The notes below the pieces were generated by a model. The model saw only the letters and a program-made list of their open reading frames with translations. It was not told the origin of the DNA and searched no databases. Positions 1 to 64,000 of a DNA stretch of 64,000 bases are shown piece by piece (positions within the stretch are counted from its first letter, which is position 1; each line of letters opens with the position of its first letter). Source of the stretch: Galerina marginata (lineage: Eukaryota > Basidiomycota > Agaricomycetes > Agaricales > Galerinaceae); assembly GCA_023014335.1 (NCBI GenBank), contig JAECYW010000025.1, forward strand, positions 62,001-126,000, read 5' to 3'. Both the position numbers and the translations under genes were made by a program.

Positions 1-86
1 AAGGAACAAACAAGCACATACGGAGCTTAAATTCCGAATCAACGAGGTCATGTCGCTTCAAGGGTTCAGCCATAAGAGGGAGGTAC

Positions 87-403
87 TGTCAAGATCCGAT
101 CCTAAGTCCAATCTTTCTGAAGTTTCGTTCCGATGCATCCAAGCTTCCGAACGGAAAGGTGGACATATTCCTTTCCATTCCGCATCTCGGATGTGTTGTG
201 TTTCCCACACTCATCCTCATGTTATCCGTGTGTTGGTAGGCATCAGCTCCCGAGGCTTCTTTCCGCAGCACATCTTACCGAGGTCTCCCCGAGTTTCGGA
301 GTTGCGGAGTTGGGCACAACTCCGCCCTTATATTTAAGGACTTGTAATTACGACTTAGATCTTCAGTCTGAATATTAGTTTACCTACCCGCATAACCTTG
401 ACA
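87..403 (+). repeat. LTR of an unclassified retroelement (family X)
   Basis: The segment starts TGTCAAG and ends CTTGACA, a perfect short terminal inverted repeat of LTR type, and contains a TATATTTAAGG box near position 330. A second, disrupted copy lies at 44401-44661 (its right part) and 46007-46070 (its left end, reverse complement), where a Copia-like element had inserted into it. No target duplication is visible here. Both copies continue with TCTC after the terminal CA, so internal sequence may follow instead of this being a solo LTR. Confidence 0.6.
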
Positions 404-925
404 TCTCATCGCTCTCATATATCTAAGTCGTTCACTTCCGAGACACGCCTTAGGGCGAGGTGCTGACCCTCCGGTCTCCCGACCATAAATTGGGGCACAT
501 CGTTAGGCTAGGCACAGTTCATAGCTGAGGCCAAAGCCCTGTCCGTCCGGTCCCGCGTTCCGTGTTTCCGCCGGAACTTCGGATCCTCGGAACGTCGGAC
601 TCAGTCTTAACAGCAGAGATCATTCAGTGGGTAAACAATACGAGGGACAAAATTACATCTCTTCTGAAACTCCGGTTTCCAATGACGGGCCCTCGTCCTC
701 CAAACAGCAAGTTATGCCGCTCCCGTGACCTTGACCAAAAGGCCCTCTCAAAAGTAAAGTAGATGAGGGAAAAAGAACGATGGTCAGAAATTGGAACAAC
801 CACCTTGTCGTAATATTGAAAAATCCTGAAATGATTTGCCAGAGTGCTCAAATATTTATTGATGGCCAATTATCTTGTTTAAGAAACATTACTGTTTTAC
901 AATAGTAAAATTTTTTACAGGTCTG
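404..925. other. No gene recognised
   Basis: The part at 404-620 is rich in TCCG-type sequence and could be decayed internal retroelement DNA following the LTR. I see no coding exon, structured RNA or transposon end in the rest. Confidence 0.4.
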
Positions 926-3900
926 CTACTGCTTCCCCCTTGGTATTGACCCAAGTCCATCATTTTTTTGGGTGCGTTGTTGTCCGATTTCTTTGAAATA
1001 TTGCTGGAGACCCCTTATAGTCTTCGAGACTGGTGGTTGAAAGGTCTCGGATTCTCGCCGCTTCCGGAACGAAACAAGCCAATGCTCCCGCCATGCCTTG
1101 AATGCCTTTTGTGAAATAAGAATTAAACGATAAAACCACCGTCAATCTGTTCTCACCTTCATTTGCAGGTTATTGTTATTCATCAACATTGCCTCTTCAA
1201 ACATGACAACATTGAACACAAAAGACATCTGAGACAACATGGTCAAAAGCTTCTCAATGTCGCTGTTGTCTCTGTATGAAAATAACATATCCAACAGGCT
1301 CTTATGCTTGATCATGATCAATTACAAATTAGATACACCGCTCTGAAAGTGCTGACCTTGACAAACTCTGTATTTTCTGCATCAGCTTCCCTGTTGGTGA
1401 GGTCCTCTGAATTGGTCGAAAATTGTGCATGTTTCTAATTTGGTTTTAATAGTCAGTACGTTATTTAGGCCAAATATGAATTTGAACCGTGAGTAAGGTA
1501 ACATTTCTTGGAACGTTTCTCAATGGACTGGGAGGATTTGTAGATGGGGGGATATCACTGTTTGATGGGGGAAGTAATTTAGCGTTGTGTTGGGTCAATG
1601 CTGTTGTGTGGGCTTGCAGCGACTTAAAAAGAAGAATTTGCTTGCTTGTAATACTGTCCATCAGGAATTTTTTTTAGACTGTACCTGTTTGGATGAGCTA
1701 CACTTGAGGTCCAAGCCCGAGAAATTTGTTCTTGGGGAGCCTGGATCCGTAGGTCACGCGGGCTGTAGAATGTAGAGATTTGAACCTTTGCCCGAGCCTC
1801 CGCTTCTTCCTCGGGGCCACCTCTCATTTCTTTGTTGAGGACAGTAGTAAATATCGATTTACATGCTTTGAGGAGGCTGATTTTGTTGTTTATGGCCCAG
1901 TCATAGACACCTAGCAATGTGTCATTAGTCCAGAAAATTGGCAAAGAGAAGGGTGAGAGAGATACCGTTGTGCCAATTGGAATCATTATATATCTCGTTC
2001 AAAACCTCACGATTCTGTGCCATGAGAGTTGGTGAGTTGCTTTGTCCATTTGTAAGTCATTGAAGCCATCTCTTAAGCGGAAGAGGATAATCTGTGTGAG
2101 TACAATTCTGTAGTGCGTGTCTCCTCATAGCGTCCACAAATGTGACGGTCTTGTGATTCCTCATTGCTTTTCGCCCCTTCTTTTCTTCTGCTACACTATC
2201 TGCAATGCATGCAAATTGGTTGAGGTCTAACAACATCGCAACACTAGCCCAGTTAGGTGGGAGTTCATAGTTACTTTGGTCGATGGTTATCACCAGGACA
2301 CTTCCGTCCACAGTCAACGAAGGTTGCAATCTAGCCACCCATTTTGAGGACTTTGGTATTTGGTTATAACTGTACATGAGAGGAGGATTCTGCAGCCACC
2401 AGCTTTCTTCCAAGTGCTCAATGTCTGATGGAGTCATAGAATGAACTTTGGCTGGTTGAAAATAAGTGTCAGATTTCCGGTGTTGGCCGTGCCTAGCCCT
2501 TTTTCGGTGTAAATTGTAATAACGTAAGCATTGCGTCAGTGCCTCAGCATGTGTAAACTTATAGTGTAGAGGTCAGATTCATAGACTGTTGACTGTGTCG
2601 CCCACAGAAGCAGTAATTCACAAACCATGTGGGACAATACATAAGGTTACCTGTCATTTGTAAAAGCCTCAATGCTTGATAAATCTCCCTGCATGTCCAC
2701 TATATCTTCTCATACAATTTAGGAGCAATTACTTCACCTAAATAAAGACCTGGCGTCTTGTTGGCCCCGCTCTCTTAAAGAGTCTTTTGATAAGAACACA
2801 AAGTTTTTATTGTAGGTTTCAATGGCTAAATTGATTGTTTCTATACACAGTAACGTACAATGAAAAATGCGCTAAAGTTGTTGGATTAGCAAAAACCCCC
2901 TACTTACGCCACCTGTAAGCTCGCCCTCCTTGGCCCTTTCAACCGATGATCCAGGTGTACTACTACTTTTCCTCATACCCCGCCAACGGCTACCTTACCA
3001 CTTTCATGCCTTTTCTACTGTCTCTCCACACCATATAATTTCAATATCTTCTGACCGTCTTACTGTAAAAAGTGTTGTCTATTGTGACCTGGCATTTATA
3101 TTCTGGTTATTCGTGCACCATCGTAGCTCTAACTATACATGTGTCCAAAGCACTCTACCTCAGTGCAGCGGTACTCGGGCAGAGCTTGATAATTGATATG
3201 CGCTTGAGGTTGCTTTGGTTTTGTAAATCACGGGTGTTTTGTTCCTGAAAGTTATTTGTTATATTTTCCAGGAGCTATGGAGGGGAGGGTAGCAGCATGT
3301 TAGACTAGCATGCAGACGACATTCCACATCGTTGAATGATTGCAAGGCCGTATTCACCCAAGGACTAGAGTCGGCTTGTGATGAAAACCTTTCAAAGACT
3401 TAAATAAATAGACATTTCCTCATGCTGCCAGGATGTGGTATGTAGTTCTCGAATTCGGAGTGACTCAAAATCTATGGGGGGAAAAGCAGCAGTGAAGGTG
3501 GGTTCTATGCAAGAAGAAGAGGGCGTGTGTCTTGAATTACTAGGAATAGTACGAGGGAGGGCAGTAGGATGGTGGTGAACAAGGAGGAAGATGGTGGAGT
3601 TCGGACTTGGGAGGTATTTTCAACGTCAATGATCTCCTGGTTTCGTTTCCGTATGTGGAATCAAAATTCATGTGATCCGAGTTTTGTTTCCGTATTTGGA
3701 ACCAAAACGGAACTATGTTGGTGATTTGCTGACCAATCTGATCACCGGCGCCTCATGTCATAAAACAGAGGCTGCCTGGCGACCTGGCGCTGGATTTGGT
3801 GGTCTTAAAGTATTTCTTCCCTTCCAAAACACACATATTGCTTTTTTACCTACCTTCCTTTGATGATCAGCTTTGGTGACTTCAAGGGCCTGGGGACATG

Positions 3901-4102
3901 TTTACGTTAACAAAACAATTAGAAATAGGACCGTTTCACCAACTATACTGAAAACAGCAATAAGTACTCAGACAGCTCTTCAAAGCTTCAAAGCTCATCC
4001 TACGTTTACCCACCTGAATTTAAGAGTCTAGCCTTCTGCAAATTCGACTAGATGTAATTTCAACTTCGAAATAGCCATTCCGACAGTAACACTAAGCGAC
4101 GA
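926..4102 (-). CDS. Unrecognised multi-exon fungal gene
   Basis: I do not recognise the product. Coding-like exons on the minus strand can be chained by splice signals. A possible start at 4102 opens MAWNLPSSLSV, with an in-frame TAG before its donor. A small exon lies near 3890-3855 and ends at a GTAGGT donor. A large exon at about 2560-2057 includes the segment NPPLMYSYNQIPKSSKW. A GTATCT...GCTAG intron ends near 1912, followed by an exon at about 1911-1715 with an acidic run (GGPEEEAEARA), an exon at about 1628-1480, one at about 1320-1160 (DIEKLLTMLSQMSFVFNVVM) and a terminal exon ending at stop 926-928 (RTQKNDGLGSIPRGKQ). A TAG also interrupts the frame near 2700. Two in-frame stops suggest partial decay or wrong splice choices. 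The upstream exons are the least certain. Confidence 0.4.
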
Positions 4103-4222
4103 TGGTAAATTCCAGGCCATGATGAGAATGGGGTCTCGAATTGGTATCGTAAATGTTGAGAAAGGTCATTCAATGCTTTTTAAGCTAGTTCACTATGCCC
4201 AACTCCAAAATGGTTGCTTGTC

Positions 4223-5105
4223 TCATCGGGTGTACACTTTATGCTCATATTCATCAATAGCCCAACGATTTGGCTGCATCGGTTTGCTCAAACGAGATAT
4301 GGCACGCCTTGCAAAATCTTGACAATCGCCTTGAAGTGCAATTGAAAAGTAAGGATCCCACCTCTTGCTGGGTTTGGCCAGATCAATATAAACAGTGTTT
4401 CCACCTTGCTCCAACATGGTTGTTGCAAAATGTTTGACAATGTCCTGTACTGCTGGAATATTAAGTGATGTTCTGACAACCAACAATACCTCGCTGCTTC
4501 CTGTTCTGGCAATATCAGCATTAATGATTTGGACAAATTCGCCTGAAGATTGCTCGTCGTACAGCAGAATTGCGGGCCGCATATAACCAATAGATTGAGG
4601 TCTAAGTGCACCGTTGGTCTGTTCTCTTGGTGTATCACAACAATTTGGACATTGTGGTAGCATCCCTGAACTAAAAGTTTCGAAATGAGTCTCCAACAGA
4701 TCCTCATAGGCGCAATGTACAATTCCGGAGTAAACCCGGCCTTTTCTTCCAAAAAGTCAATATTTTGACTATACAATCGGCGGAGGAGCTTTCTTTCGCA
4801 AAGAATTGCTAAAAACTGATGGAATTCTGTTGCGTTCGAAGCTGTCAACCTTTGAGCCATCTTGGCAATAAACTGACAATGTTTCCGACGAAGATTGACA
4901 TCCTAAGGGTAGAATGAGGCTCCAAAGGCATCTCCCACAATTGATTTAGACTCACATTTAAGGCACTAAGACACATCAACTCCTGAGTCTGTGAATGTTT
5001 GCCTTTTTCTACGTATATCCCACCGTCTTTACAAAAAGGTGGAATGTATCCATATCTGATGCTTGCAGTTTATGGGTAGTTCTTTGTTCTCCTGTTTGCG
5101 AGAAG
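4223..5105 (-). pseudogene. Sirtuin-like (SIR2 family) gene, degenerate
   Basis: Sirtuins are NAD-dependent protein deacylases. The order of motifs fits the family. Near 5000 a KDGGIYVEKGKH stretch follows the position of the usual GIPDFR motif. A GTGAGT...CCTTAG intron ends near 4906. The next exon reads FIAKMAQRLTASNATEFHQF and then LRRLYSQNIDFLEEKAG, with the QNID motif. After a one-base frame change come VHCAYEDLLETHF, CPNC, a GYMRPAILLYDEQ stretch and VRTSLNIPAVQDIVKHFA. Two key elements are missing. The GAGIS part of the NAD loop is not recognisable (TASIR lies in its place after a stop), and the segment that should carry the catalytic LHG histidine is deleted exactly where the frame changes. 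I infer a decayed or non-catalytic copy. Confidence 0.6.
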
Positions 5106-5615
5106 TTGACATCCGTGGTCTTCTTTACTTTTTGTGCTAAAAATGTTCGTAGCTCTCTCTAAGGACTCAGCCTTTTGAATTGGGTAAAATATACAGACAC
5201 AAATAAGGTTCCGCACTAGCCACGTTGCAAGGCCGCGTGCTTCACTGCTCTGAAAGGTTTTCTCTAAATACCAATAGCAAGAGTGTAAAATGGTTGTCAA
5301 AGCTGTGTGAAAGTTTGCGGGATCACTTGTGTTAAAATTGTTACACTATCAAGGTCTTGTCAAGGTCACCACAGGCGTCTGTTTTGACAAAATGCCCTCA
5401 AATCCCCCAAAAAAGAGATGGTTGACTTAAAACCTTCGCACCATCTTCAATATTCTTTCCACAAAACGGGCCACTCTGCTCGACAAAACGCATGCTGCCT
5501 GTTTTTTTTTTTTTTTTTGAGTCCATGAAAAATTGTACAGACCGGTCCTGAAAATGCGTGAAGATGCGTGAGGAAACATTTTTTCTTATACAGATAACCC
5601 AGAAAGACGTAAATA
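5106..5615. other. No gene recognised; poly-T tract
   Basis: A minus-strand open stretch at 5300-5070 is in frame with the start of the sirtuin-like exons but shows no sirtuin motif of its own. A run of 18 T lies near 5501-5518. Nothing else can be supported. Confidence 0.3.
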
Positions 5616-5886
5616 GGGACGGTCAGAGTAACCGATTCTGGGTCCGATTCCAAATTCAATTCATGTCTCGATTCTGAAAAGACTTTTGCCATCAAAATCA
5701 TGGGAGAATCAGGAATTTGATTTTATCCCATGCAAAATGGCGGGGAATCAGAGCAGAATCGCCTTAAAATTCCCTCCGGAGGAGATTCGTGCACAAGAAT
5801 CTGATTTTGAGTCGTGATTCTTGTCTCAGAATTGGTTTTAAAATCGTCCCATGAATCGGTCTATAATCGTTTACTCTGACCGTCCC
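5616..5886. mobile_element. Tc1/mariner-like MITE, 271 bp
   Basis: The ends are inverted copies of GGGACGGTCAGAGTAA (with CGATT close behind), and the element is flanked on both sides by TA (5614-5615 and 5887-5888). The inside is AATC/GATT-rich and has no coding capacity. A TA duplication is the classical mark of Tc1/mariner-type transposition; membership is inferred from that and the short ends, since no transposase is present. Confidence 0.75.
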
Positions 5887-6146
5887 TAATGTATGTAGTC
5901 AGTCTATAATTTCCTTGACCTCTTTATGCCGCAAGCAAGTCCAAAATAGATGATTGCTGAGCGGCTGCCGTCAATTATGATTACATTACAACAATTTCCG
6001 AATATTTATTAATAAAGATGATTCTCTCCTCCTTTTACGATGTGGAGCTTTACCCAATTTTCTTTAACTCAAGAAATAGAAAGCAAATGGGGTAGGAACT
6101 AACCATCATCGCACTGTCCTTGCTTACTTCTGAATAAGATTCGCTC

Positions 6147-6292
6147 TAACTCGACATTGTACTTTCATTGTCGTCCTCTTTGTCTGAGTCGTCGTCACCC
6201 TCAGGTATAGGGATCAAGTTGATGACAGACAACTGCTGGGCCAACGAGGTACCGTCCATGTCTTGGGACAGATTCAAGTCTTTTAAATAATC
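6147..6292 (-). CDS. Terminal acidic exon, probably of the JmjC-like gene
   Basis: After a TTAAAAG acceptor the minus strand reads DLNLSQDMDGTSLAQQLSV and then a serine/aspartate-rich tail ending ESTMSS and a stop at 6147-6149. An acidic C-terminus fits the upstream JmjC-like gene, but no good donor was found between that gene's last large exon and this one, so the link is an inference. Confidence 0.4.
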
Positions 6293-6418
6293 TGATAAAC
6301 ATATTAGATATTGAGCATATCACTGAGAACAAGTTCGAATGACAGATCCATATTATTTTTCTTGTTGCACTCAGTTCAAATTGATATGTCATATTCGGTG
6401 TCGAGTTGGAAGAAGTAA

Positions 6419-7015
6419 GAGCCTGTTCAGTACAGATCAGTTTCGGGTCCAGTTCGGATTTCAGTTCCAGTTCGGTTGGTGGGTGACTTTATGTAATGCG
6501 ATCAATGTTCGGCAAAGAGAGCCTGAACCCGGCTGATGGAACCAAACAACGATCAAACATACAGCCGCCTTCAGCACCTGTGGTCCAGAGAATGTTTTAA
6601 CCTCGTAGACTTCGCTCAAAGTGACGAATTACTTTATAATGGGAGAACATATGTCCTTAAGGAGGATTTGGCAGTTTTCACGACAATTACAGTACATATT
6701 TTGTGTTGTAGTCAGCTCTCCAAGGTTGAAAGCAAACTCAGCAACAAATGGGACTGTTATAGCTATATTTCCGGGAAATATTTCTTCAGAGTAGTCACAG
6801 TTTACTCCTATCGCATAACAGGTATTGTATCTAGAGAATAAAACTTGATTTTGAGCATGGACAAAGATGGAACACTCGGCGCAGACCGGCACAATCGAAG
6901 TCCGAATGATTTGATCACGACGACTGATGGCGTCACGCCGCACATGATCCTAGTCACACTGAACTTCAACTGAAATCCGAACTGGACCCGAAACTGAGCA
7001 GTACTGAACAGGCTC
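6419..7015. mobile_element. PIF/Harbinger-like MITE, 597 bp
   Basis: The ends are inverted repeats starting GAGCCTGTTCAGTAC, followed by near-identical GTTTCGGGTCCAGTTCGG on both sides. The flanks are TAA at 6416-6418 and TAA at 7016-7018. A 3-bp TAA/TTA duplication is characteristic of PIF/Harbinger elements. It has no transposase. It inserted in the last part of the large 3' exon of the JmjC-like gene, and the target base plus its own end create a TAG stop (7015-7017). Confidence 0.8.
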
Positions 7016-9046
7016 TAAGGATGGGGGTTCAGATAGCCCTGCTGATAATAAAACCTACCCTGCCTCTCCCATTCTGGCCAAAATGCAGTGTCGGTATGAA
7101 ACAAGGCAATAATGCCTTCCTTCAGAGCGTCCAGAGTACATTTGGGGGTCGCCTTCATCTCCTCCACTAGGCCACGTTTATGATGTAGCATTGCTCTGGT
7201 TTGTTGAACAATGAAATGGGTGTAAATTGGTCGGAACTTGACTTCATGGCCAGATATCACAACTTTTAATGACGCGTCCAGGAAGTTAACGATTTCCTGA
7301 GCTTCCCTGCAAGACATTGTCAGGTAGTCCACTTTAGCTTCTAACAATGTGTCATTGTAGATTGAAAGGTGTAAAGCGGGAGAAAGTATCACCAAATTGA
7401 GAAGCGCCAGGAGATTGCCAAGCTCCCTTAAATTTGTTATGTCAGGAACATGGTAGAGAAGATCTGTATCGTTTCAGAACGCGAACGATGAAAAGTATAA
7501 AGAGTGCTTACTGTCTTCCTTTTGTCCCAGGACAAGGTGAGAGTGATAAAAGGTAATCAAACAATGAATCACCTCCCATGTGTCCATTAAGGAGGTGGAA
7601 TACATCTCATCCAAAAAGGCCGTGATCAATCCCTGGACAGAGGGTTGGAAGTTTGAAAGACTGATCATGTTTCCAGCAAAACAAACTGAGTTTTCGAGGT
7701 GGAGGATCGTGATCGGGGTAAGTGCTTTCACAAGTCTTTATTTATTCAAATCAGATGCAGAAATACCATCAAAGTTAAAAATTTCTTACATTGTTGAGCC
7801 AGGTACGAGGGGAACTGCTTCTAGCCTTGGGGGTTCAGAGTCATGGGTTTCATTGGGCTCAGAATGTGATGGGAGGAAAACAACACTTTTTCCAACTTCG
7901 CTGTGGATATAGCTTGCAGCGCCTGCGTGGGGTGTGGGAATTATTTGGAAGGAGTGCTTTAGTCCAGAGGTTGACCACCGAAATCCTTTGGGATACGGCG
8001 GTTTTTCACAGAGATATCTCCCAGCCGTCACCTTAAATGTGACAACATCAGTTGCGACTGCCATTGGGGGGCTATACTCATCGCAACTAGGGAGGGAAGG
8101 AAAATGTAGGATTGACCCATCTACCTGTTTGGCGTGCTTCAAAAAATCGCAAATTGTGGTGTGGGTCCCCTGCATTGCAGTAGAATGATCTGAATTTGAA
8201 ACGCAAATATCATGAAACAAGTAGTTTAGAACACAATGCTGGTACTTACTATGCATGGTAAAAGGGCGATACGAGCTGCCGACAATCTCTAAGAGAAACT
8301 CTGAATTAAAGTGCTTACGCTTGTCGACTGCACCACTGATGAGTACGTGACTCTCGCGGAACAGCGTCTGAACCGCTTTAGGATCATTTTTGGCAGCTTC
8401 TTCTGTCAGTAGTCGAATGCAAGAATTATTAGGGTCAGTTTTACTGGCATCCTTCCTTTGTACGTCCTCTAACACTACTATTGAGTTACTGACGGCACAT
8501 GTAGAATTCAAGAACACACCTTCTCCATCCTTGTTTCCCACTGGCCCTTCTAGTGTCTTGTTGCCGGGTTTTGCTGACGTTCCTAAGTACAAGACGATAT
8601 CAAACTAAAATCTTTATAGAAGAAGCACCAAATGTAGCATACCAGGTTTCTGAGTTTGCCCCTGGCTGGACACTGGGACTTTGAGTACAGAATCGCCTGT
8701 TTTCTTCGATGGGCCGGTCTTTGCCGACTCGGATGCACTCTTCTCCGACAAATGTGCCTTCTCTGAGGCGCCTGCATTTAATGTGATTAGGGTTGTACAA
8801 CATACAAAACTTCACAAGTCTTACTAGATCAATTCCCGCCGGGGTGGACATTAGGCCCAGGCGTATTTTTAGCCTGCTTTTGGCTGGATGTTGAAGATCT
8901 GGGCCTTCGTCACCGACCTTCGGTGATGTGTCTGTGTATAATATTAGAAACTTAAAGTCTTAGGAAGTGTCTCAACAAATCACATACCAGGCTTCTTTTT
9001 GTTCAGATAGATTGTCTTATTGTTGACGTCCTTCATAACCATGTCC
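7015..9046 (-). CDS. JmjC-like domain protein, truncated by a MITE
   Basis: This resembles a large agaricomycete family with a JmjC-like double-stranded beta-helix fold; JmjC proteins are 2-oxoglutarate/Fe(II) oxygenases, but I infer no substrate. The gene probably opens near 9046 (MVMKDVNNKTIYL). Small Ser/Lys-rich exons follow at about 8934-8850 and 8775-8644. The main exon region is 8610-7789, with an in-frame intron near 8254-8190, and contains LPSCDEYSPPMAVATDVV, then RWSTSGLKHSFQIIPTPHAG and SYIHSEVGKSVVFLPS. After a GTAAGA intron, 7731-7495 has HLENSVCFAGNMISLS and a GTAAGC donor. The last exon, about 7471-7015, reads LLYHVPDITNLRELGNLLAL. The HxD metal motif appears as HAG, so the Asp is missing. 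Without the MITE the frame would run about a dozen residues further. Exon ends are approximate, and the N-terminal phase was not fully resolved. Confidence 0.6.
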
Positions 9047-9330
9047 ACTAAAACGACTATCAAGCTCTAATGGCAATCACGGGGTGTGAGAACACACTTT
9101 TTTGTCTGGCTTGCCCATTTGGTGGTCCTTGAATCTTAAATGTCTCATTTTCAGCTTCAGATGACCCTCCTGAATTTAATATGATTAGATTAAAGCTTCA
9201 ATAAGAGGTTTCAAATGTTGCGTACCAGGTTTTTAAGCTCGTGTTTGGCTAGTCATTGGAATTTGGACTTTGGGTGCAGAATCGCCTGTCTTTGCCGATT
9301 CGCCTGCATCTAATATGATTAGGAAAGTAT
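8644..9330 (-). repeat. Tandemly duplicated exon-intron units at the 5' part of the JmjC-like gene
   Basis: The exon at about 8775-8644 (ESAKTGPSKKTGDSVLKVP) and its flanking introns recur at about 9315-9222 (ESAKTGDSAPKVQIP). Both have the same acceptor context (ATTAAATGCAG or ATTAGATGCAG) and the same CCTGGTA donor. The upstream copy has an in-frame TAA before the donor, so it looks non-functional. A further Ser/Lys exon at about 9170-9108 sits between them. Confidence 0.55.
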
Positions 9331-9763
9331 AATATACAAAGCTTCATAAATATTACTAGATTTATTTCCGCCCCGCTGAGTGTCGTTTCACCTTATGCTG
9401 GCAGTATCATATATCATAGACTGCAATAACCCAGACATATGTTATACATCCAAAGCGGGTTTGGCCACTACTGCCTAAAGGCAGTCCCTATGTATCACGT
9501 CCCTCTATAGTGGTTGGGGCTGCTGGGGGGGTGTATATGGGTGCTCTAGGGTGCGGGGCACAGTAAATACATATAAACAATGCTCCCAATGATGTCGGGC
9601 ACTGTATAATGGGTGCTGCTCATCATTTGGGCGCTCCAGGGCGCCTTTAGGCGCGGGAATAAATCATCCAGGGTCTTCAAATATTGATGGACATTAATTT
9701 TGGCTGCTGCTCATCATTGGGGGCGGTTTTTGGGGGAAAAAGCGCCAGGGGGTGTATTTTGGT

Positions 9764-9920
9764 ACCCACATTCCATCTGGGATGTTGGTCACCCCGTCGG
9801 GGGGGCGGAATGGGGCGTAAAAAAAATGTAACGGATGCCAGAAGTCCCGCCGGGGTCCTAGTTCCATTTTCGGACGCGTTCCGCGCCTTTTTGGTAGCTG
9901 TTGCCACCGCCATAAAAATA
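9764..9920 (+). repeat. Dispersed repeat, CpG-rich copy
   Basis: About 157 bp match the segment at 47957-48113. The copies differ chiefly where this one has CG and the other TG or CA. Function and boundaries are unknown; the similarity may extend beyond the core quoted. Confidence 0.7.
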
Positions 9921-10508
9921 GATCCCCTCGGTTTTCGTGCAATATTGGCTGCATTTTTTCCCTCCCCTCGTGTATTAATACATCGTTAAGAAGTACTTGT
10001 AAATGCGAACCCAATGATATAATTTTTATTCCGACAAACGGCCTAGAAAGGGCTCAGCCGACGGGCGGTGCTTACAGGCACCATAGGATGAGTTTATAAA
10101 TAGATCCTACCAAAATGCCTACCGTTTTTGCCCTACACTGGGCTCAGCTTATTGCTCCCTTTACTTTTATATGCACTACCATAATCACAAGAAAAATCCG
10201 AAGGTAACAGTACCAATTTTATAGCTACAACCCCAGGGGGTGGCCTGATTATTCCCTCGGGACTTATTTGAGCGGGTAGATAGAATATCGAATTATATTC
10301 ACGAAAGTTCTACTATTACTTGGTATTAAGATTACATAGTATGGCGGTACTTACTAAATGATGCAGAAAGAACAGCATCTGCGCCTGCAGCCTGCCCTTT
10401 ACCTTCCACTGACTCGGGAAGTAGACCCCTTGCGATGTCCACAATGGCTCATGTCTCCCACCAAGCCTCCATTGGTATCCCTCTGCAAAGTCGCATTCAT
10501 GCCGTCAG
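9921..10508. other. No clear gene; possible first exon of a minus-strand gene next to the chromovirus
   Basis: On the minus strand, 10498-10402 reads openly from MNATLQRDTNGGL to a GTAAAG donor and could be an upstream exon of the JmjC-like gene. This is only suggestive. The chromovirus inserted directly upstream of it (GTCAG duplication at 10504-10508). The rest shows nothing recognisable. Confidence 0.25.
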
Positions 10509-11004
10509 TGTAAGGGCAACCGCAGGTCGGAACGCCGGAGACTGGAAGTCAGGCGACGTTAGTGAGACTAGCAGGGGATCCAAAGCTTAGTTTATTAAGA
10601 AGTAAATAAACTAACAGCTAACTCACCTAGCAGGGGATCCAAAGAGGAAAGGATGGGGATCCCACTGCAGGTGAGCCGTATAAATACTGTGCTAAGTCCA
10701 AATGTGGTACGATGTAAATAATAAAATAATAAATAAAATGGTCTGATGGCAGATAATGTGTTCCGAGGCCCGGGTGCAGTGAGGGAACTCGGAAAGCAGA
10801 AGGTTGCGGACATTATTCCGGCGGAACGTGGAGCGGAAGCGGAATGGTAGGCGGAATGGTGCAAATCCATCTTTTTACCATATAAGGTGAAAAGATGGAT
10901 TCACGTGACTTTATGGGCGTCGATGCGGCGGAATGTAGAGTGGGCTCGGAATAGGAGCCGGAGTGGAAGTAAGCGCGGAAGCTCGGAACGAGGTTCCCCT
11001 TACA
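10509..11004 (-). repeat. 3' LTR of Ty3/gypsy chromovirus (496 bp)
   Basis: On the element strand it begins TGTAAGGGGAACC and ends GCCCTTACA. It is the same length as the partner LTR at 16255-16750, with about four base differences seen by eye. A polypurine tract (GGAGGGGGGGG) lies just upstream on the minus strand near 11010-11022. The outer flank is GTCAG. Confidence 0.9.
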
Positions 11005-14000
11005 ATTACCCCCCCTCCAGAATCGCATCGCCTCGATGCGGAGGTGATAACTGAAATGGGTCGGAATGGAATGGAGCCAAAGGCCAGTGCGCGGATTTGT
11101 CTTGGGGCCCCCGGGTTTTGGGTATGGAACTCTGTGACAAGTTCCGGGGCATTAACATTGTCCTTGTACTCCCAAGAATTATGTTCCGTTCCGTAGCCTT
11201 CCCACTTAATTAGGTACTGGAGTTTCCGTCGGAACATCCGGCTGTTTAAGACTTCTTCAACTTCATAGTGTTCCTCTCCGTCAATAAGTTCCGGGGGTGG
11301 GGGAGGATCTGATTGTCGGCCAGGAATGGGGTCATCCGGAGCGGGAGTTAGTTTGATCACATTGAACACTGGGTGAAGTCGTTTTAGAGAGACAGGAAGT
11401 CGGAGTCGGTAAGCATTGATTCCAATGCGTCTTTCCACTAGGTAGGGTCCGAGGCGACGGTGTGCAAACTTCTTGGAGGGCCGGGTGGTCTGAATGTCAC
11501 TGGCGTCAAGGTACACTTTGTCTCCGGGTTTGTAAACCGGAGCCGGAGTTCTGCGCTGATTGTAATACCGCGCCATGTCGTCCTTAGCTTTGGAAAGTGC
11601 GGACTTGGCTTCCTCGAGTGTGTCTTTCATCCGTTTGGTGAACTCGTTAACCGCTTCTAATCTGGACGGGGGCCGGTGCGGCTCAAAGCCCATCCGCGGA
11701 TGTCGTCCGGTGTCCAGCAGGAACGGAGTGTGCTGAGTCGCGGAATGAATATGGTTATTGTATGCAAATTCCGCGAGCGGAAGGAGTCCTTGCCAGTCGT
11801 CCTGTCTCTCGCTGACAAATATCCGGATGAACTGCTCCAGTTCTTGGTTGACTCGTTCCGTTTGCCCGTCGGTCTGTGGATGGTATGAAGTGGACGGGGT
11901 GGCCTGAATTCCGAGTAGGCGGTACAGCTCCTTCATGAATTCCGCAATGAACTGGGATCCGCGGTCGGAAATAACTTTCCATGGAAGTCCGTGAAGTTTC
12001 CATACATGCCTGAGGAAGAGTTGTGCAGCTCCGGCGGCAGTGATTGTGGTTGTGGTCTCAATGAAATGGCCTCGCTTTCCGGTGGAATCTACAACAACCA
12101 TGATCGCGTCGTAGCCTGCGGAATCCGGAAGCTCCACAATGAAGTCTACGCTGATGGTGTGCCACCGTTCTTCCGAGATCGGGAGCGGAACGAGCTCTCC
12201 AGAAGGAAGGCAGCGTTGGGCCTTGGTTCGGAGGCACATATCGCAGGTAGAGACATACCGTCCGACGTAACGCGACATATTGGGCCACCAGTAATTCCGG
12301 GAGACCAGTTCCAAGGTTTTGAACCGTCCTGCATGTCCAGCAATCCGAGTGTCATGGCAGAGTGAAACTATTCTCCGGCGGAGATCGGAAGTCGGGGGCA
12401 CATAAATCCGTCCGCGGAAGTACAAGAGATTGTCACGTTCAGACCATTCTCCAGAACGGAGTGAGCGGTTGGACGATTTCCGAAGTTCTTGGATGGCTTT
12501 AGCAACGGGTTCCTCCTGGACCGGGTCTTTAACACCTTTGCGGATGTCTCGGAGGATGTCAACCTCAGCCCCAACAGCTTCTACGACTTCCATTGCGCGG
12601 ACTGCAAAGAATTTTGGAGTCAGGAGCGTGATGTTGGAATTGTCCTCGGAACCTGTTCCGTGATCAGAACGTCGGGACAGTGCGTCCGGCTTTCCCATTG
12701 TCCGTCCGGGTTTATGGCGCATGAGGAAGTCAAACCGGGCAAGTACAAGTGACCATCGTGCTTGCCTCCGGTTGAGCTGCTTGGCTGTCATGAAATATTC
12801 CAGGTTTTTGTGGTCTGTCCAGACCTCAAACTGGTGTTCCGCGCCTTCAAGAAAATGCCTCCACTTCTGTAAGGAGCGGATAATGGCCAACATTTCCTTG
12901 TCGTGGATTTCATAATTCCGTTCAACCGAGGATAAGGACTTGGAGTAGAATGCAACGGGATGCCACTTGTCATCTTCCGGGGAGATCTGCGATAATACTG
13001 CTCCGGTCGCAAAGTCGGAACTATCTGCTTCTACTCGGAAAGCACGAGTGGAATCCGGGGAAAGTAAGACCGGGGCTGAGGTGATAGACTGCTTGAGCTT
13101 ATCAAAGGCAGCCTGTTCATCCGAGTTCCAATGCCATTTGGTATCGTTCCGGGTGAGGTCAAAGAGCGGTCGTGCATGTTCCGAAAAATCTCGGATAAAC
13201 CTTCGGTAGAAGTTGGTAAAGCCTAAAAAGGATTGCACTTCCTTTTTATTAGACGGTTCCGGCCATTCCGCAACTCCCGAGATCTTGACCGGGTCCATTC
13301 CGACGGAGTTGTGTGAGATGATCACTCCGAGATATTCAACTGTGGTCCGTTCAAATTCGCATTTGTCTGGTCGGAGGTATAACTTATGCTTTTCCAAAAG
13401 TTCAAGTACTCTCCGGGTGACCTTTCGATGTTCCTCGATGGTTTCCGTGAAGATCAGGATGTCGTCCAAGTAGACCACGACAACTCCTTCTGAGATAAGG
13501 TCTTCGAAGATGTCGTTCATCATGGTCTGAAAGGTAGCAGGGCTATTGGTGAGTCCGAAAAACATGACCAGGGGTTCAAATAGTCCGTGGTTGGTCCGGA
13601 ATGCTGCTTTCCATTCGTCTCCTTCCTTCATCCGGACATTGTTGAAGCCCCAGCGGACGTCCAATTTGGTGAAGTACTTTGCTCCTCTGAGTTTGTTGAT
13701 TAACTCGGAAATAAGCGGAAGCGGGTACTTGTTCTTCACGGTCATTGTGTTCAGCGCTCGGTAGTCCTGGACCAGTCGGAGGGAGCCATCCTTCTTCTTG
13801 ATGAAGAAAACCGGGGAGGCCATCGGGGATTTAGAAGGACGGATCCGTCCGGAATCAAGGTTCTCCTTAATGAATGCGTCGAGTTCCTTTTGTTCATTGA
13901 CTGCTAAGGGATAGACTTTGCAACTCCGAGGGTTTGCTTCCGCAACAAGTTCGATTGCGTGGTCCCATGGTTTCGGATCCGGTAGATTGTCAAAGGACTC

Positions 14001-14966
14001 CTTAGAGAAGACGGAATGGAAATCTCTGAGATGCTCCGGGACGTGTTGGCTGAAGTCTGCAGGTTCCGAGTTGCGTTTGAAAGCTTCTGCTAGACGTTGG
14101 GAGATGGTGGAACTAGCGCGGATCTCTTCCGCTTCCGGCATGAGTCCGGTCGCAAAAATGCGGTCTCCATCTTCCAGACAATCTTCCGTCGGAATCGCGG
14201 AAGGGGGCTCGTCTTCGTCTTCGTCATCATCATCGTAGTCATCGACAAGATCTGGGATTTCTCCGGCTCGGCAGGCCTGGAGAAGACGTATTTCAGCTTT
14301 CCGAATTCGACGTTCCTCACGGAGTTCAGTCCGACAGCCGTTGCAGCACCGGGGTGAGCACTTCGTCATTTTGACTGTTCCAGTGGTAAAGTCAATGTCC
14401 GGGTTATGCTTCTTAAACCAAGTGTACCCGAGGATCACCTTCTGCTTCCCTAGTTTAGTGACCGCAAGGAGGATGCGTTCCGAGTGGTTTTCGTAGGTCA
14501 TAATGGCGTCTACCACCTTGGAAATTAGGCCGGCCTTGTTTAGAGTTCCGTCTACATTGAACACTTGAACGGGTTGAGACAGATTCCGGGTCGGAAGTCC
14601 TAATTCCTTAACATAGTCCTCGTCAATGAAATCCCCGGTTGCTCCTGTGTCTCCGAGGGCATTAGTTCCGGTTTCCACCATCGTGTCCGTGGTCTTCAGG
14701 CGTATGGGGAGGACGAGCGAAGTCGGTCCCGGGGACATGGAATTTATGACAAGCTTGGGATGCATCTGTTTCTCCCATTTTGGCCTTCGGGGTTTCAAGG
14801 AACTCTTCGGAACGCTCTCGGGAACTGCAGTCAAATTTTCCGGAATGTCTTCGGAATCTGCGGTTGAATTTTGTACGGCTTCATCGTTTTCGCTTTCTTC
14901 AGTGGTGGTCTCTACTTCAAGAGCGGCAAAACGATTTTTATTAGGCAACGGGGGCGTACTAATCAC
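10911..14966 (-). CDS. pol: Pol polyprotein: protease, reverse transcriptase, RNase H, integrase, chromodomain
   Basis: The frame is open for about 1350 residues. In order it shows an aspartic protease site ([10 protein letters not shown]), reverse transcriptase with VYLDDILIF, RNase H ([13 protein letters not shown]), and an integrase with an HHCC zinc module (HAGRF, then [10 protein letters not shown]). The integrase core has acidic residues in [16 protein letters not shown] and QTERVNQ. A C-terminal chromodomain follows ([12 protein letters not shown], then [18 protein letters not shown]). The chromodomain places it among the chromoviruses, which target chromatin marks. The frame starts with GTG overlapping the gag stop, in the -1 frame, so expression probably needs a -1 shift or reinitiation. 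The frame continues through the polypurine tract into the 3' LTR and stops inside it. Confidence 0.93.
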
Positions 14967-16090
14967 TCGTTGCGGGGTACAAAATCCTCCGTCGGAACTG
15001 GGGCAAATTCTTCCGCAGGTTCCTCCGAAACAACATCGAGCCTTGCTAGCATGTCTTCCAGAACGCTTTGGACCTCATCCGTGGACATGTGCCGGACATC
15101 GTAGCGGTGGGGACAGTCGTTGGCCCAATGTCTGAGCTCTCCGCACCTTCGGCAGTTTTGGGGAAGTGCACCTTTCTTCCGAGCAGCGTCAATGTCCATC
15201 GGGATGGGATTCCCGGGTGACGGAGTGGCGTGCGCATACCGGAAAGGTGCCGCGGGGGCCTTAGGGACGGGTAGCATACTTCCGCGTGTAGTGGGTTGAG
15301 GCCCGGGAGAAATTGGGGTTGAAGTGGTACGGTATGAGGAGAGGAACGCCTCATCAGCCGCTCGGTTTTGGTCAATTTGGACGGCCAGAGTGTACCAAGC
15401 ATCCAAATCTACGTCCGAGGGTCGTCCGAGGGTCATTCCGGCGATTGCTTGGCCAATCCGGCGATCCAGTCCTCGTCGGAACTTGACAATAATGTTCCGG
15501 GGATCGGTGTAGCCGGAATCGGATACTAAATCTCGGAATTCATCAAGGTAGTCATCCACGGAACGACTATGTTGGAAGTATGACGAGCCTTCAAGTTTGT
15601 TAATGGCCACTGCTGCCGCATTAGCCGGGGTGAACAATTTTCGAAACTCCTGTTCGAAGTCAAACCAATCTGAGAATGGGAGTCCTTCCGCATCTTCCAT
15701 CGCAAACATCCGCTGTGCCCAGCTGGAAGCTCTCCCGGATTTCATGAATGTCATCGCCCAGACTATCTGCTGAGACTCATCATCGAATGCTTCCGGGACA
15801 AGGCGGATGTACGCCCTGCAAGAGGTGAGGAAAGCTTTTCCCTTGGCTCGGTCTCCGTTAAAGTCTGGTGGGGGTGAAGGACGGATAGAGGTTTTTTTCC
15901 GGGGACGCTCGGAAGAATGTTCGGAGATGATGCGTGAAGGAGCAGGTGAAGGGGTATTTCGGATGGGTTGTGCAGGGAGGAGGTTGAGGCGTTGAGCAAT
16001 TTGTTGTAAGAGGTTGTGATTTTCGGTTCCCTGAATCCGAAGTTCTGCTAACTCTACTTCGAGGGCGGAAACGCGATCAGGTTCGGCCAT
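14963..16090 (-). CDS. gag: Gag structural protein with one CCHC zinc knuckle
   Basis: Gag packages the element RNA in virus-like particles. I chose the ATG at 16090 ([17 protein letters not shown]) because the related gag at 53520 starts at the same place after the same ATCGAC context; the frame is open further upstream to 16213 but begins there with GTG. The capsid region includes [36 protein letters not shown] and [18 protein letters not shown] knuckle, [14 protein letters not shown], sits near the C-terminus. The stop overlaps the pol start (GTGA). Confidence 0.9.
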
Positions 16091-16254
16091 GTCGATACTG
16101 GGAAGTTCCGCAGGTTGTTCGGGCATCGGAGAGGAGAGGAGAGTCCGGAAATTAGTGGTCGCAGAGTTAAAGGAGGAATTGTAGTTCGCTCCGTAAGTTG
16201 CTATGGTGGGCACTAATTTTCCGGAGACGGCTCTCTAGAGAGATCCTTTCCTAC

Positions 16255-16750
16255 TGTAAGGGCAACCGCAGGTCGGAACGCCGGAGACTGGAAGTCAGGC
16301 GACATTAGTGAGACTAGCAGGGGATCCAAAGCTTAGTTTATTAAGAAGTAAATAAACTAACAGCTAACTCACCTAGCAGGGGATCCAAAGAGGAAAGGAT
16401 GGGGATCCCACTGCAGGTGAGCCGTATAAATACTGTGCTAAGTCCAAATGTGGTACGATGTAAATAATAAAATAATAAATAAAATGGTCTGATGGCAGAT
16501 AATGTGTTCCGAGGCCCGGGTGCAGTGAGGGAACTCGGAAAGCGGAAGGTTGCGGACATTATTCCGGCGGAACGTGGAGCGGAAGCGGAATGGTAGGCGG
16601 AATGGTGCGAATCCATCTTTTTACCATATAAGGTGAAAAGATGGATTCACGTGACTTTATGGGCGTCGATGCGGCGGAATGTAGAGTGGGCTCGGAATAG
16701 GAGCCGGAGCGGAAGTAAGCGCGGAAGCTCGGAACGAGGTTCCCCTTACA
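16255..16750 (-). repeat. 5' LTR of Ty3/gypsy chromovirus (496 bp)
   Basis: It carries TGTAAGGG...CCCTTACA ends like its partner at 10509-11004 and is followed outside by GTCAG. The presumed primer-binding region follows on the minus strand (GTAGGAAAGGATCTC); I could not assign it to a tRNA. Confidence 0.9.
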
Positions 16751-16950
16751 GTCAGACTCCCGGGCTTCTCACTCGTGCTGTGGGTGGGTGGGTGGATTGG
16801 AGGGTGACGGGCGTCGGAGGTGGCCATCGCTTTGAACGTCAATAGTTGGACGTCAGCCATCCCTCATCCTCTTTGTACAATCCCATTTGTCATCTCCCAT
16901 GCATCGCGACCCACGTGTGACGTGGACCGCGGGCTGAGAGATGTCAAGGT

Positions 16951-17734
16951 CTTTACTGTGCCCCACCCGGAATGGGCGGATTCCGCCGGATTCCGGTGCA
17001 TTATTTCCATTCCGCCCCAGCCAAAAGTGCAAATTCCACCGGAATATTGCTAAAAATGCTGATTCCGCCGGAATTTATTCCGGAAAAATAGCGGAATGGG
17101 ACCGGAATGGAATGATCTGACATAAATATGGGTTTAATGCCATCAAAACGAGTCCGAGAACCTTGAAAACGGTGGAGGAATAGCCACAATAGTCTCAATT
17201 TCAGTGATTTTCAGACTAACTCACTCAATTCTTCACCGCAAAATGAGTTCTCAGGTTTGTTGATGGTATTTATAGTTGTTTGTGTGTGTTAGGACCCCTG
17301 AGAATCACTCTTTTGCCAATCTTATGGTGGGAACACATAACTTGGCACATTTTGCATCCCTGCAAATAGTCTGGGCGTGGGAGTGATAAATCCACCAACC
17401 GTACTTACCAAAAATAGAACATTCTGACTATAATAAAGTTAAATAAACAGCAACACACCTATGAGCTGCACTCTATGTTGTGCCCCATTCCTGAGCAAAT
17501 TTGAGTCTATTCACTCCACCGGAATCTGCTGGAATTTGTGATTATTTGTAAAAATGTGATTCCAGTCTATTCCGGTCCATTCCGGTGGATTCCGGTCTAC
17601 CATTCCGCCGGAATCCACTGGAATCCACCAGAATTTCCCCCTTTTTCAGGCTTATTTGCTCAAATTCCACCGGATTCCACCGGATTCCTGCGGAATCCGG
17701 CCATTCCGGCCGGAATAGGTGGGGCAAGGTAAAG
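16951..17734. mobile_element. GGAAT-rich foldback element (MITE-like)
   Basis: The ends are inverted: CTTTAC, two bases, TGCCCCACC, then CCGGAAT-type repeats. Both terminal parts are dense in ATTCCGCCGGAATCC palindromes, while the middle is ordinary AT-rich DNA. A similar GGAAT-rich stretch lies at 51040-51225. No target duplication is clear and no protein is encoded. Confidence 0.55.
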
Positions 17735-19229
17735 TACAGGAGATGTCGCAGGTGGGGCAGTGGGCAGTGAGGGGCAGTGTGGGGGAAAGGGGTCCAAAGG
17801 GCCGACAAACGCGAAGGCGACAGGGTTCACCTTCGTTCTTCGTGGGACGTGTTTGCCCTTGGCCGGCCGAAGCAGGGCGACTGGCGAATGGGCAGATGGG
17901 ATGGCTGTGGAGTCGCTGGGAGGTATAGAATGGTGGTGACACCTGGGGTACAAGGAGGGCGGAGGGGTAGCCCCAAGCGTCGGCGTTGGCCACGAGCACG
18001 AGGAAGGGGTGTGGGATGGTTCAATGCCACGCCATCCTCATCACCCTAGCAGAGCCGCAGCAGTGTTGCTGTTGCTGTTGCTGCTACTGCTGCCGACCCC
18101 TAAACCATTTGTGTCGTAGGTGCTGCTGCTCCTTCTGCTGGTTGCGGGCGCTTCGTGCGGGCGAAAGGCGGAGGCAGCATTTGGAGGTGGTGGCCTGGGT
18201 GGGGTTGTTATTGGCGTAGGTAGTGTCAATGAGCTTGGAACTAGCCTATCGTGGCTAGAATGAGTGGTGGGCAATGGGCGTAGTGGGTGAGAAGAAAAGC
18301 AAGACGAGTCGAAATACAACTCGTCTCGCGACGTACCGGGCGGGTCTCCCTCTCCAGGGTCTCCCCTTGTCATCTGTCCCCCGGTTTCCACCCAAAGTCG
18401 TTGGAATGTCGGCCCACAGCCCTCGACGTGAGGGGGGGCTCGCAACGCGCGGCACGCCGATGTTTGTGCAGTAAAATACCTGTTAAGATTAGAACAATAG
18501 GTAATATAGCAATAACATTTTGTAATATAACTTACCGAACAGTTTCTTGAGGTCTTGAGGGGCGGAATGGGCCAAGAGGGAGAGAAGGGAGGGAGTGGTG
18601 GTGGTGGAAAACAAAGATCAACGAGCATTGATCGCTGTTGATGTGACTTTGGGCGTTTTGGCGAGCGATGTGATTGGCTACCTAAAACGGGCCGACCAAT
18701 CCGCCAAGGACTCATGAGCCTCAAAGGTGTCTCGGACAGCGTCGGCGCAAATAGTAACGTTGTAATTAATATGAGAGTAAATTTAGAATGAACATACCTA
18801 CCTTACTGAGTTCATTCGGTATTTTTTTTCAACCCCTCAGTGGTATGAAACCTTGAAACATCTTTGTACCCCCCAAGCGTGGTGATCGTTGTCTTAACAG
18901 TGAGCTTAAAATTTGTATTTACTTGCTTGAGGCCTTCATAATCTCAAATAAAAAGGCTCCGGGGACTAAGTGTACTATTTTAACTACTTTCAGATACTTT
19001 ACTGGGCTGAAATGAATCTTGAATGCCCCAAATATCTTGTTGGTAGCTTCATATGCACGAATGCTCGTTAAATTCATTCTCACTTTCATAGATTCTTTAC
19101 TCACTTTGTTTGAATGATGGGAACTTTCAATATATATTCATCTAAAAGCTATAATACATCTCTAAACTACATTCCACACTTATACTAATGATATTTGGCT
19201 CTGGGATATGCTGTAGAGACTGCGAGGAC
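17735..19229. repeat. GC-rich dispersed repeat (family R3) and simple repeats; no gene
   Basis: The segment at about 18295-18440 (hairpin GACGAGTC...GACTCGTC type, then CTCCAGGGTCTCCC) recurs at about 61035-61135 and, inverted, at 62560-62710. A (CTG)n-like tract lies at 18057-18100. A GATCAACGAG...GTTGAT motif at 18615-18645 recurs near 61360-61385 and 19276-19312. Open frames here (up to 227 aa) are low-complexity and I do not regard them as genes. From 18790 to 19229 nothing is recognised. Confidence 0.5.
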
Positions 19230-19756
19230 GTTGCAGACAACGACAAAAAACCCGGAGCTTCTCCAGCCCGCCTTGCCAAGACCAGATCAACAACATTGAT
19301 GGTGGTTGATCTTGGCTTCTGACCACCACCACCTTCCTCTACCTCGCTTGTCCCGCCCCTCAGAACTTCCAAGTTGGTTTGTACGTGTTTATTCTATGTT
19401 AAATATCCTCTTCTAATCTAAATTCTCATAGGAAACGAATTACGCGAAAGGACGGCAAACGGCGTTGCGTGCCCCTTGTTTCAAGCATGTGGGCCGGCGC
19501 TCTCGGGTAGAGGCTAGGGGAAGGAGCGAGGGAATAGGGAGGGAGAGGGAGAGAAACGGCCACCTCCAACAACGCGCATTCACCGCCGCCATTCAAGCTC
19601 ACCCACCAAGCCCCCACGGCGCCGTCGAAATACACACCAGGTTGCGCCGCCTACGCATCCCTCGACCCCCTCGGCCTCACTTGACCCCATTCGCAGTGCA
19701 TTCCATCTGCGACCGAACCTCGACCTCGACCTCGACCTCGCACCCACCCGGGAGTG
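19230..19756. repeat. Fragment of family R3 and a GACCTC microsatellite
   Basis: The segment at 19250-19370 shares the TCAACAACATTGATGGTGG type motif with the R3 copies at 18.6 and 61.3 kb. A short (GACCTC)n run lies at about 19720-19741. No gene is supported. Confidence 0.4.
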
Positions 19757-20606
19757 GTACCTACCATTTATATGAAATAACTCAGGCAGCTGCCTGCACA
19801 GCGATGTAATTGGCGCCAGACTTTTTTATGAAACGAGATGGCCTGACAACTGTTTCATTGCGATCTCATTCCTTTTCAAGGCGATTTCATAACTTCTTGT
19901 CTGTCTTATTTCATTGCAATCTCATTGCAATTTCATTAGTGTTTCATGGTCATCTCATTTCATTCCTGCCAGAAGATATCTCATAGTTGCCAGACCATTT
20001 CATTTATATCTGTTATATTTCATTCCTTGTCTATTTCATGGCTATTTCATTCACTGTCTGTATCTATTTCATTCTGGTTTCATTGTTTCATTGTAAATTG
20101 TATATATTATATATAAAGGGAAATAATGATATTTTAATTGTTTATTTAGTGCGATTTGCACTATGCTTGCATGTGGGTAGTGGTGGGCCTAATTTTAAAT
20201 AAGTTTCAATTTGAGGCCATAATTTGAAAAGAACATAGGTGTGAGAAGCAGGGAAAGGCATTTTGTAAGCCATCAAAATTATTACATAATCCATCAGAAT
20301 GAAATCGCTATCTAAAAGTTATGAAATCGCTACCACAAACTTATGAAATCTCCTCTGATATTGAATGAAACAGATATGAAATACTTCCAGAATGAATGAA
20401 ATTAAATAGCAATGAAACACTAATGAAATTGCAATGAGATTGCAATGAAATAAGACAGACAAGAAGTTATGAAATCGCCTTGAAAAGGAATGAGATTGCA
20501 ATGAAACAGTTGTCAGGCCATCTCGTTTCATAAAAAAGTCTGGCGCCAATTACATCGCTGTGCAGGCAGCTGCCAGGGTTATTTCATATAGAGTGGTAGG
20601 TACTAG
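19757..20606. mobile_element. Foldback MITE B1, about 850 bp
   Basis: The left end (GTACCTACCATTTATATGAA) and the reverse complement of the right end (GTACCTACCACTCTATATGA) match, and pairing continues through GGCAGCTGCCTGCACAGCGA for roughly 350-380 bp per arm. The core consists of TTTCATT/AATGAAA-rich DNA. The outermost sequence AGT.GTA.CTACCA is shared with MITE B2 at 23997-24955. There is no coding capacity and no clear target duplication. Confidence 0.75.
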
Positions 20607-20817
20607 TGCACCCGCACCCACCCGTACCCCACTTCCTTGTGATGCCGTACCTCCATCCAGGGTGCGGAGCTGCCAGCGTCAAACACTCGAGCCCGGGAGT
20701 TCTGCTTGCTGCTTGCATCACCCCTTCCCTTTCGGTATCACCCCAACGGCTGCGTTGTGAACTCAGGCAGTCGCCACCACGCTTAACGCTCCTCTCCGCG
20801 ACTCCTCCCTTCAAGAT
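20607..20817. other. Unassigned sequence between MITE B1 and the palindrome
   Basis: C-rich DNA (for example CCCGCACCCACCCGTACCCC) with no gene or repeat recognised. It ends at the outer boundary of the large inverted repeat. No duplication of its last bases is found at the far end (43397 onward). Confidence 0.35.
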
Positions 20818-21804
20818 CAGCCTATGCCGCTAGTTGAAGACATCAGGTAGGTAAACTGCCCAAGGAGGACTTTGCATCAGGTAGGTAAACTACCCAACAG
20901 CAGTTTACCAAGAGTCTGCCTATGTATTAGGCTACAACGTGCTACAATGTTGCTCTAGTATGTACGTAGGGTATTTATTTGGTGATTGATGGCATCAATT
21001 CAGATCACATGACTTTGAATTTGCCTCTATTTACATGCTTGTCGCACATTTATGTAATTTATGGCCTCAAATGTAAACAAATATAAATAAAGACTCTCAG
21101 GGCCACTGCATCCATGATATAAAAGGCAATCAAGATGCAATTGCCTAAAATGGCAGTATTTAGTCAGCCAGTCAATTTTGGACTTAGCAGCATTTGTGCT
21201 AAGTTCTTTAAATTATTAATTAACACTAAAAGCCTTATATCTCAATGAGGAAGGTATCTGGTCATGTGATTTAAATTTTAGTAGGGTCTAAAAATAGATT
21301 ACGTTCCTCTGAGACCCTCTTTCCTTTTTGGGAAATTTTCCCGTCAGCCAAAATTTCTCACTGCCTGCTTTTTTTCACTTTTTTGCATTTTTCTCTGTGG
21401 GAAAAATAGCTAGGCACAAAATTTTGATGGATTCAGGGTCAGATGGCATGGCCGCACATTTTTTATTAATAGCACAGACACATCCGAGCACATTCAGGGA
21501 TGGCTTGGTAAACTGCCCAAGCTGTCAAAAAGTGAGGCTAGTTTGCCGAGCCTTTCCAGGATGTGCTCGGATGTGGCTGTGCCTCAGATAAAAAATGACG
21601 TAATCAGCTACGCAACCCTGAATCCATCAAAATTGTGCCTGTGTCTTCTTTCCTTATTGAGATATAAGCCAAATATTAGTACATGGTCAATTTACAGCCC
21701 TTGGTAAGTTAACGGTCAACGGTCAACTTACCAAGTAGGGCAGTTTACCTTCCTGATGCAAAGTCCTCCTTGGGCAAGTTACCATTATTTACACATCAAG
21801 GTAG
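20818..21804 (+). mobile_element. MITE-A, outer left copy (987 bp)
   Basis: It starts CAGCCTATGCCGCTAGTTGA and ends ACACATCAAGGTAG. Subterminal inverted sequences CCCAAGGAGGACTTTGCATC and GATGCAAAGTCCTCCTTGGG lie close to the ends. The core has CTGACCCTGAATCC-type sequence (reverse complement) and CACATCCGAGCACAT. No transposase. Other copies lie at 29794-30792 and the mirrored positions, with a diverged fragment at 50313-50540. Confidence 0.75.
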
Positions 21805-22003
21805 TGGCAACAGGTGATATAATTAAAGTAGTAATTAGAATAGATTACTACAACTAACAGTAATGTAATGTATGATGTTTAATATAAATAATAGACTATA
21901 AATGAACTACATTGAGATTTGACAGTGAAGTTAGCAAGCAGTAAGAAAAACATCAGTCAGATGGCCTCTATTACACTACTATTAGTACTATTCCCTTTAT
22001 TCC

Positions 22004-22195
22004 TTGGGGAATCCTAAGGGAATCCAGGGAATCCACAGGAATAGAGGGAACAGAAGGAATTTCCCAAGGAATAGAGGGAATTCCCTCCATTCCACTGGGA
22101 ATCCTACAGGAATAGAGGGATTCCCACCATTCCTAGGGAATCAGTGGGGGAATGAAAAGTACTGGAATATGGTAATACCATCCCGTAACATCTAG
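22004..22195 (+). repeat. GGGAAT-rich short repeat block (left arm)
   Basis: About twelve copies of GGAATCC/GGAATAGAGGGA variants in both orientations form a locally palindromic block. Its mirror is 42019-42210. The apparent 63-aa frame is a by-product of the repeat. Confidence 0.6.
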
Positions 22196-22272
22196 AATCT
22201 ATGCTTCCCATCTTAGGCTTCCCTCGAACAATTCCATGAATAAAACCCTTCTCAGTAGTTCAATTTCGCATT

Positions 22273-22360
22273 TAGTCCAATTCTTTGGCAAGGTAGGGCC
22301 CACCTTCCACAGGGACTTTGATTGGATGTGAAAGGAACAAGGATTTAGTACCAGGACAGT
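22273..22360 (-). pseudogene. Remnant of the Ulp1-type protease gene (left arm)
   Basis: Compared with the intact copy at 40697-41941, only 66 bp of one exon (matching 41099-41164) and the last coding bases (matching 41920-41941) remain. Two deletions of 782 and 755 bp removed the rest, including the whole catalytic region. The deletion ends show 1-bp or no microhomology. Confidence 0.85.
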
Positions 22361-22948
22361 ACTTGCTGCGAGTGTGGTTCTAGTTCCTCCTGCAGCCAGC
22401 AAATTGTGTGATGCCCGCTAATTGTACCTGTGTCACTGCTACCCATGTCCTGGTTGTGAATGTGTTCATCCCTGTACCCTAGACGTCCACTGTTGCAGGC
22501 CACCTGGGCACAAGGCGGAGAAGGGTTCACATCCAATTTTGCGTCCAATTTGAATATCTCGGGCACGCAGAATTTCCAATGCAATGATTCATACCAGATT
22601 ACCAAGTCCAACGCAAGTCAGATTTGGTGCACTAATCAAGCAGTACATGAAGAGAAAAACTAAAAAACGGAACGGTGACATAGATCTCATTTTTAGGCAG
22701 GGTGTTGTGAGGAATAAAACAGGCAGAGTTCATGCAAGCAGCAGGGCGAGAATATTCATATTTAGTCCAATGGTGTTTACTGTACATGGAAAGAGCAAGT
22801 TATATACATTGTGAAATAACAAGGGAGAGATGATAACGAGTGGTACGCTAAGACGGTGAGGATTGACTGAGGTATAGAAGGAAATGACTTGCAGAAATTT
22901 AACGAGTATTAAACGTCAAAGAAGCTGCTCCGACGGGTCAAGAACAAA

Positions 22949-23509
22949 TCACTTTGAAAAACATAAGCCAGTGACGATGTATAAAAGGAAACAACTTGCA
23001 GGAATATAACAAGCATTACGCCGTCTGACAATTTCTCTGTGTTTCTCCTCAATGTCCTCCCAGGTAATGATGAAGAGGTAATGCCCAAAGTTTGGGGGAG
23101 CGAATGTCGGTGGGCTCCCCAGTGTCGAAGTGCTGGCCCATATGGCAGGGCAGAAGAGTATCATCTTGAGGGTGGTGAACAAGTCGGGGTTGCCGGGGAC
23201 GTCAAATTCATTGTAATGAAAAATAGCATAAGAGTAAATCACCTGTGGGTTTAAATGAGAGAGGAGCGACAGGTCCGCGTGATCGTGGAGCAACAAGTGC
23301 AATTGTCTCTGTAGAGATGGAAAAGGTCAGTGCGACTAATATGACAAGGGATAGAGGGCGTTATGTTGGCGTTGCTCATGCCCTCTGGCACCAAACATCA
23401 TTTCAAAATATAAGGTGCGCATAGCATTCCCCAAGCCTTGCCCGAAATCCAGAATCACTGATTGTAGGATATGTTGTTTTTTGAAAGGGTTAGATTCTGC
23501 AGAGGTCAT
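22949..23509 (-). CDS. Unrecognised two-exon gene, left-arm copy
   Basis: Mirror of 39168-39728 with identical protein sequence; see that entry for the description. Confidence 0.4.
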
Positions 23510-23996
23510 GTTAGATGGGTGGAGTTTGGCGAGAGATGTTAGGATGGGAAATATTTCACATACAAGGCGAGGGTTAAATAGAGCAAGGCTTGAAGGCCCC
23601 CTACCCAAATTAGCTCGTATGTTTCGCGCGATAACATCGCGCTCAAAAGCGAGTTGGCACCTTTTCAAATTAACTTGATGTCGGATAACACCGCCGTACA
23701 TTTCATGCGTCAACCTCACGCCCGATGGCGAGCCAGCTGCCCATCAAATTAGCTCTACTTGCCGTATGTTTCTCAACTTGGAGGGAAATAAATCTAGACT
23801 GCGCAAAACATCCACTCAAATTCTCGGCAGTGAAAACAAGGCCCAATGGCACGATTTCATTGTACAGGGAATGAGATAAAATGAAAACAAGTGGACGACT
23901 GTCGGAGGCTTTCATTTGTCCGAGCTTGCGACTATTGTACAGAAAACACGTCCTCCCAGCTGAGTAATGCCTTCTATGCAAGCAAATCTTTGTGGG

Positions 23997-24955
23997 AGTG
24001 GTAGCTACCACTTGTGTGATGTAACATAGGCAAGTGCCTGCACAGGCATTTATTTCCAGCCCACCTATTCAAAGATATGAAATACTATGGCAAACTCATT
24101 GACATAGACCTGTGTTATTGTCCCAGGCTATGTTTTTGCCTGCCAGGCTTTATTTCATTGCCCTTCTAGAGCGATGTTTTTGCCATGTTTTTGATTCCCA
24201 AGGCCTGTGTTTATGCTGTGTTTTTGCTTGCTAGGCCGATATTTTATTGTTGCCTAATACTGTATCATTTCTATGTCTTTCCCTGCTAGGCTGATATTTC
24301 TTTGCTTGCCTAGGGCAATGTTTTGACGATATTTTACTTGCCTGTTAATTCTATGTCATATCTCTAGGTAAGAGTATTTGGTTGATTATGTGAGATATCT
24401 ATGTTATTTTGATGCAATATTTGAGGCACATGCTGGCAGGAGTGTGACCTTTGATCCTATGAAATGTTTCAATTTGAGGCCATAATTTGATGAGGAAACA
24501 AGTGTGGGAGCATGGGAAAGGCAATTTTATGAGCCATCAAAACATTACATAATCATATCTCACAGGAAAAATAAATATTCACCAGGCAGGCAATGAAATA
24601 AAATACTGGCAAGCATTAAAATATTAAAGACATTGCCCTAGGCAAGCAAAGAAATACCAGCCTAGCAAGGAAAAACATAGAAATGACACAGTATTAGGCA
24701 ACAATGAAATATCGGCCTAGCAAGCAAAAACATAGCATAAACACAGGCCTTGGGAATCAAAAACATGGCAAAAACATCGCCCTAGAAGGGCAACAAAATA
24801 AAGCCTGGCAGGCAAAAACATAGCCTGGGACAATAACACAGGTCTATGTCAATGAGTTTGCCATAGTATTTCATATCTTTGAATAGGTGTGCTGGAAATA
24901 AATGCCTGTGCAGGCACTTGCCTATGTTATATCACACAGAGTGGTAGCTACTAGT
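23997..24955. mobile_element. Foldback MITE B2, left-arm copy
   Basis: The outer ends are AGTGGTAGCTACCACT and its near-match ACTAGTAGCTACCACT, followed on both sides by GTGTGAT.TAACATAGGC AAGTGCC. The arms pair through most of the element, which is full of GCCTAGCAAGCAAAAACAT-type motifs. The ends resemble MITE B1 but the body differs. Mirror copy at 37722-38680. Confidence 0.75.
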
Positions 24956-26006
24956 GCTTTGCCCATAGAGAGCTATATGAGAATTCCAAGTCCAGTTTAA
25001 TTCTGCAGATCTAACGCAGGCAATGCAATCTGACTCAAGCTAAACATAGGCTTTCCCAACATGCAGCCGGCCATATTTGCTTCTGTGACGACTCGTTGCC
25101 ACAAACATACTCCAAATAACGGGCAAGGGAATCGGAGAGCCAGTCAAGGCTACAACATCGAGTCAGTTTGCCCTTATCAACTGTGGTGCCTTCTATTCAA
25201 GTCAACCCACGCTAATAGAGCTCGGCAGTGAAAATCGACTCTGCACAGTTCCGCGCGAAGCTGCAAATATCGGCATAGAAGCACAAAATTGGCGAGTATC
25301 CGACTCTCTGCGTTTCCCTGCCGCGGTCTTTCATTGCTTTCTATTCGTCAACGTTATCTCAACCTTCTATTTGCAATTCATTCTCGAAGTCGGCTGGACA
25401 AGCCCCGGGAAAATCACATATATATCCAAGGCCGTCACGAACATCCACATCCTCTCCTTCCTTCCTTCCCCCGCCTTCCCCACCATCCCCTGCTCTCTCA
25501 CGGCACAGTAGGAGGGTATGGGGTAGGCTCGGCTAGGTGGGTATGGGTATGGGTAGGGTATGGGTAGGGCATGGCAAGTGTGAGTAGGGCCTCGCTGATG
25601 TGGGTCAGACAGGGCACGGCAGGGGTGGTTATGGGCAGGCTTGGCAGGGTGGATACAGGTAGGATCGGCAAAATAGGACATACAAGACACAGTCTGGGGG
25701 TAGGGCGAACATGGTACCCCAATTGAGTTTAAACGGCAATGGCATGAAATGTGTTGTCGGCCATTCTGCTGTCGGTCAAAGTTTGCCGTCGGCAAGAAAG
25801 GCGACAAGTCGAACTGGCAAAACTCAATTTGAGTTGACATTCTTCGCAGGACTTGGTATGAGCCCAAACATTGCTCAACACGGTGGAACCATATCATTCC
25901 ACCTCTCAATAAATAAATAAAATAGGACATTCCATCATAAAGTTGAACCAGTCACAGATAATTCATTCACGAGGTTACAAATGTTAATGATGTATTGATT
26001 GGCAGA
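24956..26006. other. No gene recognised; short GGGTATGG tandem tract
   Basis: Positions 25505-25670 carry GGGTATGGGTAGGG-type tandem sequence and GTGGGTCAGACAGGGCACGG, related to the minisatellite at 58600-59330. The open frames (187, 92 and 74 aa) overlap this tract on both strands and look spurious. Mirror: 36671-37721. Confidence 0.45.
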
Positions 26007-26277
26007 TTATTTGGCAGCACTTGAAGGGCCCACAGCAACAGAGTCATCCATGGCTACGTCGCCGTCGGCCTGGTCCTCTAAGCCAGCATTCAATACCTCT
26101 AACTTCTGCTGAAAATGCATAAACGAGTTGCATGCATGGGTTGACAAAGCAGTGAATGCTTTGAGGCTACTCTGATTGACTTCAAGCTTCTCCATCTCGG
26201 CCAGGTACAGCTGATGGCTTGCATCCTTGTAAGTTATGCTGAGTTGTGGACATAGAGCCTGGATCTCTAAATGAATG
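26007..26277 (-). CDS. C-terminal exon of an unrecognised gene, left-arm copy
   Basis: Mirror of 36400-36670; identical sequence. See that entry. Confidence 0.4.
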
Positions 26278-26983
26278 CTGTGAATTTCACAGCAAGTTAA
26301 TTTCTAAATTACAGCGGCAGTGAGGTCTTTACCTTCACCCAGGTTTTCCGTACGGAGCCCATGTGGAGGATGGAGTCCGTATGGAGTCCCTCCATGATTT
26401 TTTTGGCTGGTGGCCCTGCCAAAGTGTGGTCAAAATCCACATGGAAATAACATGGACTCCGTAAAGAGGTGTGGAGTCCACATGGACTAGTTGGTGGAGT
26501 TGGCGGAGTCTCTATAAAATATAAAGAAGTTTACATACTGAAACATTGTTTGTGAGTGGATTATATAAGATATAATGATAATGTAATCAATCAATAATGA
26601 TAAACAAATATAAATAATATTTTTAAAAATAAAAATAAAATAAAATAAATATTCATCTAGAAAGACTCGTGTTTCGGCGACTTTTTTGCACTTTTCTCGC
26701 CAAGGAATACAGCTAGTCATGTGATTTTGATGGATGCATAACTTTCGGAATGATTTCCATGGTTACTATTTTTGGAAAAAAAATTCCCACAGTATTTATA
26801 TTTGGTGAATAAGCTTACAAATATCAGATATTTGTGATTATTTATATATATTTGGAATCTCCTTGAAATTCCGAATCCGGTGATACCCTATTGACCCTGA
26901 ACTTATGATAATATAAATATGATTTATATAAATAATTTAAAGTGGCAGGAGTATATATAGCTATTTTTCCTAGGGCTAAGAAA

Positions 26984-27060
26984 GCCTCTATGGTCTAGTG
27001 GTTAAGAGCTGTATGCTTTGGCTTATGTGACTAGAAGTCTTGGATTCAATTCCTATGGAA
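26984..27060 (+). other. tRNA-like sequence, possibly a SINE head (left arm)
   Basis: GCCTCTATGGTCTAGTGGTT contains a good A-box, and TGGATTCAATTCC lies where a B-box should be. The acceptor stem does not pair, so this is not a working tRNA gene. It may be the tRNA-derived head of a SINE or a pseudo-tRNA. Mirror copy at 35617-35693. Confidence 0.4.
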
Positions 27061-28168
27061 TGAAAAATTTTGCAGGTTTGAGATTCTGACTAAGTCCATT
27101 TCGTTGCAGTGAATAGGATTGTTAATGTGTTGGTCTAATCAATTACCAGGTCTGCAGGCATGTCAATTTTTTGTGCACCAACCTTAATGGCAGGCAAGTC
27201 AAGATCATTACCTGACTGGCAAAGGAGTCAGCAAAGTATTAAGAATAACTTAAGACAAAGTGGAAAAAACAAGTCTTAGAAGAAGACAGACATATAAATG
27301 TAAACCATGAAGGTAAGTCTGGGTGGAGTGGGTAAAGTAGGCAGTTACATTGACAAATAGATGCCGCATATTTTTTTTTGATACTGATTCTACCAGTAGC
27401 CACAGCCATGCGACGGCATGGCAGAAACCTGGGTAAAAGTAGAATCATCGAAGTACAGCATCAAAAGTCAGACGCAGCCTACGAACAGATGCCGCATGTA
27501 GTTCTTTGACACTGATTCTACCAGTAGCCACGGCCATGCGACATGTGGTCGGCACAGCAAGAATGGTATGAGATGGCAAGGAAAAGAACGTGGCAAAAGT
27601 TGATTTAATTACCATGCCGTTTGGATTGACTTTCCCAATCCGTTGACAAATAGGTGCCATGCCAAAGTACGCAAAGCCACGGTGAACATGTCACGGCATG
27701 GCAGGGACCTTGGTAAGAATGCAAATTGACCGCACAGCAACAAAAGTTGCCAAAACCATGACAAACATGGCAGTAGGAACATTGGCAAGAGTGGAAATAG
27801 ACGGCACGGCGACAACAGGTCATACAAATATCTGACCGACGGCATTGAAGCAAGAGAACGGCAAGGGAGAGTGATGGCGAGGGAAAGGGCATGAAAAGTT
27901 TTGTCTACTTGCCGTGCCATTCATCCTGACTCCCCTGTTTAATAGTTGCCGTAGAAACGAATTGCCGAAGCAGCCACAGCAGCGGCAAAGAGAGCACGGC
28001 CACGGCAAAGAGAGCACGGCCAACATGTGACAGCAACAAAAGGCCACAAGGCAAGGGATATCTCATGAGAACGGCACGGCGTGGCAAGCATTCATCGAGT
28101 GGAGCGGCATGGTAATCAAAACATAGGATGGCAAGGGGAAAGAAAAAACGGTGTGGGATTGGTACTCA
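27061..28168. other. No gene recognised; GGCA/GGCACGGC-rich repetitive DNA
   Basis: From about 27400 to 28120 the sequence repeats motifs such as GGCACGGCG, GGCATGGCA and GCCGCATGTAG...ACTGATTCTACCAGTAGCC (two copies, near 27360-27412 and 27487-27535). Open frames here are low-complexity. Mirror: 34509-35616. Confidence 0.4.
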
Positions 28169-28370
28169 CCCCTCCTCTCTTTGAGTGAGAATCCACTCCG
28201 TTTTCACGGCGTTGACATATTTTAGCAAGTTCCAGTGTTGCAGCTGGCACGGCAAAAGCAGGAACCAAGTAATTTTCGGCATCGACGCCCTCAATAAAGA
28301 CAATTCCTTCAGGTATTGCGTTGGGGGAGGGTGCAAGGTCGTCCATGGCAACGTCAAGTTCACTGTGCAT
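28169..28370 (-). CDS. First recognisable exon of an unrecognised gene, left-arm copy
   Basis: Mirror of 34307-34508; identical sequence. It points away from the Cys-cluster gene at 28659 with about 290 bp between the two starts, suggesting a divergent promoter. Confidence 0.4.
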
Positions 28371-28658
28371 CTGTTATACGTGGCAAGGATAAGAAGCGGG
28401 AGGGGGTTTGCTATCAAGAGAAACAACCTTTTAAATAACAAAGGCGACATGTGGTGTGGCGTGGGATGTTGAATTGTTGAACACATCACGCGAATATTAA
28501 TTTCTATTTATAGTGTTGTGCGGAATAAATCATGTGATGGTTGATTTTCGATTATCCATCAATCAACAATCATTCTTCCTCCCCAACTTCCAACTCCCTC
28601 TATCCACTCAGCCGTCGCCGTCTATCTGCTGCCGCCCTTCTCCCCTCCATTCGCAAAA

Positions 28659-29826
28659 ATGTCTCACCCTGCTTTTGCCGCACTTTCCGCTGAGATGGAA
28701 GCTCTTGAACAAAAGGCTTGGGCTGTCATTGTTGATGGAACAATTGTGGAGGCCATGGAGAACAGGCTCCGGAAGACGATTGTGAGTACAATGCCAATCA
28801 CAAGTAAAGAACTCACTCAGCTTTCCTTACAGAAAGATCTTCTCAAAAAAAAAGGTCCAATCCAGGTTGCAGCCAATGTGGGGGATGCCAACGGAAAGGC
28901 AATGCTCATCGATTCCGACGGCAACCAACTCTCAGACAGCTTTGGCAAGGAACCCAGTGACTGCGGCCTTGGCGACGAGGCCAACACCCGCCATTTTGGC
29001 AAAGAAATCAGTCGCCGCGCCGACGGCGACGGCAAAGCAGCCTGCCCCGGTCACGATGGCGACCGTGCCACCACCAGGCAAGCAAACAGCCGCACCACCA
29101 AAATCTGCTGTCACTCAGGCCCCAAAATCAAAGGCACTGGGCTTGATGGCGACCACCAAAAACATTCCCTCACAGCCGCCGCCTGCGGAGACGTCTGGTA
29201 CGCGCATCATCCAAAGCGGCAAGAACAATGCTGATAACAAAAAAGCCGACAAAGAGCCCGATCCCCAGGACCCTGATGCCGCCTACGACCCCGAAGCCGA
29301 CCCCGATGCAATGGACCTCGACACTGAACCGAAAATTGCGCGGAAGCCAAAGAATAGCAGCAATAAACTGTTACGCCCGGAAGCCCCCATCGACAAGACT
29401 TGGACGAATGATCCCCCTTGCAAGTACTGCGAGACGAAAAAGCGCGCCTGGCATCCCCAGCTTGCCGGATCTGGTAGAGGCGCCTGTTGGATCTGCAACA
29501 AGCGCAAGATAAAATGCGGTGGCCCGTTCAAGCTCTGGGAGGAGAAACGGAATGCAGCTCGGCCAACCGCTCCTGTTGGCAAGCCCAAGTCAAGGGAAAA
29601 ACCCACATTGGCCGCCGCCAAGTCCCAGGATCCTCCGCCGACAGCAACTGTCCCGGTTGAACTGCCAGCCAAGAAACGCTTCTTGAAGGCAAAGTCGAAA
29701 CCCAAGATGCCGTCGATGATTGGGTCAGAGACGGATGAGGAAAGGGAACCCCCTGATGAAGAGAGCATCGTCGTCAAACCCCACAAGAACGCCCAGCCTA
29801 TGCTGCTAGTTGAAGACATCAGGTAG
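28659..29826 (+). CDS. Cys-cluster (zinc-binding-like) protein, left-arm copy
   Basis: The frame opens MSHPAFAALSAEMEALEQKA. A GTGAGT donor at 28782 can pair with CAG at 28830-28832 (51 bp, in frame) or with GCAG ending at 28872 (91 bp), which shifts into the next frame. That second frame runs to 29826 with Ala/Pro/Lys-rich spacer, an acidic DPDAAYDPEADPDAMD stretch, and at 29419-29516 the cluster CKYCETKKRAW ... CWICNKRKIKC. This C-x2-C ... C-x2-C-x5-C pattern with a basic KRK between the last cysteines resembles DNA-binding Cys clusters of many basidiomycete proteins. The last ten residues (QPMLLVEDIR) are read out of the MITE-A end. Function unknown; I infer nucleic-acid binding only. Confidence 0.55.
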
Positions 29827-30792
29827 GTAAAGTGCCCAAAGAGGCTCATGCATCTGATAGGTAAGTTGACCATGTTGGGCAGTTTACCAACAGCCTGCAT
29901 ATTTGTTAGACTATGTCGTACGACAACGTGGGTCACGTACAGAGAAAAATATATATATTTATTTGGTGATTGATGGCATCAATTGAGATCACATGACTTT
30001 GAATTTGCCTCTATTGACATGCTTGTCGCACATTTATGTAATTTTATGGCCTTAAATGTAAACAAATATAAATAAAGGCTCTCAGGTCCACTGTATCCAT
30101 GATATAAAAGGCAATCAAAATGCAATTGCCTAAAATGGCAGTATTTAGTCAGCCAGCTAATTTTGGACTTAGCAGCATTTGTGCTAAGTTTCTTAATTTA
30201 TTAATTAACACTAAAAGCCTTATATTTCAATAAGGAAGGTATCTAGGCATGTGATTTAAATTTTAGTAGAGTCTAAAAATAGATTATGTTCTTTTGAAAC
30301 CCTCTTTCCTTTTTGGGAAAATTTCCTGTCAGCCAAAAATTTTCACCGCCGGCTTTTTTTTTCAGTTTTTTTGCATTTTTCTCTGTGGGAAAAATAGATA
30401 GGCCCAAAATTTTGATGGATTCAGGGTCAGATGGCATGGCCGCACATTTTTTATTAATAGCCCAGCCACATCCGAGCACATTTGGGAATGGCTTGGTAAA
30501 CTGCCCAAGCTGTCAAAAAGTGAGGCCAGTTTGCCGAGCCTTTCCAGGATGCGCTTGGATGTGGCTGCGCCTCTGATAAAAAATGACGTAATCAACAACA
30601 TGTCCCTGAATCCATTAAAGTTGTGGCTGTGTCTTCTTTCCTCATTGAGATATGAGCCAAATAGTAGTACATGGACAACTTACAGTCTTTGGTAAGTTGA
30701 CCAAAGACAGTCAACTTACAGTCTTGGGCAGAATACCTATCTGATGCATGAGGCCCTTTGGGCAACTTACCATTATTTACACATCAAGGTAG
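29794..30792 (+). mobile_element. MITE-A, inner left copy (999 bp)
   Basis: Same ends as 20818-21804 (CAGCCTATGC...ATCAAGGTAG) with moderate divergence in between. It supplies the last residues and stop codon of the Cys-cluster gene and forms the inner border of the left arm. Mirror: 31884-32883. Confidence 0.75.
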
Positions 30793-31883
30793 CAGCAAGA
30801 GGTGGGTAGTAAGTAGATGATTCCAGCGGGTACGTGTTCGGCGCTTGTTTATTCGATTCCAGAATCCGGAGATGAGAGGATCATCAAAGCTGCAGCCAGT
30901 GCAAGTGAATTTATTACAACAGCACACAGTCAATGCATTTGATTACAAGCCTCGTACAAAACCCTGTGACCAGCAAAATCTATCTCTTCTCTGGATATCT
31001 TGAAAAAGAATTTCTCCCTGTTGTTGATGTGAAAAGTAGCGCAAACATGTGGGAGCTCCGCCTTAATTTTCCAGGTGGAAATTTTGAAGGCATCGACATT
31101 GAAGAAGAGGCCAGGACAGTGAAAGTCTGCCGGTGGCAACAACACCTTACCTGCGGTTCTGTTGGTTCCTGGAAGAAATGCAATGGTATGAATTACCCCA
31201 TCCATATATTTTTTAAAGAGAAACACAGAATCTGACAACCTTCATTGTTCCAAGTATTTGTAATGGTCAAGCGTTCTGAGATCGCAAATGCATGAAGGAG
31301 TTCCGTCAGTGCATTATGCCACTGTGTAGTTTTCGTCTTTGTCCTCCTCTTTAAAGAACTTTCAGTATCCCCCCCCTCAAAATGGCCTACCAAGAGAGCA
31401 TCGATGAGAAAATGATGTTCAATTTCCTCATGAGAACATGCAGCTACTTCATGAGCAATCTTTCTGCCAAAACAAAGGACAGTGTAAATATTTTTACAAA
31501 TACTGGGAATGCTGGAGGCAGCATATTTAATTTGTTTTTTGAGCAAGAGTCTACTTTCGATGAATTTCACCCGGAAGAGATCACACCTTTAATTCGCTCC
31601 AAAGTTCTATTCCAACAGGCAACAAGCTCACAAACAATGATCCCAGTGGGCTTAACCGGCTGGCTTGGTTGCGCGGGGGGAGGAGGGATAGTGCCAGGCA
31701 GGTACATGGGCAGCTGGGGGCAGAGATCCCACTTGTTGGTATGGCTCCAGAAGAACCGCTGGTTTTCTGTGCGTGCTTCCTACTCCATCACGGTGTGGTA
31801 TGAAATAATGTGTATGCAACAATAAAAGTCGGTGACAACTGCGTCCTTTTCCCAGATGAAGACGACCAAACGACTTGTGGGCC
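30793..31883. other. Unique spacer at the centre of the palindrome
   Basis: This is the only part of the structure not mirrored. It has an open frame at 30933-31235 (100 aa, plus; LRLNFPGGNFEGIDIEEEAR) and another at 31382-31825 (147 aa, plus; MAYQESIDEKMMFNFLMRT), with a minus-strand frame overlapping both (125 aa at 31193-31570). None is recognised. They may be decayed exons of a gene once lying between the two inner MITE-A copies. Confidence 0.5.
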
Positions 31884-32883
31884 CTACCTTGATGTGTAAA
31901 TAATGGTAAGTTGCTCAAAGGGCCTCATGCATCAGATAGGTATTCTGCCCAAGACTGTAAGTTGACTGTCTTTGGTCAACTTACCAAAGACTGTAAGTTG
32001 TCCATGTACTACTATTTGGCTCATATCTCAATGAGGAAAGAAGACACAGCCACAACTTTAATGGATTCAGGGACATGTTGTTGATTACGTCATTTTTTAT
32101 CAGAGGCGCAGCCACATCCAAGCGCATCCTGGAAAGGCTCGGCAAACTGGCCTCACTTTTTGACAGCTTGGGCAGTTTACCAAGCCATTCCCAAATGTGC
32201 TCGGATGTGGCTGGGCTATTAATAAAAAATGTGCGGCCATGCCATCTGACCCTGAATCCATCAAAATTTTGGGCCTATCTATTTTTCCCACAGAGAAAAA
32301 TGCAAAAAAACTGAAAAAAAAAAGCCGGCGGTGAAAATTTTTGGCTGACAGGAAATTTTCCCAAAAAGGAAAGAGGGTTTCAAAAGAACATAATCTATTT
32401 TTAGACTCTACTAAAATTTAAATCACATGCCTAGATACCTTCCTTATTGAAATATAAGGCTTTTAGTGTTAATTAATAAATTAAGAAACTTAGCACAAAT
32501 GCTGCTAAGTCCAAAATTAGCTGGCTGACTAAATACTGCCATTTTAGGCAATTGCATTTTGATTGCCTTTTATATCATGGATACAGTGGACCTGAGAGCC
32601 TTTATTTATATTTGTTTACATTTAAGGCCATAAAATTACATAAATGTGCGACAAGCATGTCAATAGAGGCAAATTCAAAGTCATGTGATCTCAATTGATG
32701 CCATCAATCACCAAATAAATATATATATTTTTCTCTGTACGTGACCCACGTTGTCGTACGACATAGTCTAACAAATATGCAGGCTGTTGGTAAACTGCCC
32801 AACATGGTCAACTTACCTATCAGATGCATGAGCCTCTTTGGGCACTTTACCTACCTGATGTCTTCAACTAGCAGCATAGGCTG
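31884..32883 (-). mobile_element. MITE-A, inner right copy (1000 bp)
   Basis: Mirror of 29794-30792; it differs by one base in a homopolymer (A10 against T9). Confidence 0.75.
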
Positions 32884-34018
32884 GGCGTTCTTGTGGGGTT
32901 TGACGACGATGCTCTCTTCATCAGGGGGTTCCCTTTCCTCATCCGTCTCTGACCCAATCATCGACGGCATCTTGGGTTTCGACTTTGCCTTCAAGAAGCG
33001 TTTCTTGGCTGGCAGTTCAACCGGGACAGTTGCTGTCGGCGGAGGATCCTGGGACTTGGCGGCGGCCAATGTGGGTTTTTCCCTTGACTTGGGCTTGCCA
33101 ACAGGAGCGGTTGGCCGAGCTGCATTCCGTTTCTCCTCCCAGAGCTTGAACGGGCCACCGCATTTTATCTTGCGCTTGTTGCAGATCCAACAGGCGCCTC
33201 TACCAGATCCGGCAAGCTGGGGATGCCAGGCGCGCTTTTTCGTCTCGCAGTACTTGCAAGGGGGATCATTCGTCCAAGTCTTGTCGATGGGGGCTTCCGG
33301 GCGTAACAGTTTATTGCTGCTATTCTTTGGCTTCCGCGCAATTTTCGGTTCAGTGTCGAGGTCCATTGCATCGGGGTCGGCTTCGGGGTCGTAGGCGGCA
33401 TCAGGGTCCTGGGGATCGGGCTCTTTGTCGGCTTTTTTGTTATCAGCATTGTTCTTGCCGCTTTGGATGATGCGCGTACCAGACGTCTCCGCAGGCGGCG
33501 GCTGTGAGGGAATGTTTTTGGTGGTCGCCATCAAGCCCAGTGCCTTTGATTTTGGGGCCTGAGTGACAGCAGATTTTGGTGGTGCGGCTGTTTGCTTGCC
33601 TGGTGGTGGCACGGTCGCCATCGTGACCGGGGCAGGCTGCTTTGCCGTCGCCGTCGGCGCGGCGACTGATTTCTTTGCCAAAATGGCGGGTGTTGGCCTC
33701 GTCGCCAAGGCCGCAGTCACTGGGTTCCTTGCCAAAGCTGTCTGAGAGTTGGTTGCCGTCGGAATCGATGAGCATTGCCTTTCCGTTGGCATCCCCCACA
33801 TTGGCTGCAACCTGGATTGGACCTTTTTTTTTGAGAAGATCTTTCTGTAAGGAAAGCTGAGTGAGTTCTTTACTTGTGATTGGCATTGTACTCACAATCG
33901 TCTTCCGGAGCCTGTTCTCCATGGCCTCCACAATTGTTCCATCAACAATGACAGCCCAAGCCTTTTGTTCAAGAGCTTCCATCTCAGCGGAAAGTGCGGC
34001 AAAAGCAGGGTGAGACAT
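32851..34018 (-). CDS. Cys-cluster (zinc-binding-like) protein, right-arm copy
   Basis: Mirror and sequence-identical copy of the gene at 28659-29826: same 5' frame, same intron options, same CKYC ... CWICNKRKIKC cluster and same MITE-A derived C-terminus. It is divergently arranged with the exon at 34307. Confidence 0.55.
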
Positions 34019-34306
34019 TTTTGCGAATGGAGGGGAGAAGGGCGGCAGCAGATAGACGGCGACGGCTGAGTGGATAGAGGGAGTTGGAAGTTGGGGAGGA
34101 AGAATGATTGTTGATTGATGGATAATCGAAAATCAACCATCACATGATTTATTCCGCACAACACTATAAATAGAAATTAATATTCGCGTGATGTGTTCAA
34201 CAATTCAACATCCCACGCCACACCACATGTCGCCTTTGTTATTTAAAAGGTTGTTTCTCTTGATAGCAAACCCCCTCCCGCTTCTTATCCTTGCCACGTA
34301 TAACAG

Positions 34307-34508
34307 ATGCACAGTGAACTTGACGTTGCCATGGACGACCTTGCACCCTCCCCCAACGCAATACCTGAAGGAATTGTCTTTATTGAGGGCGTCGATGCCG
34401 AAAATTACTTGGTTCCTGCTTTTGCCGTGCCAGCTGCAACACTGGAACTTGCTAAAATATGTCAACGCCGTGAAAACGGAGTGGATTCTCACTCAAAGAG
34501 AGGAGGGG
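34307..34508 (+). CDS. Exon of an unrecognised gene (right arm)
   Basis: After an ATAACAG acceptor, or from its own ATG, it reads MHSELDVAMDDLAPSPNAIP and ends at a GGGTGAGT donor after SHSKRGG. The DVAMDD wording recurs in the exon at 36400-36670, so the two may belong to one gene split by the insertion-rich DNA between them. I do not recognise a domain. Confidence 0.4.
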
Positions 34509-35616
34509 TGAGTACCAATCCCACACCGTTTTTTCTTTCCCCTTGCCATCCTATGTTTTGATTACCATGCCGCTCCACTCGATGAATGCTTGCCACGCCG
34601 TGCCGTTCTCATGAGATATCCCTTGCCTTGTGGCCTTTTGTTGCTGTCACATGTTGGCCGTGCTCTCTTTGCCGTGGCCGTGCTCTCTTTGCCGCTGCTG
34701 TGGCTGCTTCGGCAATTCGTTTCTACGGCAACTATTAAACAGGGGAGTCAGGATGAATGGCACGGCAAGTAGACAAAACTTTTCATGCCCTTTCCCTCGC
34801 CATCACTCTCCCTTGCCGTTCTCTTGCTTCAATGCCGTCGGTCAGATATTTGTATGACCTGTTGTCGCCGTGCCGTCTATTTCCACTCTTGCCAATGTTC
34901 CTACTGCCATGTTTGTCATGGTTTTGGCAACTTTTGTTGCTGTGCGGTCAATTTGCATTCTTACCAAGGTCCCTGCCATGCCGTGACATGTTCACCGTGG
35001 CTTTGCGTACTTTGGCATGGCACCTATTTGTCAACGGATTGGGAAAGTCAATCCAAACGGCATGGTAATTAAATCAACTTTTGCCACGTTCTTTTCCTTG
35101 CCATCTCATACCATTCTTGCTGTGCCGACCACATGTCGCATGGCCGTGGCTACTGGTAGAATCAGTGTCAAAGAACTACATGCGGCATCTGTTCGTAGGC
35201 TGCGTCTGACTTTTGATGCTGTACTTCGATGATTCTACTTTTACCCAGGTTTCTGCCATGCCGTCGCATGGCTGTGGCTACTGGTAGAATCAGTATCAAA
35301 AAAAAATATGCGGCATCTATTTGTCAATGTAACTGCCTACTTTACCCACTCCACCCAGACTTACCTTCATGGTTTACATTTATATGTCTGTCTTCTTCTA
35401 AGACTTGTTTTTTCCACTTTGTCTTAAGTTATTCTTAATACTTTGCTGACTCCTTTGCCAGTCAGGTAATGATCTTGACTTGCCTGCCATTAAGGTTGGT
35501 GCACAAAAAATTGACATGCCTGCAGACCTGGTAATTGATTAGACCAACACATTAACAATCCTATTCACTGCAACGAAATGGACTTAGTCAGAATCTCAAA
35601 CCTGCAAAATTTTTCA

Positions 35617-35693
35617 TTCCATAGGAATTGAATCCAAGACTTCTAGTCACATAAGCCAAAGCATACAGCTCTTAACCACTAGACCATAGAGGC
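35617..35693 (-). other. tRNA-like sequence (right arm)
   Basis: Mirror of 26984-27060. Confidence 0.4.
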
Positions 35694-36399
35694 TTTCTTA
35701 GCCCTAGGAAAAATAGCTATATATACTCCTGCCACTTTAAATTATTTATATAAATCATATTTATATTATCATAAGTTCAGGGTCAATAGGGTATCACCGG
35801 ATTCGGAATTTCAAGGAGATTCCAAATATATATAAATAATCACAAATATCTGATATTTGTAAGCTTATTCACCAAATATAAATACTGTGGGAATTTTTTT
35901 TCCAAAAATAGTAACCATGGAAATCATTCCGAAAGTTATGCATCCATCAAAATCACATGACTAGCTGTATTCCTTGGCGAGAAAAGTGCAAAAAAGTCGC
36001 CGAAACACGAGTCTTTCTAGATGAATATTTATTTTATTTTATTTTTATTTTTAAAAATATTATTTATATTTGTTTATCATTATTGATTGATTACATTATC
36101 ATTATATCTTATATAATCCACTCACAAACAATGTTTCAGTATGTAAACTTCTTTATATTTTATAGAGACTCCGCCAACTCCACCAACTAGTCCATGTGGA
36201 CTCCACACCTCTTTACGGAGTCCATGTTATTTCCATGTGGATTTTGACCACACTTTGGCAGGGCCACCAGCCAAAAAAATCATGGAGGGACTCCATACGG
36301 ACTCCATCCTCCACATGGGCTCCGTACGGAAAACCTGGGTGAAGGTAAAGACCTCACTGCCGCTGTAATTTAGAAATTAACTTGCTGTGAAATTCACAG

Positions 36400-36670
36400 C
36401 ATTCATTTAGAGATCCAGGCTCTATGTCCACAACTCAGCATAACTTACAAGGATGCAAGCCATCAGCTGTACCTGGCCGAGATGGAGAAGCTTGAAGTCA
36501 ATCAGAGTAGCCTCAAAGCATTCACTGCTTTGTCAACCCATGCATGCAACTCGTTTATGCATTTTCAGCAGAAGTTAGAGGTATTGAATGCTGGCTTAGA
36601 GGACCAGGCCGACGGCGACGTAGCCATGGATGACTCTGTTGCTGTGGGCCCTTCAAGTGCTGCCAAATAA
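36400..36670 (+). CDS. C-terminal exon of an unrecognised gene (right arm)
   Basis: After a TTCACAG acceptor it reads SIHLEIQALCPQLSITYKDA, then a helical, Gln/Glu-rich stretch (MEKLEVNQSSLKAF), an acidic GDVAMDDSVAV and a stop. It could form a coiled coil. No domain is recognised. The mirror copy at 26007-26277 is identical. Confidence 0.45.
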
Positions 36671-37721
36671 TCTGCCAATCAATACATCATTAACATTTGT
36701 AACCTCGTGAATGAATTATCTGTGACTGGTTCAACTTTATGATGGAATGTCCTATTTTATTTATTTATTGAGAGGTGGAATGATATGGTTCCACCGTGTT
36801 GAGCAATGTTTGGGCTCATACCAAGTCCTGCGAAGAATGTCAACTCAAATTGAGTTTTGCCAGTTCGACTTGTCGCCTTTCTTGCCGACGGCAAACTTTG
36901 ACCGACAGCAGAATGGCCGACAACACATTTCATGCCATTGCCGTTTAAACTCAATTGGGGTACCATGTTCGCCCTACCCCCAGACTGTGTCTTGTATGTC
37001 CTATTTTGCCGATCCTACCTGTATCCACCCTGCCAAGCCTGCCCATAACCACCCCTGCCGTGCCCTGTCTGACCCACATCAGCGAGGCCCTACTCACACT
37101 TGCCATGCCCTACCCATACCCTACCCATACCCATACCCACCTAGCCGAGCCTACCCCATACCCTCCTACTGTGCCGTGAGAGAGCAGGGGATGGTGGGGA
37201 AGGCGGGGGAAGGAAGGAAGGAGAGGATGTGGATGTTCGTGACGGCCTTGGATATATATGTGATTTTCCCGGGGCTTGTCCAGCCGACTTCGAGAATGAA
37301 TTGCAAATAGAAGGTTGAGATAACGTTGACGAATAGAAAGCAATGAAAGACCGCGGCAGGGAAACGCAGAGAGTCGGATACTCGCCAATTTTGTGCTTCT
37401 ATGCCGATATTTGCAGCTTCGCGCGGAACTGTGCAGAGTCGATTTTCACTGCCGAGCTCTATTAGCGTGGGTTGACTTGAATAGAAGGCACCACAGTTGA
37501 TAAGGGCAAACTGACTCGATGTTGTAGCCTTGACTGGCTCTCCGATTCCCTTGCCCGTTATTTGGAGTATGTTTGTGGCAACGAGTCGTCACAGAAGCAA
37601 ATATGGCCGGCTGCATGTTGGGAAAGCCTATGTTTAGCTTGAGTCAGATTGCATTGCCTGCGTTAGATCTGCAGAATTAAACTGGACTTGGAATTCTCAT
37701 ATAGCTCTCTATGGGCAAAGC

Positions 37722-38680
37722 ACTAGTAGCTACCACTCTGTGTGATATAACATAGGCAAGTGCCTGCACAGGCATTTATTTCCAGCACACCTATTCAAAG
37801 ATATGAAATACTATGGCAAACTCATTGACATAGACCTGTGTTATTGTCCCAGGCTATGTTTTTGCCTGCCAGGCTTTATTTTGTTGCCCTTCTAGGGCGA
37901 TGTTTTTGCCATGTTTTTGATTCCCAAGGCCTGTGTTTATGCTATGTTTTTGCTTGCTAGGCCGATATTTCATTGTTGCCTAATACTGTGTCATTTCTAT
38001 GTTTTTCCTTGCTAGGCTGGTATTTCTTTGCTTGCCTAGGGCAATGTCTTTAATATTTTAATGCTTGCCAGTATTTTATTTCATTGCCTGCCTGGTGAAT
38101 ATTTATTTTTCCTGTGAGATATGATTATGTAATGTTTTGATGGCTCATAAAATTGCCTTTCCCATGCTCCCACACTTGTTTCCTCATCAAATTATGGCCT
38201 CAAATTGAAACATTTCATAGGATCAAAGGTCACACTCCTGCCAGCATGTGCCTCAAATATTGCATCAAAATAACATAGATATCTCACATAATCAACCAAA
38301 TACTCTTACCTAGAGATATGACATAGAATTAACAGGCAAGTAAAATATCGTCAAAACATTGCCCTAGGCAAGCAAAGAAATATCAGCCTAGCAGGGAAAG
38401 ACATAGAAATGATACAGTATTAGGCAACAATAAAATATCGGCCTAGCAAGCAAAAACACAGCATAAACACAGGCCTTGGGAATCAAAAACATGGCAAAAA
38501 CATCGCTCTAGAAGGGCAATGAAATAAAGCCTGGCAGGCAAAAACATAGCCTGGGACAATAACACAGGTCTATGTCAATGAGTTTGCCATAGTATTTCAT
38601 ATCTTTGAATAGGTGGGCTGGAAATAAATGCCTGTGCAGGCACTTGCCTATGTTACATCACACAAGTGGTAGCTACCACT
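37722..38680. mobile_element. Foldback MITE B2, right-arm copy
   Basis: Mirror of 23997-24955, same ends and foldback structure; a few base differences are visible. Confidence 0.75.
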
Positions 38681-39167
38681 CCCACAAAGATTTGCTTGCA
38701 TAGAAGGCATTACTCAGCTGGGAGGACGTGTTTTCTGTACAATAGTCGCAAGCTCGGACAAATGAAAGCCTCCGACAGTCGTCCACTTGTTTTCATTTTA
38801 TCTCATTCCCTGTACAATGAAATCGTGCCATTGGGCCTTGTTTTCACTGCCGAGAATTTGAGTGGATGTTTTGCGCAGTCTAGATTTATTTCCCTCCAAG
38901 TTGAGAAACATACGGCAAGTAGAGCTAATTTGATGGGCAGCTGGCTCGCCATCGGGCGTGAGGTTGACGCATGAAATGTACGGCGGTGTTATCCGACATC
39001 AAGTTAATTTGAAAAGGTGCCAACTCGCTTTTGAGCGCGATGTTATCGCGCGAAACATACGAGCTAATTTGGGTAGGGGGCCTTCAAGCCTTGCTCTATT
39101 TAACCCTCGCCTCGTATGTGAAATATTTCCCATCCTAACATCTCTCGCCAAACTCCACCCATCTAAC
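38681..39167. other. Possible 5' region of the gene at 39168; no clear gene
   Basis: Open frames at 38666-38974 and 38958 onward overlap the MITE end and lack any recognised motif. A TCTATTTAACC box lies at 39095-39106, about 65 bp before the ATG at 39168, and may be a promoter element. Confidence 0.3.
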
Positions 39168-39728
39168 ATGACCTCTGCAGAATCTAACCCTTTCAAAAAA
39201 CAACATATCCTACAATCAGTGATTCTGGATTTCGGGCAAGGCTTGGGGAATGCTATGCGCACCTTATATTTTGAAATGATGTTTGGTGCCAGAGGGCATG
39301 AGCAACGCCAACATAACGCCCTCTATCCCTTGTCATATTAGTCGCACTGACCTTTTCCATCTCTACAGAGACAATTGCACTTGTTGCTCCACGATCACGC
39401 GGACCTGTCGCTCCTCTCTCATTTAAACCCACAGGTGATTTACTCTTATGCTATTTTTCATTACAATGAATTTGACGTCCCCGGCAACCCCGACTTGTTC
39501 ACCACCCTCAAGATGATACTCTTCTGCCCTGCCATATGGGCCAGCACTTCGACACTGGGGAGCCCACCGACATTCGCTCCCCCAAACTTTGGGCATTACC
39601 TCTTCATCATTACCTGGGAGGACATTGAGGAGAAACACAGAGAAATTGTCAGACGGCGTAATGCTTGTTATATTCCTGCAAGTTGTTTCCTTTTATACAT
39701 CGTCACTGGCTTATGTTTTTCAAAGTGA
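39168..39728 (+). CDS. Unrecognised two-exon gene (right arm)
   Basis: The ATG at 39168 opens MTSAESNPFKKQHILQSVIL. A GTCATATTAG...CTCTACAG intron near 39330-39369 removes the stop of the first frame and leads to RQLHLLLHDHADLSLLSHL, then EFDVPGNPDLFTTLKMILF and HYLFIITWEDIEEKHREIV. The intron interpretation keeps one frame for about 170 residues. I find no known domain. It lies just upstream of the Ulp1-type gene on the same strand and could be its first exons. Its left-arm mirror (22949-23509) is identical. Confidence 0.45.
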
Positions 39729-40065
39729 TTTGTTCTTGACCCGTCGGAGCAGCTTCTTTGACGTTTAATACTCGTTAAATTTCTGCAAGTCATTTCCTTC
39801 TATACCTCAGTCAATCCTCACCGTCTTAGCGTACCACTCGTTATCATCTCTCCCTTGTTATTTCACAATGTATATAACTTGCTCTTTCCATGTACAGTAA
39901 ACACCATTGGACTAAATATGAATATTCTCGCCCTGCTGCTTGCATGAACTCTGCCTGTTTTATTCCTCACAACACCCTGCCTAAAAATGAGATCTATGTC
40001 ACCGTTCCGTTTTTTAGTTTTTCTCTTCATGTACTGCTTGATTAGTGCACCAAATCTGACTTGCG

Positions 40066-40320
40066 TTGGACTTGGTAATCTGGTATGAATCATTGCATTG
40101 GAAATTCTGCGTGCCCGAGATATTCAAATTGGACGCAAAATTGGATGTGAACCCTTCTCCGCCTTGTGCCCAGGTGGCCTGCAACAGTGGACGTCTAGGG
40201 TACAGGGATGAACACATTCACAACCAGGACATGGGTAGCAGTGACACAGGTACAATTAGCGGGCATCACACAATTTGCTGGCTGCAGGAGGAACTAGAAC
40301 CACACTCGCAGCAAGTGTAG
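40066..40320 (+). CDS. Small Cys-containing open frame, unrecognised
   Basis: It reads FKLDAKLDVNPSPPCAQVAC followed by NSGRLGYRDEHIHNQDMGS and ends shortly after the point (40316) where the left arm is deleted. It could be an exon of the surrounding Ulp1-containing transcription unit. The mirrored copy (22361-22611, minus) is fused to the deletion scar. Confidence 0.35.
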   Translation: MDLVIWYESLHWKFCVPEIFKLDAKLDVNPSPPCAQVACNSGRLGYRDEHIHNQDMGSSDTGTISGHHTICWLQEELEPHSQQV

Positions 40321-40570
40321 CCAGGCGAATGGTGGTTAGGAACAGAAATCGTTGATTTCTTTGAATCAACAATAATATTCCCATCACCTTGTTTTATCTT
40401 ATTTGAAGCAATTTGGAATACAAACCTCTGCGATCCGTTGATGCGGCCGCGCCCCCACAACAAATCCCCCATTTGGAATTTGTGTCTCAGGCTAAAACCC
40501 CCCGGACACGACTGCCTGCATTCCTGATTTGTTGTTGATTGTAATCCCGCTATTATGATTCATCTACTAC

Positions 40571-40647
40571 ATGGACTACAGTACCTCGAGGAGTTTGTTC
40601 AGCGTTGAGTATATGGACTACAGTACCTCGAGGAGTTCGTTCAGCGT
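40571..40647 (+). repeat. Two tandem 42-bp units
   Basis: ATGGACTACAGTACCTCGAG followed by GAGTT.GTTCAGCG occurs twice, at 40571 and 40613. It lies in the segment present only in the right arm. Confidence 0.7.
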
Positions 40648-40696
40648 ATTTGTCAAATTATGAGGTTTCAATGAAAATAGTTTAACCCTGACCTCA

Positions 40697-41941
40697 GGCA
40701 GCTTTAAACGTTTTGGAGGTGCTGAGGAAGTACTATGGCTTCCTTTGTAAGTCTGTCAAAGAAGATCTGCTCGAAACAACCACAGCGCAGGACTTCCCCG
40801 ATCTTCTGAGACTGTGGCTATCAAGAACTGTATGTTATTGCTTTCAAGACAATGAAGGAAGAAAAAAATACCAAATAAAGGAGAAACCTCCTATGAACGA
40901 TGATTGTAAGTTTTGCAAATCTATAATCTTCCCACCAATATCCTTACCATCCACCTCATACTTCTCCTGAATTAGTTTTGGGGCGACTTCTCCAACAAGA
41001 CAAGCTTCTAGTCGAGGCATCAACGCTGGCAAACCTCATGTGGAAAAACACTCCTTTTAGATGGATTCGGCCCAGCCGCTTATGGGATGTTAGTATATAC
41101 TGTCCTGGTACTAAATCCTTGTTCCTTTCACATCCAATCAAAGTCCCTGTGGAAGGTGGGCCCTTAACCCAGATGATTCGCGAAGGAGAACCTCCTCAAA
41201 CGGTCTTATTCCTATCCGAATTGGAGAAAAAGAAGTGGTCATGGGACACTTGTTTTAACGGGAATCCAACACGTAAGACAATTGAACATACTTCTTTTGA
41301 GAGGCTGAGACCGAAAATGTGGATAAATGACAAGGTGATCAATGGCTACCGGGATATCCTTTCAAAACTCAATATTGAAGGACGAGCACTCTCTTCCACC
41401 TGGTTTTGGGGGAAGTTGCTTATAGACAATGGCCAAGATGTAGAGAGACGAAAATTTGCCTTGCAGCAAATGGTACGCTCCTCGCCGCTGCCTTAACCTG
41501 TCGCTGACAACTTTTAATTGCAGATAAATCTGAAGCAAACTATTCACTCTACCAACTGGCGCTCGTCTGTGGGAGGGTTTTCTCAGTGGCTACGAAGTTG
41601 TCTGTATCCCGGTTAACTGGAGCAGTGACCATTGGCTCTTAGCCATTCTATACCCCCATAAAAAGAGGGTCATCTTTATGGATAGCCTGCTGGGATGTAC
41701 TGGAAACTCTGGAAGACAAGCAATATATAATGTGCGTATTTCTTCCCTTGAATGTAAATGTTTAAGCTTACTGACCAGGCTTTATTCAGAGACTATGGAT
41801 TAATCTGGAATTCGGAGAAGGTTGGTCCTGGAATGACATACAAACGCCCACCCAAAACAACACAGACGACTGCGGCATGCTCACATGCCAATTCATGAAT
41901 ATTCGCCTACTTAGGACGGACCTTGCCAAAGAATTGGACTA
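40697..41941 (+). CDS. Ulp1-type cysteine protease (peptidase family C48)
   Basis: Ulp1 proteases process SUMO-like modifiers. The recognised exons are about 40697-40907 (KPPMNDD before a GTAAGT donor), 40976-41472, about 41534-41729 and about 41790-41941. The family's substrate-contact motif appears as KMWINDKVINGYRDIL. The catalytic part reads VVCIPVNWSSDHWLLAIL (catalytic His), VIFMDSLLG (Asp), then TQNNTDDCGMLTCQFMNI (Gln and Cys), so all four active-site residues are present. Upstream exons are uncertain. The gene is complete only in this arm. Ulp1 genes are carried by several eukaryotic DNA transposons (for example plant Ulp1-bearing MULEs), so a transposon-borne or captured role is plausible; a host SUMO protease fragment is the alternative. 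Confidence 0.75.
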
Positions 41942-42018
41942 AATGCGAAATTGAACTACTGAGAAGGGTTTTATTCATGGAATTGTTCGAGGGAAGCCTA
42001 AGATGGGAAGCATAGATT

Positions 42019-42210
42019 CTAGATGTTACGGGATGGTATTACCATATTCCAGTACTTTTCATTCCCCCACTGATTCCCTAGGAATGGTGGGAATCCCTCT
42101 ATTCCTGTAGGATTCCCAGTGGAATGGAGGGAATTCCCTCTATTCCTTGGGAAATTCCTTCTGTTCCCTCTATTCCTGTGGATTCCCTGGATTCCCTTAG
42201 GATTCCCCAA
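42019..42210 (-). repeat. GGGAAT-rich short repeat block (right arm)
   Basis: Mirror of 22004-22195. Confidence 0.6.
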
Positions 42211-42409
42211 GGAATAAAGGGAATAGTACTAATAGTAGTGTAATAGAGGCCATCTGACTGATGTTTTTCTTACTGCTTGCTAACTTCACTGTCAAATCTC
42301 AATGTAGTTCATTTATAGTCTATTATTTATATTAAACATCATACATTACATTACTGTTAGTTGTAGTAATCTATTCTAATTACTACTTTAATTATATCAC
42401 CTGTTGCCA

Positions 42410-43396
42410 CTACCTTGATGTGTAAATAATGGTAACTTGCCCAAGGAGGACTTTGCATCAGGAAGGTAAACTGCCCTACTTGGTAAGTTGACCGTTGACC
42501 GTTAACTTACCAAGGGCTGTAAATTGACCATGTACTAATATTTGGCTTATATCTCAATAAGGAAAGAAGACACAGGCACAATTTTGATGGATTCAGGGTT
42601 GCGTAGCTGATTACGTCATTTTTTATCTGAGGCACAGCCACATCCGAGCACATCCTGGAAAGGCTCGGCAAACTAGCCTCACTTTTTGACAGCTTGGGCA
42701 GTTTACCAAGCCATCCCTGAATGTGCTCGGATGTGTCTGTGCTATTAATAAAAAATGTGCGGCCATGCCATCTGACCCTGAATCCATCAAAATTTTGTGC
42801 CTAGCTATTTTTCCCACAGAGAAAAATGCAAAAAAGTGAAAAAAAGCAGGCAGTGAGAAATTTTGGCTGACGGGAAAATTTCCCAAAAAAGAAAGAGGGT
42901 CTCAGAGGAACGTAATCTATTTTTAGACCCTACTAAAATTTAAATCACATGACCAGATACCTTCCTCATTGAGATATAAGGCTTTTAGTGTTAATTAATA
43001 ATTTAAAGAACTTAGCACAAATGCTGCTAAGTCCAAAATTGACTGGCTGACTAAATACTGCCATTTTAGGCAATTGCATCTTGATTGCCTTTTATATCAT
43101 GGATGCAGTGGCCCTGAGAGTCTTTATTTATATTTGTTTACATTTAAGGCCATAAATTACATAAATGTGCAACAAGCATGTAAATAGAGGCAAATTCAAA
43201 GTCATGTGATCTGAATTGATGCCATCAATCACCAAATAAATACCCTACGTACATACTAGAGCAACATTGTAGCACGTTGTAGCCTAATACGTAGGCAGAC
43301 TCTTGGTAAACTGCTGTTGGGTAGTTTACCTACCTGATGCAAAGTCCTCCTTGGGCAGTTTACCTACCTGATGTCTTCAACTAGCGGCATAGGCTG
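42410..43396 (-). mobile_element. MITE-A, outer right copy (987 bp)
   Basis: Mirror of 20818-21804, ending GCATAGGCTG at 43396. It differs from the left copy at several bases, some of them CG against TG or CA. Confidence 0.75.
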
Positions 43397-43460
43397 GCCT
43401 GACTTATTCACCCCAACTGGTAACTGCCATGATTTCATTAATGAATATAGCTTACAAGGC
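43397..43460 (-). mobile_element. Severed end of a CAGCCTTGTAAG-type transposon
   Basis: On the minus strand it begins CAGCCTTGTAAGCTATATTC directly after the TCGACGT target and continues to CAGTTGGGGTGAATAAG, then stops at the palindrome border. It matches the right end of the element at 44690-45378 in inverted form. Confidence 0.7.
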
Positions 43461-44027
43461 TGACGTCGAATCCACGGAAATGACAAGGGACTCATACGAG
43501 TCGTCCAATCCATTCGTAAGCGCCAATATCCGATCTTCGTCCAAAACCACAATGCCAATTGTCACCAGTTGAAAAGCAGCATGCTTAACATGACCGATCC
43601 AGGTCGCCATCGATTCCTTCTCGTCCTTGACCAGACGCAGAAATTTCCTCCGTAACGCGAGCCTCGTCGCCAATTCACGTGTGACGTGAATCCCTGCAAG
43701 CGTATCCCATATGGCCTTTGGGTCCCTCAAAAGCAGGAAGTGGTCCAATTGCGAGTCCATAACCCTCGCAATAATCTCCGATCTTGCTTCCGACATTTTC
43801 TTCACCGGCCGATTCGCTAATCACTGTGCGCGGGCAGCCTCCACCTCTGCATCCGACTTTCTGTCTATATCCTCCTCAAACGCGATCACCGACCACAAAT
43901 CCCGCCTGACGAGCTCAGCCTCCATGCGTAGCACCCAGTAGTGATAGTTTGTGTCGTCTAGAGGCTCGAAATGAATTGCGCGGGGCTCTGCCGCCGCCGC
44001 CGTTTTCGTAGTCGCAGCCTTCGGCGC
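43461..44027 (-). pseudogene. gag: N-terminal half of a Copia-like Gag
   Basis: From an ATG at 44027 it reads FEPLDDTNYHYWVLRMEAEL and, after an in-frame TGA at 43821-43823, DHFLLLRDPKAIWDTLAGIH, then ATRLALRRKFLRLV and MATWIGHVKHAAFQL, the typical Gag (UBN2-type) of Copia elements. It breaks at DSTS (43461-43472), where a transposon inserted. The other half lies on the opposite strand at 45380-45808. Confidence 0.8.
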
Positions 44028-44233
44028 CATGAGAGATCCCCCGGAACAGATAACAGCAGAGATAAGATAAAACCAGGGCGGACACAACTGTCAACGCCCG
44101 AAACAACCGAGTGGGGCTCTTGACCGAACCCCGAGAAACCAACTCAACAACCAGACAAGTTGCGAGTGCGAGTGACAGTCCACGCCAGGAAGCCAACCGA
44201 TCCTGGGTGACGGTAACGAGTGTAAAGTGTTCG

Positions 44234-44398
44234 TGTCAAACCAAAACGGCCAGCCGAGGCCCGTAAGTTCGAGGTAAGCTCGGTACCACTGTCCGAACGC
44301 TTGAGAGAAACTGACTACGTGACACGTAGTGTACCTAATGTAAATTAAAGCTCCGCCTGGATATTTGGGGGCGAGCGCCAAGTCAATTTCCGGCGTTA
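44234..44398 (-). repeat. 5' LTR of the gag-only Copia-like element (165 bp)
   Basis: On the minus strand it runs from TAACGCCGGAAATTGAC to GGTTTGACA and matches the 165-bp LTR at 45837-46001. The outer flank is TCTGT (44399-44403, minus strand), equal to the bases after the other LTR (46002-46006). Confidence 0.8.
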
Positions 44399-44400
44399 AC

Positions 44401-44661
44401 AGAAAGGTGGATATATTCCTTTCTGTTCCTTTCTGTTCTGCATCTCGGATGAGTTGTATTTCCCACACTCATCCTCATGTTATCCGCGTGTTGGTAGGCA
44501 TCAGCTTCCGAGGCTTTTTTCCGCAGCACATCTTACCGAGGTCTTCCCAAGTTTTGGAGTTGCGGAGTTGGGCACAACTCCGCCCTTATATTTAAGGACT
44601 TGTAATTACAACTTAGATCTGCAGTTTGAATATTAGTTTATCCACCCGCATAACCTTGACA
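44401..44661 (+). repeat. Right part of family X LTR
   Basis: Matches positions about 160-403, including GGGCACAACTCCGCCCTTAT and the TATATTTAAGG box. Its missing left end is at 46007-46070, inverted, because the Copia-like element inserted between the parts and an inversion then turned one side round. Confidence 0.8.
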
Positions 44662-44689
44662 TCTCCACCTCTATAAGCTGGCTGAAGTA

Positions 44690-45378
44690 TTCAACCATGG
44701 CAGTTATCAGGTGGGGTGAAGTATACAGGGATGGTAGCTACCAGGTCTGGCAGTTGCCAGTTCCCAACAAAATAGTAGCCACTAGACGCTACCTAGATGC
44801 TGCTTGGCAACTACCAGTAGACAAACAAAATGTCATCGGGTGTGGCTGTGCTATAAACAAAAAACATGGGGCCAAACAATCTGACCCTGAATCCGTCAAA
44901 ATTCTATTTTTAGCTTCACTCCCCATAGAGAAAAACGCAAAATACAAAAAAAAAGCCGGCGCTCACAAATTCTGGCAGATGAGAATATTATTGTTTGGTC
45001 TATATCTCTATAACCAGGGCCTGCGGGAAGAAAATGTAAATTGTCCCTTGAACTAAAAATTGATCTCTACCCTTCTGTCAACAATTTCCTTTTTGGGAAA
45101 ATTTCCCATCTGCCAGAATTTGTGAGTGCCGGCTTTTTTTTCGTATTTCAAGCATGTAAATAGAGGCAAATTTGAAGTCACATGATCTTATTGATCCCAT
45201 CAATATCCAAACAAACATTACCCTTACCTGCCCTTTTAGTTACGACGTAGCTGAGCTCACGACGGTTGTATATTGGCACTGAACTGGCAACTGCCAGACC
45301 TGGTAGCTACCATCCCTGTATACTTCACCCCAACTGGTAACTACCATGATTTCATTAATGAATATAACTTACAAGGCT
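44690..45378. mobile_element. MITE-C (CAGCCTTGTAAG ends), about 690 bp
   Basis: Inverted arms carry GGTGGGGTGAAGTATACAGG and GATGGTAGCTACCAGGTCTG on both sides. The right end is CTTACAAGGCTG, followed by the TCGACGT target. The core shares TCTGACCCTGAATC.GTCAAAATT and the AGAGAAAAA.GCAAAA region with MITE-A, so both belong to one superfamily. The left terminus is diverged (about 44672-44700). Confidence 0.65.
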
Positions 45379-45379
45379 G

Positions 45380-45808
45380 TCGACGTCACCCCAGGATTTA
45401 ACCCTCGAATATGTTGTGGATCGGCTTCTCAACGACGAGATGCGACGAGGGAATAAGGGGGGGGAGATCAAGGAGGAGGAAAAGGCCCTACTTGCAAGGG
45501 GAAAGGTATCGGGATCAGGATCAGGATCGAAAGGGAACGCTGGACCACGCCGGTGCTGGAATTGCGATAAGCCCGGGCACATCAGTTGTTTCTGTCCCGA
45601 GTCCCAGGCGAGTTCGGATTCGGATGCTAGTTCAGGTTCAGGCTCAAGTTCGGAGAGGAGAAGGCGTCGGAAGAAGAAGAAGAAGGGGAAGGAGAAGGAG
45701 AAGGAGAAAAGAAAAGAACAGGCTAATTTGGGGGTAAGCTCATGGCGTGGATTGCGTAATTTGGGGTCTCATGAGATTGGGAATCGGAGGCCAGGGGAAG
45801 TATATTAG
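45380..45808 (+). pseudogene. gag: C-terminal half of the Copia-like Gag with zinc knuckle
   Basis: It begins at the duplicated target TCGACGT(CA) and continues DLTLEYVVDRLLNDEMRRG, then CWNCDKPGHISCFCP, a CCHC knuckle, a Ser/Asp tract and a Lys/Arg/Glu-rich tail ending in a stop at 45808. Taken with the half at 43461-44027 the two sides meet in frame at the target site. No protease or pol follows: the LTR starts only 28 bp after the stop, so the parent element was gag-only. Confidence 0.8.
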
Positions 45809-45836
45809 ATGATTTTCGGAGGCTCGCGAGAGGAAG

Positions 45837-46001
45837 TAATGCCGGAAATTGACTTGGTGCTCGCCCCCAAATATCCGGGCGGAGCTTTAATTTACATTAG
45901 GTACACTACGTGTCACGTAGTCAGTTTCTCTCAAGCGTTCGGACAGTGGTACCGAGCATACCTTGAACTTACGGGCCTTAGCTGGCCGTTTTGGTTCGAC
46001 A
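45837..46001 (+). repeat. 3' LTR of the gag-only Copia-like element (165 bp)
   Basis: TAATGCCGGAAATTGAC to GGTTCGACA, the same length as the 5' LTR. It follows a purine-rich stretch (GGAGGCTCGCGAGAGGAAG) and is itself followed by TCTGT. Confidence 0.8.
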
Positions 46002-46006
46002 TCTGT

Positions 46007-46070
46007 TTGGAAGCTCGGATGCACCAGAACAAAAACTCGGAAAGATTGGACTTAGGATCGGATCGTGACA
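46007..46070 (-). repeat. Left end of family X LTR, inverted
   Basis: Reverse complement matches about 87-150 (TGTCA.GATCCGATCCTAAG). Confidence 0.7.
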
Positions 46071-46139
46071 CCACTGTAAAAAAGCAACAGAATTGAAAAT
46101 TCTTTGAATCATAAGTTTTTCACATATTGGTTTAGGCTT

Positions 46140-47221
46140 TTATAATATACTGTATTTTCCTGAGGCTGATCCCACAAATTTATCTTCTGACTCTCCTTCA
46201 CCTGGCTCTTCGTCCATTTCATTTTGGATATTGTGAATTTCATTGTCTTTTTCATCATTCTTGTCTTCACTATTGGCTTCATTGTCCACATCACTGTCTT
46301 CTTCTACCACTATGTCGGCATTCTGGTCAACTGGAGAATCCTGGTGGACTGTCTGGACACCTAAGCGCCATTTGAATATATTGGCAAAGTCAGAAAAATG
46401 TGAAGATGTTCCACGTCTTTTTGGAAGCAACATCTTGAGATTCAGCCGAGGACCAGAGGCATCAAGACTGAGTGCATGACCCAGTGATTCAAAGGCAAGA
46501 CTTGGAGAGTGATATTTGGATGCCAATGATGTAGTAGGTGGTGTTTTGTATGCATAACCCAGTGATTCAAAAGCAAAGCTTGGACGGTAGCTTAGTGAGC
46601 TAGATTTGGATGTTAATAATGTTGTGTGTGGTGTTCTGTATGCATGACCTAGTGATTCATAGGCAAGACTAGGCTGATGACTTGGCAAGCCTGATTTGGA
46701 AGCTGAAGTTGGCTGACAGCTGATAGCTTCCATGAAAGCCTGAGTGGTTTTACAAGCCAATTCTGTTTGAGGACTGTCCAGCATGCTAACAGTATGCTAG
46801 TTAATTGATGCAGATAGGTTATACTATTGTGTCACTGACTCTGATACCCTGTTTACACCCAATACATGGTGTTTCTGGAGGACAAGATTAGCCTGGCAAC
46901 TAGTGTTCACAAAAAATGAGATTGTGGTGCTAAGTCACAGAAACTGTCTCTAACCTTTCAGCTGAGTCACATTGACTACCAGATGTGCACTCTTGATTCT
47001 GCTCACTGCTTGAGAAATAATGTTGATGAGAAAGTTGCACCTGTGACAAAAATGATAATATTGTATTTGGTTTTAATATTAAAAATTAAATCAGTTGAAC
47101 TCACCATAGTTGAATCCATGATTGCCTGACTGTGCCCATGTAATTGAGATGGGGTACCATGTAACAACTGTGAAGAAGTCTTTCTAGGCAAATAACTGAT
47201 TTTAGGCATCTTGTTGTCCAT
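46140..47221 (-). CDS. Three-exon gene for a repeat-containing acidic protein, unrecognised
   Basis: Exon 1 (47221-47105) opens MDNKMPKISYLPRKTSS. A 64-bp GTGAGT...CACAG intron ends at 47041. Exon 2 (47040-46955) reads VQLSHQHYFSSSEQNQ. A GTTAGA...GACAG intron ends at 46774. Exon 3 is 46773-46140. Reading frames join correctly across both introns and give about 278 residues. Exon 3 has three degenerate repeats of about 29 residues around PSLAYESLGHAYRTP, PSFAFESLGYAYKTP and PSLAFESLGHALSL, followed by a strongly acidic C-terminus (EEDSDVDNEANSEDKND). No known domain is seen. It may be a host gene or a transposon accessory gene. Confidence 0.55.
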
Positions 47222-47956
47222 ATAAAAGATTATCTAGCTGAATGTTAGATAATATAACTTGTCTGTAACAAAAAATTAGAATAATGTGTGACATGTCACA
47301 TCACAGTCACATGTTCAAAAATGCGCACTTTTAGCTATTGAAAGAAAGAGACTAGTTCCAAAATAGGAAGGTTAAAATTGAGGTTCAAGAAGCAAATAGG
47401 GTCCATTCTGATTCAGTGCTTTCATAAATAGGATAATAATATAACCAAACAAGAGCAAACAAACCTAGCAACCTGGTTATATGTTTTAAACAAATGACAA
47501 CATTCATGCCCAGTGTATATCAATAATATATGTCTCAGAATTTATACATTTTAGTTAATGTACAAGAGTCTGGAACAAAGGCTAATGGTATCTGTTCAGC
47601 AACTGATAAGTCCATTTTTTCATTTGTTACAGCAATATTTAACAATTTGCTAGATAATTTTTGCTCACAGCTTTAACTGACTGTATAAACACCAGTAGAG
47701 GCAGTTTGTGCACCTATTACCCAAGTAGAGAAAAATGAGCAGAATATGTTTGATAGTCATCAAGCAAGTTGAGTGAAAAAGGTACAGAGGTAACACATCA
47801 CAAAGACATCACTCTAGTAAAAGACATGTCCAAAATAGCCAAGAGTCTCTAAGTTCTCTAAACATTGAGTAGGCTAAAAAATATGAGAAACTGAAACACA
47901 TGAAACTGTTATGAGTTCAAAGTTAAAGTTGGCAAACTCTGTTTGCTGTGTGCTCA
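47222..47956. other. No gene recognised
   Basis: AT-rich, CpG-poor DNA with no open frame of note and no repeat that I could pair elsewhere in the window. Confidence 0.4.
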
Positions 47957-48113
47957 ACCCACATTCCATCTGGGATGTTGGTCACTCCATCAGAGAGGGT
48001 GGGATGGGGCGTAAAAAAATGTAACAGATGCCAGAAGTCCTGCTGGGGTCCTAGTTCCATTTTTGGACATGTTGCGTGTCTTTTTGGTTCCTTTTGGATG
48101 AGCGATAAAAATA
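47957..48113 (+). repeat. Dispersed repeat, CpG-depleted copy
   Basis: Counterpart of 9764-9920; nearly every CG of that copy is TG or CA here (for example GTCACCCCGTCGG against GTCACTCCATCAG). Confidence 0.7.
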
Positions 48114-48880
48114 AATTAGGTCACTTTTAGCACTACATTCCTTTTATTATTTCCGTCTTACCACTTCTAAATGTATATTTGTAGTCCTTGTAACTACAAA
48201 CCTAATCATATAATTTTTATTGCTAAATGTGCTCTAGAAGCCCTCACCTTGTGCATGTGGGCCTGTGCTTTCGGAGCACTACCCTCACCTTCTGTATGTG
48301 TACTTCTACAGTTGCCAAAACAGTGGTGGCAACCAGTGCCAACAAGACACTGGTGACAAGGTTGGCAATGAGCTGCATGCAATTGCAGCTGTACCCTAGG
48401 GGGGCAGGCATTGAGTCATAGTAAAATGAGACACTCACACAACAAAGGGCCTGTTTCCACTTGTAATTCTATCTGGCCAACTGTTCACTTGCTAGGTATT
48501 CCAGGCCACATTGCTTTGTTACAATTTGGGTCTGAAAATCTAATAGAACCAAGTGGTGCAATCATGTATCATCAGAAATTGGATAAAAATCTGTAAAATA
48601 ACGAGTAATGGGGGTGTCAGATATACAGGTGGGTCCATGAATTTGATTTGTTTACCTGTTGACCTGGTAATTTTCTGATATCTAAACATGTTACATCAAG
48701 TCATATGAAATCAAAATTTGACTCACTCCTGTTTCTTACTTTTGTCTTCCACCATCACTTTTTTATCACCTTTGTTGCATATCCTCAGACCTATCCAGAC
48801 TTCTAGTATTTGTTGTTGGTTAGTATTTATTTGCAAGTTTACAAATGGGTTGACATTGACTGACCTGCCATAGTCAATCA
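48114..48880. other. No gene recognised
   Basis: CpG-poor DNA with short open frames on both strands at 48171-48440, but no domain, repeat partner or splice-linked exon chain. Confidence 0.35.
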
Positions 48881-48883
48881 CCA

Positions 48884-50317
48884 ATGGTTAATCCAGGCAC
48901 ATTTAAAGGCTCCCAAAAGAAGTTCTTGATAGGTGAAAAGGCAACGTATAGTGCCACAATGGCAGGTGGATACAGTGCATATGCCTTTGTCCTCATTGAG
49001 AGGAGATACTTTAAATGGTATCCAGTCAATTTGCCTCACACTGAAGAGCCAAGTCCCAAGCATCTGGCTGCTGTAGACAACGATGCACCAGATACAGAAT
49101 TGGGAGGTGTTGCGGGAGCCAGCTCCAGCTGCTGCCACTTCTGCCACCTCTCGCGACCACTTGGACGCCTGCATCACATCGTGGGAGGCACCACCAGCTG
49201 CCGCCACCTCTTGTGATGATTTGCACAAGGCTTCGAAGGAGGTGGTACCTGTCCCCGTTCCGCGTGAAGCTCGACCCATGGATGTGGACAATGCATTGAA
49301 GGGGCCTGCTGTTTGCAATGGTATTTCCTTTTTTTTACTTCTCATTATTACAATATATTGATGAATATTCTATTAGAACCAGACCTCGATATTGAAATTG
49401 ATGCTCAAGGTTCTTCTTGTTCACGTGGGGGTGTACTTCGTGGTTGTGCTGCTGGCAATGTCATCAGGCTTACTGATCCACTGGATGCTGATATTGAAAT
49501 GCTTCCCCCGACTGGCTATGTTCATTATTTTGTTTCGCGCAATGATCCATCGACTCTCATCGAAGTCAGCTCAATGAATCCGTCGGGTTCTTTTTCTCAT
49601 CTCCTGGTCAACACAGCTGCTCCAGTTCTTGTCCAATTGCGGAGGCGTTATCCGCCACTTGTGGCAATGACAGGTAACAATTTATGTTGTATTTATGTCT
49701 TGATTTTCAATAAAGGGTTTGGTAGATGCTCAAATTTATGTCCTCTGAAAGAATAACATCTGGGTAATCAAAGGACCTTTCGATGTGGCAATCGAAGATA
49801 ATGAAGTGATTCAATGGTTAACGGATCGAGATGGAACTCCAGTGACATATATTTTTATTGTAAGTATTATTTTATTAACTACTTGATTTTTATATTAATC
49901 AATTTGCTTATTCAGAGTACCTTCAATGGTGTTTCAATGGTCTCCTCGTTTTCTGGACATTTATATCCTCCTCCACCGTCATCGGATGTTCCACTGAGTA
50001 CAGTCCCTTCCCACTATAGTGTCATCTCCACGCTAGCACCATCAGCATCTGTTTCTCAGGCTGGTCACCAGGCTCCATCAGCTCAGACCTCCCCAGATCT
50101 TTGAGATCAACTTATCGATGTCTTGGGGATTGATCCTGCAAGAGCAGACCAACCGAAGCTGGCTTCTCTTTCATTACCTAAGGCATGGGTTAATTTCAAC
50201 ACTTGGGATTTTGCTGCATTTCCAAATGTGACTGACAAGGAAATCAGAGAGATTTTTGTGGGTCAATCTCTGTACTACAAGTGGAAGGTGATTTCCAATC
50301 CAATCATTCACCAGTAG
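48884..50317 (+). pseudogene. Decayed multi-exon gene of a dispersed basidiomycete family
   Basis: The first exon reads NPGTFKGSQKKFLIGEKATY and ERRYFKWYPVNLPHTEEPSP, wording I associate with a family of unknown function repeated in agaricomycete genomes. The frame shifts near 49110. Introns fit at about 49320-49375 (GTATTT...TATTAG), about 49673-49755 and about 49861-49917 (GTAAGT...ATTCAG), giving ADIEMLPPTGYVHYFVSRND, then NNIWVIKGPFDVAIEDNEV and TDRDGTPVTYIFI. An in-frame TGA at 50102-50104 is followed in the same frame by DQLIDVLGIDPARADQPKL, LPKAWVNFNTWDFAAFPNV and YYKWKVISNP. The frame shift and stop indicate a pseudogene. It ends at a MITE-A-like fragment. Confidence 0.5.
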
Positions 50318-50540
50318 CTGCTAGTTTAAGACATCAAATTTGGACAGTTGTCCAAAGTCCATTTTATATCAACTTGGACAACTGTCCTTTGGACAGTTTA
50401 CCAACAACATATATATATGCTCATATCTTCATGGGAAATGTGATTGATGGCATCATTTAAATGGATTCAGGGTTGTCTACCTGATGTGATCATTTTTTGT
50501 CAGAGGCACAGCCACATCCGAGCACATCCTAGAAAGACGA
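50313..50540 (+). mobile_element. Diverged MITE-A-like fragment
   Basis: CAGTAGCTGCTAGTTTAAGA corresponds to the MITE-A end, and TCAGAGGCACAGCCACATCC, GAGCACATCCTAGAAAG, to its core. The element is internally shortened and lacks the other end. Confidence 0.6.
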
Positions 50541-51039
50541 CAGTGGGGTTGAGCTGGAGTCGACGTGGCAGTCCTCGTGCCTGCTGTCGGGTCAAAACGG
50601 CCGTGGACAGGGTCTGAGGTGGATGCTGGGGCATCAACGGGGGTGCGGGATGTATGGGGTTGGGGGGTTGCTTACCGGCTCCTCTGGTCCCTTTCCCCCA
50701 CTCCGTAAGTCACTGTGAGGTGGCAGACACGCGGTTCGTCTTCTAGAGCCCGTGACGTGGCATTCGCGACGTGGTAGGGAGGTGTTGGAATCGTGGTGGC
50801 GGGGCCGCCGACGTTCAACATGGCGGGTAGTGTGATGTGGCGGGGTCGACGTGGCGGCTGCGAATCGTGAGCGCGCGGGTGGACGTGGCAGCAAAAGGTT
50901 GCGGCCTGGGGGCGGTACCGGACGAGCAGGGAGGGAGGAAAGGGATGGTGGTGGTGGTTGACAGGAAAGAGACTGGCACGACGTGACAGAATCAACAAGC
51001 CACGAGCGGTGGGAACATTACGTAATTGCTGATGAAACT
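50541..51039. other. No gene recognised; GC-rich DNA
   Basis: GTGG/CGTGGC-rich sequence with overlapping open frames on the minus strand (86 and 108 aa) that look like base-composition artefacts. Confidence 0.35.
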
Positions 51040-51225
51040 CTCATATTCCGCCGCGGAATCCCACCAAATTCCCCATTCCGGGTGTTCTGCGCCGGATTCC
51101 GCTGGATTATAGCCCACGGAATTGGGGCTTTTGGCTGGTCCCCCTGCCATTCCGATTCCGGCAGGAATCTGCGGAATTGCAATATTCCGGCTGGAATCCT
51201 GCAGGAATCAATGGGGCATCACTAA
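51040..51225. repeat. GGAAT-rich element similar to 16951-17734
   Basis: ATTCCGCCGCGGAATCC and GGAATTGCAATATTCCGG palindromes, ending CAATGGGGCATCAC, which is comparable to the TGCCCCA end at 16958. It lies just upstream of the CxC5 gene exons. Confidence 0.45.
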
Positions 51226-51231
51226 GACCTC

Positions 51232-53013
51232 GATCGTGACCCGAAGCGCAAATCTGATCTTGAGGTTTGGGGTATTACAAAAACGGAGAAGGAGAAATTT
51301 AATTGGACAGATTTGAAGAATTGGATCTTGAATAGACGAACATTGGCGGGATTCACTCCACCACCTGCACCAGTTCCTGCACCAGTACCAGTACCAGGAC
51401 CATCCAAAGTGAGCAAGTCTTCAAAAAAGAACACTGATAGCAACAAACCATCGAAATCATTGAAGAAGAGTGGTGATGAAGGTATATCGAAGGACAAGGG
51501 AAAAGGAAAGGCAGATGGGTTAGAAAAGAAGGACAAGCATCAAAAAAGGTAATTTTTTGTTGTCATGTTCTATCTCTTTGCTCTCAGCTTGATATTTTTA
51601 AAATTTGTTGTATGTCAAATAGTGCTGTCTATGGGTTTCTCTCTATGCTTGTGTCACCTGTCTATGCTTTGATGTTTCTCCAAACTTTGATAATGCGCTG
51701 TACCCTGCATATGCCATACCTGATCTGGTTGATCTTCATGATGCTATTCCTGCCAAGAGTTGCAGCTTCACCAGAGCAAGCACAATTCCCAGATATCACA
51801 TTCAAGGCATTCTTTGCCTTTATCCAAGACACTTTCAGTTCCAAAGTTACATTGGCAACTGTTCTACTTCTGTTATTTACAATGACAGATAATCCAGATC
51901 TACTGAGTCTTCACGCTCGCCAACAACATCTCAAATGTAAAGGGGAGAACAAAAAAGAATTGTCAGCATGGATCAAATCTTTGTGATTGATCGACTTGGG
52001 AAGACAAAAAGCAAAAGGCTATTCAAGAAAAAGGAATCCACCAATAACAAAGCAGAATCAGTAGCATTCAAACTTGATTGGATGGCCAAGCTGTTAAATT
52101 TGACTCCATATAACGACCAGGGCAAATTTATTGCAAAGTTGAAACCAGTTTCACGTGAAGAAATTCAACCAGTTCTTGTTATTTGTTCAAGTAGTATGGA
52201 ATGTGAAGATATGGACTGCAAAGATCGTGGGATATCACTGTCAACAAAAGCAAGAGATATACCCAGGGTTACTCTAATAAAAGGAACACAAGTGCACAAG
52301 AATGTGATTGTTTTAGGAGGAAACTGTAAAAAGTGTAAAGCAATCTATCAAGCTAATCATGATCGAGTGGTCAAAAATGTAGTCAGTCCAACCAGAGTTT
52401 ACGTCAATTCTGCCAAGTATCTCAAAATTGGACAGACAATATGGGTAGATCGAACATTCGCAGGTGCTATTTTAAATGGAATGTACAGCTTTCATGCATC
52501 AGCTTCAGCTTATACAGAATTCTGGAATAACAGTTATGGTATCATTGATGGAGAAACTGTTGCCAAAATTACTCGGCGTCAAGTTTGGCAGGCTTTTATT
52601 CAAGAATCAATCAGAATGGTTGCTTCAGAATCTAAAGTCAATCTAGAAATGCCAGATGGGCTATCAATCAGTGATAAAACAAAGCAGGCATTTTATAAAT
52701 TGGGAAACAATGGTATTACCATTTAAAGATGCATCAGATTTAAATCTAAATTTAAATATTGAGGATGCTGCAATTGTTGGACATGATGAAAACCAAACTG
52801 TACCTCCATTGCCTGACAGGAATAGGGCTGAACCATTGAACTCGGATGAACCCCAAATCCAAGTTCCTATTGTTGATAATACAATAGACAATCAAATTCC
52901 AATGCCAGCAGAACCAAGTCAAGTTAATGATCCTATGGATGTAGATCAGCCATCTCAAAGAGATGTTACAATGGACATCCTTGATGGCATTGTTATGGGG
53001 CCCCAAATGTGTG
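51232..53013 (+). pseudogene. 5' part of a KDZ-associated CxC5/CxC6 gene
   Basis: This family accompanies, or includes, KDZ (Kyakuja-Dileera-Zisupton) transposases of basidiomycetes. An upstream exon (51232-51552) reads DLEVWGITKTEKEKFNWTDL and a Pro/Ser/Lys-rich linker. Near 51786 comes FPDITFKAFFAFIQDTFSSK. The CxC5 region at 51968-52726 has VLVICSSSMECEDMDCKD, RDIPRVTLIKGTQVHKNVIV, GGNCKKCKAIYQ, YLKIGQTIWVDRTFAGAILN, SFHASASAYTEFWNNSYG and RRQVWQAFIQESIRMVAS. A frame shift near 52715 leads to MDILDGIVMGPQMC, interrupted at 53014 by an LTR retroelement. The frame continues across the insertion at 56224. Confidence 0.8.
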
Positions 53014-53361
53014 TGTAAGGGGAACTCCGCTTCCGATTTCCGAAGCTCCGATTTCCGGGTCCGATGTTCCGGAGTTCCGCTCTGCTCCACCTGTCCGGAC
53101 GTGATTCCGAAGATTTCATTTTATTTATGGACTTTATTTTATTGTACCACTTTTATTATTTTGCATGCGACACTTGCCCTAAAGTGCCTTTTCTTATATA
53201 TACCGCTCACCTAGCATTGGGTTCCCACTTTTCCCTCTTTGGTTCCCTGCTAGGTGCGTTTAGATAGATTAGATTAGATCACCGCATTTAATATATTGAC
53301 TTTGGTTCCCTGCTAGTTCTCCGATCCGTTTCCGGCATCCCGGACTTCAGTTGCCCTTACA
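53014..53361 (+). repeat. 5' LTR (348 bp) of the truncated chromovirus
   Basis: TGTAAGGGGAACTCC to GCCCTTACA; contains two direct copies of TTTGGTTCCCTGCTAG about 60 bp apart. Confidence 0.9.
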
Positions 53362-53519
53362 GTAGGGAAAAGTGCACTCGGAGGACCGATTCCGAGGCCC
53401 GAAATTGCATTCCGTCTTTCCGAAGCATTCCGCTTTTCCGGACTTTTCAATTTCCGCTCTGAAATCCCTCCTCACCCCGGAAATTCCGCATTTCTGACGT
53501 TTTTGGCCATTCCATCGAC

Positions 53520-54711
53520 ATGTCTTCCGGAGATCAGATCGCCGCCCTTGAGAGTGCCTTAGACGCGCTGCGGAGTGAAGGGGAACACACCCAGACACTC
53601 CTACGACAATTCCTTTCCCGTCTCAGATGTTCGGACCCCAGCCATTGTAACAACACCTGTAACACCATCCATTCCCCCTCTGCGTGTTTCCGAGTTTCCG
53701 GACGATTCCGCGTTTCCGAGCGCTGTTCCGGCTCCGCATGGCTCCGATTCCGCACCCCTTCCGCCCCTGGGCATTCCCGAAGATTTGGAACTTTCTGAAC
53801 TTCAGAAATCTGCTCTCCCCACTCCCCACTCCCGAAATTTGGATTTTCCCGAATTCCGGAGTGCGTCTCAACCCGAGGCAGAGTGCCCAGGCTTCCGGTT
53901 TCCGGTTCCAAAATTTCGGAACTTTACTCCGCTTCGTCCCGGAGTTCCGCCGGATTTCGACGGAGACGGCTCCTTAGGCAGATCCTTTCTTTTCACCTGC
54001 CGAACCTATATTCATCTCGTTCCGACTGCTTTTCCGGACGTGACTGTACAAATTCTTTGGGTTCTTTCTTTTATGAAATCAGGACGCGCGTTCCGCTGGG
54101 CGGAACGGAAACTAGCATCGGAACTAACGGAAGGATTTCCATGGACTGACTGGGCAGAATTCGAGCGCGATTTCCGGTACAACTTCACTCCAGCTTACGC
54201 TGCGGCGACCGCCATTAATATTCTGGAAGGGTCAACATACTTCCAGCAAGGTCGCTCGGTGGATGACTACCTGGATGAGTTCCTGGATCTTGTGCACGAT
54301 TCGCAGTACACCGACCCCCGTACGATTGTGGTAAAATTCCGATGAGGGCTAGCTCAATGCATTTCTGTGGTTCTTAGCGGAATTGTGAGCGGCAGGCCCT
54401 CCGACATGGATCCTGATGGGTGGTACCAATTGGCCGCTCAACTTGACCAAAATCAACGGGCGGATGAGGCTTTCCTAGCTTTCTACTCTCCAGACCCACT
54501 CCCTGCTCCAACACCTGCTCTCTCGAGTCCCCTTCTCAGCCAACCATTGGCTGTTGAAAAACTTGAGGAGCAGAATTTTGATGTCCATCATATGAGTCAG
54601 GTTGAGCTGCGGAAAGGTTTAGAGGATCGGTTGTCCGAGCTGAGCTGTATAGCGGAGGACAAGTCAAAGGAGCTGGAAGAAATTCCAGTGAAGCGGAAAA
54701 TGGTGCTGTAA
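53520..54711 (+). pseudogene. gag: Decayed gag of the truncated chromovirus
   Basis: The start MSSGDQIAALESALDALRSE aligns with the gag start at 16090. The frame shifts near 53610-53640. The capsid part is recognisable ([40 protein letters not shown]). A TGA at 54343-54345 replaces the second CGA of the intact copy's FRRGL. The CCHC knuckle is deleted: EEQNFDVHHMSQVE follows directly where the knuckle should be. The open sequence runs into the inverted LTR at 54707. Confidence 0.85.
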
Positions 54712-54992
54712 GGGCAACTGAAGTCCGGGACGCCGGAAACGGGATCGGTGAACTAGCAGGGAACCAAAGAGGGAAAAGTGGGAACCCAATGCTAGGTGAG
54801 CGGTATATATAAGAAAAGGCACTTTAGGGCAAGTGTCGCATGCAAAATAATAAAAGTGGTACGATAAAATAAAGTCCATAAATAAAATGAAATCTTCGGA
54901 ATCACGTCCGGACAGGTGGAGCGGAGCGGAACTCCGGAACGTCGGACCCGGAAATCGGAGCTTCGGAAATCGGAAGCGGAGTTCCCCTTACA
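54707..54992 (-). repeat. Inverted internal LTR (286 bp)
   Basis: A reverse-orientation copy of the same LTR family with TGTAAGGG...CCTTACA ends. It is 62 bp shorter because one TTTGGTTCCCTGCTAG repeat and the sequence between the two repeats are missing. It has no target duplication (GGTGC before, CCTAC after) and marks the junction of the large pol deletion. Confidence 0.85.
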
Positions 54993-55875
54993 CCTACCAT
55001 CCGCAGACCGACGGCCAGACGGAGCGTGTCAACCAGGAATTGGAACAGTACATCCGAGTCTTTGTCAGTGAACGTCAAGATGACTGGCAAGGACTACTCC
55101 CACTTGCTGAGTTTGCATATAATAACCATGTGCACTCCTCAACTCAGCATACTCCATTCCTACTGGACACCGGACGGCATCCGCGGATGGGTTTTGAGCC
55201 TCATCAGCCTCCGTCTAAGCTGGAAGCAGTCAACGAGTTCACTCAGCGGATGAAGGACACTTTGGAGGAAGCCAAGGCAGCTCTAACCAAGGCTAAAAAT
55301 GATATGGCTAGATATTATAATCAGCGGCGAACACCAGCCCCGGTGTTCAAGGCTGGAGATAAGGTCTATTTGGATGCTAGCGACATTCAGACAACTCGCC
55401 CATCCAAGAAGTTTGCTCATCGCCGCCTAGGTCCTTACTTGGTTGAAAGGAAAATTGGACTTAACGCCTATTGACTTCGCCTTCCAGTCTCTCTTAAACG
55501 CCTTCATCCGGTCTTCAACGTGATCAAGCTGACACCTGCCCCTGATGATCCTATCCCAGGAAGGAGAGCTGCACCACCACCACCGCCAGAGCTTATCGAT
55601 GGGGAAGAACACTATGAAGTAGAGGAAATTCTCAACAGCCGCATGTTCCGCCGAAAGCTCCAGTACTTGATCAAATGGGAAGGCTATGGTCCAGAGGATA
55701 ATTCTTGGGAGTATAAGGATAATATTAGTGCTCCTGAGCTTGTCACCAGATTCCACCAGCAGAACCCAGGAGCACCGCGACAAATCCGTGCCTTAGCATT
55801 TGGCTCAATTCCTTTCCGACCTATCACCAGTCTTCCTATCGCATCGAGGCGATGCTCATTTGAGGGGGGGGTAAT
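54993..55875 (+). pseudogene. pol: C-terminal integrase and chromodomain remnant
   Basis: It resumes at [20 protein letters not shown], just before the last catalytic Glu of the integrase, and continues through [20 protein letters not shown] to the chromodomain ([32 protein letters not shown]). A TGA at 55472-55474 stands where the intact copy has CGA (Arg). The polypurine tract (GAGGGGGGGG) precedes the 3' LTR. Confidence 0.9.
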
Positions 55876-56223
55876 TGTAAGGGGAACTCCGCTTCCAATT
55901 TCCGAAGCTCCGATTTCCGGGTCCGACGTTCCGGAGTTCTGCTCCGCTCCACCTGTCCGGACATGATTCCGAAGATTTCATTTTATTTATGGACTTTATT
56001 TTATTGTACCACTTTTATTATTTTGCATGCGACACTTGCCCTAAAGTGCCTTTTCTTATATATACCGCTCACCTAGCATTGGGTTCCCACTTTTCCCTCT
56101 TTGGTTCCCTGCTAGGTGCATTTAGATAGATTAGATTAGATCACCGCATTTAATATATTGACTTTGGTTCCCTGCTAGTTCTCCGATCCGTTTCCGGCAT
56201 CCCGGACTTCAGTTGCCCTTACA
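55876..56223 (+). repeat. 3' LTR (348 bp) of the truncated chromovirus
   Basis: Same length and ends as the 5' LTR, with few base differences; followed by GTGTG. Confidence 0.9.
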
Positions 56224-56842
56224 GTGTGCAACTCAGGCATGTCAAGATCATCAAGCTGTATGGAGGAAACATTTATATGAGCATAGCCGTGTAAATCTCT
56301 CTGGAGTAAAGCGGATGTTACAGCGTCCAAATGAAACTGAAGATTGGCAAACTGCAACTTGAGGCACTGGTGTTCAAGCCCATGATGAAAATCCACCTCC
56401 AAAACAGGGTCGATCACACTTTTTTAGTCCTGCATGCTTCTACTGTGTTGAAACAATGTGCAAGCCATGTGGTGTTGTTGTTGCATGGACTAAATTTGCA
56501 AGAGCAGAGTCAGAAACAAACATTTTAAAGTTCTTGGAAACAGTATATCCCACTGAGGAGTCCCGACCACAGTATATCTGTATTGATAAAGCTTGCAGAG
56601 TCCTGAGAACAAGTATTGCCAATAGTTCTTGGTTACGCTGGAGAAATATGAACTCCTGGCTTGGTGGCTATGATTCAATCCTCAAGCGCATGACAATCAG
56701 TAACTTCAACTGGTTTTTGCACACGGATGCCCGTTTGCATTCTCTGATAGAGGGATTGGTGGCCATTGGCAGTTCAGAAATGAAGAGGGTTGTCCAGAGT
56801 ACTTATAAGGCAATGAGTCCTCCTTATTGGTCATGGATGTGA
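56224..56842 (+). pseudogene. 3' part of the KDZ-associated CxC5/CxC6 gene
   Basis: The frame of the 5' part continues through the GTGTG site into CATQACQDHQAVWRKHLYEH and VNLSGVKRMLQRPNETEDW. After a TGA near 56367 come HFFSPACFYCVETMCKPCGV, VAWTKFARAESETNILKFL, YPTEESRPQYICIDKACRVL and then, abruptly, NMNSWLGGYDSILKRMTISN and FNWFLHT. In the family as I know it, a segment with an HYxxH-type motif separates the last two blocks; it is missing here, so the copy has an internal deletion. The end near 56842 is uncertain. Confidence 0.8.
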
Positions 56843-57229
56843 TTGCCACGCAGATCTACCGACAGCCTCGTCAATTCATTGAAGGCAAAAAATGCCGAGA
56901 CTGGTATATAAACCTATTATAATTCAAATGAGCCTGGCTAGGTAATAAGCATTGAAATTATCAAGCCAGACTCCAAACCATGTTAGTAATTGGAGAGGGA
57001 AAATATGATTCAGGTGGGTATGTGTATTGGTGGGTAAGATCAAACTGGAAGTGGTATTACTTAGTATCCACATTCATTTGTCAAGTTATAACTTTCCACT
57101 TTCATCTCATCAGGAAAAAGGGGTTTGGCCCTAGAGAAACCTAGGTAGACCTGGGTGTCTTCAAAGACTGTGAAGATGGTAAAGACTCAAAGATACCTGG
57201 GTTGGTAACAAAGCAAGGTGACTTGGGAA
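56843..57229. other. No gene recognised
   Basis: Possibly the decayed 3' end of the KDZ-associated gene; no motif or repeat is seen. Confidence 0.3.
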
Positions 57230-57400
57230 CTTTGATTTGGAAAGCTCCCAAAGGAAATTAAAGCAAACCAAAGCTTGCCTGAAAGCACATACAGGACAGT
57301 GCCAAAGCACTCTGAAGCAACCCAGAGCACCCAAAGCAGTCCTAGAGCAATGCAAAGCACACGCAAAGCAGTCCTAAAGCACCTCAAAAGCATTCATTGC
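57230..57400 (+). repeat. Degenerate AAAGCAC tandem tract
   Basis: AAAGCAC/AAAGCAGTCCTA/CAGAGCAC motifs repeat every 8-20 bp. Open frames on the minus strand here are by-products. Confidence 0.6.
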
Positions 57401-57460
57401 AGCTCAAAGCAATATTTCACGTTTACTTCATATGATTCACAAGTTATAATAAAATAAATG

Positions 57461-58599
57461 AATTCTCAATTTCTACTACAATGGTAGAGATACATATCGT
57501 AGATAATTAAATACAGTAAGTTACTTTGGGGGAGGGCAAAGTGAAAGTGGCTTTCAGCAGCCCACCTCACCACCTCCTTCATTCTTCAGCCTCACTGACC
57601 TGAGGGCAATGTTTGGTGTTGGGCTGGTGAGCATCCAACCCCAGTCCACATCCTTTGGAGGAGGGGCACATGGGGCAAAGTGGAGTCAAGGTGGGGGATG
57701 GAAATAGCCTTGTGGCCCCGTCAAACGATGACAAGGGATGGCGGCTTCCTCCTGCGCTTCTCGCAGCCTCGTTAAATGATGAGGGCTGGCCACGTACCTG
57801 GCGAGTTTTTGGTGTGGTGGCGGTCCCGAGTGCTGCTGGCGGTCTTCGTTGGCTGCAGTGAGCCTAGGGGTGGGCGGGTGGTGGGCAGAAGTCAAAGTGA
57901 GATTTGAACTTGAACTTGAACTTCTGTTGAAGTTCAAATTCGAACCCCACGTGATCTCTGGGCCGCTTTGCCATGTCACACCACCGTGGAGAATTAGAGA
58001 AATTGTTTCCATGATTTCTTGCATCTCTGCTCTCTCCCTCACCTCGCCGCACAGGATCCACAGCCCCGAACGCCATCGCCTTGCCCAACTTGCCCACCTC
58101 AACAACCGCGACAACGAGCTGCACCGCCCGAGTCGTGTGCCCCTTGCTTCAGGGAGGTATGTGGGCCAACTCGCAGCTCGAGGTACTGGGAGCCTCTGCT
58201 GCCGCTCCTGCTACCCAATCGCCATTGCTCTTAGCGGAGGTGCATCCACTCCCACCCAACTCATTTGCTTGCCATCACAAGCAATGCTGCGATGGCAACC
58301 GCACCTGTCATTTGCCATCAGCGCCGTGTGTGATAACGGGGGAACAAGTTAGGCAAGCGTGGAGGTACAACAACGAAGCAGACTGCTTCACGAATCCAGT
58401 AGAAGGAAATATGAACATGTTTTACAAGACGTCGGACATTGGAAGGCACATAGGCAAGCTACATATAGTCGAGTGACTCGACCTATAGAACGTTTACATT
58501 GTGCCGACTTAGTCGGTGCTGTAGAATTCTATGGATGGTCTATAGTGGTAGGACAGCAGGTGGGGTAGGGTGGCGCGGCCAGCTGGTAGGGCACGGCGG
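57461..58599. other. No gene supported
   Basis: Mixed-composition DNA with overlapping open frames on both strands (167, 142 and 131 aa), none with a recognised motif. A short AAGTTCAAGTTCAAGTTCAA-type run lies near 57907-57937. Confidence 0.35.
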
Positions 58600-59330
58600 G
58601 AGGGTATGGGGTAGGCTCGGCGGGGTGGGTATGGGTATGGGTAGGGTATGGGTAGGGCATGGCGAGGAGGGTATGGGGTAGGCTCGGCGGGGTGGGTATG
58701 GGTATGGGTAGGGGTAGGGCATGGCGAGGTCGGTACGGGGAGGCACGGCGGGGTGGATACGGGTAGGGGATATGGGTAGGGCCTCGCCGATGTGGGTCAG
58801 ACAGGGCACGGCGGGTGGGTATGGTGTGGGTAGGGCCTTGCCGATGTGGGTCAGACAGGGCACGGCGGGGTGGGTACGGGCAGGCTCGGCGGGATGGATA
58901 CGGGTAGGGGATATGGGTAGGGCCTCGCCGATGTGGGTCAGACAGGGCACGGCGGGGTGGGTACGGGCAGGCTCGGCGGGGTGGATACGGGTAGGGGATA
59001 TGGGTAGGGCCTCGCCGATGTGGGTCAGACAGGGCACGGCGGGGTGGGTACGGGCAGGCTCGGCGGGGTGGGTACGGGTAGGATTGGCCACGGGGTTACG
59101 GGTAGGCTCGGCGGGGTGGATACGGGTAGGGGATATGGGTAGGGCCTCGCCGATGAGGGTCAAACCAGGGCACGGCGGGGTGGGTATGGGCAGGCTCGGC
59201 GCGGTGGATACGGGTAGGGGATATGGGTTTGGCCTCGCCGATGTGGTTCAGACAGGGCTCGGCGGGGTGGTTACGGGTAGGCTCGGCGGGGACGCCACAG
59301 AGTTGGTACGGGTAGGCACGGCATGGTTGC
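58600..59330 (+). repeat. GGGTA/CGGCGGGGTGG minisatellite
   Basis: Units containing GGGCCTCGCCGATGTGGGTC AGACAGGGCACGGCGGGGTGG recur at about 58780, 58833, 58921, 59008 and 59142, spaced 53-134 bp. Both strands stay open for about 200 codons because the unit lengths preserve the frame; I do not treat these as genes. Related sequence lies in the palindrome arms (25505-25670, 37010-37175). Confidence 0.8.
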
Positions 59331-59884
59331 TATAATTTGGATACCACGAGGATTAGGACACAGCAAAATGCGGTGGGCGACAATGGACCAGATGGGTTGA
59401 ACACTCGCGGCGGGATTAAAACAACTAAGGCGCAGCGACAGTGTATTTGTCCCAACAATTGGTAAACAATATAGACACAGCAAGGAGAAGAAAAAAGCCA
59501 CGACAGGCAGCCATGTATGCTAGATTTATATATGAACCCATGCCAGTTGCCTAAAACTCTGATATATCCAGCTTGCCAACTGCCTAGCTTCCGCTTTAGG
59601 ATGTCTATTATAAATCATCCTTTAGGGTGCCGGAAATGCCGGGGATGAGCTAGGGACCCATTTGGGGGGCGGGTGGGGTGTTATGGATGCCGGGAATGCC
59701 GGGGTAGAGGGCGGGGAGGGGGTAGAATTAGTGTAGGATGGCGGGAATGTGTAAACAAGGAACAAACAAAGCAGGAGAATGGCCCCGGGGCGGTATTTTT
59801 GTTCCTGGGCGGGAAATAGGCGCTTTCGAGCCACGAAAAATTGTGCAATAGGATTAGATATATTATTGACGCCCTATTCACCTT
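59331..59884. other. No gene recognised; short GCCGGGAATGCCGGGG repeats
   Basis: ATGCCGGGAATGCCGGGG-type motifs occur near 59630-59710. Nothing else is identified. Confidence 0.35.
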
Positions 59885-60172
59885 TTTGTGCGCCTCAATC
59901 CGTGCGGGATTGGATGGATGAGCGCTCGAGCATTTGGATGACGTCTATATTTAGATTGCGATAATTCTCAATGCGGAGTTATCTCCGGACGCATTGATGG
60001 GGCTCTTGTTCCATCATTTCCCCTTCCCTCTGCGCTCGCTTTTGTGAATCTTTAAATCAAGTATCTAGTTGCATTCCCCTTAATAATGCGAATCTATTGA
60101 TACTACTTTTGTGGCCTAAAGCCCTTGGTAAGTGGGTGAATGCATGACATTACATTTTTCAACCACCTTCCC
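59885..60172 (+). repeat. Left inverted end of an element extending beyond the window
   Basis: TTTTTGTGCGCCTCAATCCG through GGATTGGATGGATGAGCGCT to AACCACCTTCC matches the reverse complement of 63712-64000, with moderate divergence. Confidence 0.7.
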
Positions 60173-63100
60173 AATCCGGAAGGCACTGAACCGAAGATAA
60201 TGAATAAAGCTGATATATTAGAAGTCTACCTACAATACAAGTACTATAGCTATGTACAGAGAAATACATAGAGACTACCCGAAGACTCGAAAGTCCCATA
60301 TGACGCCGCCACCGTGTCGCCGCCGTCCTCCTTTCTCTGACCCAGTGGGGCTGACTTCTGAGCAGTGGCGGTCGAGGTGCGCTGGTGACGGATGTGGGGT
60401 AACATGAGAGCGTAGGTCGAATGTGAGGTGACAGGCGCCGGCCAACGACGTGGCCAGGTCGGACTGCGATTCGTGCATGGGCAGGCTTGGGGCTACGAGA
60501 ACTGCAGCTGCAGCTGCACGCAGGTGGTGCTAGACAGGTGGGAGGGGGTTGAGAAGAGCAGGGATTGTGGGTCGCCCGCTTGGTCGAATGAGGGTTGCGA
60601 CGAGGAAACGGCGAACCACTGTTCGCCGTTTCTGTCTACCTGCGGGTTGCGAATTCCCAAGGGAAGCAGCTGGCTGCTACTCCCTTTCGCTGCCCGAATT
60701 CGCCCCCCAGCACGGCACCCAACCAGCAGCGTGATCAGATGATCACGCTGCTGTTTCACCTTGTCTCCTCGTTCCCAAGCCATACGAGCAGCCATGGGTT
60801 GAGCTATTCGTGCTGCCTAGTCGCCTGCGAGTGCGGGAGCCTTGCTGCTGCGGCTGCAAGCGGGATGGTGCTGGGCAGGCGAGACCGGCGTTGGGCAATG
60901 GCAATCGAGGGTAGCCCATACGAGGACGTGTGGTAGTGGTGTTGATAGCTGTAGTTGACGACGCCGGCGATGGGGCGAGCGCAGGGCTGAGCTCACGGGT
61001 GAGTAGGCTGTGGAAACCGAAAGAGAATGAAAAACTGAAACGAGTCCGATGGACTCGTTTCGCGACGTACCTCGCGGGTCACCCACTACAGGGGTCTCCC
61101 CTCGTACTACTCCACTCCGCACCAGTCTGCGCTACCGCAAAGAAGCCCAGATCCATCGAAGACGGTGGCGAAGATCCGTCGTACGGCGCCTGTTCCTTTT
61201 ACCAGTACGTTGCTGGCCGTCGTGTCGTTCCGTGTGTTTCGCGAATCCGTTGCCGGCCTACATCCTGTCGTAAGGGAGAGGCACACGGCGGGGCTGAAGG
61301 ATGGAAAGGAGGAAGGAAAGGCAGAGGCAGAGGAGGTGGTCGGTGGTGGTTGGGAACAAAGATCAACGAGGTTGATCGTTGTTGATGGGATGCTCGGAAG
61401 TTTCCACAGGGCTTCCCATTGGCTGGCAAACCCGGACCGGCCAGCCTCCGATCTGTTCTCGAAGTCTGGAACGTCGCCGAAGCAGTTCCTTGCTCATCCG
61501 TGGGTCTGATTTCTGTCGGGATGTACTTTAAACATTGACCAGTTAGGTATTCTCGAGTTACAAGTAGAAATATAACTACCTTAATTTAATATACTTAAAA
61601 TACATAGTTGTCACCCTACGAAACTGACGTCGAAACAATTCGCTGAACTCCCCTTGACGAAGTAGTTGAAATCCGAGCTTGAAATGAATGCAGTAAATTT
61701 ACTTTAAGGATGTAAGTACAGTATAGAGTTACATTATGCAATTTCTGAGAGAACTGATTGGCTGATACCTTGGTAAGTTGACAAGGTATCTTCCAGTGTA
61801 CTGTTGAAACGTGAATCAACTGAGATCCGACGTTGTTGATGGAGCCGTTTTGAACGTATTTTGCCCCCACCTCTTTCTACAATGTAACAGAAATGAAACT
61901 TTTTGTAGATCTATATACAGGTGGCTAATATACACCGTTCCATGTTTCTAAATAGTAGTTTGAATAATTCCCCACTTCACGAAGTCGAGTTTACATGAAT
62001 TCTGTGGTTTCTAAAATGTTATCCAAATTCCTTCGGAAGTATCTACTTTTAAATATACATGTCTTCGGTCAGTGAAAGTCTTTTTTTTTTTGAAATATAT
62101 ATTCAAACCAGTGAGGTGTGGCTCACAGATTCCATGGCCTTGTCCCGAAATCACCTCGCACCTACTTACATCCAGTCTCACCGTTTTAGGGGTCTATTGA
62201 CTCTTAAAATTTGGATATTTGTATTCAGTTGTCTTAAACAAAAGATTTCACGCCTTTATAATCTTTATTTAACCCCCCCAGTGGGCTCAACGTCGATGCA
62301 GAAAGCGACCGGGCATCGGGAATTGCACGGTCCGAGTGTTTAAAGTCCGCTCGAACACGCATCAAGGAACTCAACGACAGGCGACTCTGCTTACAACCAC
62401 CACCACTTCGTTCCTCAGGCCTCATCATTGCCCACCCCACTCCGCGAAATTCTTTTGTAAGTCTTTATCGTATATCCTACGTGCTTTGCTAACAAACCTG
62501 TCTTTGAATTAGGCACTTGAGCTTGAGGTATACGTACAGTATACTCACTCGACTTGGTGCGACGTTGCGACCGCCCGCTCACGTCATGGGTTATGGACCG
62601 ACGTTCCAAGCTCTTTGGATGGTAAAGGGAGGCCAAGGAAGATGAAGGGAGACCCTGGAGAGGGAGGCCCGCCAGGTACGTTGTGAGATGAGTCGAATAC
62701 GACTCATTTCGCGTTCTCTTCTTCCTCCATCCATCCCTGCTCATCCACCCCGCAACAGGCTGCTACTAGCTCCAAGCACCGTCGCTGCCACCTTATTGGT
62801 CCTCTCCGCTGGTAGCGACCTGCGCGCGGCACTGCCTCCCGACACCGTCTTCGCCTTGCGCCGCCATACGAAGCCTACCGCTACTACCCTCTACGATATG
62901 AAGGATTCGGGGGTCGGGGGCGGCAGCAGAAACCGTGCTATGAGGATCCGCGGAGCTGCTGCTGCTGCTGCTGCGCTGGGATGTGTCAACGAGGGTGGGA
63001 TGAAATGGAGGCAACGGAACGATTTTTCGTGCCTCCTTCACCCTCATCGCTCCGTCTGGGCGCCGTTCCCCACCCTGGTGGCTGGCCCCGTCATTCGTCC

Positions 63101-63711
63101 ACTCACCCCACACTGTCCGTCGCAGCTCATATCTCCATACTCGCCACTCGCCACACTTACGATGACACAGGGAAGCCCTACGGCGAGGAAACAAACGCAA
63201 ACGTCGGGTTCGCGTTCGTCGACAACCTACCTGCTTTGGACACCAGCTCACTCTCCTCTTGCCCCACCCTCTCCCAGCTCGTAGCACGTTGGACGCTCGT
63301 CTTTGTTAACCGCCGCACCTCTATACACTAACACACACACCCTTCCAGACACCGAACGCGCGACCACCGAATCCGACGCGAGGCTACGATCTGACGTCGC
63401 CTACTCTCCAGGTAGCGAACGCACGACAGCCACGTTTGACGTGAGGCCACGATCTGACGACGCCTAGGTGCAGGCGTAATATGTGCGAGAGCCGAGAGGC
63501 CAAGCAACGGAAGCTACCACACACCCACCGCACAACACCATCACTGGTCGCGGTTACGACAGGGAAGGGAGGGACGAGGATTGGGTAACCCATGTGTGAA
63601 GCAGACAAGGGCTATGATGTAGACCAGCACCTGTATCGTAGTTGTATAGATGTGGAATATAATATCTTTTTATTTCCTCATTTTCGGTCACGGGTAGCTG
63701 CATTCCGAATC
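60173..63711. repeat. Interior of the inverted-end element; R3-type GC-rich repeats, no gene supported
   Basis: Positions 61035-61135 (GACTCGTTTCGCGACGTACC, then GGGGTCTCCCCTCG) and 62560-62710 (inverted) are copies of the repeat at about 18295-18440; 61355-61440 matches 18615-18700. A (GCT)n tract lies at 62957-62980. Several long open frames (up to 198 aa) are low-complexity. I found no transposase motif. 61510-62450 is AT-richer with nothing recognisable. Confidence 0.45.
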
Positions 63712-64000
63712 AGGAAGGTGGTTGAAATATCAGGCCATCCATCCACCCACTGCCTGTGGGTTTCTGGCTACGAAATTAGTATTGATAGATTTGTATTTTT
63801 AAGGGGAATGCAACTAGATAATTTATTCAAAGGATACAGCAATGGTGCGGGAGGGGAGGGGAAAATGATGGAAAAACGAGCCCATCAAATGTTCCAGAGA
63901 TAGCTACCGCATTGAGAATTATCGCAAACTAAAAATAGATCGTCATCCAAATGCTCGAGCGCTAATCCATCCAATCCCGCACGGATTGAGGCGCGCAAAA
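63712..64000 (-). repeat. Right inverted end of the same element, cut by the window end
   Basis: Reverse complement of 59885-60172; the match still holds at the last base (GGATTGAGGCGCGCAAAA), so the true end lies outside. Confidence 0.7.

Follow-up and report, generated by a model that had tools for sequence, protein, structure and literature searches.

Long inverted arms bounded by the ends of mobile repeats, with gene pieces inside, are known from Foldback, Pack-TYPE and composite transposons, and mammalian Y chromosomes provide the comparison case for palindromes kept identical by arm-to-arm gene conversion. Human fold-back inverted duplications have a single-copy (disomic) spacer between their arms; among the published joints, 13 carry short microhomology of 2-8 bp and 3 of 21 lie in interspersed repeats (PMC3907307). 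In yeast ODIRA, a switch between leading and lagging template strands yields palindromic joints that are enlarged later by secondary rearrangements, and a dimeric circle or inverted triplication is predicted from inverted repeats of about 5 nt set 40-80 nt apart (PMC10766186). Maize Mu killer is a naturally occurring case of transposon sequence duplicated in inverse orientation (PMC3440606). Among open-licence papers, no such palindrome was found reported in a fungus.

The window analysed here, a stretch of 64,000 nucleotides, includes a repeat-rich part of a basidiomycete-like genome with a young inverted segmental duplication. Most likely, this 22.6-kb structure is a recent inverted duplication produced by a fold-back copying accident beside small mobile repeats, rather than a moving composite transposon. 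The left arm (20818-30792, 9,975 bp), the right arm (31884-43396, 11,513 bp) and the spacer (1,091 bp) have the lengths given in the original prediction. The features, in window positions, are as follows.

20818-21816, plus strand: MITE-1L, outer copy of a repeat of about 1 kb (MITE-A), with its 5' end CAGCCTATGC at the arm border and without target duplication
21817-22164, plus strand: second short repeat, about 348 bp, adjoining MITE-1L; many genome copies, the best 98% alike on C25 (query 1-349)
22165-25501, plus strand: segment alpha (left arm), 92-99% alike to C13:1212186-1216833 and to its duplicate at C13:1305077; bears both deletions
22289-22303, minus strand: 15-mer across the joint of the 755-bp deletion (22294/22295), repeated without change at the right inner border
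24001-24956, no strand: inverted-repeat element inside alpha (arms 24001-24336 and 24617-24951), absent from the C13 relative
25502-29793, plus strand: segment beta, related to C17:636839-641451 (mostly 88-93% alike) and to parts of C18:134236-151894 (88-98%)
29794-30804, plus strand: MITE-2L, inner repeat copy with complete 3' end
30805-31884, plus strand: spacer past the MITE-2L end, in three parts by relatedness
31877-31891, plus strand: right inner joint, GTGGGCCC (C13-like spacer) followed by TACCTTG (MITE-2R)
31884-32883, minus strand: MITE-2R, inner repeat copy whose last ~12 bp are lost and which is fused to other sequence
32884-42397, minus strand: right arm interior, the left-arm blocks in inverse order without the deletions
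40317-41098, no strand: deletion 2, 782 bp missing from the left arm, with one base of placement ambiguous
41165-41919, no strand: deletion 1, 755 bp missing from the left arm by arm alignment
41302-41942, plus strand: Ulp1-like cysteine peptidase region (Peptidase_C48) of the right arm, boundaries predicted
42398-43396, minus strand: MITE-1R, outer repeat copy with its 5' end at the arm border
43397-43462, no strand: start of the right flank, a 66-bp repeat of which 16 other copies begin within two bases of the border

Arm-against-arm BLAST gives 8,433 aligned columns at 99.96% identity and a further 1,477 bp at 99.73%, far beyond chance. Alignment of the arms, proposed earlier as a check, yields six mismatches, all transitions, a single 1-bp homopolymer indel (30353/32323) and two left-arm gaps, one of 755 columns and one of 782; added to the single base, they make 1,538, the entire difference in arm length. 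The indel-free stretch of about 8 kb (nearly 8 kb, about 22362-30352), the two deletions and the base changes in the outer repeats (four substitutions, all C/T) had all been anticipated correctly, and the identity claimed for the predicted proteins does no more than restate the DNA identity of the arms. Four of the six mismatches crowd into the outer 507 bp (P about 9e-5, for an interval picked after the fact), a clustering that counts against fold-back. Two near-identical inverted arms flank a spacer found in full once in the genome, with partial matches only elsewhere. As in the human fold-back duplications, there are two inverted arms, a short single-copy spacer and one apparent new joint at one spacer end; unlike in those cases, a terminal deletion is not known here, microhomology is about 1 bp by proxy, one arm has extra skips and the outer borders fall on repeat ends (PMC3907307). 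A strand switch giving palindromic joints, followed by later secondary rearrangements, would likewise resemble ODIRA, whereas two arms and a 1.1-kb spacer differ from its predicted products (PMC10766186).

Judged by its relatives, each arm is itself a mosaic of C13-like and C17/C18-like blocks with short repeats. Beta holds a gene cut off by MITE-2 and another repeat of ~783 bp at about 26322-27105. Pfam scans covered 10 distinct arm ORFs, two spacer ORFs and three pieces of the Ulp1 region, and only two of the three Ulp1 pieces passed the cut-off: the exon pieces at 41540-41731 and 41793-41939 matched, the piece at 41302-41484 had no Pfam match, and no transposase was recognised among the scanned arm ORFs. 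One ORF of 319 aa had no homologue at E 0.001 among 3,709 candidates, and the pol ORF gave no match when compared with phages. Deletion 1 takes nearly all of the Ulp1-like stretch from the left arm, and 66-67 bp are retained between it and deletion 2.

Within the spacer, 30805-31006 has little or no match elsewhere, 31007-31642 resembles C42:2883846-2884596 and 31643-31884 resembles C13:1224217-1224498, base 31884 fitting spacer and arm alike. An origin of the spacer as spliced cDNA was rejected, as the extra C42 stretch begins TGGATG... and is without the usual GT...AG ends as aligned; the gap relative to C13 was likewise rejected as an intron, as it sits between short direct repeats. Small deletions fit the gaps against both relatives better than introns. 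The inner borders are unequal: the left keeps the full MITE-2 end, and at the right the fusion lies at GGGCCC, a point past which the C13 relative continues. Nor is the left inner border the original MITE-2 insertion flank, which counts against fold-back. Microhomology at the central joint is 1 bp (31884), with C13 standing in for the lost spacer end, of which the true ancestral form may differ; set against the 2-8 bp of published joints, this too counts against fold-back.

The 15-mer GTGGGCCCTACCTTG has two occurrences in the 69.3-Mb genome, one at the right inner joint and the other spanning deletion 1. In a simulation of 20,000 deletion joints, 3 were spanned by a match of at least 15 to the ~60-base stretch round the central joint. 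Because spanning matches of at least 15 arise somewhere in the window at 3.7% of simulated joints and at 11 of 300 random control positions, the 15-mer is striking solely by its location. Central joint and 755-bp deletion may be related as template and copy, in either direction. For deletion 2 the longest bridging match is 10 bp in the window and 0 at the central joint, and this want of a comparable bridge counts against fold-back.

Relative to C13 and C17, over 3,413 columns with 500 CpG positions, 96 C-to-T changes at CpG are common to both arms and none is confined to one arm, against about 155 discordant sites expected if both had decayed independently to the same level. The duplication therefore followed the decay, or conversion erased the differences. 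Changes in the spacer number 10 at 18 CpGs against C13 and 12 at 27 against C42; those in the arms number 12 at 23 in alpha (C13), 41 at 94 in the Ulp1 region of the right arm (C13) and 91 at 252 in beta (C17). Since the spacer has decayed to a similar degree as the arms, it was probably in place before the duplication. Two observations on CpG count against fold-back: decay is less one-sided relative to C18 (31 changes in the arm, 15 in the relative), and three of the six arm differences have CpG context, all three outside the stretches used for the comparison with relatives.

An old palindrome held identical by conversion between its arms would produce the same 96-to-0 pattern, and conversion tracts would fade near the outer end, where four of the six mismatches lie. 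Two large deletions have nevertheless been left unhomogenised and spacer decay is not clearly above arm decay, so that this account is unlikely.

The outer borders bear on transposition. Copies of one ~1-kb repeat do stand at all four arm ends, as originally proposed; however, CAGCCTATGC marks the 5' end only, the opposite end reading ...GGTG, and the right inner copy is short of ~12 bp. The family behaves as a MITE, with many ~1-kb copies, ends CAGCC...GGTG and a fixed-length target duplication in part of the copies; as terminal inverted repeats, CAGCCTATGC and CACCTGTTGC (reverse complement) agree by eye just in part. After removal of three palindrome copies and four loci without both ends from 30 cut loci, nine of the remaining 23 copies have a target duplication (eight of 7 bp, one reading as 8 bp), and 13 lack an exact or 6/7 one. 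At the palindrome, the search for a 7-bp duplication gave 2/7 for the left arm, at best 4/7 over 20 offsets for the right arm, 3/7 for the whole, and 3/7, 1/7 and 2/7 round single repeat copies. Both outer borders lie exactly at MITE-1 ends, which a random stop of copying leaves unexplained and which counts against fold-back.

The composite mobile unit that had been suggested finds no support in these comparisons. The left arm alone carries both repeat ends, MITE-2R being without its last ~12 bp, and the genome search (40 of 221 candidates scored) returned full-length matches at the two arms only, with no third full-length arm in 69.3 Mb; that search did not return the C13 relative, which separate searches did. 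A composite transposon was rejected on the missing target duplication, the want of cross-matching flanks among the copies examined and the failure to find another copy of the unit among the candidates scored, and the whole palindrome as one element on outer flanks agreeing at 3 of 7. A joined query of the outermost flanks gave no empty-site locus crossing the joint by more than two bases, and outside the window the left and right flanks match different places. The inverted arms ending on a mobile repeat, with gene pieces within, resemble Foldback, Pack-TYPE and composite transposons; unlike them, the palindrome has unequal ends, no target duplication and no second copy among the 40 of 221 candidates scored. 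Aberrant or macro-transposition, in which the repeat's transposase would have cleaved the ends of MITE-1 and MITE-2 and either moved the 10-kb unit or fused it in inverse orientation, would place the borders as found, on repeat ends outside and at an end or ~12 bp short of it inside, and the 13 of 23 copies without target duplication suggest that such ends may often be rearranged. The same absences, of a target duplication at the single arms or at the entire palindrome, of matching flanks among the copies examined, of further copies among the 40 of 221 candidates scored and of an intact right inner end, speak against it and make it improbable. The repeat may still have taken part as a place of breakage or annealing.

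Relatives of MITE-1 that are 83-97% alike on many contigs (40 of 133 candidates scored) could have recombined ectopically, joining two inverted single arms or swapping flanks, and the mismatch cluster in MITE-1 could mark such an exchange. Judged by the four nearest copies, three of the four outer substitutions are derived in the right copy; at the fourth, 20923, three of those four have C and most of the family T, leaving its direction ambiguous. None of the four nearest copies has any of the three MITE-1R T alleles, yet every one of these alleles is present in 3 or 4 of the more distant copies, and one also in both MITE-2 copies; MITE-1R was considered as a recombinant with another copy on this basis and may be one. 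Lone C-to-T mutation explains the alleles as well, however, and ectopic recombination by itself makes no second 8-kb arm, so that it is very unlikely as the source of the palindrome.

Near-identical inverted arms are the classic form of an assembly artefact, a fold-back chimera or joined haplotypes, but two clean ~0.8-kb deletions and six transitions between the arms, the unequal inner border, a spacer decayed relative to its relatives, and the finding in 43 contigs of neither a third arm (40 of 221 candidates scored) nor a second copy of the outermost flanks across the joint make this highly improbable. Because the spacer is diverged and related to two other contigs and the inner borders differ, the palindrome looks real, and the earlier view, that the inverted duplication is recent and probably no assembly error, gains from the shared CpG decay and clean deletions as well.

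Fold-back copying is favoured because of the 99.96% identity over 8.4 kb with only six transitions, the shared decay, the spacer decay, the unequal inner borders and the 15-mer. The specific form proposed, a single strand switch of fold-back or MMBIR type within MITE-2, with the right inner border as the new joint, has about an even chance of being correct; we infer the enzymology behind it, the succession of events and the choice of one arm as the copy. A single-copy mosaic of MITE-1, alpha, beta, MITE-2 and spacer would have been put together earlier and then have lost many CpGs. At the far spacer end, a 3' end left by breakage, or a nascent strand that had stalled, would have folded back or switched to the other strand, landing within MITE-2 at about 12 bp from its end, and the arm would have been copied a second time. 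The outcome would be one new central joint at the right inner border, the single-copy spacer as loop, and a left inner border that is older and retains the complete MITE-2 end. Copying would have stopped at the 5' end of MITE-1, where annealing to a further copy of the repeat may have ended it. Two skips, with the 66-67 bp kept between them, would have cost the left arm 1.5 kb of its Ulp1 region, and for the 755-bp skip the central joint may have served as template.

More tentatively, and with a rather low probability, the ends of the repeat family may be habitual breakage points: transposase cuts at MITE-2 and MITE-1 ends would start and end fold-back copying, so that short non-autonomous elements build long palindromes without moving them, and the 10-kb arms could be read as a hairpin silencing the same repeat families. 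On the silencing side, the genome shows only Piwi-domain and DNA-methylase matches. Such a palindrome would share with Mu killer its nature as transposon sequence duplicated in inverse orientation, from which a hairpin RNA could be transcribed, and would differ from it in that the scanned arm ORFs yield no recognisable transposase (PMC3440606).

Long palindromes are described as being unstable and seldom met in natural genomes (PMC10766186), and an inverted pair whose arms align over 8 kb without indels and whose history can be read is therefore a useful natural case. Its shared CpG decay puts events in order, and its shared 15-mer hints at serial template switching within one repair event. 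If repeat ends seed such events, short mobile elements would be tied to large inverted duplications in fungi.

Self-comparison and alignment of the arms placed the palindrome exactly where the original prediction had put it, with a left arm of 9,975 bp (20818-30792), a 1,091-bp spacer and a right arm of 11,513 bp (31884-43396). The arms differ by six substitutions, all transitions and three of them in CpG context, by one homopolymer base and by left-arm gaps of 755 bp (deletion 1) and 782 bp (deletion 2), between which 66-67 bp are retained. Four of the six mismatches fall in the outermost 507 bp, which for evenly distributed mismatches has P about 9e-5, with the interval chosen post hoc. No third full-length arm copy was found in the 69.3-Mb, 43-contig genome when the best 40 of 221 candidates were scored. 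Judged from these and the following comparisons, the palindrome is a real, young inverted duplication of an already known general kind.

From the outside inward, each arm comprises a ~1-kb repeat (MITE-1), a ~348-bp repeat, segments alpha and beta, and an inner copy of the ~1-kb repeat (MITE-2). The two interior segments are, in left-arm coordinates:

22165-25501, segment alpha, 92-99% like C13:1212186-1216833 (contig C13)
25502-29793, segment beta, mostly 88-93% like contig C17, also like pieces of C18:134-152 kb (the window's own contig, on which the window spans C18:62001-126000)

Alpha contains an inverted-repeat element that its C13 relative lacks, and beta a further ~783-bp repeat. Because the segments are related to different contigs and carry inserted repeats, a single arm is, on this reading, itself a mosaic. 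Two of three tested pieces of a right-arm gene were recognised as Ulp1-like peptidase (E 8.9e-6 and 2.7e-4); nearly all of this stretch is gone from the left arm through deletion 1. A gene in beta is truncated by MITE-2, and no transposase was recognised among the selected arm ORFs scanned.

Beyond the window, alpha's inverted-repeat element occurs four times in C9:461118-531502 (at 461118, 484267, 507402 and 530540), and their 23.14-23.15-kb spacing points to 23-kb units arrayed in tandem. The C13 relative is present twice (1212186-1224498 and 1305077-1317389, offset 92,891 bp; three differences in 4,329 bp and two in 3,197 bp) and is a recent large segmental duplication. A GC-rich minisatellite is common to the start of beta (25502-25669) and the window's right part (58585-59291).

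CpG decay was compared in seven blocks with C13 or C17 letters, covering 3,413 of 9,975 arm columns. Among 500 CpG positions of the relative aligned with both arms, C-to-T changes appear in both arms at 96 and in one arm only at 0, against ~155 discordant sites expected under independent decay to the observed level; the three CpG-context arm differences fall outside these blocks. Decay is one-sided relative to C13 and C17 (0 and 6 opposite-direction changes) and less so relative to C18 (31 to 15). Given this sharing and the similar decay of the spacer, the mosaic would first have decayed and then been duplicated, or else the similarity of the arms is maintained by gene conversion, an alternative that we regard as unlikely. 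Piwi-domain and DNA-methylase-domain matches are present in the genome.

Elsewhere in the window, 46001-48000 is heavily decayed, with the lowest CpG observed/expected ratio of any 2-kb bin (0.16). A gypsy-type LTR retrotransposon with a chromodomain polyprotein (10509-16750) has open gag and pol frames and long repeats (10509-11004 and 16255-16750) that are 99.2% identical, and 51968-52726 encodes a CxC5 cysteine-cluster domain, associated with KDZ transposases. This polyprotein and the CxC5 domain suggest a basidiomycete genome.

Of the spacer, 30805-31006 is nearly or wholly unmatched elsewhere, a single 45-bp match at 84% extending into it; 31007-31642 resembles a locus on contig C42, and 31643-31884 resembles a gene with two copies on C13. 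On C13, this gene follows ~7.4 kb after alpha's relative ends, and the two are ordered and oriented as in the palindrome's right half. Identity to these relatives is 92-95%. They differ from the spacer at 50 sites, of which 38 show a C-to-T or G-to-A change on the spacer side, 22 of the 38 at CpG. At the right inner border, or central joint, C13-like spacer ending GGGCCC is fused to the right arm's MITE-2, which has lost ~12 bp; at the left inner border the MITE-2 end is complete. A fold-back chimera of the assembly is highly improbable, as clean ~0.8-kb deletions, an asymmetric inner border and a decayed spacer derived from two other families are all unexpected in one.

As the left arm keeps a whole MITE-2 end and the right arm a fused one, one strand switch would be enough for the inverted duplication, copying passing through the spacer and turning back inside MITE-2, or running in the reverse direction. 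The form matches that of published fold-back duplications (PMC3907307); ODIRA (PMC10766186) is a related mechanism. Only two sites in the genome carry the 15-mer GTGGGCCCTACCTTG, one at the central joint and the other across deletion 1. Among 20,000 simulated deletion joints, 3 had as good a match to the sequence round the central joint. Together these results suggest that deletion 1 may have been bridged and templated via the central joint, or vice versa. Several observations count against this reading: a match this long was found somewhere in the window for 3.7% of simulated joints and 11 of 300 control positions; for deletion 2, a bridge was sought and none found; at the central joint, microhomology amounts to about 1 bp, with C13 taken as proxy; and both outer borders lie exactly at the repeat's end, so far without explanation. 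The right flank (43397-43462) opens with one end of a different repeat, 66 bp long, 16 other genome matches of which begin at most 2 bases from the palindrome border, so that the right border is, by these matches, one repeat end abutting another.

Copies of the ~1-kb repeat have common ends, CAGCCTATGC... and ...GGTG. Outside the palindrome, 23 copies had both ends parsed: nine are flanked by an exact target duplication, 7 bp long except for one that reads as 8 bp; another copy agrees at 6/7, and 13 show neither, more than we would expect for simple insertions of such similar copies. No target duplication was found at the palindrome's three MITE copies with a complete 3' end (agreement only 3/7, 1/7 and 2/7), or round the left arm (2/7), the right arm (at best 4/7 over 20 offsets) or the whole palindrome (3/7). 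MITE-2 is inserted in a gene whose C17 and C18 relatives continue with other sequence (GAACCAGG...); this continuation is not present on the spacer side of either arm, which makes the left inner border a rearranged one too, presumably older than the right one. The interest of the palindrome is not that of a new kind of mobile element; it lies in a history that can still be read.
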